Position numbers and translations under genes: made by a program. The notes below the pieces were generated by a model. It saw nothing but the letters and a program-made list of their open reading frames with translations, did not search any database and was not told where the DNA came from. Source: Polytrichum commune (lineage: Eukaryota > Streptophyta > Polytrichopsida > Polytrichales > Polytrichaceae). From it: DNA of 64,000 nucleotides. The stretch spans positions 558,001 through 622,000 of the forward strand of contig OX485804.1 in NCBI GenBank assembly GCA_950295325.1. Reading direction: 5' to 3'. This document shows, one piece after another, positions 1-64,000 of the stretch (positions are counted from its first letter, which is position 1; each line of letters begins with the position of its first letter).

Positions 1-262
1 CTGGCAATATAGTTCTTAGGTCGCGTTTGGAATGGGGAATGCTGTTAGGATACAATAACATAAGAGTCCATGGAAGAAGGACATTATGTGCAAGAGGAGC
101 CCGTCCGTTGCCCCGTAGTAAAGATGAACATGTTCAAAACATATGAATTATAGCCGACTAAGTCCTACATATTAAAATTCGCTATGACAACCATAATTCC
201 CAAAAACACAACTAACATTGTCCAAGTGGCCTGATACATTCATTGAATCAACTACCACATTG

Positions 263-283
263 CCACGGGTGAACACCCGTGGG
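263..283. repeat. Palindrome copy (AA core)
   Basis: One copy of the window's recurrent inverted repeat: arm CCACGGGTG, core AA, arm CACCCGTGG. It lies about 240 bases beyond the stop codon of the FCP1-like gene, so probably in its 3' flank. The perfect self-complementarity is seen directly; its function is unknown. Confidence 0.9.
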
Positions 284-525
284 ACAATGCCAGACATTCA
301 CTGTGGTTGGAAATAGTCGGGTATTCTCTAACACCGCAGTGTTGCAAAGTAGTAGAATCCCAGTGAGATACATTCATGACCATGACATGTTTGCATGAAG
401 AAAATCCACAAAACCAAAACAAGTTTCAAATGAAGTTGAAAGGCTACAAAGTTTCAGATCCACTCATTTCAAATACAATGTACCGATAGTGCAAATGTGC
501 ACTATAGGCGGCCCCAATAGGGAAA

Positions 526-1308
526 CTACATTAACATCTGAGCCTCTGGAACCATACGGGCAGAAGTCAGTATTTTATGTCTAACTAATGATTGCTTATA
601 AATCAGAGAACTTGGCAGCTCTAGATTGAAGGGTCCCTGTCCTGATGGATAAGGGTTGCTCCCCACAAAATCTAGCACATACTGTTGAGAACTCAAGAGC
701 CTTTGCAGGTAACTATGCAGAGTATCCAAGCTTTGGGTTGACATAAATGGTACAGGGTTAATGTAGCTCCCAGGAGGGTTTGGGATGCATTTGTAAGGGG
801 AGTCATCAACAAGTAATGTAGTCCTATGACTGGGTTGCTTCGTATGCGGCACTGGATGCGTCCGGCTCCACTCAAAAAATGCGCACAGGTCTTTCATGAA
901 GAAGCTTGAATCAGCATTCATAAGACTAGGAAGAACTTGTCCTCTCTCATCTTTCAAAGTGTGACACAATTCTTGCCCAAACACATACTCTGGATGTCTA
1001 CAACCATTGAAGAAGTGCCGGACAATTGGCTGAAGATTCTTCATAAGCTTCGACGACCAGATGACAACATGGAAGTTTGAGAGAACAAAACGCAGAAAGC
1101 GTCCCAGTCCTCTCCTAGGTATGAGGGCACTATATGGGAGAAAGAGTGGAGCCAACTCCCCAGTTATCTGAGGGCTATGTTGTGATTCAAGAGTCTTCCT
1201 GGTGTTGACATTGTCGCACTTTGTTGACCTCACCAGGATCCCGTTCACATCCAGCACTAACCATATTTTTTCTCTCCGATGGACAACAGTGGTTGGAGAG
1301 GTGAGGAT
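526..1308 (-). CDS. FCP1/NLI-interacting-factor-like phosphatase domain exon
   Basis: This is a HAD-fold phosphatase domain of the plant FCP1-like group. Near the start is WLVLDVNGILVRS, the motif I region. Its second acidic residue is Asn (DVN rather than DxD), as is common in plant FCP1-like paralogues. VIWSSK follows as motif II and TTLLVDDSPYK as motif III with the paired Asp. The family dephosphorylates Ser/Thr in proteins such as the RNA polymerase II tail, but with the motif I change activity here is uncertain. The reading frame stays open upstream of the first Met (residues PTTVVHRREKIWLVLD), so this is an internal or last exon. A possible acceptor (CGCCAG) lies near 1309. The stop is at 526. 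The upstream gene on the same strand is the DGQHR-motif gene, and whether the two form one transcript is unknown. Confidence 0.7.
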   Translation of the reverse strand: MLTSPTTVVHRREKIWLVLDVNGILVRSTKCDNVNTRKTLESQHSPQITGELAPLFLPYSALIPRRGLGRFLRFVLSNFHVVIWSSKLMKNLQPIVRHFFNGCRHPEYVFGQELCHTLKDERGQVLPSLMNADSSFFMKDLCAFFEWSRTHPVPHTKQPSHRTTLLVDDSPYKCIPNPPGSYINPVPFMSTQSLDTLHSYLQRLLSSQQYVLDFVGSNPYPSGQGPFNLELPSSLIYKQSLVRHKILTSARMVPEAQMLM

Positions 1309-1568
1309 CTGGCGATGACAAAATTGAAAGTCATTGTAAAGGATTTCTATCTAAGGAAAAAGTATATTCTACATGATTTTTATCGAATGAAACAACACGT
1401 TGGGTACACATGAGTATGCAAGATAAAAAAATGCCTCCACATTTATGGATTAGTTTTGCGAGATCGAGTAAAATATCGTACCGAAGGTGGTATTCCGGCA
1501 GTGGCTGTATGACCTGTGACCACATGCACACATGACTTATGAGATCCACACGCTCAAACCCATAATCT

Positions 1569-1590
1569 CCCACGGGTGAACACCCGTGGG
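1569..1590. repeat. Palindrome copy (AA core)
   Basis: A full-length copy: arm CCCACGGGTG, core AA, arm CACCCGTGGG. It lies in the spacer or intron upstream of the FCP1-like exon. Confidence 0.9.
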
Positions 1591-1671
1591 CACAATATCA
1601 AAAATCCCTTATATAAATATTACTCGAGAGATAACAATTTGTATGGAAATTAAAAAGTATAAACAGGTGGT

Positions 1672-1693
1672 CTCACGGGTGTTCACCCGTGGG
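1672..1693. repeat. Palindrome copy (TT core, outer mismatch)
   Basis: Inner arms CACGGGTG and CACCCGTG around TT pair perfectly, and the outermost bases mismatch. It lies about 80 bases from the copy at 1569 in the same spacer, with its core base order reversed. Confidence 0.85.
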
Positions 1694-3189
1694 ACCAATT
1701 GCATTCAAATAACACTATATATGATACCTTGAGCTTGGCTTAGGGGGGGATCCCCACCATGTGCAGGGTCGTCATGAGAACTCGGTGGAATGACATCCCG
1801 TTCTGCCGCAACCAACACCTGTTGCAAAGACACTTTTAGAAATCTTGACGACTTTGCTTCCAAGATAAACACAATATAGCATTGGAAAGGGAGTATGTAT
1901 TACCATTTCGGACGATGCCGGTTGACCCTCAGCAACACGTTCGACATGAGGGCTTGAGGACTCCGCAACTGCAACATTGACTTCCCTCCTTGGAGACTCT
2001 GGCACTCCAGTAATGTCAATGATCTCCAACGTCCACAACACTGCCGGCTTGAGCGGCCGAGGACCCCGCGAATTGACCTCGTTCTTCACGATGTTTGGGA
2101 GCTTCGAACGCTGTCCATCTCTTTCTCATTTTCTTTAATGCAGCGGCATGAAGAATATGTTTCACCTTCACTGCTTCACAAAACGCTGGTGTGGAGAGAT
2201 TAGCGAACATCTTGTGATAGTCGTACGACTTGTACAAATGCGCAAGATTCAATCGCACGTTCTCGGGCACATCTACTAAGTATTTGTCCACAAATGGGGC
2301 AAAATGCACCTTGTCCTTCCCATCCGATTCTTTGCCCATGTCAGGTCTCCCAGCAAACACCGGGTGAGGATCATCAACAAAGTTGAGTTTCACTCTGTTG
2401 TACCCGGGCTTCCCATAATCCTCATCCTCGGAATCATCCGTCATGTAGTCAGCAAACGTCCCCCGAACCCAATGTGGAACTCGATCTCTCACCTTCACCC
2501 TCACGTCTAGTTCTACGCATCTTTCGGACACATCGTCATCACTATCCAAGCATATGACTTCGGTTCGAATAACCTCCTCTGCTTCATTGGATGGTGCCGC
2601 TACAGTAGGCTCTTCTGCAACCACAACACCAGGTGAATCACGATTCGATCGCCCATGTCCTAGCACCTCGAGAACGGCAGCGGCAACGTCCTCAACAGGT
2701 GAGCTGACGTTCAAATCTGTGCTTGTCCCTTCAACATGCGCAGCTTCAGACATGATTGCATCCCGCGGAACATCCTCCACATCCGCTTGGCCAGATTCAA
2801 CCTCGCGATAAAGACCAGAATGCTCCGTTGCCTCCGAAGACCGCGAGTGATCTCCAACTCTAGGGGGACGTAGAGATGACCTTTCCCTTCGAGGAGCTTT
2901 CATTTTCTTTCTTACAGTCGGTTTTGATGCAGACCTTGCAGCAGGATTAACTGACTGCGGACGCTCATCCTCCTCATATTCTTCCATAGGTTGAACATCT
3001 AGTTGTTCTTGACTTCGTCTAGATGTATCAAACTGTGCAAACCCGCGGCCGGGTGTAGATGGGATCCCAGACGAGAAAGATCCCACAGGGTGATGGACAC
3101 TGTGCTCGGCTTGTGGACGACCAACTTCCTCTAAGTTGGAAGCATCCTCTTGCCGCTCCTCCTCACCCTCCCCCTCCCCCTCCCCCTCC

Positions 3190-3211
3190 CCCACGGGTGA
3201 ACACCCGTGGG
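3190..3211. repeat. Palindrome copy inside an exon
   Basis: A full copy (AA core on the plus strand) next to a CCCCCT-type low-complexity run. It keeps the surrounding minus-strand reading frame open and is translated as PHGCSPV, so this insertion lengthened a protein rather than breaking it. Confidence 0.9.
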
Positions 3212-3829
3212 GTACCTGCTCCGGGGACATGGCCTCCAAAGAGGCCTCCGCCATGGCTGACGCCTTGTAATTGAAGGCCTCCTCCTCCACCTCTGCCATG
3301 ACCTCAGCCATGGCCTCCGCCAGTGCGTCATCCATGACCACCTCCTCCTCTTCGTCTTCGTCGGCCACTTCCTCTTCCTCTGCAGACTTCCCTAGGACAA
3401 CAACTGGGTCATCTTCCTCTTCCTCCTCCTCCTCCTCCTCTTCTACGTCCTCTTCATTTGTATCATTCGCACGCTTTCTTCCAATCTCGCGCTCAATGAT
3501 GGAATCCACATCGATACGCCCTTCTTCCAAATCCTGGGCAGCGAATTTTCCTTCCTCATTCCACCTTTGTAGGCTCCAGTCAACTGCGGCAATCATTTTC
3601 GTCTTCGCCACCTCTAGCATCTCTACCGGCACAATATTCAACACCTTCATACCCAATGCCTGCAAAAACCAAGGCATGAGATAAATAACTTCTCAATCAA
3701 ATTAGTCTACATCCAAAAGCGAAAAGAATTAAACCAATAGTCCCAACTATTTGTCAACCAACTAATTGTCAGGAAAGCTATCGAGAAGGTGGCTATCAAC
3801 CAGGTGGATATAAAGCAGGTGGATGTCTA

Positions 3830-3855
3830 GGCCCACGGGTGTTCACCCGTGGGCC
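3830..3855. repeat. Palindrome copy within intron 2, extended arms
   Basis: The arms are extended to 12 bases each (GGCCCACGGGTG / CACCCGTGGGCC) around TT. It lies near the middle of the 299-base intron between exons 2 and 3 of the DGQHR-motif gene. Confidence 0.9.
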
Positions 3856-5304
3856 TCCCAACCTGGTTTATGGTTAGGTTATCCAAAACACCATCCAAAC
3901 CAACGATAATATTCAGAAATTCAAGAACCACTTAGGAGAAAAGATGCTCATTACTTACATGTGCCACTATGTGCGCCTTATTGCCTCCACAAATATTGAG
4001 AAAAAAAGACCCCTCAAGACATGAAGGCTTGATGATATTTATGTAGGTCTGCATCCTCAACTCCCCCTTGAATAAACACTTGGCCTCCTCATTGGAATAC
4101 GCCATTTTCACTGAATAACGCTTATATCGCCCCGGGTCATGGACGTCCAACATCTTCCGGCCTCCACAGAGCCGCACAGCCACCTCCGAACTTGATTCGC
4201 CCCTATTGGGAAAAATGCAGTTTGTAACCCGAAGAGCATTTGATTCGAAGAAGCAATCGCGAGATGCAATTTTCTCCTCTTTAGTGCCATAGTATAAGGC
4301 GTCACAAAATCTGGCGTTGCTCGGCAGGTGCGCCTTCAGCACATTGTGAATGAAATGCTGATCCGGATATTCCGAAATCACAGTCCACAATTGGGGGGAG
4401 TTTGAAATGCCTGGAAAATCACGACGAAGACCTTGCAGAGTGGAATCCATACACTCCTTCACACGCCCCCCAGTGTCTTTTCCCGCCTGGACTCCGGGGA
4501 GAAACCTTGTGTCCATGTAAGCGTGCAGGACTAGTGCAAGCACTGTCCCACCACTGAATTTGTAGTTGTTGTCAATAGACAACACGACATGCTCGGGTGT
4601 AACCTCGGTGTTATGTGTACCTAAAATGTTCCTCACTCCTTCTTTAAACCGGTCCGGAATAGGTACTCTCTTCCTTGTGGGGTTCATAGCGCCAAGAAGG
4701 TACTCCGCTCCAAGCAAGTCTACAAGTCGTTCTCGCTGGAGTTTACCAAACTTATTCGCATACTTCCATACTCTCCAACAATTACGATCAATGGTCTCTT
4801 TCTGATCGACGTGAACAATGTACAATGGAGTCGGGTCTAGACACTGTGCCATCGCGATATAAGTTTTATTCTTCTTTTTCCTGTTCATCGCCCAATCGCG
4901 CACAGTCTTCAAGGTATGTCGAGGGTGCTCCTCTCCATCTCTGGTGGTGAGAATTTGATTCGCTGCCATGTCGAGCTCCATCTCTGTCAAGCCCCGAAAT
5001 TGTTTCAGGTCGTTCTTGACCACCTTCTTCGACTTAAACCCCTTTGTCTCTTACATAAGAGCTCCGGTCTTCGGGTCTACATAGTCACCACTCTCGTAAT
5101 CCTTGAATATCCGCTCTCACTTCCTCCATATGTTATCGCTCAATACAGGCAAGACGTGCTCCATGATCAGGTTGGTCTCCTTCTCCACGCGGAACGTCCA
5201 CATGACGCACGTAATGAATGCTTGTATCAAACGCCGGCAATGTATCAATCTCTATGAAAAAAACCTCCATGTATTTCTAGCAATCACCAACAACATGATA
5301 GTCG

Positions 5305-5326
5305 CCCACGGGTGAACACCCGTGGG
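5305..5326. repeat. Palindrome copy within the 81-base intron 1
   Basis: A full copy occupying about a quarter of an 81-base intron. On the transcribed strand it begins 6 bases after the GTGACT donor. A hairpin here would sit right beside the 5' splice site. Confidence 0.9.
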
Positions 5327-6964
5327 AGTCACAGAAATGAGAAATTCAAAAGTCACAGGTTTAAAAGCTTCCGTGTTGCTGGCCTTTTCGCGTACAGTTC
5401 GGTCAGGTCTTCCTCGCCTAATCCAAGTCTTCCTAGCGTGCTGAATGCACTCCGTAAATGACGGAAAGTGCTTCCTGTACTCACTATCCAGGTTCAGAAC
5501 GCCAGAGAGGTGGAACAGAAGGTCGTCATCACCTTCAGGGGCCCAGACCACATTACAAGGCCATTTCGAGAAAAACCTCTTCACCTCATTTGTGCTGCTA
5601 GGGTCATTCACATACTCCAGACAGGCTGCTAACGTGTGCTGTCCATTTACCACGTGGAACGATTTGTCCTTCACCTCCTCAAAATTGAATGGTTTAGTTC
5701 GCCTATCCGAAGGAACGATTGTTAAGAAGTTGGGATGAATCTTCGGAATGAAGGCATAGTTGAATAACCATGTCTTGATCTCCTTCAAATGCGACTCGAA
5801 TATGGGTCGGCAATTATACCCTGCATCTCCCCGCTCTATATTGTCAATATTGACATAGCCATTCACGCCTTCACCGAATATCCACACCTTTTGGTACTTG
5901 TTCTTGAACAACTCCATATCCATCAACCTGTCTCCAACCGATTTGTCTGGAGGCCCATGCATTGATCGCTTGGGAATCTTCTCGAGTTCAAGAAATGGAC
6001 TATCCTCGGGTGTTTTCTTCTTGCCTCTCTTGGAGACAACATCCTGGCCGTCAGTGTCTTCGACAATCAGTGGTAGACCTTCATCGGGTCTCGTCTTCTT
6101 CCTAGACGAGGTGGCACGTACATCAGCAGGATCCTTCCTCTTGCCATCGCGGATTTCCTTCTTCTTCAAAGATGCTTCCAACCTTGCCGCCTTTGCCTCC
6201 TCAACTATAACCTTCACTCGTGCTAGAGTAGACTTGTAGTCCTGCTCGATCATTACTGACCTCTCCTCCACGGACTTCGTATGCACATTGGTCTCGCAAT
6301 ATACTATACAATAGGTGAGGAAATCACCGTTCAATAAGCGGATGTTCTCTCCCTCATTGTTGAGCTCTTCATTCACATCCGCATATGAGAAAGTCTCCAC
6401 GTGTGCTGCAACCTTGAAGTCCTTCTTCCGTTCAAGCGACTTGCACATTATCAATACCCGGCTCCCATCCGCTTGAATGTCCAGTACATGTTTTGCCTTC
6501 ATGTACTTTCTCCATGTGGAATTGGGCCCAGTCCTCGTGTAAAGCGAGAGCACCGTTGTCTCTCCGAAACCACTATACTGCATGAACCATTGCAAATCTG
6601 GGCCCAAAACTTCAACATCGTAATTCACCCGTCTGCCCACACCTCCCGATACTGCAGAAGACAATGCACGTGTTAGTACTCAGCATAGCCCAATATTATC
6701 ACGGATTCTATAACTCATATAACATTGACGTGCACATAGGTATTGTGGTTATACCTTTACGGGCTGTTTGCTTAGTTCTTGCCATCTCAATTCAAATGAG
6801 AGAACACTTCGACACCTCTATGTACCTGAATGAAACACCAACTGTCTATCACATGTTTATGTCTAAAACCTTCAAATGTTTACAAAGACACACCAAATTT
6901 GTCTACATAGAAAATCCAAAAGACATTTATCAAACAAAATCTCCCACCCAGGTGAGTGCAAAGG

Positions 6965-7117
6965 CTCACGGGTGAACACCCGTGGGCACTCCTAACCAGG
7001 TGAGGGCAAAGGCCCACGGGTGAACACCCGTGGGCACTCCTAACCAGGTGAGTGCAAAGGCCCACGGGTGAACACTCGTGGGCACTTTCAACCAGATGAG
7101 GGGAGAGGCCCACGGGA
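6965..7117. repeat. Tandem palindrome array, block 1
   Basis: Three palindromes (6965-6986 with one outer mismatch, 7013-7034 perfect, 7061-7082 with one mismatch) at 48-base spacing. A fourth copy is cut after its left arm at about 7117. The spacers share the sequence CACTCCTAACCAGGTGAG, so the repeat unit is palindrome plus spacer. It lies upstream of the DGQHR-motif gene, in its 5' flank or first intron. Confidence 0.9.
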
Positions 7118-7704
7118 GGGCTGATTTTTCACAAAGTTTTAGCTCGTCCACGTCCAAAAACCTTGAATTGAAAGGCAAAAAAAATCTCAACCCGTCCCGA
7201 AACCGGTAATATCTATACAAGTTAAGTCTCTTACAAGTTGGTACAAAATTAGGAAAAAAGAACAGAAAAAAGCGAAGATGTCGACATGTGACTCGTTGCA
7301 CTTGGAAACAATAGGATCTTGACAAATTATCCGTTCAATGTTCGTCAGTTTTTTGTCTTTTTCTATCGATTCTCATCTTCACAGTCCACCCCATTCTAAA
7401 TTGTGTGGTTGAAGAATTAATGTATGCAGGTGAATCAAGCACTTCAAGATTGATATTTTGATTGGGTTTTACTGGTTTGATTGTATTATGCTTATATTCA
7501 CATGTCATATATGACATAATGTAACTGATATTTAGACCATTTTTCTAGGAATATGTATCAAAAGAATTTTCATTTTTAGAACCCATCCACAGTGAATTTG
7601 GCACATCCAAAAACCGGTTCATTTTCTACGAACACGTCCACTGAACTTATGCTTTATGAACATGTCCCTGGACATGTTAGGGACCTTGTGAAGAATCACC
7701 ACTG
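7118..7704. other. Non-repeat segment between two palindrome arrays
   Basis: About 590 bases without palindromes separate the two array blocks. The left edge truncates a palindrome and the right edge resumes in array sequence. This is what an insertion into one longer array would leave. I see no terminal inverted repeat, target duplication or gene in it. Confidence 0.35.
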
Positions 7705-7915
7705 CCCATGGGTGTTCACCCGTGGGACTCTCCACCTGGTGAGTGCAAAGGCCCACGGGTGAACACCCGTGGGCACATTCAACCAGATGGGGGAGAGGCC
7801 CACGGGTGAACACCCGTGGGCACATTCAACCATATGGGGGAGAGGCCCACGGGTGAACACCCGTGGGCACATTCAACCAGATGGGGGGAGAGGCCCACGG
7901 GTGTTCACCCGTGGG
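7705..7915. repeat. Tandem palindrome array, block 2
   Basis: Five palindromes at 7705-7726 (one mismatch), 7752-7773, 7799-7820, 7846-7867 and 7894-7915 (TT core), spaced 47-48 bases apart. The spacers contain CACATTCAACCAGATGGGGGAGAGG-type sequence. The first and last copies have the TT core on the plus strand and the inner ones AA, so orientation switches at the array edges. Confidence 0.92.
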
Positions 7916-9004
7916 CACTTCAAATATCCACTTTCAGATAACCGCGTTCACACTAACAAAAAAACTGGGATTTATGTAATGGACACTCACCAGGGTTCTT
8001 TGGTGGGACCATGTCAAAATTCTTTCAATACGAATGTGGTTTCCTGCACAAAACAAAACACAAGAGCATTTGTTTCAAACTATGCCTACATGTGCAATAC
8101 ATTCATACTCTCAAACATCTCAATAGGTAAATTCTGCCCTCACATTCTTCTTGCATTCTGGTCTCACATTTTTATGAACATAACCTCTTGTCATTCATCT
8201 TGCATTCTGATTTGAGCATTCTTCTCACATTTCAATCAACTCTTCACACCCAAGCATCACACAACATACAATTAATCTCTAGTATTTCTGGGTTTGAAAT
8301 TCTTCAAGCAATTCAAACCCTAGTGCACCAAAAATTTGAAATGCAACCAAGAGGAACAATGCAAGCAAGAGGAAGAATGAAATTGAAAGAGAAAGCAAAA
8401 GAGTGAAAGAGAGTGCAAAATATTGAAAGAGTTGAGAAACTTACAAGCTTGTGGGTTCTCAATTCTTCATGATTGGAACTTCCCTCCACTTGCTTCAAGG
8501 TCGCCTTCCTCTTCTCCACATCTCACCACTACCACATGCTGGATTGAGCAAGAAACAACTATGCTCACCAAGAAACTATCACATATTCCAAGAAAATGCA
8601 CACTGAATCTATTCCAGGGTTTTCTTGAGAAGAGAATCAAGACAAGGAGTACAATAATTGAATGAAGAGAAGAGAATGAAGAGAATGAAGAGAAGCAAAG
8701 CAAGTTCAGAATTGTGGGAGAAGAGTTTTGCAAGAGCATTCCAGAAAAGTGGAGAGTGGTGAAAGAAAGAAAGAAAGAATTGGGAGAGGAGAATGAGAGA
8801 GAGGGAGAGAAAGGGAGAGAGAGGGTGCGAAATGTTGCCATAATGACGAGCGGGTGGAAGTCGCATGACACATAATGCCTCATTAGTACGAAGGGACATG
8901 ATGGAGGAAATCTCGGGACGTGAAGAGATATGCGATTTGGCGGCTAAAGTACATTTTGAGGAGGGATGGGCGGTATGATGGTATTAGGATGTAGCGATAA
9001 AAAA
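7916..9004. other. Gene-free region with purine-rich tract
   Basis: There is no convincing coding region. From about 8650 to 8830 the plus strand is almost pure purine (GAAGAGAAGAGAATGAAG, then GAAAGAAAGAAAG, then GAGAGAGGGAGAG). On the minus strand this is a CT-rich tract like those in plant 5' leaders. Given the minus-strand gene downstream, it could be its promoter or leader, but no TATA box was recognised with confidence. Confidence 0.4.
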
Positions 9005-9290
9005 TTATTGGTACTTTGTAAGGTTCGCCCTATTGGTATGATAATTATTAGTACTTAGTAAGATATCTAAGTATTAGTGAGATAATTATTAGTACTTAGT
9101 AAGATATCTAAGTATTAGTAAGACAATTATTAGTACTTAGTAAGATATCTAAGTATTAGTAAGACAATTATTAGTAATTAGTAAGATAACTGCGTATTAG
9201 TAAGATAATTATCAGTACTTAGTAAGATAACTCATATTAGTAAGTTCATTATTAGTACTTATTAAGATAATTCATATTAGTATGATTGAT
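9005..9290. repeat. AT-rich tandem repeat, about 41-base period
   Basis: About six degenerate units of GTAAGACAATTATTAG plus TACTTAGTAAGATATCTAAG follow each other with a period near 41 bases. The central units are nearly identical and the outer ones diverged. No gene overlaps it. Confidence 0.8.
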
Positions 9291-11287
9291 ATTATTTTAT
9301 TGTTAGTAAATTGTCATATTCACTCTATTGTTAATATTAGTAATATTAGTAATATTAGTAAAAATGATTTATAGTGATTAATAGTAATTACCAGTAATAG
9401 TAACTAATAGTAACTAATAGTGACTAGTAGTGAATAATGGTGAATGCTAGTGCTTCATAGGTCATTATAGTCATTAATAATGTTTAATAGTGATTAATAA
9501 TTATGAATTACTAATGGTTGACTAGTAGTGATTAATAGTAATAATAATAATCACTTTCAATCGATAAATGGTAATAGTATTGATAATGCTTAAAATAGAT
9601 TCATATTATAACATAGATTCCATACTTTAACATTCTACTCTGTAACATAGATTCCTATTATAACATACCAAAGTCAATTGCACATTCTCATAATATGCGT
9701 GTAAGATGCTCAATCGCGCTTGACATCAAGCATAGCTATGATTTCCAATTCCCTATTGATGAAGTCGTGAGCATCCATAATAGGCCCACTTTCACCATAG
9801 CCCATGAACTCAAGTTCGATTGTTCTCTTGTTTTCTCTTGGACTATGAATACTTATAAAGCATCAAAGTTGCTGGCCATTAGAAATCATCACACATAATA
9901 CTTGCCGCGCATAATGGGTACATGCCCACCTCCCATACCCAATAAACCCTACTGGATAGGTAAATACTACTAGGAATGAACATAAATCGTTTAACATAAA
10001 AAAAAAATTTAGGCAATTTTAGCATAAATCTCTTTGTGGCTTTGCCCTCACCCCCATGCATTGAGAATCACTTCATAACTTGGTTTTAAAGTCATTCTCC
10101 TAGCGTTTATTCTTGTAATTGTATCTTAAGTTATATTATTACTAGATTCATTATGTGCTCTTCATTGGCTAAGATTTTTGACGTTCATAGTCGACATCTA
10201 ATCACGGGTAGATCACTCCATTGTCAAGTTGAACACCACGTGCGACCAAAAAAAATCTTCTTTTGGTAAGTTGCACCACCAAAATGGGTCAAAATTTTAT
10301 CAATTTTTTTTCATGAGTAGATATACACAGTACCTATGACATAGTTAAAAGTGGTAACTAAATTTGATGATTTGTTTTTTTCATAAAAACATACCGTTTC
10401 TAACTAGAATGACACAGAATTGAACTAAAACAATTACTATAAATAAATAAAGATGACTAAAATTTCAAAAAAAAATACAAAAGATACTATCAATGGTTAT
10501 GTATATGTAGAAAAAATATCATATTTTTTAAATTATATTTGGCATGTAATATAGGGGTAGCAAACTTTGTCCGCACGTGGTGTCAACTTGACAATGAAGT
10601 GACCTCCCCGTGCATCTAATATGAACACACATGCTTGCGATAACACAAATTCAAGAATGACCTTCTCAAAGGCACTAGAGTTATCATTTATCCCACTCAA
10701 ATTTTTGGGTGGGGGTTGGTTGTTTTGCATGCAACACATATGGACTTAGCCAAAATTAGCGGTCAACTAAAGAGAAAGGACTTTGGAAACTAACATATTG
10801 AAGTACAAGGTGATATGCAAGGCCGCGGGAGACATCGGAATCGAAATCATATTGAGAGGATGACAAAGGAGGTGGCCAACGAGTGGGCCACATCAAGCAC
10901 CACATGAATCTCGAGCAATATTAAGATTGCATCTCCATAACCATACCTCATCGATTAAAGGGAATTCTAAATGATGGCATAAGATTTACGGAAATGAGAA
11001 CTTGAATAGGAAATGGGTCAAACACTTCAATGAATGAATTCATGTAAATCATGTGTACTCTATGAATTGAATGGTTTGTGGAATCTCGTAAAGATACTTT
11101 AGCGAGGAGTAGGTTAGGAATACATAAAGTCTTGAGACTCTTTCAAATTGAAATATTGAAATATAATTGAATAGAGGAAGAATAATAAGTAGGTCATTCA
11201 ATCCATGAAAGAGATAAAAATAACTCCATAAGTTATTAGAGATGAGAATGATTTACATGCATGAACACTTAGCTTTGACATTAATGT
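9291..11287. other. AT-rich spacer, TAGTAA-type low complexity then unique DNA
   Basis: From 9320 to 9560 the sequence is dominated by short TAATAG, TAGTGA and TAGTAA words. A variant AACATAGATTC repeat lies at 9612-9660. The rest, to 11287, is AT-rich with only short spurious frames. I see no gene, RNA or structured element. Confidence 0.5.
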
Positions 11288-11295
11288 CTTAGGGA
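11288..11295. repeat. 8-bp target site duplication, left (CTTAGGGA)
   Basis: CTTAGGGA directly precedes the CTCGGGG terminus and is repeated at 12614-12621 directly after the other terminus. Confidence 0.9.
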
Positions 11296-12613
11296 CTCGG
11301 GGGGGGGGGGGGGGGCACTGGCGAAAAACGTAGGAACTACGTGCGATAAAATATAGGGTCTTGTATAAAAATTTGGCGTAAAATTTGTAAAATTATTAGA
11401 TGTAGTATAGGGTGCTTTGGGATTGTGAAACATGATTATATGTAATATAGCATTTGACAAAACATGATTAAATTACCTAAGTGGTACATATAAAATAGCA
11501 TGGACAAAAAGCGATAGTTTCAAAAATTAAATACTTTGCCACCAAAATATGGCATGTTCTATATAGGAAGGGTTCAAAAGATAAGGGTGAAGGTTGGTAC
11601 TAAGTGGGGCAATTGTTGGCAACCCATTGACTTGATGAAACGTGCAGTCCAGAACGGAAATAGAGAGACGTTCTTCCCAACTACTATGGCTTACCTCCAT
11701 TGGTTAAAAAAACAGTTGGGTCTCAACAAATATAAGTATGTTGAGAGTGACTGTGTGTGGGTTGATGTGGATGCTCTTCTCTCAACAGTGTCTCTAGTGT
11801 ATGAATCAACTAGCAAAATCTACACCTTAGATGAGGTAGATGCAAACTCATTGAGTGAGTTCATTTCAAATAAAAAATCAAATCTGCTAAATTTGTACTA
11901 TCTCACACATGTGGAGATATAATTTGGAGAAAGGGCTGAATGATCATTAGTATACCTTGAAATCTGTAGTAGCCATTTCAGTTCGAGTACCCTCATATCT
12001 CCCACATGTGTAAATGGTAGCCTAGCTAGTTTAGGTGGATTTTGCTTGCATGGCGTGGGATTTTCTACCAATGTGTAGGATTGGAAGATCAAGGCATCAA
12101 TTGTAGGGCTTCTGCAAACCTTGTAAATGTGACTTTGAGACACATGTGGCTGGCCTGTTCCCTAAGACCTCAAGGTTTCTAACTGTGTTATCCAACACAA
12201 CTTTCATTCGTTGGCTCGTGTTGCTTAATGACATGTAATTGCAATCTTTTGTTGTTATTGTTTAGTGTTTTGCTTTGCCCGGACTTCAGTGTGACCCTGA
12301 ACCCTAAACCCTAGTAAATGTTTGTTTCTCTTACTTTGTACATGTGCTTCTAACGAGAATTCTACTGTATCATACACTTTAAGGAATGGGGGCAATCAGG
12401 GGGAAAAAATTGCATATAAGTAATATAGGGTACCATAAAATCAACCATCCAAGAATTTATAATTACCAATAGGGTGCAAATAATCACAACAATTTACCAT
12501 TATTTCAAAAATTAGCATCCCTTATAATCCTTTCTCATAGGTAAATAGCCCCCATTTTAATAGGTCATTATCGCAGGTGTATGCAAAATATACAAGGGAA
12601 TGCCCCCCCCGAG
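11296..12613 (+). mobile_element. 1.3-kb DNA transposon, hAT/KDZ-like, copy 1
   Basis: A complete element of 1,318 bases. The left end is CTCGGG followed by a G run and GGGCACTGGCG. The right end is the inverse, ATGCCCCCCCCGAG. The 8-base direct repeat CTTAGGGA flanks it exactly. Eight-base duplications are typical of hAT, P and Zisupton/Dileera (KDZ) elements; short G-rich ends do not decide between them. It carries one short conserved gene (11536-11922), which is too small for a transposase, so it is probably non-autonomous. A near-identical copy lies inverted at 27610-28918 with a different duplication, which confirms both boundaries. Confidence 0.9.
11536..11922 (+). CDS. Conserved 128-residue protein of the 1.3-kb transposon
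   Basis: This is an open frame of 128 residues starting MPPKYGMFYIGRVQKIRVKV. A copy in the second element (28301-28687) differs at only about eight residues and has no indel, so the frame has been kept in two independently inserted copies. It is a mixed alpha/beta type sequence with many aromatic residues (WGNCWQPIDLM; ESDCVWVDVDALLSTVSL) and no membrane segment or signal peptide. I do not recognise the family with certainty. Segments like GRVQKIR and the WxDxxxxxSTVSL region recall hypothetical proteins linked to plant and fungal DNA transposons. It may be a remnant of a longer transposase or an accessory DNA-binding protein. Confidence 0.6.
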   Translation: MPPKYGMFYIGRVQKIRVKVGTKWGNCWQPIDLMKRAVQNGNRETFFPTTMAYLHWLKKQLGLNKYKYVESDCVWVDVDALLSTVSLVYESTSKIYTLDEVDANSLSEFISNKKSNLLNLYYLTHVEI

Positions 12614-12621
12614 CTTAGGGA
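12614..12621. repeat. 8-bp target site duplication, right (CTTAGGGA)
   Basis: An exact repeat of 11288-11295 directly after the CCCCGAG end of the transposon. Confidence 0.9.
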
Positions 12622-13164
12622 ACATCAACTTGAATTCTAAAGGCACTGACTCACTTAAGAATTATTGGACAAGGATATCATATTGAGATTGGAATTAGTA
12701 AACATATGATCACAGATCCTCAACATAGTTCACATGCCAACCCATACCCCATTGTATGCCAGACTATCTCTTCATATGTGAACGCTACATGAGGTATAAC
12801 TTAGAGCCATGTCATGATGATGGATGAGTTCATCCATTGACCTTCTCATGTTAGCAACTTGTGATGCAACATTGTCATGGATGATTGCTATATTGTCTAC
12901 TGTGATATAGTGATAACGTACATGTTCATATTAAACGGTTTTGTTAATTCCCACTACATTCCCAAGGGTAAGATACTTAAGCTCACTATTGGCAAGTGTC
13001 ATGTGTTTCATTTTAATATTTAAGAGGAATACATCCTTAAGCATACTAATGGCATGTCATGTCAAGATTTTAATAAGTGCACTCAAACACCCAGTGTCAT
13101 GTGACGACACTTACGGTGTTGTTGTTAATCTGCAATATAACATAGCATACCCTTCAAAATAGGG

Positions 13165-13440
13165 GTTTCCATTACTGTGGGTTTTTCATCTGTATATTTG
13201 GATGAAAATCCAATGTAAGGCAAGGAAAGTACAATAATATTACAGTGGGCCACACTAAAAATGAACAACAGGACTTAGAATAATATAAGGTATCAAAAAT
13301 GGCAATGGACATCTTTAAAGTACTATAGGGTATGGAAGAATATGTAATTTGGAATTATATGAAATGCAAGGCTTTTTCTATTAACCCAAGGTTGAAAATG
13401 CTAATGAAATAAATAACCCTAAACCCAAAACCCTAAACCC
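13165..13440. mobile_element. MITE relic, family of the 349-bp MITE
   Basis: It shares the internal block of the MITE at 19085-19433 (ATATAAGG, TATCAAAAATGG, CATCTTTAAAGTACTATAGG, then TAATGCAAGG-like). It diverges into CCCTAAACCC repeats. No intact end or target duplication was found, so it is truncated. Confidence 0.55.
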
Positions 13441-13552
13441 ATTAGTGTGGTAGTCCACTTAGTGTTGGACCTTACTAGTTGCTCGCCATCTATTTGTGTC
13501 CTACTCATATGCAATTAGGAGTCTAGTAACAACTAATTCTCTTTTATCGCGC

Positions 13553-13765
13553 ATCCATGTGCAAACAACCACTATTTTATATGGGGTTATTACTTTCAAT
13601 TTTTTTCTTCACATGCTATGATTATGTAGTTTTCTTAGTTGGGTTAGTAGAAAAGGGCCTTGCATTAATTACAAATCCAAATAATCGATTTGTTCCATAC
13701 CCTATAGTACTTTAATGATGCCCAGTGTCATTTTTGACACCCCATATTATATTTGCTTTAACATG
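13553..13765. mobile_element. MITE relic, inverted copy
   Basis: It contains AACAACCACTATTTTAT, the AACCCAAAG-type junction and CCATACCCTATAGTACTTTA in the opposite order to 13165-13440. It matches the interior of the 19085-19433 MITE on the plus strand. The ends are eroded. Confidence 0.55.
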
Positions 13766-16700
13766 GGCGGACGTTAAATACCCCCTCACGAACTTTTGGA
13801 GGTATCTAATATGGGTTGGGGCAATCTTGTAGAGAAAATTTCTAAACCCGACCAAAAATTGCATTCTTGAAGGCCGCTTGACTACAAATCCCATATTGAG
13901 TGCACTAAAATCCGCTTGACTTACCATAAATAACTTATATTTGTCATTCTAATGATAGATTAGTGCAAGTGTTTATAAGAGAATAAGGTATAAATAAATG
14001 ATATGTTATTTGGAATTAGACTCGTGGGACAACGTTATGGATGGGGTATATATTACTGAGAAAATCATAAGTTTCTGACTATAGCCTATCTGAATTATTT
14101 AATAATTTATCCTCGTCACATATTGTATTATCTTTCAAATCACATAGTGTATAACCGTTACTTTTAAATAAATATAATTATATGATACTAATACTAATAC
14201 TATTATGCAAATACTAATAATAACAATACTAATACTAATATTGAATTGAGTTTTTTAGTTCACCAATTTATCATAAGGTGATATATATTATTGTGCCATA
14301 TTACAAATGTTTGAACAATCACACATGTGCAAAATAAATGAATTATGAACAAAAAGATGTCTATGACAACACTTCATAATTATATATTGCACACATTGAT
14401 ATCTTACAATATTTATCAAAATAACCATGTGAAATTCAAAGCCACATCATGGCCTTGGAGACATCTCATGGGAGGTTGGAAAATAGGCTTAGAGCATCCA
14501 AGGCCACATCATTGCCCCTTGCCAACTAATTAATATTTATAAAATAACTATGAGGGAGAAAGTAGGTCTTACATGCCAACTCGGAGGTATTTCACTAAAG
14601 TAAGCTCCATCCGAGCTTCTTGATGGACTCATCCGATTTTTTGTTACCGGATGACTTTACTTGAGTGCCACGAATCCCCGGCCATTTCAAGTGGGCTTGT
14701 ACGGTTAAGGTATTTGTTGACTTTCATATTTACGGCCTCGAATGTCCTTTCCAAAGTGCACATCTAAGGATACTCATGTAAGTATAACCATGCTATCACA
14801 TAGAGCCTTATTATAACCTAACATAGTCAATCGCACACTCTCAAAATATTTTCGGTCATTGTAGGGTCGATAGTGCACATGGATTGACAACCTAAGTACC
14901 AAAGTACTAAATTTGAGCAACAACAAATCCCACATGGATGCAACATCTATGGCTACACGGTCCAAAATTGAGCTTTTATATTCTCCTTAAAGGTGATTTC
15001 AAAAATACTTTATGGCAAGTCCACAAGTCATACCCATGGATTGGAGCATGACATTATGGAAAGGTTACTTAAAGGTTACTCAAAGGTATTTGACCCCGAT
15101 TTTAAAGAGTAGTTTAATAATCTCTAAATAGAAATCTCTAGTCCTATTGTTACCAATGCTTTCGACTTCCCCTCCCTTGGTCTCCCTCCCCTCAGTAGAT
15201 GTTGTATTGAATCATCCCATGATACCTACCTATGGTGCAACAATTAGAGTTTATTGCATTGAGTACTGACTGTTGTTTTGAGAGCTCACATGCTACATAA
15301 CTAAATAAATTCATTTTTTATTTTAGCAATTAGTTAAAAAAGACAATTAGTTAACAATTAGTTAACAAAGATAATAAATTCATTTTTTTTATTTTTTTTC
15401 CCAAAGCGGGTCACGGCTTATGAATGGGGCTATGTGCGTACACGCACATGAAGGTTTTACAGGGGCATGGGCATATGGTTTGCAAGGGTTAATGTATGTG
15501 GTTGGGTTCATGCAAGATATGAACCCAAAATGATTCATACGGACTGGTGTAATGGGTCAGGATGGCACATGCCCAAACTAATAAGGTATGTGGGGCTCAT
15601 TGATAGTTGTAGTTTGAGGAGGGAAACTTGACTAGCTTGGTATTCTAGCACATGGATATTGATTTTCATTTGAGCGGAGAAACCTTGGTTTTTATATACA
15701 TTGTTAGTGTGAACCATAATTTGTTGTATTTACATTGAGAGTTCATGATGCCATGTTCTTACTATTCAAACCTTGCCCAAAGTTTTCTTAATTTATGGAG
15801 ATTTTGTTTTTCATTTTTCTAGCATCCCATGATTAAAAATCAATCAGTCTAGTCAATCAACAACTAAAGTGCGTCAGTACAAGGATGGCCACGTTTCAAC
15901 TTGTGTTTTGGGCAACGAGCCGAATCTGCTACCCCCCCAACCACCATTGCCACTCCACATGGGAGTGCTCAGTCCAAAAGATGCTTGAAGATACCGGCAA
16001 AACCTTCACCAACGTCAGAGAACTCTATTTTGTTTCACCAAAACGATTGGTACATGAAAGTGTGCCCTAACTTGGGCTAGACTAATTTGGGGTCAATTCA
16101 ACTAAATAGGGTTTCCAATAAACTTTGAAAAATAACCTCCTTACTACATACTAGTTTAAAGTTTCATTGTTGGATGAATGAGAGTAATATGCTCGTATGC
16201 GATAATCCCATTTCGTTGGCCAAAAAAACATTGATATGTATATAGGGCCTCACATTAGAAGCCCAAGCCCTTGAGGATGTAAATGCTATCACAAATTCCC
16301 CATGCGTAGGCAAAGCCTATCAATCCGAGGGCAAAGACAAGAAAACCTGCTCACATACAAGCACACCCAACATTCATCCAAATACATTTTATTTAAAAAT
16401 TCAATTGGTTTGACACCGTAATTAGCTTCAAAGTTATGGAATTAGTCTAAACCAAGGGGGTTTAGTTTTATATTTTTTGTCGGATCGATGAGAGGTACTC
16501 TTGAATGTGAGGTTTTTCTCCACATATGGAAGAGCACATCCTGAAAAGGGGAAGAAATTTTTATTAGGAAAAATTGAGTATGTTTGCTCTATAATGTACA
16601 TGAGTTTGGGGGTGGTGGGGGGGGGGGCTCATTATAGGGCTTATTGCCTTCCTTTTGGAAGCCGGGCTATGTTGGGTGCAACTATCTATTTGGGGCATCC

Positions 16701-17083
16701 AAGTTTGGGAAGAGGGGGTTGACATTGCAACCATTGTATCTCATTGCATTTATTAAGGGGTTGTATGTGTTTGTTTTGTATTGTTGTTTCAATGTATGTG
16801 TTGTGGCATAAGGTTTAGGTTAAGGAGTATATGTCCTCTAGCTGCATTGGGAGTTCCAATCACACACGTGGTGTCCAAACTAAGTCTACCCAAACATGTG
16901 CATTATCCAAGGACATGTCAAATGATTGGAGTCGCGTTTTTCTACAGCCTTGTCGATCGGTCAGCCTTAAGCCATCATTTCGACATGGGATCTCAAAACG
17001 GTCATCCAAAGGGCATAAGTGGTGGGCCCATAAGTATATAGCGTAAAACCTAGGAAGTGCAGCTAGAAATGTAGTGGACACAT

Positions 17084-17345
17084 ACCGGGGGGGGGGTGTG
17101 ATGTATTGGAGTAGAAATATACGTGCGAAAAATTGAGAGGGTATATGGGGACGTCAAATGAACAAAATGATTTAGAATAATATAGGGTGTCAAAAATGGC
17201 GTTGGACATCTTTAAAGTACTATAGGGTTTGAAATAATAGGTAACTTGGAAATATAAGTAATGCAAGGCCCTATCCTACTAACCCAGAGCTGAAAATGCT
17301 AAGGAAATAAATAACCTTAAACCCTAAACCCTAAACCCTAAACCG
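17084..17345. mobile_element. MITE relic beginning with a G run and ending in telomere-like repeats
   Basis: The order is a G run, then TATTGGAGTAGAAATATACG, then CATCTTTAAAGTACTATAGG. This matches the reverse complement of the 19085-19433 MITE, including the GGAGTAG-AATATAC block near the end. The copy stops in four CCTAAAC units. There is no partner end or target duplication. Confidence 0.6.
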
Positions 17346-17438
17346 GTTTATAAATGGATCAACATCTCTAGCGTAGTGCTATAAATTTGATGATTTACCC
17401 CAGTGTAAATAGGGCATTGACGCCCGAGTTGGCCACAT

Positions 17439-17490
17439 ATATATATATATATACATACATACATACATATAGACACACACACACATATTT
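17439..17490. repeat. AT/ACAT/AC compound microsatellite
   Basis: Runs of AT, then ACAT, then AC dinucleotides are read directly. Confidence 0.9.
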
Positions 17491-19084
17491 GTGGCAAAGG
17501 AACTCTATGGTATGTTGCTACATGTCCAACATCATGATTGATAAGAATGACAAGTGATGCTAAAAGATGAAAAATGGGTTGTGCAAATCAAAGAGGTGAC
17601 ATGAAAATGGACTCTCTCTCCCTCTCTCTCTCTCTTTGGTGGCATTTTGCATGTTTCAGTCAATACATGCAAATTCATTTTGTAACATGTGGCGCTTTCA
17701 AGTCAAAGATGGATTAACCCTAGGCTTGAGCTATTGGGAGAAGGGTCGAATTGTCAAATTGTGTATAATGCCATAGTAGGAGTCTAGGTAGGTATTGAGT
17801 CATCACATCCTATATCATACTATTAATGGGGGTGGGCGAGGCAAGGTTGTGGCAAGTTGACAAGGCTGGGCATGGTCACGAATCATTGGTGCTAAATTTG
17901 AGGTCACATGAGAAAGTTATTAAATGGGCATCTTGGATAACTTAACTTGATAAAACCACCACAAGCCATTGTGAACCGTTGATGATGAGGTTGAGGTTGT
18001 TTGGGAAGAGTGTTCAACAATCATCTTGGATAACTTAACTTGAAAAAACTGCCGTGAACCGTCGGGGTTTAGGTTGAGTTTGAGGTTAAGGTTGAGATTG
18101 TTTGGGAAAGGTGGTCCACTTAACTTCATAATTATAAATTCAAGGTTTTATGTTTTGATGTAATAATTCTCAATGGTCATCTTCGATAACTTAAGTACAT
18201 GATTGTGACCTTAGGGTTTTGATGTTTAATGTTTCAAAGTCGTGAACAAAACCAAGAGGTTTATAAAGGAAAGTGACACATACTCCTTTGGTAAGATGAA
18301 TCCACAAAAGTGCAAACTCAAATTCATGATTTAACAAAGCAATTTAGCGATAGGTTCTTCCAATTTCATTGGAAATATGAACCAAGTTCATTATTTAAAC
18401 AACCAATTTCAGTACATGTTGTGAACAATTTCATGATTTGGTACCCATATTCAAAACTTCACAAAATCAATTTTAGGAAATGCATAACTCTATTTCACAA
18501 AGAACATTACATCATGTATAGGATTATCCTAGTAAACAAATTGCTCCCTATTCCGCACAACTATACACTACACTCCAAAAACGTTATGCGCTTTGCTCAC
18601 GCTACCAACACTCTTCCCATAATCAAACCCCCAACTACACTACGTACACTCTCAAACCCATGAGATTACGCACTCCAACTATGTTGGGTATGAGTTGTTT
18701 GCTTTGATGTACAATAATCAAAGACCAAAGGAAAAATGACATTGCTTGCTTCTAACTCCAAGGTAGTGTAATGAAGACCAAAGAAAATTTGACATCAAGG
18801 CTAGAGGCTTCCAAGTAAATACAAAACAATGAGAAGGCAAAGAATGCGAAATGAGGCAGCGAGAATTTGAGAAATAAAAAAACCATAAAGTGTGAACTTG
18901 ATATGGAAGATTCACAAAGTTGATAAAGATAAATGTCCACTATCATGAAATTGAGGTGTGCCACATGTCAAGTCGGTTAAGAAGAATGATCATGGGGATA
19001 CAACAAAACATTTGCTCATGAAATACAACATTGGACAATGGGGTGGAGCGAGGCAAGTTGACAAGGCTAGGAAAGTATAAGTAT

Positions 19085-19433
19085 CTTGGGGGGGGGGGGG
19101 CAGTGTGTTAAAAAGTTAAGGATATAGGTGCGAACAACCACTATTTTATAGGGGGGGTGTTACTTTCAATTCTCTTATTTTTCTCACAATGATGCTATCA
19201 TTATGTAAATTTCTACTTTGGGTTAATAGAAAAATGGCTTGCATTACTTATAATTCCAAATTACCTATTATTCCATACCCTATAGTACTTTAAAGATGTC
19301 AAGTGTCATGGTTGATACCCTATATTACTCTTAACTCCATTTATAATTTTTAGCCCCCATGTTTTTAAAATACCCTATCATTTGTTCGCATGTATATTGC
19401 TACTCCAACCAATGACTACCCCCCCCCCCCGAG
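19085..19433 (-). mobile_element. 349-bp MITE with G-rich ends and near-perfect 8-bp duplication
   Basis: The left end is CTTGGGG plus a G run and the right end is a C run plus CCCGAG. The flanks are ATAAGTAT (19077-19084) and AGAAGTAT (19434-19441), a 7-of-8 match. The ends resemble those of the 1.3-kb transposon (CTCGGGG), so both may be moved by the same transposase. It has no coding capacity. Confidence 0.65.
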
Positions 19434-19785
19434 AGAAGTATATGAAACTATTCCGAAGTTGCAACACAATGGGCCACAATGCTAGTTGCTCTAAAAGGAG
19501 TAGGCTAGTGTTGAGCTTCAAACCTCGAATTTGGGTGCAATCATATTCCCAAATTAGACTGCAATCATGAAAGATAATAGTAGCTTTGACCGGGTTATCC
19601 TTGCACCTTGCCCACAAAATAGGCATCCTATTCACAATTATAAAATATAAAAGAACTATAACTCTGGTGAGAGAATCCCATGTGGTTGTTAACTCTTGCG
19701 GATGAAACAATACCTAACCTTCATACTATTCATTTTGCAAGGGTGCCCATCATAAGTGGTGGATAATTCCTACATTCCCCACACT

Positions 19786-19794
19786 ATGGGTGAT
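19786..19794. repeat. 9-bp target site duplication of the giant MULE, left (ATGGGTGAT)
   Basis: ATGGGTGAT directly precedes the left terminal inverted repeat and recurs exactly at 56104-56112 after the right one. Nine bases is the hallmark length for Mutator-superfamily insertion. Confidence 0.92.
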
Positions 19795-19805
19795 GCGTCA
19801 CGTTA
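19795..19805 (+). repeat. Left terminal inverted repeat of the giant MULE
   Basis: GCGTCACGTTA pairs perfectly with 56093-56103. The similarity continues imperfectly for about 20 more bases (the C7 tract followed by TCGAAC against TCAACC). GC-rich DNA with many CCGG and GGGCCC words follows to about 19965. A similar GC-rich zone lies inside the right end. Confidence 0.9.
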
Positions 19806-20437
19806 ATACCCCCCCATCGAACTTCTATCATTAGGGTTTTTTGCTACCCGACGATGGCTGCCCGGCGCTGGGTCTCGGGCCACGGATACTGGACCCGGTC
19901 TGTGGAACGGGCCCCGGAAAGTAGACCCGATATTTCACCACGGCGTCAGACCGGGCCCGATTTTGGTCCCCATAATGAAGAGTTGTAGTTATCGTCGACG
20001 ATGGACAGAAAAAAAAAGAACTTTCTTAACGGACGGAGTACTCCACAGTACGAATTCAAAAGATGCGCTCCATAGTGAAGACGGCACCGTAGTGCACTCA
20101 GATCTAATGTATTCCGTTATGTGCGGATCTGGATATTTCAAATCTGCACTACTCAATCCGCCCGGGAAGTCAAACTATGCCGGGTAACACAACCATTCTC
20201 AACTGGTGGGACGTGTCTGGTAGAACGTCCTATGTACTGCTAGAAATATATGATCTGGGTTGTTGTATTATGCACTACATCGTCGCCCTGGAAATGGTTA
20301 AATTGATGCCTAATCCAATGCATTCTTATCTCGCTGCATTGCATGTGTGCTTGAAGCTTGAGAACGATGTGAAGCTTATAATCACTTTCAGTTTTACTTA
20401 GGTGTAGTCCTTCGAAGAGTTTCACCAGATGTGAAAG

Positions 20438-23400
20438 TTGTCATGGTATTGCTCGAACGGCAGTATGGCGTTAGATAGGTCAGCCACTTTCGATTTGGAT
20501 AGTAACAGTTTTCTTAGGAACGATGCACACTGCGAATACTCGAAGGAGGATCCCGGGGTTTGCAGGGTCCGATCTGTATTGCAGCACACACAACCATCCT
20601 ATATTGATTTAACAGTCTCTGATGATTGTCTACCGAAGAAGGGCATAGGTGGTCATCATAAATCTGTACCAACATCTGCTCTTAACTACATCGACCTTGG
20701 GGATGCTAGCGATTGTCCTCCTCTTCTAGTATGTGCAGAACAGACTAGCAGTAAAAGTCTGACTTACGTAGGCATCACTTCCAATAACTCACGGTCTGTT
20801 CTACACTTAGTTTTGCCAAAGCACCCATGCGTCCGTCATAATTTGCACACTGTGCGGTCGGACTGCAGCGTCAACTGTTCAGGCCCTGGTGCGTTCTATC
20901 CTGACCGAGAAACTGCAGAAGCTCTGCGACGTACAGATGTAGTGATGAGCTTGATATCCGAAAGTAGGGGCAGCCCGCCCCCATCGAGGGTGGTTGATGG
21001 AGTACCGAACTGTGGAGATGAACAATCTCCTGATATGTCCCAGAGTTCCTGTGAACCAGCAACTGTCATGCCCTTAGTAGATTTTTGTCCTGCGAAGGCT
21101 ACCATCGGCACTACGTATGTCGACCTTACCTCTGACGGCTGGACATCAAATTATGCTTCAGTCACGGATCAAACATCAGACAGCGCAACATGTAATCATT
21201 CTGCCTCCTCTTCCTTCTCTGATGCAGTTAATGGATCCCAATGGCAGAGTAATGGGGAGGGAACTTCCTCTATTACGCAGAACAATTATGCAGGGACAAG
21301 TGATTCCAGTCGTGAGAGTGATGTTTCATCAGTTCACAGCAAGTCCAAGCCTGAGGTTAAGGGGACCAGGGCTGGGGGATGTGCACCAGATTCGAAGCCA
21401 GCGGAATCGAAGAAGGTAGGTAAGGATAGAAAACCTAGCCGGCACATTCTCTCCGAGGACTGGGAGGAGGAGGACATTCCTTACGAGGGACCTGAGCGCG
21501 AAGAGGAGCTGGTAAGGGGCCTAAGGGACATGAAGCAAACTCCTCCACCGGGTCCTTTCTCTAGAGAAGATTTAACGTGGCTCCCGATTCGTACACAAGG
21601 CGGAGGACGTCACTATATTCACGACGTCGCAGTAATCCCCTGGAGGAGACTTCAAGATTTTAGAGAAGGGGAGGGTCAAGACAAATCGTACCCCTGTCGG
21701 TTCAACAAAGAGACGGTGAAAAAGAATACACCTGGAAGTCTGGTATTCCCGAGAGCAAATAGTGCCGCAAAGGTTATCAAGTAAGTTAAGAACTGTAATT
21801 TCCATATTCACTTGATTGTTTAACGTTGTAGTGCATCCTGAAAGACTCATTTTATAGTTTATATGTTATGTTTTCATTACGTCGTGCACTTCAGGTACAA
21901 ACGTAGCGAGCTGAATAGTTTAGGGTAGGTATTGCACTACATTCAGATTTAACGTGCTTTCTCCATCTCCACTTTGTTAGGTTCACCTCCAACTTTGGAC
22001 CTGAGGACAACTCGCATATTTACATCAAAGACATGAAGGGGCTTCTCCAAGCAGAACAACAAAGGAGGCGAAAGAGAGTAAAGACAGCGTTGGAGAAGAA
22101 ACGCAAAGGTAAAAAAGTTACACCGGATTTCAATGCCATGTCTACAGACAGGATCACAGGACAAAAGAAGCCGAGGATTGGGCAAAAGGCAACAGGCATG
22201 TCGATGAAACGAGGATGTCAGCGGCATTTCCTGGCTAAGCAGAATTATATGGACACTACATTGTGCCACTTGGTGTACAAGGTTACGGAGCACGTTAATT
22301 GTCATGGCGAACAATGCCACGGACTCATGGTGGCTGGGTTCAAACATTCCATGGGAAGTTCGTTGTCCAAGAACATGAAGCAAAAGTTGGGAAGTATGTT
22401 GGACATGGGACTAACCTCCACTCAGGTGATGATCCAACACAAGGCTTTTGTGATGGAGATGGCTTTATCGAATGCCCCGGTGAGCAGGGACATGTTTGTG
22501 ATGGCTCATGACGTTCGAAACATAGCAAACAAGCGTGCAGAGGAGACCTGGATGAAGCACAAGAAGGAGACATTAAGCATCCGACTCTGGAAAGACGAAA
22601 ACATTAAGCAAGTGTTTTTTTACCAAGAGCATGGTTTGTTGGACGTGAACAAGGTAGAACAAGACGACGCCCCGTTCACTCTTGGATTCCATACAGACTG
22701 GCAGATGACAATGCTCTTGAAGTTTGGTCACCGTAGTGCAATCTCGATTGATGCCACGTTCGGCACAAGTCACTCGAGGGTAAGTTCACTACCAATTCAC
22801 TGGAATTCTTAGAGCATGACGTTGATTAAATCGGTATAGGTAACCCAACACCTGACTCTTTGTCAACAAGATAATCTAGGATCTCACACACATGTCTTAT
22901 TCGTGGCAGTACCCTCTTTACACCGTAATGGTGTTTGACGAATGGCGGAACGGTATACCTGTTGCCTATTTCATCATTTCAAGCTCCACAGAGAACGCCT
23001 TAAAACCTGTGCTGCAGGCGCTAAAAGACAAGGCCATCTCTATGAATGCAGACTGGGAACCCTCTTCCATCATAGTGGACAACGCGCAAGCCGAATTGAA
23101 CGTTCTAGAGTAAGTTCATATACATCATACAAGTTCCAGAAAACTTTTCTTGACAATATTGTATAGGGCATTATATTGATTTTAGGATCGGTTGTGACCA
23201 CTTTGCACTACAGGGAACTCTGGCCGAGATCGAAGATATTTCTTTGTTTCTGGCATGTTAAGAAGGCGTGGGCTGAGAACGCGGCAACAAAGATAAGCCG
23301 GATCGAGGATAGAGCAAACTTCTTGAAGGAGGTAGGAGATGTACTCTATGGCAAGAGGTATGTTGTTGGGACAGACCCGGTAGCATGGGCTAACAAAGAG

Positions 23401-24534
23401 CTCGACAAGATTCGCGACCGGAGGCCTTCAGCTGCCAAATTCATGAAATATATTGATAAGCATTGGCGGAAGAAGATTGGAATGTGGTGTGCAGCAAATC
23501 GAAACGTGCCTCACGCAGGACAGAACACAAATGCTGGGATTGAGTCGTTTCATGCTAATTTGAAGAGGATCCTCTTGCTTGAGAAGCAGCGGTTTGCAGG
23601 ACGTCGGTTGGATTGGTTGGCTGATGATCTGAAGAACAAGGTTACCGGTCATTACTGGTATGCTCGGGCTTTGAAGGAGTTCGGATTTGTCCGAAATATC
23701 AAGCAGGAGTTTCTCATTGCAAGTGCTATTCTCCTAGCCCATGAAATTCCGGACTCCTACGTCTACCTGAACCCAGAGGGGGAGGACATTGCACTGGTGG
23801 TTTCAGTTAACAACTACCCCAAGATTTGGACAGTGTATGGGACTAACACGGAATGGGCACAGTGTGATTGTTTTGTTGGAAAGCAGAACACAATGTGCAA
23901 GCATGTTATGAAGGTTTTTATGATGAAGCATCCAGATATTGACGAGGGCTTAATTCTACGCGAGGCTGGCAGTCGGTGTGGGATAGAGCGAACGATCCCA
24001 ATGGCGGACGCTTTTGGGTCCACCGAGCATGACAGCGACGGCAAAGACGAAGTGAAGTTCGTGTTAGCTTCCTATCCTCCAGGCAGGAGCACATCGTCCA
24101 CCTCATGTACTGCGGAGTCCAACAACAAGCCGAGCCTTGGAACGAACTTGGATCCAATTGTCTTAAGTGATAGCACAGAGCCGGTTAAAAGCCAGTATGA
24201 GGAGCATCAATGTAAAATGTGCGGAACTGAAGGTAATCCAATAATTATCGAGTCCGCATTACCCTCGCAGAACATATCGAAACAAGACGACCCTGCTGAG
24301 TTGATTAGGGATCTCTTGAGCACTGCGAGGAAACATGTCGAATTGCAGAATCACTTGGTGGCAGACTTGAAGAATATTCGCGGTAGATACAGAAAAATGA
24401 TCGCTCGTGGCATTGTGTGCAAGGAGGTCAAGGAGACGACACCCACGTTCCCTCTCAGGGAAGGGGATTGGTCGCTTAAAAGAAAGCTAGGTCGATTGGA
24501 AGTTCCTAGGGCAAATAAGCGCTGTAGAGCATAG
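20438..24534 (+). CDS. MULE transposase with SWIM zinc finger and SUMO-interacting-like motifs
   Basis: The enzyme cuts and rejoins element ends. Five exons join in phase: 20438-21780, 21895-21924, 21981-22779, 22910-23109 and 23214-24534, giving about 1,230 residues. All junctions are GT-AG. The N-terminal 450 residues are Ser-rich and contain YIDLTVSDD, NYIDLGDASDC and TYVDLTSDG, which fit SUMO-interacting motifs. An IVLSDSTE lies near the C-terminus. A Cys/His patch (NCHGEQCHG) precedes the catalytic core. The acidic residues are SIDATFG, IIVDNAQAE and NAGIESFHANLK (D, D, E). The SWIM finger is CDCFVGKQNTMCKH. The order agrees with plant MULE transposases and no stop or frameshift interrupts it, so it may be functional. 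The first Met is uncertain because an upstream non-coding exon is possible. Confidence 0.88.
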
Positions 24535-24724
24535 ACAAATCGAAATGTTAAGTGCACTACCTCAATACTCTCTAGATCTAACACTCGAACCCCAGTGCGT
24601 AGAAGACAGGAGTAACAATGTGTACTACATATATTTTATTCATCAAATGAATATCAATTTCATCCCGAGAATATCTCTTATGAAAGTCCCACTACGATTT
24701 CATGTCATGCGCTAACCATGCTGC

Positions 24725-25183
24725 CTAGAGGGAACTACCAAGGACGTTGTGATGACAGGAAACATCTGAACTACAATCACCCGTCGTTGAAGGTGTATCA
24801 CATTTGACCTTTTGACCACGAATCGGACCCTTCACGAGCGAGAGATACGAACTGCTTCCATGAACCTTCTCAGGCCAACCAGACAGCGGGAACCGAATTA
24901 TCTTCCTTGACTCCCCCCCTCCGTGAAGATGGCGTACCAAATGTGCGCCTTTCTTTACAGGACCTCCAGAATCCCTGTGTTCCACCCGGGCCTCTGGATA
25001 CACTAGCGGATCTGACTCGGAAGACTTGCGCTTCGGTTTAGGTAGCACGTACGAAGTTGGAGTGCTCATGTGTGCCATCGGTAATGACACCGCTGAATCT
25101 TTGGCGAGTGAGGCAAGGATGGTGACGACTTCGTCCTCCACCACTTGAATTGAAGGGGAATCCATAGTGTTGTCCCAGACCAT
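24725..25183 (-). CDS. Small basic Ser/Pro-rich hypothetical protein (152 residues)
   Basis: This frame starts MVWDNTMDSPSIQVVEDEVV and ends 190 bases from the convergent transposase stop. It has a Lys/Arg cluster (PKPKRKSSESD) and no recognised domain. It lies downstream of the Ulp1-like gene on the same strand, so it may be a separate small gene or a 3' exon of it. GC content and composition match the element's other genes rather than the AT-rich flanks. Function unknown. Confidence 0.4.
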   Translation of the reverse strand: MVWDNTMDSPSIQVVEDEVVTILASLAKDSAVSLPMAHMSTPTSYVLPKPKRKSSESDPLVYPEARVEHRDSGGPVKKGAHLVRHLHGGGESRKIIRFPLSGWPEKVHGSSSYLSLVKGPIRGQKVKCDTPSTTGDCSSDVSCHHNVLGSSL

Positions 25184-25281
25184 AGTGGATGGGAATAATG
25201 AGACGTTATCGTATGGGCACGGTCTTTATATAAATATTATTGTCTGTATATCCACAGAGTGACACATTGCCAGCCTGGTGT

Positions 25282-25325
25282 AAGGTTTAGGGTTTTGGGG
25301 TTTAGGGTTATGGATTTAGGGTTTC
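25282..25325. repeat. Interstitial telomere-like repeats
   Basis: Imperfect TTTAGGG units (GGTTTAGGGTTTTGGGG, TTTAGGGTTATGG, TTTAGGG) lie between two minus-strand coding pieces. Similar short runs are near 12298, 13413, 17312, 27911 and 40029. Confidence 0.75.
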
Positions 25326-27601
25326 CAAAATAAATATAATCCTCTGATGCATTCTATGGTTCATGTAGTGTAGAGCAATAATATTCTGATTGGTATTGCG
25401 TGTTGGAGAAGTACAAAGAATGTATGGTTGACATTGAATGATTATCAGTACCCACACTGTAGGAGATTTACATTCACTCATCTATGAGAACAATACCCTG
25501 TGGACCGCCGTCTACCTCCACGTTACAATGGTTTCCTTCGCTGCCTCGAACGTCACTCTTGTCTTTCACTACACATCCATCGTCCGTATCTTGATACGAT
25601 TCTCTGTCAAACCCAACCAACGATTGGCACAACGTCCTATCTACCGACCCTGTGAGCATTGCAGAGACAACAGCTCGTTTCAGATTTTGTTTCATGTCCA
25701 TCACCTCTCCCATGTCAAAAATGTCGGACATCTGCAACATAGTCAGACACTGGTAAAAAATCAATGTTAGTTGCTTCGAGATTATGGTCTTCCAACGAGC
25801 AATTAGCGGTAGAGTGACCTAAAGGCCGACTACAGCAGTAGAACACCGTGGGAAGGTACAAACCTCGCATGTCCAGTCCATGACGTCATCTCCCATTTGG
25901 AACACCATGTACATGGTGACGAAGCACATAACGTAGTATCCACACGACCATCCATCCTCCTGTTTTGGGCATCGGACGTGTATCCAGGTCCTAATATCAC
26001 TACTTTTCTCCCACATTGTTGTTCCTTCCGACTGCCCTATGGCCATGCACCATAATTTTCCGAGGCATTCATGCAATTTTGCAGAACCGTGGAAACTTAC
26101 TGACGCAGATGGTCTGGAGTCGAACTTTAAGAAGGCGTGGTCAGAGAGCACAGCTAAACTCCAGTGATTGCAGTCAACGACGGGAACCATGACGGTCCTC
26201 CCTTTCATGCGCTTAAACCCCGATTTCTTAGTATAAAACCTGTGTAGTGCAGAGGTTGACAAGGGTTTCTCGACTAGGGCACGAAGACTACATCCAACTA
26301 GGGAATTGCATAGCAGGACATCATCTGGGAGTATTGTCTGGAACCATATCGTAAAGAAATCCATGAGCGGTGTAGTGAGTAATCCGTCCTTCGAATCAAG
26401 GACTTCCATGTCTGGAGTCAGACGAAGAACCGTACTGTCCGAGTCAAATATGAACTGCATGTGGCCCCTTGCGAGATCACCACACTCCGACTTAATGCGG
26501 TCTCTCATGAGGTTGTATGCACTGCAAGACAACACGGCGTCAAACTCTAGGTAGCACAACGACTGGTTGCATGACAGTGGTGGCAGCACAAGCACGGCGG
26601 GTATATTGCAACGGCAACGCAGACGTCTTTCAGTATTACACCTACATCAAATCCATCAGCGAGGCATTTTTTTCAATAGAGCATCAATTAGGCACCTCTC
26701 AATGTACACATGGAAGGCTCTTCCCCATACTACCTACAACTTATGATTGCAGAATCCAAGGAGGATACCGACATCGCCACCGCCTTGTCTTCGGGGGGTT
26801 TACTGTCCCCCAAAGTCAGTCTTAGATGGTCATCGACTTTGTTCGCGGCGGCGAAGTCCATTGCACGAACTGGGGAGTGTAGAAGCTGTGAACTCCCAGA
26901 TTGTGACCTAAACGCTATCCGGCTCGGAGTCCGCCTGAACCACCCGGATCCAGCCCGCATAATTGGAGGCGAGGGGTTCATCATATGGTGAACGAGAAGT
27001 TGCCTCTCGTTCTCGCTGTCGTCGACCATGGGGGGTAACCTACTGTCTAAGCATAGATGGGTTTTGGCCGTTACTGCTGAAATCATTTGCAATGCCGCCT
27101 CATTCTCTGGGCCGTCCGCGGCTGCCTTGTTCTGTTCGGTGGGATCTAACACCCCCAACGGCACTACATTGGGCGGCACTACGGGTGTCCTGTCGGATGC
27201 GCATCCCTGTGGTGCAAACCCAAGTTCAGCAAAGGTCCGCTGTAGCTCTTTCTCGCGTAGCTCCAGCAATAATTGTACTACGCATCCAACGGCCTCCTTC
27301 AGTTCATCGGGAACAGGTACTTCGTTGTCCAGTCCCAACATTGACCATCCAATGTCCACGTTTTCACGAATACATAACATCTTCGACAGAACCTAAAAAA
27401 CAACAGATGAACGACAATGTAAGGATGTCCGCCCGACCTAGGTACATCCAAATCGTCACTGACCGTACAAATGAAAAGACACCCCCTCATTCATTAAACT
27501 TACCTCGTTACAGTGGGCGCGTAGTGCAGTGGGATCATCTGAACCAGTCCTCCACCACATTGCCGTTATTTCTGCCGAGTATTTCCCGCTCCGATGCAAA
27601 T

Positions 27602-27609
27602 CTACTATG
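27602..27609. repeat. 8-bp target duplication, left (CTACTATG)
   Basis: CTACTATG precedes the CTCGGG terminus and is repeated exactly at 28919-28926. Confidence 0.9.
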
Positions 27610-28918
27610 CTCGGGGGGGGGCACTCCCTTGTATATTTTGCATACACCTGTGATAATGACCTATTAAAATGGGGGCTATTTACCTATGAGAAAGGATTAT
27701 AAGGGATGCTAATTTTTGAAATAATGGTAAATTGTTGTGATTATTTGCACCGTATTGGTAATTATAAATTCTTGGATGGTTGATTTTATGGTACCCTATA
27801 TTACTTATATGTAATTTTCCCCCCTGATTGCCCCCATTCCTTAAAGTGAATGATACAGTAGAATTCTTGTTAGAAGCATGTGTACAGAGTAAGAAAAACA
27901 AACATTTACTAGGGTTTAGGGTTTAGGGTCACACTGAAGTCCGGGCAAAGCAAAACACTAAACAATTACAACAAAAGATTGCAATTACATGTCATTAAGC
28001 AACACGAGCCAACGAATAAAAGTTGTGTTGGATAACACAGTTAGAAACCTTCAGGTCTTAGGGAACAGGCCAGCCACATGTGTCTCAAAGTCACATTTAC
28101 AAGGTTTGCAGAGGCCCTACAATTGATGCCTTGATCTTCCAATCCTACACGTTGGAGGAAAATCCCACGCCATGCAAGCAAAATCCATCTAAACTAGCTA
28201 GGCTACCATTTACACATGTGGGAGATATGAGGGTACTCGAACTGAAATGACTACTACAGATTTCAAGGTATACTAATGATCATTCAGCCCTTTTTCCAAA
28301 TTATATCTCCACATGTGTGAGATAGTACAAATTTAGCAGGTTTGATTTTTTATTTGAAATGAACTCACTCAATGAGTTTGCATCTACCTCATCTAAGGTG
28401 TAGATTTTGCTAGTTGATTCATACACTAGAGACACAGTTGAGATAATAGCATCCACATCAACCCACACACAGTCACTCTCAACATACTTATATTTGTTGA
28501 GACCCGGCTGTTTTTTGAACCAATGGAGGTAAGCCATAGCAGTTGGGAAGAGCGTTTCTCTATTTCCATTATGGACTGCACATTTCATCAAGTCAATGGG
28601 TTGCCAACAATTGCCCCACTTAGTACCAACCTTCACCCTTATCTTTTGAACCCTTCCTATATAGAACATGCCATATTTTGGTGGCAAAGTATTTAATTTT
28701 TGAAACTATCGTTTTTTCTCCATGCTATTTTATATGTACCACTTAGGTAATTTAATCATGTTTTGTCAAATGCTGTATTACATATAATCATGCTTCACAA
28801 TCCCAGAGCACCCTATACTACATCTAATAATTTTACAAATTTTACGCCAAATTTTTATACAAGACCCTATATTTTATCGCACGTAGTTCCTACGTTTTTC
28901 GCCAGTGCCCCTCCCGAG
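27610..28918 (-). mobile_element. 1.3-kb DNA transposon, hAT/KDZ-like, copy 2 (nested)
   Basis: It spans 1,309 bases, has the same termini as copy 1 (CTCGGG plus G run; CCCGAG) and is in the opposite orientation. The flanking duplication is CTACTATG, different from copy 1's CTTAGGGA, so the two moved independently. Copies are near-identical over their whole length, including the short gene and a telomere-like AGGGTTTAGGG stretch. It lies inside copy A of the Ulp1-like gene, so it inserted after that gene was in place. Confidence 0.92.
28301..28687 (-). CDS. Conserved 128-residue protein of the 1.3-kb transposon, copy 2
   Basis: It has the same length and frame as 11536-11922, with about eight substitutions (for example KRAVQ to KCAVH, TFFPTT to TLFPTA). 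No stop or indel occurs in either copy, which suggests selection or recent spread. Family not recognised. Confidence 0.6.
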   Translation of the reverse strand: MPPKYGMFYIGRVQKIRVKVGTKWGNCWQPIDLMKCAVHNGNRETLFPTAMAYLHWFKKQPGLNKYKYVESDCVWVDVDAIISTVSLVYESTSKIYTLDEVDANSLSEFISNKKSNLLNLYYLTHVEI

Positions 28919-28926
28919 CTACTATG
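28919..28926. repeat. 8-bp target duplication, right (CTACTATG)
   Basis: An exact repeat of 27602-27609. On the minus strand it is CATAGTAG, within the codons for AIV of the interrupted protease gene. Confidence 0.9.
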
Positions 28927-31617
28927 GCGCGGCGGGCAACGCGGTTTAAAAAAGTTTCGATGGTCTCTAGGACGTCGTCTTGGTTCCAGCCCTCGAACCC
29001 CATCAGCCCAAGCATGTCGCCCCAACATCGACGGATGGGAGCACATATTCCGCCAAAAATGCAGGGGAAAAGAGCCCATCCAATATCTACGACGTCCTGT
29101 GCACACGCCGACAGTCGTTTGGATTCTACATCGTCCTTTGCTATTGCCAAGATGTTCCGCCTGGTCATCCCCGTTATAGGATGTGAAATTGGGGAACATC
29201 GTCCCAAGGACATGCGTCCGTATAGCTTCAAAGCGCGGACAATGTGAGGGCAGTCCAACTCTAAGGACATGGGTTCCCCCTTCACGTCTTCCTGCAACGC
29301 GGATAAAATATCCTGGAGTTCCTCCTGCATATGCTTCCATGGTCGTGTCGGTACCCCTGCAGCTATTTCCTTGCTAAGAATCCTGAAAAGGGGAGACCAA
29401 CCCCAGTTTGTATCCTCCACTCGCATTGCCCTCTCACGATCGAAAAGTTGGAGTTGCCCTACAATATGAGACCTTCGTCGATCCTCCAGAGCCACTTCGG
29501 CGTTGAGGCGTTTGGACACGTACTGCGCTTTCTCCCGGATATAAATTAAATATTGTTCCAATTTGGCCAATTCGGCAGTTCTCCCCTCGTTGTTTGTCAA
29601 CTCGATGTACGGATTCCAGGGCTTCACCGATATCATGACGAAGTTCAATTCGTCCGCGTGTTTGGCATCGATCACGCCCCCCGCCTGCGAGACATTCGAC
29701 ATGGTTTTAGCTGGGTCTGCCCACACTACCCATTACCTGACTTGGAGCCAGAGCAAAAGAATATGCACTACAAGAAATGACATGTCTGAGAATACCTGAG
29801 CTTCTTTCCATGCCACCCAGGGTCCAATTGCTGCAAGAATCCTTGCACCAAGTTGGTCACGCTTCTCCAGGCTACGAAGCTCAGCCATGCATTCTTCAGC
29901 ATTGTGGAGCAATTGTCGGTCGATTATGACGCATTGCGGCGACTCTTGAATCAAGGGATACAAGCCCGCGATGCCTTGTTCTGGAGGAGGAGGGCCAATG
30001 TTCGGGTATGTGTTTTCTACTGTTAACGACGCTGCATAACGCCGAGCGTCATCTAGAACCTGTTCTCTAGTGGAATCTGGCGTGAAACTATACGCCGATG
30101 TATTCGCCTCTACCTGTACTACACCGGCCGTACTGGTTCCCTTTCCGGCGTCGACATGTATCAAGGTGAAGAATCCCTCCACATTGCCGGAATCCTTAGA
30201 GATTTGATTGCTGCAATCACGGTCCTCTCTCACCCGCGATAGCACTTCGTCGTCTCCAACTTTGTCCTTCTTCTTCTTCACTGCCTCTACAAGCAGGGCA
30301 GTCTTCTTCTTGCTGCCGCTTTCGCGATCCTGTTTATTGCGCCCAGAACTTGGACCGTACCATTCGCGTCCCCGCTTCGAGGACACGCCCCATATTGTAG
30401 GCTCCTTTTTCTCCGACGGTTTACGAACGACCGGAACAACAGCAGTAGGATTGTCGCTACCTTTTTCCTGCACTACAGTAGCACAAATTCTATGGATCAC
30501 GTCTTGTACCGACCCTTCTATCCCTTCGGTCGTTCTGTGAAGCTCAAAAGAGGTAGACGGAGCCAGAGCCTGTTTTAGCATCTTCTCTTTGACCCTAACC
30601 TCCTCTATACCTACCCCGAGCGATGTTTCTTTAGGGGTAGTCTTTGTGGTCCTGCTCTTCCTAGTCTTCGGCTGCACTACAGGGTCTGTATGGGCTACGT
30701 GGGCTATGTGAGCTGCTTGCTCTCTCGGGTTCCACGGGCGCTGTCCCTCCTTCTCAGGAAATGACAAACCCACTTCCAAAAGGATGTCCTTCAAGAGTTG
30801 TTGTTCGCTCTGTGAAAATGTTGGGTACATTTTCAGAATTCCTGTTCCAACCTCCTTCCACTTTTTGCATTGGTCCTTGTAGCGATGATAAGAAAGAGCA
30901 TTCTTATCCGAGAAGTCCATGTGACAGTATTTGCACCAGTAATGGTATCGCTTCTCTGACCCAGGGTCTTCCCAGAAGTGATATCGGCACGTGTAGTGCG
31001 CTTCTATCACAAGAGCCTTGTACTCTTCCTCGGTGTATAGACACGCACAGGGAACTCTACCCTGTTTCAACTCGGCCCTGTACACCCTCTCCCCTCCAAC
31101 CGTGTATCCCTGCAACATGAACGGAATGATAGAGTTCAAATGGGCGACAACACTCCAAGAACCCTAAACCGACGTTTTATATCAACGACTCAGACGCTAA
31201 CATAATATTTGTAAACCTATGTCTAAACCTTACCTCCTGCACACCCGATCGCCCCTTTGACACTAGTCTTGTCCATGTCTCCAGCCCCAACCCCTCAATA
31301 AGTCGTTTGTCTTCGTTCACGATAAGTTTGTCGTCATCAGGAAACTGAATCCGTCGGCCTGTTACTCCAATGCCGAGAAAAGAAATAGAACCCGAAGCTA
31401 TAGCGGGCGCCAGCGATGTCTTGCTTTCCCCCCGGGAGGCACTGCGGTTCCCAGATCGGTTCGACAGAGATATTGGAGGGACGTCGAATTCAATATCAGT
31501 GTTAGTTTCGGCATCACTCTCCTCAATTACTCCCCTCTGCAGACCCAATAGAGGTTCGATGGCATCGTCGATACTAACGTCCTCCTCCAATAGTTTGTTA
31601 GACCTTGCTCTGGTCAC

Positions 31618-33040
31618 TCTCCGCCGCGGATCTACAAGACCACAAGGGAATCAAAAAATGATCCCTCATTCCTACAGAATTTCCCTAGTGCCTAGAACCC
31701 AAGTTACACGTTTATTCACTACACCTACACCGCGAGCTTTATAAACACAATCTTCTAATGCTTGGCACCAGAGCCCATACCTCCACATAGTCCACCGTAA
31801 CCCTAAACCCTCAAACGTAGCGTAATCCAGGAGCACGCTTCGACCTGAACTATTTTGCTAAAAACAAAACCCAACATGTGAGCACAACCGGCGAAATGAA
31901 GATGGAAGCGCTGGCAGACAAGATTCAAAAACCTAAACGCACCCCCGGAGTAAGGTTTAGCCGCCCCTCACCTGGTTCCATGGCGCATTGCCGCGGCTGT
32001 CCTCGCCAGGCGACGCAGCATTCACGAACCACCTAACCGGAGGATTGCGAGGACGTTGAAGGCGATCACCACCAACCCAAAATTCAAGGTTGGAAGAGCA
32101 GCTACACACCCTGAACACTGAGAAGCAGTGCGATTTTCCCACCAAAAACGACCCGCCCTCTTGCAGAACAACAACACACCCGCCCTCCTGCACCACAAGC
32201 CTGGACCGCGAGGACAACTCGCTATATATGCAGGAAATGAGCCGGGCCAGGCGGTTTAGGCAATTTGCTTTAGACTCTTCCTGCCCCCCTCCGACAAGTA
32301 CGCTCTGTCTTGCCACCCTCGTGTATTTTTCGGCCTAAGTTAATTCGGAGTGGATCAAAGTACACATTTATAGAGGTGTTAACAGTTAACAATTATAAAA
32401 TTATTTTTTTGAGCAATATAAAAATCTTAACATTTATAAATATAAGCAATGGTGAAGAGTCCTTGTGAGAGAAGACCATTCATAAAATTGCAAACCCAAT
32501 CATAACTTTATTCAATATCAAGTTTACAAATCACGGGTGAAGTATGAATCAATGGTTCTTTGGTGAGATTCATCTGCATGAATAACTTGCAAACATTTCT
32601 CACCCTAAACCAACAAACCCACATACTTGCACTCATCACATGAATGTCATTTCATGTACCTTCTAATGGTACCAAAACAAGATTGCAAGTCACCATAAGA
32701 TGGAATGGGTAGAGAGAGAGAGAGAGAGGAATGTAAATAAATGTATAGTTTTTATCATCCATATTATGGTTGTATTTCATTCGTTAACATTTATAGAGTC
32801 AAATTTACAAAGAATCTAGTATCATTTCATTAACAATTAACACGTTTAACATTTATAGTGTGCAATATGTGGGGAGTAGAAGAAAGTTAACATTTAGAGA
32901 GGGTTGACACTTATAGGTGTAACATTTATAGAGGGTGGACTGTAGGTTGTTTATCGTAATGTATTTGTTTACATGCAATTTCTTTCCTTATCCCTTCTGT
33001 TTTGGTCATATTTGCAATGCTCTTCTATCATAACCCTTTG
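31618..33040. other. Upstream region of Ulp1-like copy A, then AT-rich spacer
   Basis: From 31618 to about 32340 the DNA has the GC content of the neighbouring gene and an open minus-strand frame (31957-32316), probably leader or N-terminal exon sequence that I cannot confirm. From 32340 on it is AT-rich, with many TTAACATTTATA words (32350-32940) and a GA microsatellite at about 32711-32728. There is no gene in the AT-rich part. Confidence 0.4.
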
Positions 33041-34008
33041 CACCCTAACCTTGATAATGTCACACTTGGTAATAGAACACCTTAAATTGGCACCTAAAAG
33101 TTTGAAACCGATTTTCATAGTGTAAAACTCCCTCGTTATTATCACTGTCACCCGTGATAATGTAACTATTATTTTGCAAAATTTGTATTGTAAGTGTGAT
33201 AATAACAAGTAATATGGATGAAAAGGCCGGATGGACAACAAATTCTATGGATGACATCGGCATCTCCACCTACCTTTCGGCAAAACAATGTGACATTAGG
33301 GCTTCTTTGTAGAGCACTACATTGGGTGCCCATACCCATGCCCATGGGTTTTGGGTGGGCATGGGTGCGATATTATTGTTCATGGAAGGTGGAGATGGTC
33401 TTGAGGTGGAATATTCTATTGAGGAGATTGTGCGATTTGTGTAAGATGGCGAACATGTACTTGATTCTATGGAAGTAGACTCATTGATTGTTGATAGCAG
33501 TGATGATGAGTATAAAGTAGTGAAGCTAAGTGAGGCACAAAAGTATGTTGAAGATGTTTTGAATTTTATAGCTAGTTAAGGTTCTCAAATTTTCAACACT
33601 CTAGAGTTGTTAGGAATGGAAAAATCCCATGACAAAGTCATTAGCATTGGTGTTGCACATTTAACATCAACAAAACAATGTGACATTAGATATTGATATT
33701 TTTCTATGCATATTCCTAGCATGAGTCGCAATGGCCAAGTCGCAACGGCCAGTTGGTATGGACAAGCTTTCTTCTAGTGTGATGTGCTCTTGTTGTTATT
33801 CACAATCTTGAATTAGATTTTACATTAAAAAGCATTGAAGTCTTGAATTTGTGTTTTTTTAACCCTATAATTTTAGTTTGATTTTCTACATATTTTTTTA
33901 CAATATCACATTATGTACAAAATGTGACATTATCAATTATGTCACACCTTGTTTAAATATCAAACTTTTTGGCTAAATGGACAGTGTGACATTATCAAGG
34001 TTAGGGTG
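33041..34008. mobile_element. 968-bp element with perfect 26-bp terminal inverted repeats
   Basis: The ends at 33041-33066 (starting CACCCTAACCTTGATAATG) and 33983-34008 are perfect reverse complements over 26 bases. The word TGTGACATTA recurs inside. No clear target duplication is visible (flanks TTG and TAT), and there is no coding region, so it looks like a non-autonomous element of unknown superfamily nested in the giant MULE. Confidence 0.65.
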
Positions 34009-35000
34009 TATTATACCTAGATGTCCTTTACTCACGTTTATTTTCCTCTCACATCGCTAAGTGTCCGTTACCATCCTTTATTATCCTTTTTACCCCTATA
34101 TTATCCTTTATTATTGCTTCATCAACGGAGTACATTGGTTTTATGTACATTGGGTTTATCTCAAACAAAATTTCATATGTTTTGTACATCTATTTGATGA
34201 TCCCTTTATGTTTATTATTTTTTACCCAATTTTCTATTTTTATTCTGTATTACATATCATAAGTGTTATTTATAGATAGATTACTTACCTAATCTCAATT
34301 GACTTCTCCGTGTCTCTCCTCTTTCTCTCTCTTCCTTCTTTGTAATATGTTTTTTTTTATTTTTGTTTTTTATAGAATTTTTTGTGGGGGTGGGTTTTCT
34401 CTAATTCTTAATTTTGATTTACGTATTACAGTTCATCCTCATAGATCTATTAGTTTTTCAAGATTTTCCTATAATTGATAAATGTCTCTACCCTTTCTTT
34501 ATGTCCCTGTTATTTTTTCTCAAATCCTAATTTCTATTGTTTTTATTTTTTTGTATTTTATTTCACATTCCTTAGATTTTGATTACGTATTACGTAGTAT
34601 ACACCATCTTCTTTGATATTAATTTACCTCGTTTCATCAAACTTCTCCATTTCGTTCAACATCAGACCTTCCCCCAACCCCTTGTTTGTTTGCTTGTTGT
34701 TATTGTGTGTGTTTTTTATTTTTTTATTTATTTTTATTTTATTTTAGGCCATGTGTTGCATAGTACAAATTGTCTACATTAATTCATTACTTTCCCTGTT
34801 GTCCTTTAAGTTTTTATTTTTGTTGTATTCTATTTCCTATGCATAGCCCTGCCCTAATGTCCTAAGGAAAAATGCATAAATACAAACGGTATACAGAGAA
34901 GTAACTGTGTGTGCATAATTACATTGTTCTCCCCAAACCCCTCACTACAGGTTCATATTCCCTACGGTACAATGCACCGAATGCACTATATAGACGTCGC
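34009..35000. other. AT/T-rich spacer
   Basis: T-rich low-complexity DNA (many TTATTTTTTATTT words) without a supported gene. From about 34900 the composition returns to that of the element's genes. Confidence 0.5.
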
Positions 35001-38000
35001 CTACGAACATGGCTCGTTGTCCTTGTCGAAACCCACTGCGACAATACAACGATGATCGCCCGCCATTCCTACCTTAATCGCTGAACGTATAGCATCCTTC
35101 AGACCCTGCCTCACTACGAGGACATCATCGTGTCCGAAGCTCTCCGACATCTGATATCACACACCCTAAACCTTAGTACACATTTGTTACAGGGCACGCG
35201 TGTCAAGGGGTACAGATAAGTTGCACAACAAATACATGATTGCATGCACTGCCGCACTACAGCTGCAGGACAAGGTACATGCCTACAACATTCTGCAACT
35301 TCTAGGAGCACTACAGCAGGAACTAGCATTACAGAACCGTATAACTTACCCCATTTACCCAATCCCCGGTTTTCACCGACGTATCCTTTAAAAATGACCA
35401 CAACTTTCCAATGTAGCTAGCCACGTAAAAGCCACATGACCAACCGTCCGGTTGTTGCGGACAGTGCGCATGAGTCCAAGATCCAATAAACGCCGCGATT
35501 CTCCATTCATCTGTTCCTGGTCGGTAGTCGTTCACAATACACCACATTTTTGCCAAGGCCTCGTGGAGGCGCTGTGGTCCATGGAAGTTGGGATTCATAA
35601 CAAAACCGGAATCGAACTTATAGAAACCTTCGTTCGATATCACGGCCAGGCTCCAATGGTGAAGGTCCAATATCGGAACGAGAAGCGTCTTACCCTTATA
35701 GCCCCTGACATACGAATGCTCCCGGTATAAACACTTTAGAGCATGTAGTGCGCTTGTTCGGTCAGTAAGGGATCTCAACGATACTGCGAACTCAGTTTTG
35801 CAGATGATTGTTCCAAGGGGTGCATCGTTCTGCATCCATGCGGAGAACCAGTCCATGAGGGGAGGATTGAGCCCAAATCCCACACGATCTAGAATTTCAA
35901 GGTCAGGGTCAAGTTTCAGCCTCACAGTGTCTTCATCGAAGAAGAAGTCCAAGTACCCTCGTAGGACATGGTCACCTTCACGAGCTATCCGTTCCATGGA
36001 CACATTTAATAAACTGCAATGATAAAAGAATCTTCGTTTATTTAAGCGCAAAATATATAAACCCATAGAAGGCCACTGCAAACAGTCTGTTCTACATTAC
36101 CTGCACTACATTATTCACCAAAAGCCAAGTTTTCAAACTGTCTAGAATAAAAAAAGGACAATGCAAACTGGTCTATTACCGTGGAATTTACAAGCAGAGG
36201 AATCGAGGGGCTACTCTACCTACTGGATGTAACAAACACTTTCGAAACTTGCCTGTGCACTACATTAGTGCCAGTGACGTCTTGCATGGGGGCTCCATCT
36301 CTATTGGAGTCGCCACCCTCGTTGCCTCCTGGTCCGAGAATCTAGTACATCTCTTCGTTCTCCGGTAGTGCAGAAGTGTTTTCCAACGCATGCACTATAT
36401 CATTGCCATAGTTGTCCCCTCCCTGCTCTAAATTCAGTCGGCGGACTGGACTATAGAGGGAAACTGGTGCTGGGCCGAGTCTTAACTGAAGATGTCTTGG
36501 CGTTTTCCTATACCACATATTAGAACATCCTTCTAGCACAACCGGCGCGGGATGTCTTATATGCTCAGAGAGTAGGCGGCGCTCCCTCTCACCGGACACC
36601 GCATCTGGAGATATCTCGAGGTGCGTCCAGTCCAACTGGAGCTGAAATTGAGAGCCAACGATCTGCTCCAGTTGTGGGATCTCCAAGTGATCTAAATTCA
36701 CGAGACTACCGGTATCAGTAGGAGGAACCTGGTCACCAGCTGGGTATCCCAGCATCTTGAAGGCCATGGCTTGTTCCTTGCCGTGGAGCTCGGTGAGTGC
36801 ATCTACAACCTTCTCAATGTATGGTCTCAAATCCTCCGATGGTGGGGCATGGTTTTCCGATCCCATCATTGCCCAACCAATGTCAATGTTCTCCCTTACA
36901 ATTAAAACCTTCGAAAAAACCTGACAACAGCCGATACAACCCAAATACCCAGGTCGTGAGTTCAGACATACGACTTCAACATCTGCACTACATACACATT
37001 GACGAATTAAGAAAACATTAATTTTGGGATGTAACATGTAGAATCCGACGAGCCTAAAATTCTGGGATGCAAGAATGCTTACCTCGTCGCACTGAACCTT
37101 AAAATTAGGGCTCAGACTCTGATGGGCAGCGTTGCACCACAAACCGGCCAATTCCTCTTTGTGTTTGGAAATCCGATGCAGATCTACGATAGCCCGTCTC
37201 AAAACTCGCTTTAGAAATGCCTCAATCTTCAGTAGAACTTCCTCTTGATGCCAGCCTTCGAAACCCATTAACGCCACTGTGTCGGAGGAAGAACAATGCA
37301 AAGGTTCCTGGGTTCTCCCAAAGGTACATGGAAAATACGTGAACCCTATGTCTTCCATATCCTGTGCACAAACGCATAGGCGTTGTGACTCCCGTTGATC
37401 CATAGCTATCTCTAGGAGCTTCGCCTGTGTCATGCCTTTGATGGGGTGAGCGAGTGGCAAACCACGACCATACGTCAGTCGGGTATACAACTTCAGGGCC
37501 CGCACCACATGGGGGCATTCAGATTCCAAGCTAGATCTATTGTCCCCAACCTCCTCTCGCATAACTCTTATAACCTCTTCCAACTCAGCCTCTGTGTGCT
37601 TCCAGGGCCGTTGAGGGCCGGACGCGACCGGGTCTCTGATAAGAGCTTGGAACAGAGGTGACCAGCCCCACAGGTTCTCCTCTTCTTCATAATAACGTTG
37701 CCGACAATCGTACTGCTCCATTGCATTTTTTATGAACAATTTTCGAGCATCTTCTAACTGAGCCGCCACTCTTTCCTGGAACGCAGAAACCTGGGCCAAG
37801 TGCTTCAAATACGACTCTAGCCCCCGAAGTTCTGCCTCCCGGCCCTCAGTGTCCTGCAATCGAGCATAAGGGTTCCACGAGCTCGTTGCACGGTGGACTG
37901 ATGCCTGAATGTTCTCTTCGACTTGTTCTCTCGTCGCAGCACTCTGCGTTCACAGTAGTCACGATAATTAGGTTGGCATACTGAGACATGATGCAACATT

Positions 38001-39676
38001 ATCAATTTTAGAAGCATTTGCACTACACACATCCGAGATGCATTGATAAAAGGTGAGTATCTGCTTACCATATTTGCAACTCGCCATAAAATCCACGGAC
38101 CAAGTGCTGCAGGGATCCTAGTAACAAGTTCGCCATCCTCCTCCAATTTGGTCAAGACAGCCATACACTGTTCGGGTTGACTCAACAATGCCTTGTCGAT
38201 AACAGGGACTGGTCCTTCACTGAACAGCAGGTATAAACCGGGGGCATTCAGAGTTTCTGGGGGGCATTCCACGATCTCTAAATCACTAACAGTCAACAAG
38301 GCTGCAGCTCGCTGTGCATCTTGAAAGGCTTCATCCCGCGCCTGTCCTGTAGTGCAATGACCATAATTAGACCGTACTTGTTCTTCTTGTGAGTCTGTAG
38401 CAACTCCAAACTGCATATTACGAGTGACCACATGAAAAGCAGTGGCTTCATCTCCGTCATTGTCCCCCCCTCCTAAGGTCATCGTGTCCTGCACATCTGT
38501 CAGCCGGACTGAAGCGCATTGTACTCCAGAGTCCATCACAGCACGACTTGCACCCCCCTCCAATGTGGTTTCAGAATCAGTATCCACTCTTTGTTTCTTC
38601 CTTGCCCTGTGCTCCCTTATTGACATCAACCGCTTGAGGCCCTGGCTCCACGTCTGAGCTCCTTTGCTGGCCCCTTCTCCTTCACGTGTATTGGAATCCG
38701 TCTCATCTGCAGTCTGCCACGCACTCATATGACGATCTCCGTTGGAAGACAAGGGTGATACGGGGACACCAACACGGGAGTCAGGTGTAGTGCCGGGGGT
38801 CAATTCGGTGTTATGATTCCTCGGCCTTCGACTAGAGATTGGACTCATTCCCGAAGCTACGTGTGGTATCTGCTCAACAGACCTGACCCGAAGCGCTATG
38901 GTACTACCTCCTTCCTGTATTGTTGATACACTCGACTTCGCATGCATTGGAGTGCATTTAGGTCTGTTCCTAGCAGTCGGTGGAGGTCGCTCTTCTACCG
39001 AAGTCACCGCCGCCTCTACCCGAGGAGCCCAGGGCCGTTGTCCTTCCTCCTCCGGAAATGTGAGACCACACTGGGCTAATACTGCTACCACAGCCTTTGA
39101 GTCGGATGGCTTAAAGGTGGGGTACATTTTCAAAACCCCCCCTTGCCCGTTGGTTAACCCCTTCCACGCATCGCACTGGTCCTTGTGTCGGTGATAAGAC
39201 AATGCGTTCTTGTCCGAAAAATCCATATGACAGTACCTACACCAGTACCAGCGCCGTTTATCCTTCCCTTGCACGCGATAGAAATGGTAGCGACATTGGT
39301 AGTGTGCTTCTACGATCAACTCCTTGTATTCATCTTCAGTGTACAAGCATACCAGTGGGACACGTCCTTGGGTCAAGGTAAATCGGTAGACATTCTGACC
39401 TTTCGTTGTAGTGCCTTCAATCAACCCCACTGGCCCGTTTTGTACGAGATTCCACCACACGTCGAATCCGAGCTCCTCTATAAGTCGATGGTCCTCGTTC
39501 ACATTGACGATACCTGCAGAACCATCCCTATTGAAAATCCCCCCCGTGATCCCAAGCCCGTAGCCTACCACCCCCGACTGGCAATGCTCATGCCGTGTTC
39601 TCCAAACACGTCTCGGTGCAGCCATTTTCTGTTGAATCCGGTCCTTGCTTCTCACTCCTCGGCATCCCAGCTCCAC
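35001..39676 (-). CDS. Zinc-finger plus Ulp1-like cysteine protease gene, copy B
   Basis: This is a diverged tandem paralogue of the gene at 25474-31617 in the same orientation. Exons (approximate) are 39676-38070 (donor ATG|GTAAGC), 37946-37084 (donor GAG|GTAAGC), 36920 to about 36345, 36081-35355 and 35152-35001. The first has the C2HC finger YWCRYCHMDFSDKNALSYHR. The fourth is the C48 peptidase domain with LHHWSLAVI (His), KFDSGF (Asp) and CPQQPDGWSCGFYV (Gln, Cys). The last ends AVGFDKDNEPCS, then a stop, matching copy A's last exon. The open frames are long and the catalytic residues present, so it could be active. The likely product is a nuclear protease of SUMO-type modifiers (inference). 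MULE-borne Ulp1 genes are known, but their role in transposition is not established. Confidence 0.75.
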
Positions 39677-40028
39677 CTCTGTGGGAGTGAGACGTCCTGA
39701 ACCTGTAATGTGCCTTCGGGAGGTTTGGTTGATTGCTTGGGAGGGGCTACATAGTCCTCGAACGTGTTGTACACTACTCTAATCCCTACTACACCACTAT
39801 TCCCTGAACTTGGGAAACATGGCGCCAGCTCCACCCTAAACCCTTCACATCCAGTGTTACGGAGTTCTAGAGACCTACCTAAACTTCCACGGCAGAATGT
39901 AGTAAGTTTTGTGACATTCAGACTAACAACCCTAAGTCTCACCCTTCTGTATCTGGTACTACACGTAAAATGTTCGTGTCCGAGCTTACGCTCCGATCTT
40001 AGTCTTACATTCCACAGCCTTCTCTCCT

Positions 40029-40048
40029 GACCCTAAACCCTAAACCTC
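40029..40048. repeat. Telomere-like CCCTAAA pair
   Basis: ACCCTAAACCCTAAACC upstream of the Ulp1-like copy B gene. Plant-type telomere words recur through the window. Confidence 0.7.
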
Positions 40049-40119
40049 GACCTACTTACATGCTCCATCTATGTTGACAGTTCACCCCGAACGATTGTGC
40101 ACAACCCTAAACCACGCCT

Positions 40120-40370
40120 CATCTCCCCATTCAACGCTACACTACACACACACGAACTCTAACCACAACGCAGCCAACTCTCCAACACAACTACGGCAAC
40201 ACAACTAGGGCAACACAACACAACACACGAAGAAAGGTGCACTGTTCTACATGCACTCCGGACCACACCTCATCTCCCCATTCAACGCTACACTACACAC
40301 ACGCGAACTCTAACCACAAACTATGGCAACACAACGCAGCACACGAAGAAAGGTGCAGGTACACACCACA
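40120..40370. repeat. Upstream block of copy B, repeated near the right end of the giant element
   Basis: It contains CTACGGCAACACAACTAGGG, then CACACGAAGAAAGGTGCA and TCTACATGCACTCCGGACC. Most of this order recurs at about 55780-55870. The block is itself a local duplication (ACACGAAGAAAGGTGCA occurs near 40226 and 40338). It marks the left edge of the captured-gene region. Confidence 0.75.
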
Positions 40371-40551
40371 TACCTTATATGTCCAATTGCAGGTCCTGGT
40401 GTGAAGTGTAACAAATAGCAACCACAAGGTTATTCAATATAGGGCTAAGCTGTGTTAAGACCAACAGTTGACGAAATCTATGAGAATAGAGTCATCCTGT
40501 AACTCAGCATGACTTTTGGGGAGTAACTCATGTTGAGTTACCAACTGAGTT

Positions 40552-40678
40552 ACCTCCACACAACCTCCAACTATGCTCCCCAACTTACTGAACATGGAAG
40601 GTCTTGCTAAGTTGGTAACTCAACATGACCTTCCATGTTTAGTAAGTTGGGGAGCATAGTTGGAGGTTGTGTGGAGGT
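40552..40678. repeat. Fold-back: 52-bp inverted arms, 23-bp loop
   Basis: 40552-40603 and 40627-40678 are reverse complements with a single mismatch noted (ACTGAAC against ACTAAAC). The transcript could form a long hairpin. It lies at the start of the captured block. It may be a fold-back MITE or a hairpin RNA source; no target duplication was recognised. Confidence 0.85.
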
Positions 40679-40699
40679 TCGAACAAAGGATGCTCTATC

Positions 40700-41850
40700 T
40701 TGGTTCATTGAGAGTCAAACTCATTTTGGCATGGCAAGAAGTCATTTTGGTCCTCAATCAACCGAAATAGGCTTCTCTTCAATGAAATTCCAAGACTGCC
40801 TCCAAGCATGCACCACAAATGGAAAGAAGTTATTGAGTCTATATACAAAACATGAACATATTCGAGGGGACCTATTTGATCATTAGTGAAGAAATGGAAT
40901 CTTCACTTTGATGATTGAATGAGGTATTTGCATGAACTTTGATAATTATAAGGAAAATGACTACAGCTTTGATGTTGGATTTGCTCATCATCTTGTACTA
41001 ATTGCATGTTGAATATGCTAAGAGAAGTGGGTGCAGAGCTGGAAGTGTCCGTTTTAAGCCTATGTACCTTATTGCTCCCATCTTGATTGAACAAGTGCAT
41101 CAGCTGAGTGGCAGTTTTAACGTTTGCTTTAGTACACATCTGATGCACTAATCAAAAGAATTGTCCTGAAAATCTTAGTGGCACTTTGGATTTAACATAG
41201 CCAAGGTTTGAATGAGTGTGCGGGAGCCACAGAACAAGAAGTACCTTGCAAGCTTTAAAGCTCGAATGTATGTGATGCAGTCCCATGCCTCCTAATTTTT
41301 TTACTGCAACTATATGTTTTGAGCCTCACCTGAAGTCGGAAAGTTCAACAAGCTGGCTCCAAACAAAATTATGAGAAGATTCAACATTTGCTCTGAAAAG
41401 TTCAATAAATAGCAACCTTGTATGCCCACATGTAATGACCTATAGAATGTGAGAACACTCCAAGTAACACCACAAATGTAGACAAATTCTCAAGTATTCA
41501 GAATGTTGAAGCTGAGAATCTCACTGCTGTTGTTCTATGAAGAGATACATTTCCACCTGTGACAATATCTGGAAGCAAATAATTTTTCTGTCAAACTCAA
41601 TCATTACTTAAAAAAAAATGTGCAGTCACACACACGACTGTGAAAGTTGCACGTTTTGTGAGCCAGCCAGGAGGCAGATAAAGGTGCCTCCAGAATCTGA
41701 GTCTTAATTGTAAAACATGTTTGGTTGCAACTAAAGCAACCTCCGAAGTCACACTCCAAGTTCAGGCTATGCAACTTCCAGGGAGCTGCTTCACCTTTAA
41801 CTTTCCAGGATCTCTACCAACCTCTTCTAAATGAATGAAATGCAGGTTGT
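40700..41850. other. Unassigned part of captured block
   Basis: AT-rich intron-like DNA with only short frames. No exon I can assign. It may be the 3' flank of the CURT1-like fragment carried along. Confidence 0.4.
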
Positions 41851-41855
41851 AGAGC

Positions 41856-42846
41856 TTATTGACCAGTAATCCTTGTCTTGGTGTCCTCAATCAACTTGAA
41901 CAACTCTTCTCTGTAAGATTTAACACACAATCCAAAACCAAGTTAGATCATGAATATACTCCCTCTGTCAATCATGAAGTCCATTATAAAAGAAGTCAGA
42001 CCTCCCCACACTGCAAACAATGAACTGTCCAAGTGCCCTTCAAGTTGGTTCAAGGAAGCTTTGCATGTGCAATATATAGATTAGCCTAGTAAACTTTGTT
42101 ATCGATACAATCCTTTAGGGACTTTGAGCAACTGACATGTCTGGCTTGAAGAGCAAGTAACGATACACAAACCACTGTCAAACAAACCAGCAGTATATCA
42201 GCAATTGTCAAAGGTCAATAAACTTGAAGGAACATTTACAAGCTGCCTACACACCGATGCTGTATATAAAATACACTAAATCTCCTTGTACTCTGCAAAT
42301 GGTATTCAGCTGCAAGGTGACCTTCATAGTCTTTGGCACATCTTCGTAAATCCTACTTAAATGAACATAAAACCAGACCAAACCAGACAGTGGGATAAAT
42401 AATAGCTAATTACCCCTGAGAATAAAATTCCAACAATGTCGAAGAAGTCAGGGATGAGGGGGAGCTGTCTAAGGCCTGCCACAATCCATCAGAACACATC
42501 AGGCTCTTCAAATTTCCAATTCATGAACATACGCAGCTGACTCAGTAGCATATTCAAGCACTATGATCCTTCATGTTCTACGTCCAAATGAGACATAATA
42601 CTTTCCAACGATATTCCAAAGTATTTTCCAAAGCTTGTGGTACCTAAGAGGACTAAGCCCTGATCAGAGAAAATTGATATTTATGTTGTTGATATACATG
42701 TGCAAGACACTCTCCAAAACGGACAGACACATGTAGGACCTATGGTAGAAGTCGGCAATAAGGCCAGCAGAAGCCCATAGTGCAACCAAACCAGCAAATC
42801 CCAGTGATCCAATTGCAAGCTTGTCATCTGTCTTCTCCCACTGCAA
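41856..42846 (-). pseudogene. CURT1 (curvature thylakoid 1 / CAAD domain) gene fragment
   Basis: CURT1 proteins bend thylakoid membranes at grana margins. The readable exons are 42846 to about 42740 (WEKTDDKLAIGSLGFAGLVA then LWASAGLI, first membrane helix), about 42478-42427 (LPLIPDFFDIVGILFSG, donor GGG|GTAATT), 42174-42137 (WFVYRYLLFKPD) and 41910-41856 (EELFKLIEDTKTRITGQ, then stop). The order and spacing match the CAAD domain and C-terminus. The end of the first exon does not join cleanly to the second. The transit peptide and N-terminus are absent, because ALS exons lie directly upstream on the same strand. This is a captured 3' fragment, not a full gene. Confidence 0.7.
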
Positions 42847-43131
42847 GACGGAGAGGTGTCAGCTAAGAAGACCTAAATGAGGGAAGAGGAAAAAAATAAT
42901 GCATTGACTCATGCTGTTTTTGACTTCGACTATTAAAGTTGGCTTCACTTGCAAGAGGAGAAACACTCCATGCAAAGCAAAGCAAAGCAAAGTATCAAGG
43001 GCCAAACTCAAAACAAGGGATTTGATCAACACCAGCGAAGTGCTTATAATTGACAATCCCCTCCAGTCCAAGAAATTCAAACTGAAGTGGCAATCAACTG
43101 GAACATCAAGAGGTTTGTGACCAGAGCCAGA

Positions 43132-44280
43132 AACCGCCGTGGTTCCTCGTATCCAAACCACTGAGCAGCCCACATTTGGTGCTGCCCAACACCTGTGGAT
43201 ATGATTGCATTACCTCCAGTCAACTCATGCAAAACCTGGATTGCATGCTGTGGGACAATGACGTTGTTTTCAAGTTTGGGAAATTTCATTGGCCACTTCA
43301 ATTTTTGCATATCTAGCTATGCTCGCCATTCTGAGAAGTCAAAACTTTCTGCTGAACCCTGTGACCACATTATCCACACATTATGACATCAACAAAGAGC
43401 TCAAGCAATCACCACATAAGCTTTGTTAACACAGACTGAGCAAATTTGAATAAAAAAGCTCTCGAGTCTATCAGGATATGATTGTTTACAACAGGAACAT
43501 TTTCAGCTGATTCATGCAGAGTCTTTGACCATGTTGAATTTCTCAATTGGAACATCCAAAGAGGGTGATCATGAAGAAACTCAAATAAAATATTTAAATC
43601 AGAAGTTTGGTTGTTACTTAGCACTCATATCCTCTGGAATTGAATACAAGGACAATGTGGCATGGAGACCTGTAAAACCAAGAGAGATAAATACACTTCT
43701 CTACACAAAAATAGGTACGGAACAGTGAAGTTAGTACCTTCAACTGATCTCCAAATCATATGATGAAAACTCTAATGTAAGCATCAAAATTTCTCAACAA
43801 CTGCTCCTTTAAAAAAAGATCAAGAGAACAAAGCTTACTCAATCCAAAAATGACATAAGTTGACAGGGTAAATGAATACTAGCATTACCTCTTTTAATAA
43901 CTCGTTGAGTGCAGCAAGAGATAGCTTCAAATCTGCACATAGGGACACATGAGGCTGCTTGTTCTTTCCAATTTCAGCAGGATCGATATCAATATGAACA
44001 ATGCTGGCTCTTGAGGCGAAGGACTCCAACTTCCCTGTCACTCGATCATCAAACCGTACTCCAAATGCTAGTAAAACGTCTGCTTGGTCAATGGCGTAAT
44101 TTGCATAAACAGTCCCGTGCATACCCAACATTGACAAGTATCGATCATCTGAAGCAGGGAACGTTCCCAGACCCATTAAAGTTGATGTCACAGGTATACC
44201 AGTGAGATCTACGAATTCTCTAAGCTCCTTGCTAGCATGTAAACATCCACCTCCACAGTAAACCACAGGCTTCAGAGTAT
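43132..44280 (-). pseudogene. Acetolactate synthase (AHAS) catalytic subunit fragment
   Basis: ALS is the first enzyme of branched-chain amino acid synthesis, in plastids. Exon 44277-43889 encodes [20 protein letters not shown], then [14 protein letters not shown] and [20 protein letters not shown], and ends at donor GAG|GTAATG. Exon 43310-43135 encodes [20 protein letters not shown] and [12 protein letters not shown]. These correspond to the middle of the roughly 650-residue protein. The N-terminal TPP-binding half and the C-terminal GDGSF cofactor region are missing. After GYEEPRRFL the family's SGGLGAMGFG does not follow. It cannot encode an active enzyme. It lies just upstream of the CURT1 fragment, same strand. 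Confidence 0.8.
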
Positions 44281-45049
44281 GATAATTCCTCAGAACAAAA
44301 TTCAGACATGAAGTATCTACAGAACTGATTGTCATAAAGATACAGCACAACTACTCAAATTCGTAAACCCTGAAGGTTATGCAACCCTCTATTCATGTCA
44401 GTTCAGATATAGATTGGTCAAACAAAATTGAAGTTCAATCGTTCATTGCAAGGAAAATATGCAACAGGTACTCACCACAATCATATTAGACCAAAAAAAT
44501 AAAGAAATGAATAAGCAATGAATTGGATCACATTCCCCTCCGAATGCAATCCGATAACCTCATCCACTAATTTCACACGCACCAGGCAAAACACAGCAAA
44601 ACCCAACACAAATAAACCAACCTCTTACTTCTACAGGCCTACCGAACACATGAAAATTCACATGAAATAGCCTACCTAATTGAAAGTGTTGTAGATTTTC
44701 ATCTGTTTGGAACTTCACGCACTTACAGATTCCTACACATCAACAACAATCTCCCCAAGCTCCAAATTTCAACTCAGCAACATTGGAGATAATACATAAC
44801 CCTAATGAAACTCTACTTCGAAGAAACACAATTAAGTCAACTCACACATTGTGTGTTTTGCCACACCACCCACAAAGGTTAACCAAAACTTTCAACCAGA
44901 AATCCATTGGAAACTCTGTGCTTCTAACTATATGATGATTCCAAACTAGTTCACAAACATGTCGAATGAGTCCAAAAAGTGGCTAAAGAAATGGAAACTT
45001 ACAGACACCATACCTACTTTAATTGATAATTGAGATAATGCAGACATAC

Positions 45050-45178
45050 CTGATGAATAGGGAGCACAAGATGCTCCATGCAAATGACGCAGTCGAGGCT
45101 ATCATGATCGAAAGCCGATGTGAAGTGCATTATTTCTTCCTAATGCCCTGCAGACCGGGCTCGCTTAATTCTCGCCAT
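45050..45178 (-). pseudogene. SINA-like RING E3 ligase N-terminal fragment (possible)
   Basis: A short exon reads SAFDHDSLDCVICMEHLVLP then IHQ and ends at donor CAG|GTATGT. C-x2-C with the following LxxPIHQ fits the start of the RING in SEVEN IN ABSENTIA-like ubiquitin ligases. A Met in another frame upstream (MARIKRARSAGH, then stop) may be a remnant of the true start. The rest of the RING and SINA domain is not found. It sits in the captured block. Confidence 0.45.
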
Positions 45179-45474
45179 TTTGCACACTGAATGTAATCCA
45201 ACATAGCTCAAAGAATTTGTTCTCAGACGTCAGTAGTTGTCCGAAAACCAATGGAAAATCTCTCCCAACTAGTGACACCAGAGCAGTACTGTCATCCCAA
45301 TGGAGTTGAAGACGATGTCATCTATTCCACGCTCAGCCCTGTGTGCTCCAAATTACGACGGACATTATGTCAACCTTTCAAAGTCGCTCACATGGAATCA
45401 GGAAATGCATTCAGCATCCTACTAGAAAAGAATAGCTCAGAGAATTAGAAACAGTACTCCCTCAACTCAAGATC

Positions 45475-45627
45475 ATAGGGAGTTCTGTTTGAGTTTGACT
45501 TTGGCTGCCACTGCCAAAGGCAACCCCAACTTTGATCTCTGGTGTGTTTGCAAAAGAATAAAGCACAAACTCCTTAGTCGCCTTGGTAGCAACAATTGAC
45601 AATGACCTCCGTGGCTCTGCCTACACC
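45475..45627 (-). pseudogene. Unidentified captured exon
   Basis: An acceptor (GGTGTAG) is followed by an open stretch reading AEPRRSLSIVATKATKEFVL and then FANTPEIKVGVAFGSG. It looks like a real exon, possibly of a plastid protein N-terminus (RRSLSIVA resembles a transit-peptide cleavage region). I could not assign the family. Confidence 0.35.
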
Positions 45628-46199
45628 AGAAAATCCGTTGTGTCAACTGCAAATTGCACACACCAAATGCCAACCAATTCTTGCACCTCCTTTCAGCCTT
45701 AGATGTTAATATTCAAATTCACATGGATACTACAGGGCTCAAAACAATTTAGGGTATGGGAGCATGTAGAAAATTTCAGCTCCATCCACGAATGCAGAGA
45801 GCACCGAAAAACACAGGTATGGGACCTCCTCTTATTCCCATTGTATTAGGGCAATTTCTCAGCATGATAAAAAACAAAACGAAAAGTAGGAAAAAAAAAG
45901 AAAAACACAAAAAAAACTTGTCTTTTCTAAGACCTTGATCCTAAAAATCTTAGAGGAAATGTTCTTATCCTAGGACACTGTGCACCTCCGCTTCCGATAT
46001 CTAATTAGCAGTTTACGACATTAATCGATCCCAACAAATTGTTTGTTTATTTTTTCTTATAAATGCGGCCTCTTGGTGTCCTCAGTCCCGTGACTTTGGA
46101 CAAAAAATTTCTTTGCCGCAACTTTTCACCTACAAAATAAACATTTAACAACAACATATGTTAAAAAAAAAAAAAATGAGCACACAATCTATAAATTAT

Positions 46200-48003
46200 C
46201 ATTAAACACACCAAAAACTACAAAAATTCGAAATACTACTATAATAAAGTATTGAGTAGTACTTACAATCTTTAAAGAATGATAAGATCTCTTCAGTCCG
46301 TGTTGTGGCTTTTTTTTGCACATTGCATTTTGCTGAGTATGACATACCAATGTTATCATAACCGTCTGAGACATTGGTACAATGGAGCACTGTGCTTGTA
46401 TAAAAAGCCATAGTTGTCTCATTCCGGGGTAAAATAAAAACACCATATTCTGGTAACAAAAACTCCCCTCCCATCTTAATATGTCCAACTCCTTCACGTT
46501 CTACAAAAAACCAAATAAAAAACATAAATAAAATATGAACACATACCAAAATACATAATATAGGAATGGAAAAAAATTAAAATTCTTTTACCTTTAACAA
46601 ACCAAGAAAGGAAGGCAAAGCCCATATCTTTCTTGTCAAGGTGTGGCTGGGCAAAATAATTTGCCGTAATGCCCAATGTTGTCAAGCCTTGGTTTCTTGT
46701 CCTTCCGACGCATAATGGTGTAAGTCCGCCAGCAAGGATGTCCTCCAACTCCCGCAAATAACTTCCAAATTGTCGGACAATTATGGGAGTTAACAGCACA
46801 TTTATCAAGTAATCACCAAAAGCTTCAACTTCAAAGCCTTTTATTTTCTGTTTTTTGAGGTCAGACCTATTTCCATGTGTGTACCTTCACATACAATAAT
46901 ACAAATGAAGGTTAAAAACACATACAAAGATATTGTAAGGAGGAATAAGAACTAAAAATGAAATATTTGCATGAAAAAAAAACTTACATGTTAAATTCAC
47001 CAGGAGCTCCAACTCTTTTGCCCAACTCCTTTCGGAAACTACACATGACTATCTTTCCACCTTTCTTCATAGGGCCCCGTTGAACAAAACCACCACAATC
47101 ATATATTCCTCTACTGATTTCTTCAATATGATGATATTCCTCAATAGGAATGTCATCAAAGACAATTATACCAGTCACAATCCTATCCTCTACTAACAAC
47201 ACAGAGTCATGAATTTGACTAAGATTTTTGACACCTGTTGCGCAATTATAAGCGAACATGTCTTTTCCTGAGAATCTAGAATTTACCCTGACATTCAAAA
47301 CTTTCCTCACACACATAGGGATAGTAATCTCTTTCCCTCGGAAATAATCAAGTGTGGCAAAACCATTTAAGGGATCATCATACTTAATAGGAAAATGATT
47401 TTTTGAAAACTCTGTTACATAAAATGTAACATTGGAATAATCCATATTGTGATCAAGATCACCATGTTCATTTGGGAGGCCCAAACCCAACAACTGCTGG
47501 CAATATTTCTTCCCCTTATTATGGACTTGCAAACCTTCGAAAGTATGTGCATAAGTGCCACACACAACGCACCAAAGCCTAGAGTCCTTGCAACACCGTG
47601 ACAAATCTGTTGTGCAAAATAACACAAAGAAAAAATTAATTCAAATGAATAAATGTTAAACTAACTATAAGAGGCTTAGTGCAAATTTCATGAATAAAAA
47701 ACAAAAATTATAAAAACAAATAATTTTCAAACATTTACCTTCTTTGGAGATTTCTTGGGATGGTCGTGAAAGCTGCAGCAAGGTAAACTCATATGGTTCC
47801 AATAGAGGAAACATATTTAGTTTTTTTAGCCTTGCAATATGTTTCGGACAACCATTGTGTCTTTCCAACAAACTCACACCTTGACAAGGCACATCACATA
47901 TATCACAGCGGAATTTCCACATATTGGGTGTGCTGCACAGAATTACAATGGTTAAATCAACATACAACGAGAAGTATTTCATGAAGGTAGAAAACAGTTT
48001 CAT
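46200..48003 (-). pseudogene. 2OG-Fe(II) oxygenase-like gene with zinc-finger N-terminus
   Basis: Several minus-strand exons are visible. Exon near 47945-47740 has FRCDICDVPCQGVSLLERHN (U1-type C2H2 finger). Exon about 47610-46990 has a second finger-like WCVVCGTYAHTFEGLQVHNK, then a 200-residue segment. Exon about 46808-46593 reads GITANYFAQPHLDKKDMGFA, then FLSWF. Exon about 46500-46275 reads GGEFLLPEYGVFILPRNETT and ends in VLHCTN. The H-x-D, GGEF and distal His order fits the double-stranded beta-helix of 2-oxoglutarate/Fe(II) dioxygenases, including nucleic-acid oxygenases of the TET/JBP and AlkB type (inference). The frames are long and no stop was seen inside exons, so this may be the least damaged captured gene. 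The true start is unknown. Confidence 0.5.
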
Positions 48004-48249
48004 AGAGGGGCCAAGTAAAAAATACCACTTGCTTTTTGAAAATATACAAATTCATTTATTTTTTATATATAATCCAAAGAAATCATTTTTTTTAGTACCT
48101 AACAACTCCTGTTCTTGCAAGGGCGGCCATGGCCACTTCGATAATATTAGTCATGTCCATAGTTTCGAAGACACAACACTGCCAAATAAACACCAAATCA
48201 TGAATATAACACACATACAAACTTCTCCAAACAAAAGATTCAAGAGAAG

Positions 48250-49420
48250 GCTTCCCTCAAAATGAATACAAAGTGTATAAATATTCTATCATATCTCACT
48301 TGTGTGTTGAGTTCACTTTTGTTTAAAAAAAAATATGGTAAACTAAGTGCACCCAAGTCACCATGGGCCTTGATATGTCGCAAACGCAACCACAAAGAAT
48401 GTGGACGTGCTATGCAATATATCAAGGAACCCCTCAGGAATAACAAGTATATAAATATCCACGGTATTCCAGAGAGGTCCATGGATATTGTGAGATTCAC
48501 TGTGTCAACACATAAATTTTCATAAACAAAAAAAATTTCAAACACATAAACAACATACAAGAAAATGGCTCAAATATTGTATAAATCTAACAACACACTT
48601 CATGTCAAAAATGATGATGTACAAAACATTCAATCACTTCAATACACATTGTGCACAAAGTGTACAAACATTCCATTATATCTCACTTGTGTGTTGAGTT
48701 CACTTTTGTTTTTAAAAAAATATGGTACACTAGGTGCACCCAAGTCACCATGGGCCTTAATATGTCGCAAACGCAACCACAAAAAATGTGGACGTGTTAT
48801 GCAATATATCAAGGAACCCCTCAGGAATAACAAGTATATAAATATCCACGGTATTCCAGAGAGATCCATGGATACTGTAAGATTCACTATGTCAACACAT
48901 AAATTTTCATAAACAAAAAAAACTCAAACACATAAACAACATACAAGAACATGGCTCAAATATTGTATAAATCTAACAACACACTTCATGTCAAAAATGA
49001 TGATGCACAAAATATTCAATCACTTCAATACACATTGTGCACAAAGTGTACAAACATTCTATCATATCTCACTTGTGTGTTGAGTTCACTTTTGTTTTAA
49101 AAGAATATGGTAAACTAGGTGCATCCAAGTCACCATAGGCCTTGATATGTTGCAAACGCAACCACAAAGAATGTGGACGTGCTGTGCAATATATCAAGGA
49201 ACCCCTCAGGAATAACAAGTATATAAATATCCACGGTATTCCAGAGAGGTCCATGGATACTATGAGATTCACTGTGTCAACACATAAATTTTCATAAAAA
49301 AAAAAACTCAAACACATAAACAACATACAAGAACATGGCTCAAATATTGTATAAATCTAACAACACACTTCATGTCAAAAATGATGATGCACAAAACATT
49401 CAATCATTTTAATACACATT
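48250..49420. repeat. Tandem repeat, three copies of about 386 bp
   Basis: The block AAGTGTA(T/C)AAA, then ATATCTCACTTGTGTGTTGA, then CCACGGTATTCCAGAGAG recurs with its anchor word at about 48269, 48655 and 49041. The copies are over 90 percent alike by eye. Frames inside are open by chance on both strands. It separates the oxygenase-like and EAF1 fragments. Confidence 0.85.
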
Positions 49421-49626
49421 GAATATTGATCCTCATTCCCAAAGCCCCAGGACTGGGAAGCACACAAGAACCAGTCATAGTGAATAAAATATGACAAATC
49501 CACACACCCACTTCACAAAATGCCAATGGGGTCCACAGCAATACATATAATAGGTAGTATGTTATAGGATTGATGTGCTGAATCACATCCCAACCAATCA
49601 AATTTGACATACGTGGTTACTAAACT

Positions 49627-50537
49627 CATACCAAAGATTTCTGTGTGCGATATTTTGTTGCAACTTGAATCAGATGTTCAAGATGTTTAAGAGTGTCCTC
49701 CTCTGGTGATATCTGAATTCTTGAAGATCTACCACTACCCTGCTACAATAAACACACTTGTTACAAAAGTGCAAACTGCAACATGTAACAACAAAGTTCA
49801 CAAAGATTTTAACAACCAGCTACATGGCCACAGTATGTATTCCAGATACAGAAATCAAGCCCCATAATGTGTAGCCATTAACTCCTAAATTGAGAAAATA
49901 TTGTCTTCCTCACAGCACATGCATATTTTTACCCTACCCCACTTTCAAAACAGTTGAAGAAAATTTATTGAGAAACAATTTGTCAATAATCATAAGTAAC
50001 ACTGTGACTTACTTTCAAACTCTCTGGCTGTGAGGAAGTCGGATCCTCTGCATTTTCTTGGCCATCTGAACCTGGTCTTTCTGTCAAAGATGTGCGTCTT
50101 TCCTTGCACTGCTCGGGTTTCTGACCGAAAAATGCAGTGTGACAGATAATTGCCTTAATACATCACTTCCCCAGGACCTACAGCCCTAAGTTGCTTGGAA
50201 TACAATTTGGTCCTAGCTAATCGTCTGCACTGGTTGGACTGTTGCAGCCTCAAACCATGGCCACTTAATAGAGTCCCAGGAGGGATGGCTGGTCCATTAC
50301 AGAACAGATTAACTCCATCAAGCATTTAGTACATTGAACAGAAATTCCTTGAGATACACTACTGTGCTTACTTTGCTCTACTCAAACGGTTGGCATGTAT
50401 GAAAGGTATGATGCTATGTCCCCAGACCTTCCAAGCAAAAACATCAAGTTGTGTACGTTGATCTGAGAACTTGAGCTGAAGACATCGCTGACCAGTTCCC
50501 AGTTTTGGCCTAAATCATTTACTAGTGCCACAATTGC
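49627..50537 (-). pseudogene. EAF1/VID21 (NuA4 chromatin complex) SANT-domain fragment
   Basis: Three exons lie in order. Exon 50537 to about 50450 reads AIVALVNDLGQNWELVSDVF, the SANT/Myb domain of plant EAF1 proteins. Exon 50120-50013 reads KPEQCKERRTSLTERPGSDG and ENAEDPTSSQPESLK, ending AAA|GTAAGT. Exon 49739 to about 49627 reads RIQISPEEDTLKHLEHLIQV. The series LVxDxGxNWELVSD, ECKxR and EEDTLK is characteristic of EAF1. The HSA domain upstream and the Gln-rich C-terminus are missing. It is a captured internal segment. Confidence 0.65.
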
Positions 50538-51212
50538 CTGCACAAGACATGAGGAACAACTCTCAACTAATTAGGTCCCCTGGTTAATTCTGTTAAAAGA
50601 ATATGCTCATGAAGAGAATCTATTCTAAAGTGCATCATGAATATCTTCAGCGTTTGAGTCTCGGGCTAGTTAGCTAAGGGGAGTTTCCATCTCATGGCTT
50701 GTAAAGGAATGCAGACGTGTATGCTGTTTGAAACTGTACACTCCTGTGTGCAATAAGGTTGCCTTCACAAATAGATTGCCTCATTACCCATACAAATTAC
50801 CTTGAGTCAGAATCAAATCACAAAAACTGTCTATCAATCCGTATGGAAACCACAGTAAAAAACATTTCACATATTTTGTTACTGAGGTAACAAATCTTCA
50901 AAAAGTATGGAATGTCAAAAAATTAGCTTGGGGCAACCTAATTGCACACATCGGTGTAGTAATTCTTACAAGTACTCATGCCTGCAAACTTGCAGCTCTA
51001 CCCTGGTAGTGAATCTTGACACCTCATCCAATTATCTCCAAGGATTGAGATTACAAGAAAATGGAGCAAACCAAGCAAGTTAAACTCAGTATTATTTCCT
51101 TCATCTTAGATGTCTTTTTACAATGTCAGAAATCAAATGAATGTCCTGCCAATGTGCACAAGATTCAAAGTGGAAATGCATGATAGATAACCACACACAA
51201 GGAGTAAATTTG

Positions 51213-52275
51213 AAGGGCTATTACCCTTATTTTGGGGTCCAACCCTTCACTTTCCCTTCAAAATATTTTGCAACCCTTCAAAAAGGAAGGGTTAATTTTC
51301 TATAAACCCTTCAAAATGAACGGAAAAAAAAAGTAACCCTTCCCTAATAGTACTTTGAGAAAAATGAGATCACTTGCTCATATCACATCTGTCACCCCTC
51401 AGTCTGACAAAATTGCAGTAGAAACTGAGAGTCTGAGAGAGTATGGCCTCACAGAGACAGGTGAAGACTCGAGAGAGTCTGGATCCTAAAGTCACGGTAA
51501 AAAAAGGCCAACAAAATGAGATTGCTTGCAGCCTTGCACCTCTCTCTCACCCAATTCTGCAAAAATCAAGTTGGATGCATAGGAGTCTCAGCGTAAGCAA
51601 GTTATAGATTTGACACTCAAGAGTCACAAAGTGGTGCTTCATTGTCAAACAGAAAAACTTGGAATCTGGAGATGACTTTCAGTACTTACGAGTGCAAAGG
51701 TAAAATGAGATCGCTTGCACCTGTCTCTCACCCAATTATGCAAAAATCAAAGTTGGGTTCATAGGAGCCTCGCTGCCTCAGCTAACTTGCAAGCTAAAGA
51801 TTCGACATTCAAGAGTCACAAAAAGTATGCTTCCTTGTAAATCAGACAAACTTGGGATCTGGAGATGACTGACTTTAGTACATTCGGGTGCAAAGATAAC
51901 AATGAGATCGCGTGCATCTCTCAAAGTCTCGGAACTAGAGCTGGATCCCGACGAAGAACTTAGATAGTAGGTTTAGATTATCATTGATGCCAATATGTTG
52001 AGAATCTTGAGATGTCATTACCATTTCAATATACTCAAACATCAATGTTTCATTAATGAAATAGTTCTATCTTTTCACCATGTGTGTTCTTTGGTCTCAC
52101 TTATATTATAGTTTTCAACATCGCTTAAATGATAAACATGATAATGTGCACTTTCAACAAAAACTTCAATACATACATGAAGGGCAATTTTTGAGGTAAC
52201 CCTTCATTTTGAAAGGGAAATTTTTGAGTTACCCTTCCCTATGAAATACAAGCAACCCTTCAAATTTATGCCCTG
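51213..52275. mobile_element. Probable nested element with AAATTTGAAGGG ends and internal tandem duplication
   Basis: The left end reads GTAAATTTGAAGGG and the right end CCCTTCAAATTTA, inverted repeats of about 13 bases. AACCCTTC/GAAGGGTT words are densely repeated next to both ends. Inside, about 51515-51710 and 51711-51905 are two diverged direct copies (ATGAGATCGCTTGCACC, TCTCTCACCCAATT, GGATCTGGAGATGACT). No clear target duplication, no coding region. The class is unknown. Confidence 0.5.
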
Positions 52276-52416
52276 ACCACACACACACACACACACATAT
52301 CTATAAGAATTCATTGATGCAAGGCTGTTCTTCACTCCTTAAGTATGACCATGACCATTGAGTTTCTTCTCGTTGACCTTACATGCATGTTAAAAACATT
52401 TAGGAATTGGACTTAC

Positions 52417-53757
52417 CCAGCAAGTCCAAACAGCAGCCTCCCCAAGTAGCTCAGGACTGTGAGAGCCCATGAGGTATCAGCCTGGTCATCAAAGTAGATA
52501 AAACAATTATTTGATCATCTCCAAACCCAATAAAGTAACTTAGAATGGAACTGCAATGCATCCAGTGAGCATAATCTATTATATTAGTCGACTACTTGTC
52601 AAACATAATTGTCATAACGTAAAAAAACCTGTTCTGTATGCCAACCAAAGACCGAGAAATATGACTCTCGTACAACTGCTGCCACTTACATCCATGCCTT
52701 TTCAATTCCTATGTAAGGAATAGGAGTGCACTGATTTCCATCCAGAACATTTATTCTAGTTTATGAAAGACTTCATTTGCAATCAATTTACAAATCCGTT
52801 CACAAACATTGTATCTAAACCTAGACATCCACTTATAGGGATATTGAATGAATACTTACTCGATTCCTGAGTTACAGATGAGGAGCATCATTGTGCATGA
52901 AACAAAGTAGGTTTGAAATATATGTGAAGTAGTACCTTCTCCCCTTGTGGATAAACCTCCTCCAAAGCTCGTTCATCCTCTTCCAAATATATCAGTTCCT
53001 GTGTATTGGCACATAGTTTGGTATATTAGTCTTTCAATCTGTGTTAATGAGGTATGTGCCACAAAAACTACATAACCTACAACACCCATAAAAATAATTG
53101 CCTTCAAATGAAGAGCTGTAGAGCTATGGAAGAAACAAAATAACCATGATTCTGAAGGGACTAATCAAAAACTGAAGAATAGGCCAGCCATAAATATAAC
53201 TCACAATAACGATTTTGTAAATATAAGAGAAAACAGTTGATACCTGCCAACAGCCTTGCAAGGGCCCACAAAAATTGTCTAAAACAATACACTACCCTAA
53301 GGGGGATGAGCTTGCACCTGCTGAACTTTATGAACATTCTTCTTCCATTTGCGGCCCTTGCCACTGGCTCGCTCTTCCCGTTGCAGAACTAATGCAGCAT
53401 CCTTGATCTCTTTAGCTCGTTTGCCCAACTCGGTAGCTTCCTGCACAATACAAAGAACCCCAGTGCTACAGGATCAATTCCAGAGACACTATCTGCTTCC
53501 TTTTCTCTAATGTTCAACTTTGTTCACATCACTATCCTCAAGTCTACTACACGCACTAATGTTTGAGATTTGCCTAAACTTGTTGAGGACCTTCTTGGTT
53601 TAGATCACCAACACACATGTCCAGAATATTAAGAAATAGTATATCTTTGTGCATATACCTTGATGTACTGAGAACGTGTAATGATGGCTTTAGGGCGTCG
53701 GAAGTATGCAAAGATGAGACTCAGAGGGAGAACAGCAATTCCAGCACCCCCAAAGAT
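52417..53757 (-). pseudogene. LIMR-family (LMBR1-like) membrane protein fragment
   Basis: Four clean exons are 53757-53659 (FGGAGIAVLPLSLIFAYFRR then PKAIITRSQYIK), 53440-53318 (EATELGKRAKEIKDAALVLQ ... GRKWKKNVHKVQQ), 52998-52936 (ELIYLEEDERALEEVYPQGE K) and 52481-52417 (ADTSWALTVLSYLGRLLFGL AG). They match the central part of plant LIMR proteins (multi-pass membrane proteins of about 500 residues): one helix, the cytosolic loop and the start of the next helix. All junctions are GT-AG and in phase. The first five helices and the C-terminal half are absent. Directly upstream on the same strand is the CtpA fragment, so the two form a chimera. Confidence 0.8.
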
Positions 53758-54007
53758 CTGCAGAATGAGCCAAAGATAGAGCAGCTATGAGAAACACCCA
53801 CTAACAGACGTTCTTTAAAGAAGGCTCGGGTTCATCGCATGGTTGAAAGTCACAAGAGTGTGGTGAGGATGAGCGGTGTTCAAGCCTTAGCCGCTTTGAG
53901 GGCGGTTGTCCCACCCATCCATCATCCATCAGAGGCAATCCCTAGACTTCAATTTCCGGGAACATAAAGAAAGAGATGAAGAAAAAGACCGAACTTTATC
54001 ATATTCA

Positions 54008-55516
54008 CAGCTCGGCGGACTTTCAAAGTGACAGAGGTGCCAGCACGTCCTCGGAGCTTGGTAGCCACTTCCTCATTATTCATGCCTGCAAATGCCACAT
54101 CTGCAGTACAACAGATGGAGTTTGTGTTGTCAGTGCAGTACATCAGATATTGCCAAAATCCATCACCTTTTACGCAAACATAGACAATGCACATTACAAT
54201 TGGTAGTAAAATTGCTTACTGACTCACAACAAGACAACCCATTACACTAAATGCCATTCTTATGTGGTACAACAAACGCAACCCTGTCTCATTTTGTGAC
54301 TGCATGAAAAGTTCAAAGAGTTGATGAAGCTTACTGTCAATTTGCACCAATTCATCACCAGACAATATTCATGCTCGCTGAGCAGGACCACCCTCTATTG
54401 GAGAAAGCACTACCTGCAAGGCCATGGTTATAGTCAGAAATTCAGATGACAATTCATGAAGCACCTTTTGGGGCAAACATAAACCCATGAAGCACTCCCT
54501 CAACTGGGAGTGTTCAGCTCCTCGGACCAAAATCTCACCCACAAGCTCGTGATGAACAGGACAATAAGAAAGATGGAGCCACTTACCAAGCGCCCAGAGT
54601 CCCGATCTGAAGCAATAAGCAAACCCACTCCTTCTAGAGCACCTTCATTGTTGATCCGAAAGTTTGCATATTCCTACAGAGATACACATACTAAATTAGA
54701 TCTACTTTCCCACACATCAACCAAGATGATCTCGCTCTCTTGTAGAGCACCTTCATTGTTCATCCGAAAGCTTGCATATTCCTACAGAGATACACATACT
54801 AAATTAGATCTACTTTCCCACACATCAGCCAAGATGATCTCGCTCTCTTGTAGAGCACCTTCATTGTTCATCCGAAAGCTTGCATATTCCTACAGAGATA
54901 CACATACTAAATTAGATCTACTTTCCCACACATCAGCCAAGATGATCTCGCTCTCTTGTAGAGCACCTTCATTGTTCATCCGAAAGCTTGCATATTCCTA
55001 TAGAGATACACATACTAAATTAGATCTACTTTCCCACACATCAGCCAAGATGATCACGCTCTCTTGTAGGCATAGAGACGCATGAAATAAATTACCAAAC
55101 AATATCCTTACCTGAGGACTAACAATTCGAGTTAAGGGATCCCCTAAAGTGGCAAGCATACTGCGAATCTTGCCATATGCATCTTCTGAGGTTTTTACGC
55201 TCAAAGTCTCGCCCAGGACTTCTTGTAGCTTCAGATCCCAATCTGGCGACAACAAATGTATCAAGAGCAAGTACAAGACAAATACACCACTCTTGAAATT
55301 TGTCCCACATGAAGACTTGACAAGCAATCACTTGAGCAGCTCGCAAAGAAAACTTGACCCCAAGGTTGGTTCTTCTGCAAGCACAATCTTCCAAGACACA
55401 GAATGGATCGCCAAAGCAGGAGGAAATGAGATACCTTGATTATTGAAGGTGGGATCTACGTAGGTCTCCCGAACAATTCCCCAAGCCTCGACCAAAGTTC
55501 GCTGCACAGCATTCAC
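54008..55516 (-). pseudogene. Chloroplast C-terminal processing protease (CtpA-type) fragment, PDZ part only
   Basis: CtpA cleaves the D1 precursor of photosystem II in the thylakoid lumen. The exons are 55516-55435 (VNAVQRTLVEAWGIVRETYV), 55242-55112 (DWDLKLQEVLGETLSVKTSE), 54673-54587 (EYANFRINNEGALEGVGLLI), 54413-54335 (VVLSPIEGGPAQRA, then stop, then ILSGDELVQID) and 54100 to about 54008 (GMNNEEVATKLRGRAGTSVT). A TGA at 54369-54371 replaces the Gly codon expected in the PDZ domain. The Ser/Lys catalytic domain is missing. The exon 55112/54673 junction region is expanded by tandem repeats (54636-55070). It is clearly non-functional. Confidence 0.82.
54636..55070. repeat. 108-bp tandem repeat duplicating an exon-intron junction, four units
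   Basis: Each unit holds CCTTCATTGTTCATCCGAAA, then GCTTGCATATTCCTACAGAG, then AAATTAGATCTACTTTCCC. On the minus strand this is an intron end plus the first codons of the CtpA exon (YANFR/YASFRMNNEGAL). The unit nearest the exon has diverged most. The 36-codon period keeps the opposite strand open, creating a spurious repetitive frame. Confidence 0.9.
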
Positions 55517-55739
55517 CTGCATGAAAAAGCATCCTTCAAACCCTTTGCAAGCAATAACCTCTGACCCATGGGGTTTTGCCACACACAACTTGAGCTCAAG
55601 CTCAAGCTTGCAAGGTTGGTGGGGCAAGGTAAAAGAGAATTCAAGCCCTTACATTTGCCTAGGACAGCGTAGACACTTTGCTCATCCTCGTCGTAATAGG
55701 CATCAATTACCTCACACTTCTCTCCATCAATGCACTCGC

Positions 55740-55880
55740 TGCATCAAGACCTAACTGCATCAATGCACTACGCAAAACACTCAACTACGGCAACACAGCT
55801 AGGAAACTAGGGCAACACAACGCAGCACACGAAGAAAGGTGCAGTCTTCTACATCCACTCCGGACCGGGGCACAACCCTA
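55740..55880. repeat. Second copy of the copy B upstream block
   Basis: ACTACGGCAACACAGCTAGG, GGGCAACACAACGCAGCACA, CGAAGAAAGGTGCAGT and CACTCCGGACC are in the same order as at 40190-40370. It lies between the captured genes and the right end of the giant element, so the captured block is bracketed by direct repeats. Confidence 0.8.
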
Positions 55881-55889
55881 ACTGCAGGA

Positions 55890-56092
55890 CAAGTAAAGAC
55901 ACGACAAGAAAAGACACGACCTATGCCGGGTCCGGAGGCCTTATCGCGGGCAGGGACGCGGCAATGGGACGGGTGGGCCCCGCACGGGGGTCGGGGGGTT
56001 TTGGAACCCGTTCCACCCTCCAAACCCATATTTTCGCGGGCAAGGGGAGATTGCCCGACGGCGCTCTATTTAGGGGTTGAAGGGGGGGTCTG
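55890..56092. other. GC-rich subterminal zone of the giant MULE, right end
   Basis: Rich in CpG, with runs such as GGGCCCCGCACGGGGGTCGGG. The composition is like the zone just inside the left end (19860-19965). Subterminal GC-rich repeats are common in plant DNA transposons and may bind the transposase. No gene. Confidence 0.6.
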
Positions 56093-56103
56093 TAACGTGA
56101 CGC
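56093..56103 (-). repeat. Right terminal inverted repeat of the giant MULE
   Basis: TAACGTGACGC is the exact reverse complement of 19795-19805. Confidence 0.9.
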
Positions 56104-56112
56104 ATGGGTGAT
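56104..56112. repeat. 9-bp target site duplication of the giant MULE, right (ATGGGTGAT)
   Basis: An exact copy of 19786-19794. Confidence 0.92.
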
Positions 56113-56763
56113 CACCTAAGTGATGAGTATGTATGGTAGGCACCAAGACATTGTATTGGCATTTGTTTGTGCTATCCGTTTGAGTTATGTTGGGCCACCT
56201 TTTGCATGGGATAAAGTGCTTCTTGAATTACATGTGATGACCTTGACTCCCCCTCGACTACAAAATACAACCTCAAGATTGTGATAATGTGGGACCGCAA
56301 GTGACATGCTACACTTTGTTTTTAACAACTACATAGTCACCATTAAATTTAAAGTTGGCAACTCCATGACCCTATTTGTGTTAGAGGTTCTATTCACTTG
56401 CTTCTCCCTTGCTTGTCATTTGTCACCATCACAATGTCGCACACAATGGACCTGTTATGTGTGCACATGTCCTTATGTAATTTTGGCATGAGTATGCTTG
56501 GTAGTGGTATGAGGTGTATGCAAAGGTTACACAATGATCATTGGTACCGCAAAGACTCTCCTTCGCCTTGTAACAAATTTTCACTCCATGTACATACGAT
56601 GTAGAACCCCACTACCGAAGGTCATCATTATTCAATATGAGGAAGGTTAGAACGTGATTAGCTAATAGCGATAGGAATTTGAGGGAATGACGTCTATGTA
56701 CATACGAATTTGGAGGGAATGCCTTGTACTTCCTCATGAGAAGTTGATGGCCATGCTCACGAC

Positions 56764-56774
56764 CTATATAAAGG
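56764..56774 (+). promoter_or_regulatory. TATA-box candidate for the DUF7869-like gene
   Basis: CTATATAAAGG lies about 70 bases before an ATG in good context (CAACCATGGAGAG at 56843). The spacing suits a plant polymerase II promoter with a short CT-rich leader. Confidence 0.5.
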
Positions 56775-56905
56775 CCACCATTTGGAGGGTCATTTCTTTC
56801 TCCTCATTTGAGTCCACCCCCCTTCACCCTTGAGGAGCAACCATGGAGAGCGTGCCTCACATGAGTGAAGAGGTTGGTTTTATAACCCCAATGTGCATCC
56901 ACTTT

Positions 56906-57030
56906 CCCACGGGTGCACCCGTGACAACACTCTGGCCGTACCCCTCCTGTACGGCCAGTCTGCCACGGGTGTTCACCCGTGGGAGACTCTGGCACCCGGT
57001 TTGGGGCCCCCACGGGTGTTCACCCATGGG
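56906..57030. repeat. Palindrome cluster, three copies
   Basis: 56906-56923 is a spacerless 16-base perfect variant (CACGGGTG directly joined to CACCCGTG). 56962-56983 has a TT core. 57009-57030 has a TT core with one arm mismatch. Confidence 0.88.
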
Positions 57031-57138
57031 AGCTTATGGTTTTTATTTCGGTTATCCTAGCATATGTCAGAATAGAAGTTATCCATATGCTCATGTGTGT
57101 GACAAACTTTCTAGTAGTAGATGTCAGCATGGTAGCCT

Positions 57139-57254
57139 CCCACGGGTGAACACCCGTGGGAGAATCCGGCACCAACATGGAAGCCCCCACGGGTGAACAC
57201 CCGTGGGAGAATCCGGCACCAGCATGGAAGCCCCCACGGGTGTTCACCCGTGGC
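57139..57254. repeat. Palindrome tandem cluster, three copies at 47-bp spacing
   Basis: 57139-57160, 57186-57207 (both AA core, perfect) and 57233-57254 (TT core, last base changed). The spacers share AGAATCCGGCACCA(A/G)CATGG, the same period as the 7.7-kb array but a different spacer. Confidence 0.9.
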
Positions 57255-57747
57255 AGTTCATGATTTGTATTTTAGTTCTCCCTACATATGTGTGGTTATA
57301 AGATAGGCATGTATCATGTGTGTGACATACTCAATAGTTGTATATGCAATTATGCTTATTTGTAAATTTCTTGCTGAGTATGTGAAATATGTTGTCAATG
57401 GGTAATTGGTACATATTATTACGAGTTGGGAGTTTCGTGATGCATTATGATAAATGATGACGATGATATTCGTTAAACTGGAATGTTGACACTATCCTGA
57501 ATGGCAACTATTTCGCTAGTACTTGGGCCAGCAGATGTGACACCTACATGCATAGTAATAATTGTACACAAGTAAGTGTTAGGGGTGATAGTTTTGGTGT
57601 TTGGGCTTTGTGGAAACTGGTAATAAGGGTCATTCTCCCAATGGGGATATGATAAGTAACACATACTTCACTTGAGTTGTGTGAAGTGAGGTGTAGAGCT
57701 CACCCCCATATGAATGTAAATATTCTGCTGAGATGTCAATGTTGTCC

Positions 57748-57769
57748 CCCACGGGTGAAAACCCGTGAG
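57748..57769. repeat. Palindrome copy, degraded right arm
   Basis: CCCACGGGTGAAAACCCGTGAG, just before the large exon of the DUF7869-like gene. Two bases differ from the consensus right arm. Confidence 0.8.
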
Positions 57770-57783
57770 CTTCTGGTCAATGT

Positions 57784-60763
57784 GTGTTGACATACTTTGA
57801 TATTGATGTTCAGATTCCACATTACATTGGACTGTCGAGGATGGACTTGAAGGGGAAGGCCGTTGTGCTCTTTGATGATGAGGGCCATGCTTTGTGTGAT
57901 GGATTGATTTGCAACACAAATCCGTTGGATTGTGTTGACAATAGCATCCTAGGGGCTGAGGATGTTGGAGTTATTATCTTGAACCCAACTGACAATGTTA
58001 TTTCGCGGGATTGGGAGAATACGCTGCACCGATGGCCACTTTCACTCACCAAATTTGAAGGACATACATTAGCGGAAATATTGTCGGTCCATCATAATGC
58101 GACCTGCGAAGTTCAAAGTCATCGGCGCTTGCTTGGAAAACGCCAATACAACACTGTGAGGATGTGTGCACCTCGGCCACCTGGGAAGAAAATTTGGGGA
58201 GCCACTGAGGAGCATGCGCGGATGTTATCAGCGGTGGATTGTTGTTCCGAGCATTGTTGCCAGGTATTCCCAAGGCCTTTGTTGATGAGTATTCGGGAAC
58301 ACTACTTCGCATTGCCATTCAATGCTCGGAAGCTCATAGCCCTGTCGGTGTTCCAATCGATCCAGAAACATGAGCACAACGGACGTGAAATGGTGCAATT
58401 GGAAGGGAGAACAATGTGCACTCGAGCATGGATGAACATCTATATGATATCAAGGGCACAATATAATAGGAACAAGGCTGAAAGCTTGATGGGGGTTAGA
58501 TCTCGAGATCATGGAAATACAGGAACTAGAAAACCACGGGCGAATACAGTGCAAGCACGAGCCACCCTTGGAGTATTGGTTGAGGGTAGGGCGGACGCCA
58601 TGCCCCATATGACTCGGACTCTTCCAACTGGTGAGAAGATAGGGACGGAGATGCTCCCTGTGGGAACAACGTGGTGCAACCTATTGCAGGAAGTGAACAA
58701 CTTGGACGGAGACCTAGGGTACACGCCTATCTCCACGTCCACCTTCAGCCGCCTACATCGACAACATTTCAAGCAGTATGTTACAAAGAGCCCCGGCGAC
58801 AACTTCTCGCGTTGTGGAACTTGTGCAGCATTCAAGGATTTGTTGCGAATACACACAAAGAACACAGCTGGTCACTTGGCCATCTCGAATGCTAGCCTTC
58901 GTCATCTAACATTGCAGGAGGCTCATAGAAACAGTTACTATAAAGATAGGATTTTGTCAAAGTATGCTCCCAATGAGGTGCTTTGTATAATCCATGACAA
59001 AATGAATTATGGGAAAACGGCTCTTCCCGTCTTCGCGCACAAAAACAAACGTGTTGACAAATACGAGCGATTCCCCATATCCATTGCGGGGATGATTGCA
59101 CATGGTCACTCAGATGTGAATTATGCGCATTATGTCCTTAATATGTACCCATCCGATGCCAACTTCACTATCACCTCGATGATGAAGTTGCTTTGTCAAC
59201 TTGAGGTACAATCTGTTTGCTCTAGTAGACACATTCCGATTTCGTCCATAGGTGATCCTTTACACGACGCATTGGTGGTTGGTGTAGAGAAGTGTTCAGG
59301 AGTACTTCCCTTGCCACCGCCCGTAAGTATTCCTCCTACAGGTTTGCCACCCCTCCTCCTTGTTCAAATGGACAATTATGCGAAGGACAACAAATCAAAA
59401 TACAACATGTTGTTTTGGTCAGCTCTGACTGCAAAGGGAATTTTTCGGGAAGTCAGGGTGTCTTTCCTTATTGTTGGACATACGCATAAGGATGTGGATG
59501 CAATGTTTGGGAGGTTTGGACAAAGGCTGAAGATTGAGGATTGTCATACACTCCCAGACCTCATGGCATCGTTCATGGCTGCTGGGGAACCCACTATTGT
59601 CCCGTCCTTAATCCACAAGGTTGCAGATTTCAAGGAATGGGTGAAGGGATACTACAATGAGTATGGTCAAGATCGACTTATTGGGCATTCCAAGGCGCAC
59701 CAATTCCGTTTTTATGTAGATCCTCAAGGAGTGCCATTGATGCAGTACAAAGTGTATTGTACAGATCCAAGTTGGGTGCCTGATGGAGTAATTGCTCTTT
59801 GGAAGGTGGACCCTATCACAAAGAAGACCATGGTCCCAACAGGTTAGTGGGTCCCTTGTTTGTATTGCTTTGGAAGTGCACTAGAAAATACATGGTGTGA
59901 AGTATGTGGCCCACGAGTGATCACCCGTGGGCAGTTAGTCCGTGGTATTGCTCCGAGCTCATTGTATGTTTGTTTTTGTAGGGTGCCCCCGTCCCGTTCC
60001 AAAAAGGGAGATGAAAGATTCCGTAAACATAAAGCTTGGGGTGCAAGGTTTTATTAAGTATTGGAAGGATACGGCAGATCAAGATAGTTCGGGTCAATAT
60101 ATGGAGTCCATTGCACCAACAATTTTATATTGGGAGAATGTGCTTGCGGCTATGGATCAACCTTTACTCCCAACTCCATTTGAACTTAGCGAGCCATTCT
60201 GGCCAGCTACACGGTTCTCCATTGCACCAACCCTCCATGTGGATAATGTGCATCTACTTGAGGAAAACATCACTGATTATGCTTACGTGGGGCCAGCTAG
60301 TTCTCGACCTGTTGAGACCTTCCGTCCCGGCGCACATATCAGGGTTGGCCATTATGTGTTACTACGTCCTAGTGAGGATTGTCCTAATCCAGTGTGGATG
60401 GGACGAGTGATTTCTGAGCCGAATTTGGCACATATCGGTCCTAATCCTCGTTCCATTGAGATTGTCTATTATGTACCAGTCCTTGGCCAAAGGAACAAGA
60501 AGACCTTAGACGAACGTTATGAGGAATGGGACACGGCAAAATCTTTTCGATGGACGAGGCTCAAGGACTATGCACCACAACATCAATCCCTAGATTGTGT
60601 TGTGGCATCATGGGCAAGACAAAGGAATGCGTCCGATGACAATGTTCTCATCCCAGCTCGGCAAATTCTTTTCGCAAAGGATAATTTAGATCGATGCACT
60701 AGAGGTGAGAAAATGACCGATGGAGATACTTTCGAGGATGGGGTACCAACAGAAGACCTCTAG
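57784..60763 (+). CDS. DUF7869-like, transposase-type protein
   Basis: Two exons join in phase: 57784-59842 (donor ACAG|GTTAGT) and 59982-60763 (acceptor TTTTTGTAG), giving about 946 residues. The middle has FSRCGTCAAFKDLL (Cys pair) followed by LCIIHDKMNYGK, LLVQMDNYAKDNKSKYNML and VGHTHKDVDAMFGRF. Spaced acidic residues with the GHTHxDxD signature fit DUF7869 proteins, thought to have an RNase H-like, transposase-type fold (family recall, not verified). Exon 2 has a BAH-like barrel segment, HIRVGHYVLLRPSED then WMGRVISE. There are no internal stops, so it may be active. The N-terminal Met may follow a spliced leader exon at 56843. I found no terminal repeats that would delimit an element. 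It is divergent to the palindrome-bearing gene at 2016-6664. Confidence 0.65.
59910..59931. repeat. Palindrome copy within the DUF7869-like gene's intron
   Basis: CCCACGAGTG, core AT, CACCCGTGGG, inside the 139-base intron 59843-59981. One arm base is changed. Confidence 0.85.
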
Positions 60764-62030
60764 ATTAAAGTTGCCTTGCTCATTCCTCGGTATCTACGGG
60801 TGGACTCTCATGGGTGGGCTAGATGGTTGACACCATCTAGCATGTTTGGAGCTCAATTTTAATTTTGTGAGCATTAATTAGAGAGCCGTAGACATTGACA
60901 TTTGTCCCACGGATGTTCAAACTACCACTTTTAAAGGCATCTTTTTTTGTGAATTTTCATGTGCATTGTCATATTAGCCAACATGTTTAATATGTGGGAG
61001 TCGTCCAATGTCCTCCAATGTTTAATAGTCCACAGGTGTTCACCCATGGAGTGTAGGCACAATCCTTTTGTCTTCCTTGATGGGATCCTCCATATTACAA
61101 TTGATTGTTTGCCCGGTTTCATTGGAACACTTGGTTTGTGGAGGCTAAAACCTCTACGGGTATTCTCTTGTACAAAAAAATCAATCATTGCGTTCCCATC
61201 ACGTTCCCCACATTAAAATGAGCGGACCATTTGTCTCATTTTAGTTAATATCCCCATATCCTTATTATGAAATACATTGGTGTGCAAGATTTGATGGGAA
61301 ATGTAATGGATTCTCACGAAGTTGGTAAGATGGAGTCATGGGAATACGAATGTGATGCCCATTCCCTCACCCGGACTAAGACGCTTAAGGGTGGGCAGTT
61401 TGGCCTCACACATCTCCAATTTTATAATATTTTCTTTAATTTTTGCTTTGAAAATGCTTACCATACTCGAAGATAATGACATTTTAGAAAATGTTGGATC
61501 GTACAAATGTGTTCTCCAACAATTTTTCTTCATGAATGTTTCCTAAAGCAAGCTTGGAAATCTCATTTTATAATCGAACTTGAAAATACATAAATTTTTA
61601 AAAGATAATGTGGGTTGAACCTATCATAGGATTACTAAGCGGCTAGATGATGGTTTCTTTTTAAAGAAAGAGGCCGCAATTTAAAAACTATGATTAATCT
61701 TAGCTACTTGTTGATACATAACTTTATAATACACAACATGAGTGCTCCCCATAAATGGGTGAATTCCGAAATTGAAGGAGAGTTATGCTCGCCCGATACC
61801 TAGTCCCACGGAATGCACCCAAGGAGTGAACTTAATAAATGGAAAAATACTACTCAATATGTTTTGGTAGAACTTCCCTTGACAATGGTGAATTCAGTCA
61901 ACTTTGGGAAAATAATGAAATCGGAAATTTTTAGATATATAAGGGCCCGGGCCCGGGTGAGGGGGAGGGTGGGCCCACAAGATATTAGTATTATAATATT
62001 AAATGATTTTTAATTTTTATAAAAATATTT
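60764..62030. other. 3' flank with degraded palindromes
   Basis: No supported gene. Eroded palindrome copies are recognisable at about 60905-60922 (CCCACGGATGTTCA, left half only) and 61030-61049 (CCACAGGTGTTCACCCATGG, two changes). A GGCCCGGGCCCGGG stretch lies at about 61946-61960. All frames are short. Confidence 0.5.
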
Positions 62031-62033
62031 TAA

Positions 62034-62051
62034 TTTATGTGTGTGTGTGTG
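62034..62051. repeat. TG microsatellite
   Basis: A run of alternating T and G read directly. Confidence 0.9.
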
Positions 62052-63580
62052 TCCAAGATCCCAATCTTGAAGTTTGGGGACGAAGAAGTGTTGGTTCACA
62101 AGGATGGCCAACACTAGGCCCACTTTATACAAGGCTTGGGGTTGTCCTAATTCATGTGCAATTAAGTCCTCAATTTGCTCCACCTTTATCAACTTTTGTG
62201 GGCCCAACCTTGTCACATGTAAAGTGATGAGGCCCGATTTTAGGTCCAGATGTTCTTGAGGGGAAAGTGTAGTGAAGAGAATTAACCTTTAATGGATTGG
62301 CGGTTAAGATGTTCATTATCTAACAAGTGAATCCAATCCGGGCCATGTTGAGAGTTCGGGCCAAGGAAAAGCTCATCCTGATGTCTTCAACTTGGCCCGA
62401 AGTTTTGGCGCCAAAATTATGCTCCCTAGGATGCCCATGGGATGAGTGAGTGTTCATGCCCAACTCTAGCATAAAGCCCTTGGGCCAGATTTGATGAAAT
62501 TGAGCGGTCTTATTATTGAACCAAAATTTTAGGCTTTGGGCCAGCCCTCAATCCAGCCCCAAGTGTAACTTGGCCCTAAGGGCCACTTCACACACAAGAC
62601 TGAGAGCCCATGAGCAGTGTACTTCAAGCACTCTCATTGGTGGAAAAGGCAAAGCTGGTCCAAGTTCGCTTCAGACGACGCTTGAGGGACCAACAGAATA
62701 TGTGAATGCAAGATGGCTGTAAAGTCTACATGGATTCCTACATGGCATCGAATGGATCATGTTAAAAGTCACTTGCATTATTTTCAAAATCACCTCTTGG
62801 AAGAGGCCTAACACAAAACCGGAAGACCATGGCACTCCGAACGCTCACAACAATTGGTTTATTTTATTTGATCATGTGACCCACATGAAAAGAAATTTAT
62901 TGAAATGACATTTGGTTGAGGGCCCGGTCACATATGACTTCACGCGGCACTTGAGGATCCGTTACCACACTACATGATTTTGGAGGTGGCTTAGGACGAC
63001 CAGTGACACTTTCTTTTGGGCTCTCACAATTACATGGTCACGGCTCTTGGCTCGTGTGTGACATGGCCCTAACAACAGAGGCTGCCCCAAAGGTTCCCAA
63101 AAGGAGGAGAGTATCGAGGGGTGATTCTCGTTCCGCAAGAGACACAGGAGACACCCATCAATGCTCCTGCGTTGTTTGTCAATCTCATCAGATTCCAACT
63201 TCTCAAAGAACGCCACCACTCGAGGATCCATTAAGTACTTACTGTCATCTGCAGCACGAAATCAATTTCATTTCATGCATCCCGTGGCGAGCCAGCCAGG
63301 GATCCTAGCAGCAACCGCCGCTTTCAGCGGGTGCCACGCTTCTTCATACAACTTGTTTGTTCCTCCGTCCTTTGTGAATCCGGGTGAGTTCCTCCTTATG
63401 AGTTAACTCTATAAGCACTATTGAGGCAGACTCCCTCATGCGGAGGACACACACGTTTGAAAACACAACACTGGTTTTGAAACGGAGTGCAGTAAGCCAA
63501 GGCAAGGTAAGAGAATTTCGGTCCTGACATGGGCCTAACTTCGAGGAGCTTGGTTCCCAGGTTGGTCAGTACAAACGTCC
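62052..63580. other. Unassigned region
   Basis: There are many GGCCCA/TGGGCC words between 62100 and 62600, as in several plant TE and promoter regions. Short frames on both strands show no domain. No repeat ends recognised. Confidence 0.4.
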
Positions 63581-63652
63581 GTTTTCAACTCTGATACTCT
63601 GATTCAAGACGGTGGCGTTTTCAACTTTGATACTCTTTTTCAAGACGGAGAT
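63581..63652. repeat. Tandem duplication of about 36 bp
   Basis: GTTTTCAACT(C/T)TGATACTCT followed by TTCAAGACGG occurs twice in a row with a few changes. Confidence 0.75.
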
Positions 63653-64000
63653 TTTGCAAGGCTGGATACCCGATCGGAGTTGGAAACGGATGGTTTTGAC
63701 CAAAAATAATGTGCCTAAATTCTTTTACCTTGGCCTCCCAAAGCCGGTTCCCAAACCGGCGTTTTCGAACGCGTGTGTCACACTCTTGAGCATTAGCCCC
63801 ACGCCCTGCAATGTTTTGAAGTTTTTTTTGTTGTAAACAGCACAGCCAGTGTTTGGGGAGATACAAGTATGTGAGCGTTTCATGCGTAAAGCCACGGTTG
63901 TGCGTGCCCCTTGGCCCGCCCTGCACCAGATTAGTTGACGGCACCCAAGGGGGCTTCAGATGCAGATGCTACTTGAATCCACCCATCAACAGTGCACGAT
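63653..64000. other. No gene seen at the window's right edge
   Basis: Short overlapping frames on both strands without domains. Similar words (CAAACCGGCGTTTTCGAACG; CCTTGGCCCGCC) suggest repeat DNA, but no boundary is visible. Confidence 0.35.

Follow-up and report, generated by a model that had tools for sequence, protein, structure and literature searches.

Small elements that have lost their transposase, the Pack-MULEs reportedly introduced by Jiang and colleagues in 2004, are the best-known case of gene capture among Mutator-like elements (MULEs); here we describe a transposase-bearing MULE that carries a mosaic of 15 kb. Published accounts give target-site duplications of 8–11 bp as a MULE trait and terminal inverted repeats (TIRs) of hundreds of base pairs as common in the group (PMC6446971), and they state that the 2004 set of Pack-MULEs contained none above 7 kb, most being 1–2 kb (PMC6431247). 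The present element has the transposase domain, 9-bp duplication and TIRs of a MULE, but its TIRs are short (11 bp). As in Pack-MULEs as portrayed in PMC6431247, Mutator-type ends and 9-bp duplications surround genomic fragments from several loci that were joined at the DNA level; unlike Pack-MULEs, which are small and non-autonomous, it has a putative transposase with open catalytic exons 2–4, and its cargo of about 15 kb is, for a natural cut-and-paste element, far above the sizes given for the first of them. The other close relatives are MULEs with Ulp1-like genes, namely the KI-MULEs and VANDAL elements with KIU or VANC of Arabidopsis, and elements in melon, rice and grape (PMC13317346, PMC2528002, PMC5735166). 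These elements share with ours a MULE transposase, an oppositely oriented gene that is Ulp1-like (in ours on weak scores) and tandem repeats in non-coding parts (the likeness to VANC and KIU being judged on the Ulp1 part), but ours has a pair of diverged C2H2-Ulp1-like paralogues together with a large mosaic cargo, and it has short perfect TIRs of 11 bp, whereas KI-MULE and VANDAL-KIU elements are non-TIR MULEs. The element works like a Pack-MULE that has kept its transposase, on a KI- or VANDAL-like body, and among the titles and abstract openings surveyed there was no MULE this large that pairs a transposase of its own with a mosaic cargo. Helitrons have neither target-site duplications nor TIRs, and the 36-kb element possesses both. 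Helitrons, Polintons and Terminons, as described in PMC6431247, resemble it in large size, accessory genes and captured pieces, and differ from it in that here there are a cut-and-paste MULE transposase, TIRs and a target-site duplication.

The element occupies positions 19795–56103 of the window, by which we mean the whole stretch of 64,000 nucleotides analysed (free of N letters). The perfect termini and exact 9-base duplication of the preliminary description are confirmed by direct reading: the left TIR, GCGTCACGTTA (19795..19805, + strand; similarity extends more weakly to about 35 bp), has its perfect inverse at 56093..56103 (− strand; 11/11 matching), and the 9-bp duplication ATGGGTGAT stands outside them at 19786..19794 and 56104..56112. 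Chance coincidences of these 20 bases (11-bp ends plus 9-bp duplication) are expected about 0.002 times over the position pairs of the 64-kb window. The element lies in another repeat, with a left part at 14888..19794 (which may extend further, as the fetched sister stretch ends there) and a right part at 56113..61141 (which may also extend further, and has a frame for a DUF7869 protein at 57769–59847). This repeat is colinear with its sister stretch over some 10 kb at 98% (122 mismatches in 9,813, or 1.24%), and by comparison with its uninterrupted copies 19795–56103 is one insertion of 36,309 bp. A search for empty sites with a single ATGGGTGAT, as had been suggested earlier, was positive: a query of 383 bases, made of both flanks joined with one ATGGGTGAT, crosses the junction in at least 10 places (40 of 94 candidates scored), nine of which run the full 383 bases, with identities of 100% in two, 98–99% in six and 92% in one. 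These sites are the strongest support for what had been proposed overall, a single MULE-type unit of 36 kb in which two Ulp1-like genes are combined with foreign pieces totalling about 15 kb.

Three sister copies with both ends were found, 17.1, 19.8 and 35.9 kb long. Their TIRs match at 8 of 11 positions, and their 9-bp duplications, GTGCAATTG, GTTTTTGTG and TTTTTGTAG, are exact and all different, so that (including the present element) 4/4 copies found with both ends have an exact duplication. Because related ends recur with different exact duplications in the sisters, the ends are real transposon ends. The stretch 40359–55803 is missing from all three. The preliminary description had set shorter pairings of these ends in related copies against its own reading of a single unit; such pairings do exist, at 17.1 and 19.8 kb, and show that the family body does not include the cargo, but the unit itself stands, since the ends, duplication and empty site of this copy agree.

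The predicted MULE-type transposase, also claimed earlier, is borne out by a match to PF10551 (E=1.6e-18; 67.4 bits against a cut-off of 27.6) across three + strand exons with inferred introns: 21919..22779 (5′ boundary approximate), with the first catalytic Asp region, SIDATFGT; 22910..23109, with the second, IIVDNAQAE; and 23214..24534, which completes the catalytic domain and has a SWIM-like CxC..CxH finger, legible in its spacing and below the cut-off for PF04434 (E=0.13). An upstream open frame without a Pfam match (20435..21784, + strand) is a putative exon 1, putatively joined. Exons 2–4 contain no stops, against 1, 2, 3 and 3 in sister copies A, B, C and F, and are jointly open in this copy alone among the five compared (exon 4 proper is stop-free in A and F too). 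Per site, these exons have changed more at synonymous than at non-synonymous positions (p=3.8e-11, vs A) and show purifying selection, although here and below the tests compare related sisters and the comparisons are not independent.

Oriented opposite to the transposase are two long genes with inferred exon joining. Gene 1 (25819..31650, − strand) comprises a C2H2-like N-terminal part, a middle part and an Ulp1-like C-terminal part (25819–26646), and contains a nested high-copy transposon of 1.3 kb (27610..28918) with an 8-bp duplication, CTACTATG; its paralogue, gene 2 (35329..39778, − strand), ends in an Ulp1-like part at 35329–36096. From motifs and weak scores, these parts look like Ulp1 domains forming the C-terminal ends of two old paralogous genes of C2H2 type. 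The earlier claim of two Ulp1-like genes holds in that there are two paralogues, both with a legible His-Asp-Gln-Cys pattern (which we take to be that of Ulp1), and that a profile of five family members gives weak matches to Ulp1-type structures (E 0.0056 and 0.009); it falls short in that both frames score under the Pfam cut-off (16.9 and 17.8 vs 20.7 bits). A structure model of the Ulp1 part (mean pLDDT 40) was too poor for fold comparison. Synonymous change again exceeds non-synonymous change per site, for Ulp1a (p=2.4e-4, vs A) and for Ulp1b (p=3.3e-5, vs E; 0.001, vs F), and the Ulp1 parts thereby show apparent purifying selection; gene 2 is only weakly constrained in its N-terminal part (p=0.032).

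The right subterminal repeat array is in two parts, at 40086..40358 and 55804..55866, the second having a 41-bp unit in common with 40318–40358, and between them lies the cargo (40359–55803; 15.4 kb), of which 14,824 of 15,445 bases (96%) map to other places: to nine different donor loci, to a region X of low copy number and to a nested transposon. (The donor searches, with 40 of 4,622 and 40 of 954 candidates scored, give donors, not copy numbers.) The first piece (40363..43137) corresponds to C5:39594226-39596994 and is followed by a piece of an acetolactate synthase gene (43133..44273, − strand; C1:15444713-15445853) that includes the non-coding stretch between exons. Four short pieces (44270..45566) come from C7:19.97 (or C6:8.75 or C1:7.44), C1:61.07, C1:46.81 and C1:17.35 Mb, the first three having more than one near-equal copy each, and a second part of the C5:39.59 Mb locus (45570..46039) leads to region X (46038..48603, − strand), with zinc-finger-like open frames whose Pfam scores are below cut-off. 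A tandem triplication of 387 bp with diverged copies (48268..49421) crosses the junction of X with a piece from C7:10.505 Mb (49372..50967). There follow a first part of a CtpA-like gene locus at C7:40.396 Mb (50962..51061, − strand), a piece from C1:39.949 Mb (51057..53822) enclosing the nested high-copy transposon (about 51198–52285), and a piece from the CtpA-like protease gene (53930..55664, − strand; also C7:40.396 Mb), in which a 108-bp unit has expanded about fourfold. The other cargo frames scanned with Pfam, a minority of the short ones included, yielded no additional gene names. What had been called some 15 kb of host gene pieces is indeed a foreign mosaic from at least nine loci, but only two pieces can be named as genes and some are multi-copy. 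Region X is otherwise found only at C1:71.696 and C7:37.875 Mb, in both cases adjoining relics of the element's own family (1.4 and 2.4 kb away, respectively).

Eleven direct junctions between pieces could be read from BLAST alignments: there is an overlap of 2–10 bp in eight (with one or two mismatches in four of these), one is flush, and two have 3–4 nt of filler. At least two letters are shared exactly in 7/9 filler-free junctions (counted by eye), against 0.16 expected per junction if base use is equal (p=6e-5).

Leaving out region X, the cargo differs from its donors at 229/10,201 positions (2.24%; about 1–4% for pieces against their best donors), more than the 1.24% of the invaded repeat (p=3.6e-8). 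As the mismatch of cargo with donors is above that of the invaded repeat with its sister, most of the cargo is probably older than the last jump, an argument from divergence that is weaker if the true donors are other haplotypes or lost copies. Taken singly, 8/17 aligned pieces exceed the invaded repeat at p<0.05 (five after Bonferroni correction), and two are no more diverged than it (acetolactate synthase, 0.79%; C1:46.8, 0.97%). An inner block of 2.4 kb (43133–45566; 30/2,452, or 1.22%; p=0.56 vs the invaded repeat) could, on these figures, have entered after the jump, while the cargo without X and this block stands at 199/7,749, or 2.57% (p=6.4e-11). Transitions make up 85/122 changes in the invaded repeat, 130/229 in the cargo without X and 247/403 with it, so that faster cytosine decay is disfavoured as the cause of cargo divergence.

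We think it likely that this is a short-TIR Mutator-like DNA transposon whose cargo was built into its array before the 36.3-kb unit moved whole. A family body of roughly 17–23 kb would have encoded the transposase and the two C2H2-Ulp1-like proteins, and genomic DNA amounting to about 15 kb would have entered the right subterminal array in several steps in this lineage, as pieces copied at the DNA level from at least nine loci and joined at short shared sequences, perhaps through the repair of breaks inside the tandem array, with template switching. A MULE transposase, presumably the family's own, would then have inserted the entire unit, with most of its cargo aboard, into a young copy of another repeat, giving rise to the 9-bp duplication. 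The Ulp1-like proteins may aid the element through deSUMOylation or anti-silencing.

A history in which a cargo-free element of about 21 kb landed here and only later, on the spot, acquired a cargo that never moved as a unit would account for the three both-ended sisters without cargo at this point and for the agreement of the inner block with the invaded repeat (1.22% vs 1.24%). We regard it as quite unlikely in view of the clearly greater divergence of the remaining cargo, the lower transition share noted above, which speaks against faster cytosine decay, and the occurrence of region X elsewhere only beside relics of this family. The same relics bear on a variant of assembly before the jump, not exclusive of it, which we consider possible although doubtful: a body element minus its right end may have fused to a Pack-MULE-like copy next to it, which contributed X and a complete right end; all of this would then have been moved by the outer ends, and further captures would have followed. 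Subterminal array sequence does flank the cargo on both sides, and the orders at the relics (array, 1.4 kb, region X at C1:71.69 Mb; region X, 2.4 kb, array and right end at C7:37.88 Mb) can be read in this sense, but a small element in its own right, with X and both ends, was not found, and the order of events has to be reconstructed from relics that are both truncated.

That the cargo is a separate element (a Helitron or Pack-type transposon) nested in the array might be suggested by the 41-bp repeat at its borders and by its composition, multi-locus mosaics being typical of Helitrons; the 41-bp unit, however, belongs to the family's own tandem array, and no pair of transposon ends was noticed in the sequence read at the cargo edges, making this improbable. 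An artefact that joined unrelated contigs within 40–56 kb would, like any chimeric join, bring together pieces from several chromosomes, but it seems extremely improbable, given an N-free window, pieces that are about 1–4% off their best donors rather than identical, a triplicated unit with diverged copies across one junction, two relics elsewhere that back the association of X with the family, and the agreement of ends, duplication and empty site.

Within the preferred history of assembly followed by movement, a more specific mechanism may be imagined, which we rate as speculative and on balance rather unlikely: the right subterminal tandem array would be a docking site at which genomic pieces accumulate stepwise, and the two C2H2-Ulp1 proteins, at least one of which would bind the array, would prevent silencing or aid repair and thereby leave units of 36 kb still able to move. 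Were it true, the element would be a plant counterpart, independently reached, of giant cargo transposons in other kingdoms. With junctions, relics and donors all preserved, the order and mechanism of capture are directly testable in one genome.

The search for further family members with a 254-bp right-end query (6/6 candidates scored) was more informative than that with 534 bp, dominated by a repeat (40 of 197 scored); the family-body search (36 of 1,313 scored, the element's own copy being absent from the matches) is no census. These searches did not find this cargo in any other copy that has both ends. For copy D (C7:37879161) a left end with its duplication, GAAATGTAG, was sought and none was found on C7, the two forward matches with one mismatch (on C1 and C3) comparing with one in the control. 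Copy F has a left end, and no right end within the 20 kb read; copy E has a right end only, with a partial family transposase about 47 kb upstream. The longest paired sister, B (35.9 kb), was considered as a second copy of the cargo and rejected: no cargo match was found in it, and most of its extra length is a Ty3-type retrotransposon of 12.6 kb, with LTRs of 2,840 bp that are 99.9% identical.

The 36,309-bp Mutator-like element (MULE) at window 19795-56103 is one clean insertion. Its terminal inverted repeat GCGTCACGTTA starts at 19795, the perfect inverse ends at 56103, and the target-site duplication ATGGGTGAT lies on either side, all read directly; over the position pairs of the 64-kb window, only about 0.002 chance 20-base coincidences of this sort are expected. 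The uninterrupted sites with one duplication that the preliminary description had proposed seeking do exist: when the flanks were joined through a single duplication, at least 10 places matched across the junction (40 of 94 candidates scored), nine of these 10 covering the full 383 bases, two with 100% identity. Of this pair of sisters (uninterrupted copies of the repeat surrounding the element), one is colinear across window 14888-19794 and 56113-61141 at c. 98%, with one short break. Because the flanks match sisters at empty sites, the unit landed in a young repeat copy, and on sequence comparison it inserted only after that copy and its sisters had diverged (122 mismatches in 9,813 aligned bases, 1.24%, against the first; 85 in 7,154 against the second). 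The invaded repeat, which encodes a DUF7869 protein (PF25273, E=1.8e-44), is young, multi-copy and at least c. 10 kb long.

A search of the genome (408 Mb in 64 contigs; the window is C2:558001-622000) for further copies, likewise proposed at the outset, gave five left ends and six right ends (5/5 and 6/6 candidates scored). Three copies besides ours (C2, 36,309 bp) have both ends: A (C1, 17,058 bp), B (C1, 35,867 bp) and C (C6, 19,811 bp). The left end of copy F and the right ends of D and E are unpaired. The 9-bp duplications are exact in all four both-ended copies, and each is different. Identity among A, B, C and F is c. 95-98% in long colinear blocks, and ours matches A, B and C at 83-93% (long blocks, gaps counted). 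Copy B is long mainly because it contains a 12.6-kb Ty3-type retrotransposon (LTRs 99.9% alike), minus which it is c. 23 kb. The middle of B and F has a shared stretch with additional frames (in B, of 285 and 260 aa) to which nothing in ours corresponds; both copies also contain 350-bp tandem arrays in either orientation, and this material is possibly other cargo. Beyond the six close copies there is a large clade of MULE transposase relatives at 38-59% identity, and among the 93 scored of 475 candidates the frames are often open.

When three transposase exons are spliced at predicted GT-AG introns, the resulting open frame encodes a MULE domain (PF10551, E=1.6e-18), together with a SWIM-like finger that scores below the cut-off. 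Among five copies compared, exons 2-4 contain no stops in ours, one in A, two in B, and three each in C (which also has a frameshift) and F. On the opposite strand lie two paralogous C2H2-Ulp1-like genes, for which exon joining is predicted (identity 34% in the N-terminal part, 47% in the middle and 40% in the Ulp1-like part). Gene 1 is interrupted by a nested 1.3-kb transposon (27610-28918; 8-bp duplication CTACTATG), found in at least 34 other places at 97-98%. The transposase and the Ulp1-like parts are constrained: synonymous versus non-synonymous changes per site were 0.108 versus 0.030 for transposase exons 2-4 (ours vs A, p=3.8e-11), 0.096 versus 0.025 for the Ulp1-like part of gene 1 (ours vs A, p=2.4e-4), and, for that of gene 2, 0.131 versus 0.037 (ours vs E, p=3.3e-5) and 0.118 versus 0.044 (ours vs F, p=0.001). 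The middle parts of both genes (ours vs B, p=2.6e-5 and 1.5e-6) and the N-terminal part of gene 1 (ours vs A, p=9.7e-5) are also constrained, that of gene 2 weakly so (ours vs B, 0.117 versus 0.080, p=0.032). These eight pairs, related copies whose tests are not independent, were chosen from a larger table in which all computable dN/dS values are below 1 (0.15-0.71).

In A, B, C, D and the right part of E the sequence is continuous across the point 40358/55804, and the cargo that ours has there, 15,445 bp, is absent. The cargo is a mosaic, 14,824 bp (96%) of it mapping elsewhere, to places spread over three chromosomes (C1, C5 and C7). It begins with the first part of a piece from C5:39.59 Mb, inside which lie, in order, pieces from C1:15.44 (part of acetolactate synthase, with two recognisable domains; the donor place has more of the gene), C7:19.97 (or two near-equals), C1:61.07, C1:46.81 and C1:17.35; the second part of C5:39.59 Mb, region X, C7:10.51 and C7:40.40 follow, the last a CtpA-like protease gene (S41 and PDZ matches at the donor, PDZ just under the cut-off) enclosing a C1:39.95 piece in which a high-copy transposon is nested. 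For several of the short pieces, near-equal copies elsewhere make the exact donor ambiguous. In BLAST alignments, the 11 direct junctions (excluding the nested transposon, a single alternative donor row and the two junctions where 107 and 139 bases are unmapped) show overlaps of 2-10 bp in eight cases (four with mismatches), a flush join in one and 3-4 nt of filler in two. At least two exactly shared letters occur at seven of the nine filler-free junctions (expectation 0.16 per junction assuming equal base use, p=6e-5). Once joined, the pieces seem to have undergone break repair repeatedly: a 387-bp triplication crosses the X/C7:10.5 junction, and the cargo has an about fourfold expansion of a 108-bp unit that is single in its donor.

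Region X (46040-48300) has just two other places in the genome at E<=1e-10 (3/3 candidates scored, itself included), both truncated relics: at C1:71.696 Mb it lies 1.4 kb after a stretch resembling window 38991-40358 plus array, and at C7:37.875 Mb a right end follows it after 2.4 kb. Most simply, the lineage already had X between two array copies, brought there perhaps by capture, perhaps by the joining of two elements. The relics, one of which has a frameshift, partly preserve the open frames of X, which may either belong to the element as a gene or have been captured.

The repeat copy was there before the unit entered it, so pieces that predate this copy should have travelled in with the unit, assuming that the true donors are the present ones or sequences no more distant. 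Mismatch exceeds the 1.24% of the invaded repeat in 15 of 17 aligned cargo pieces, eight of them at p<0.05 singly and five after Bonferroni correction. Pooled cargo-donor mismatch is 403/12,469 (3.23%, p=7.8e-24 versus the repeat), and 229/10,201 (2.24%, p=3.6e-8) with X set aside because its partners are relics, not donors. Without X and the inner block (43133-45566) it is 199/7,749 (2.57%, p=6.4e-11); the inner block alone, at 30/2,452 (1.22%, p=0.56), yields no timing from mismatch. These counts take only the longest alignment of each piece and omit an inverted-repeat stretch (40521-40679), tandem units (48604-49371 and 54741-55069), the nested transposon and the gaps that did not map. Transitions make up 85/122 of changes in the repeat and 130/229 in the cargo without X, so the higher cargo mismatch is not accounted for by cytosine decay.

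The family's own transposase would have moved the element, perhaps with the C2H2-Ulp1-like proteins as helpers, and the pieces may have been captured by break repair and template switching in the tandem array. There are parallels, though not tests of this mechanism, in KI-MULEs, described as having a Ulp1 domain likewise opposite to the transposase (PMC2528002), and in VANDAL elements, whose VANC proteins are reported to bind short motifs forming tandem repeats in non-coding parts (PMC5735166), as our element has tandem repeats in such parts. Pack-MULEs, none of those first described exceeding 7 kb according to a review (PMC6431247), and Pack-TYPE elements are characterized as non-autonomous elements that have lost their transposase gene (PMC6446971; PMC8903248). 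Our element works like a Pack-MULE, but the presence of its transposase gene sets it apart from that class: it is a MULE that bears a transposase and also carries cargo. No equal was apparent from titles or abstract openings in the literature searched, which lay mostly outside subscription journals.

Elsewhere in the window, tandem 47-48-bp repeats (6941-7116, 7749-7923 and 57128-57253) have in common a palindrome-like motif around CACGGGTGAACACCCGTGGG. Three long minus-strand frames at 2016-6679 (558, 372 and 475 aa), with no Pfam match at E<=1, possibly belong to another large transposon, and frame 526-1350 contains an NLI-interacting-factor phosphatase domain (PF03031, E=1.6e-10).
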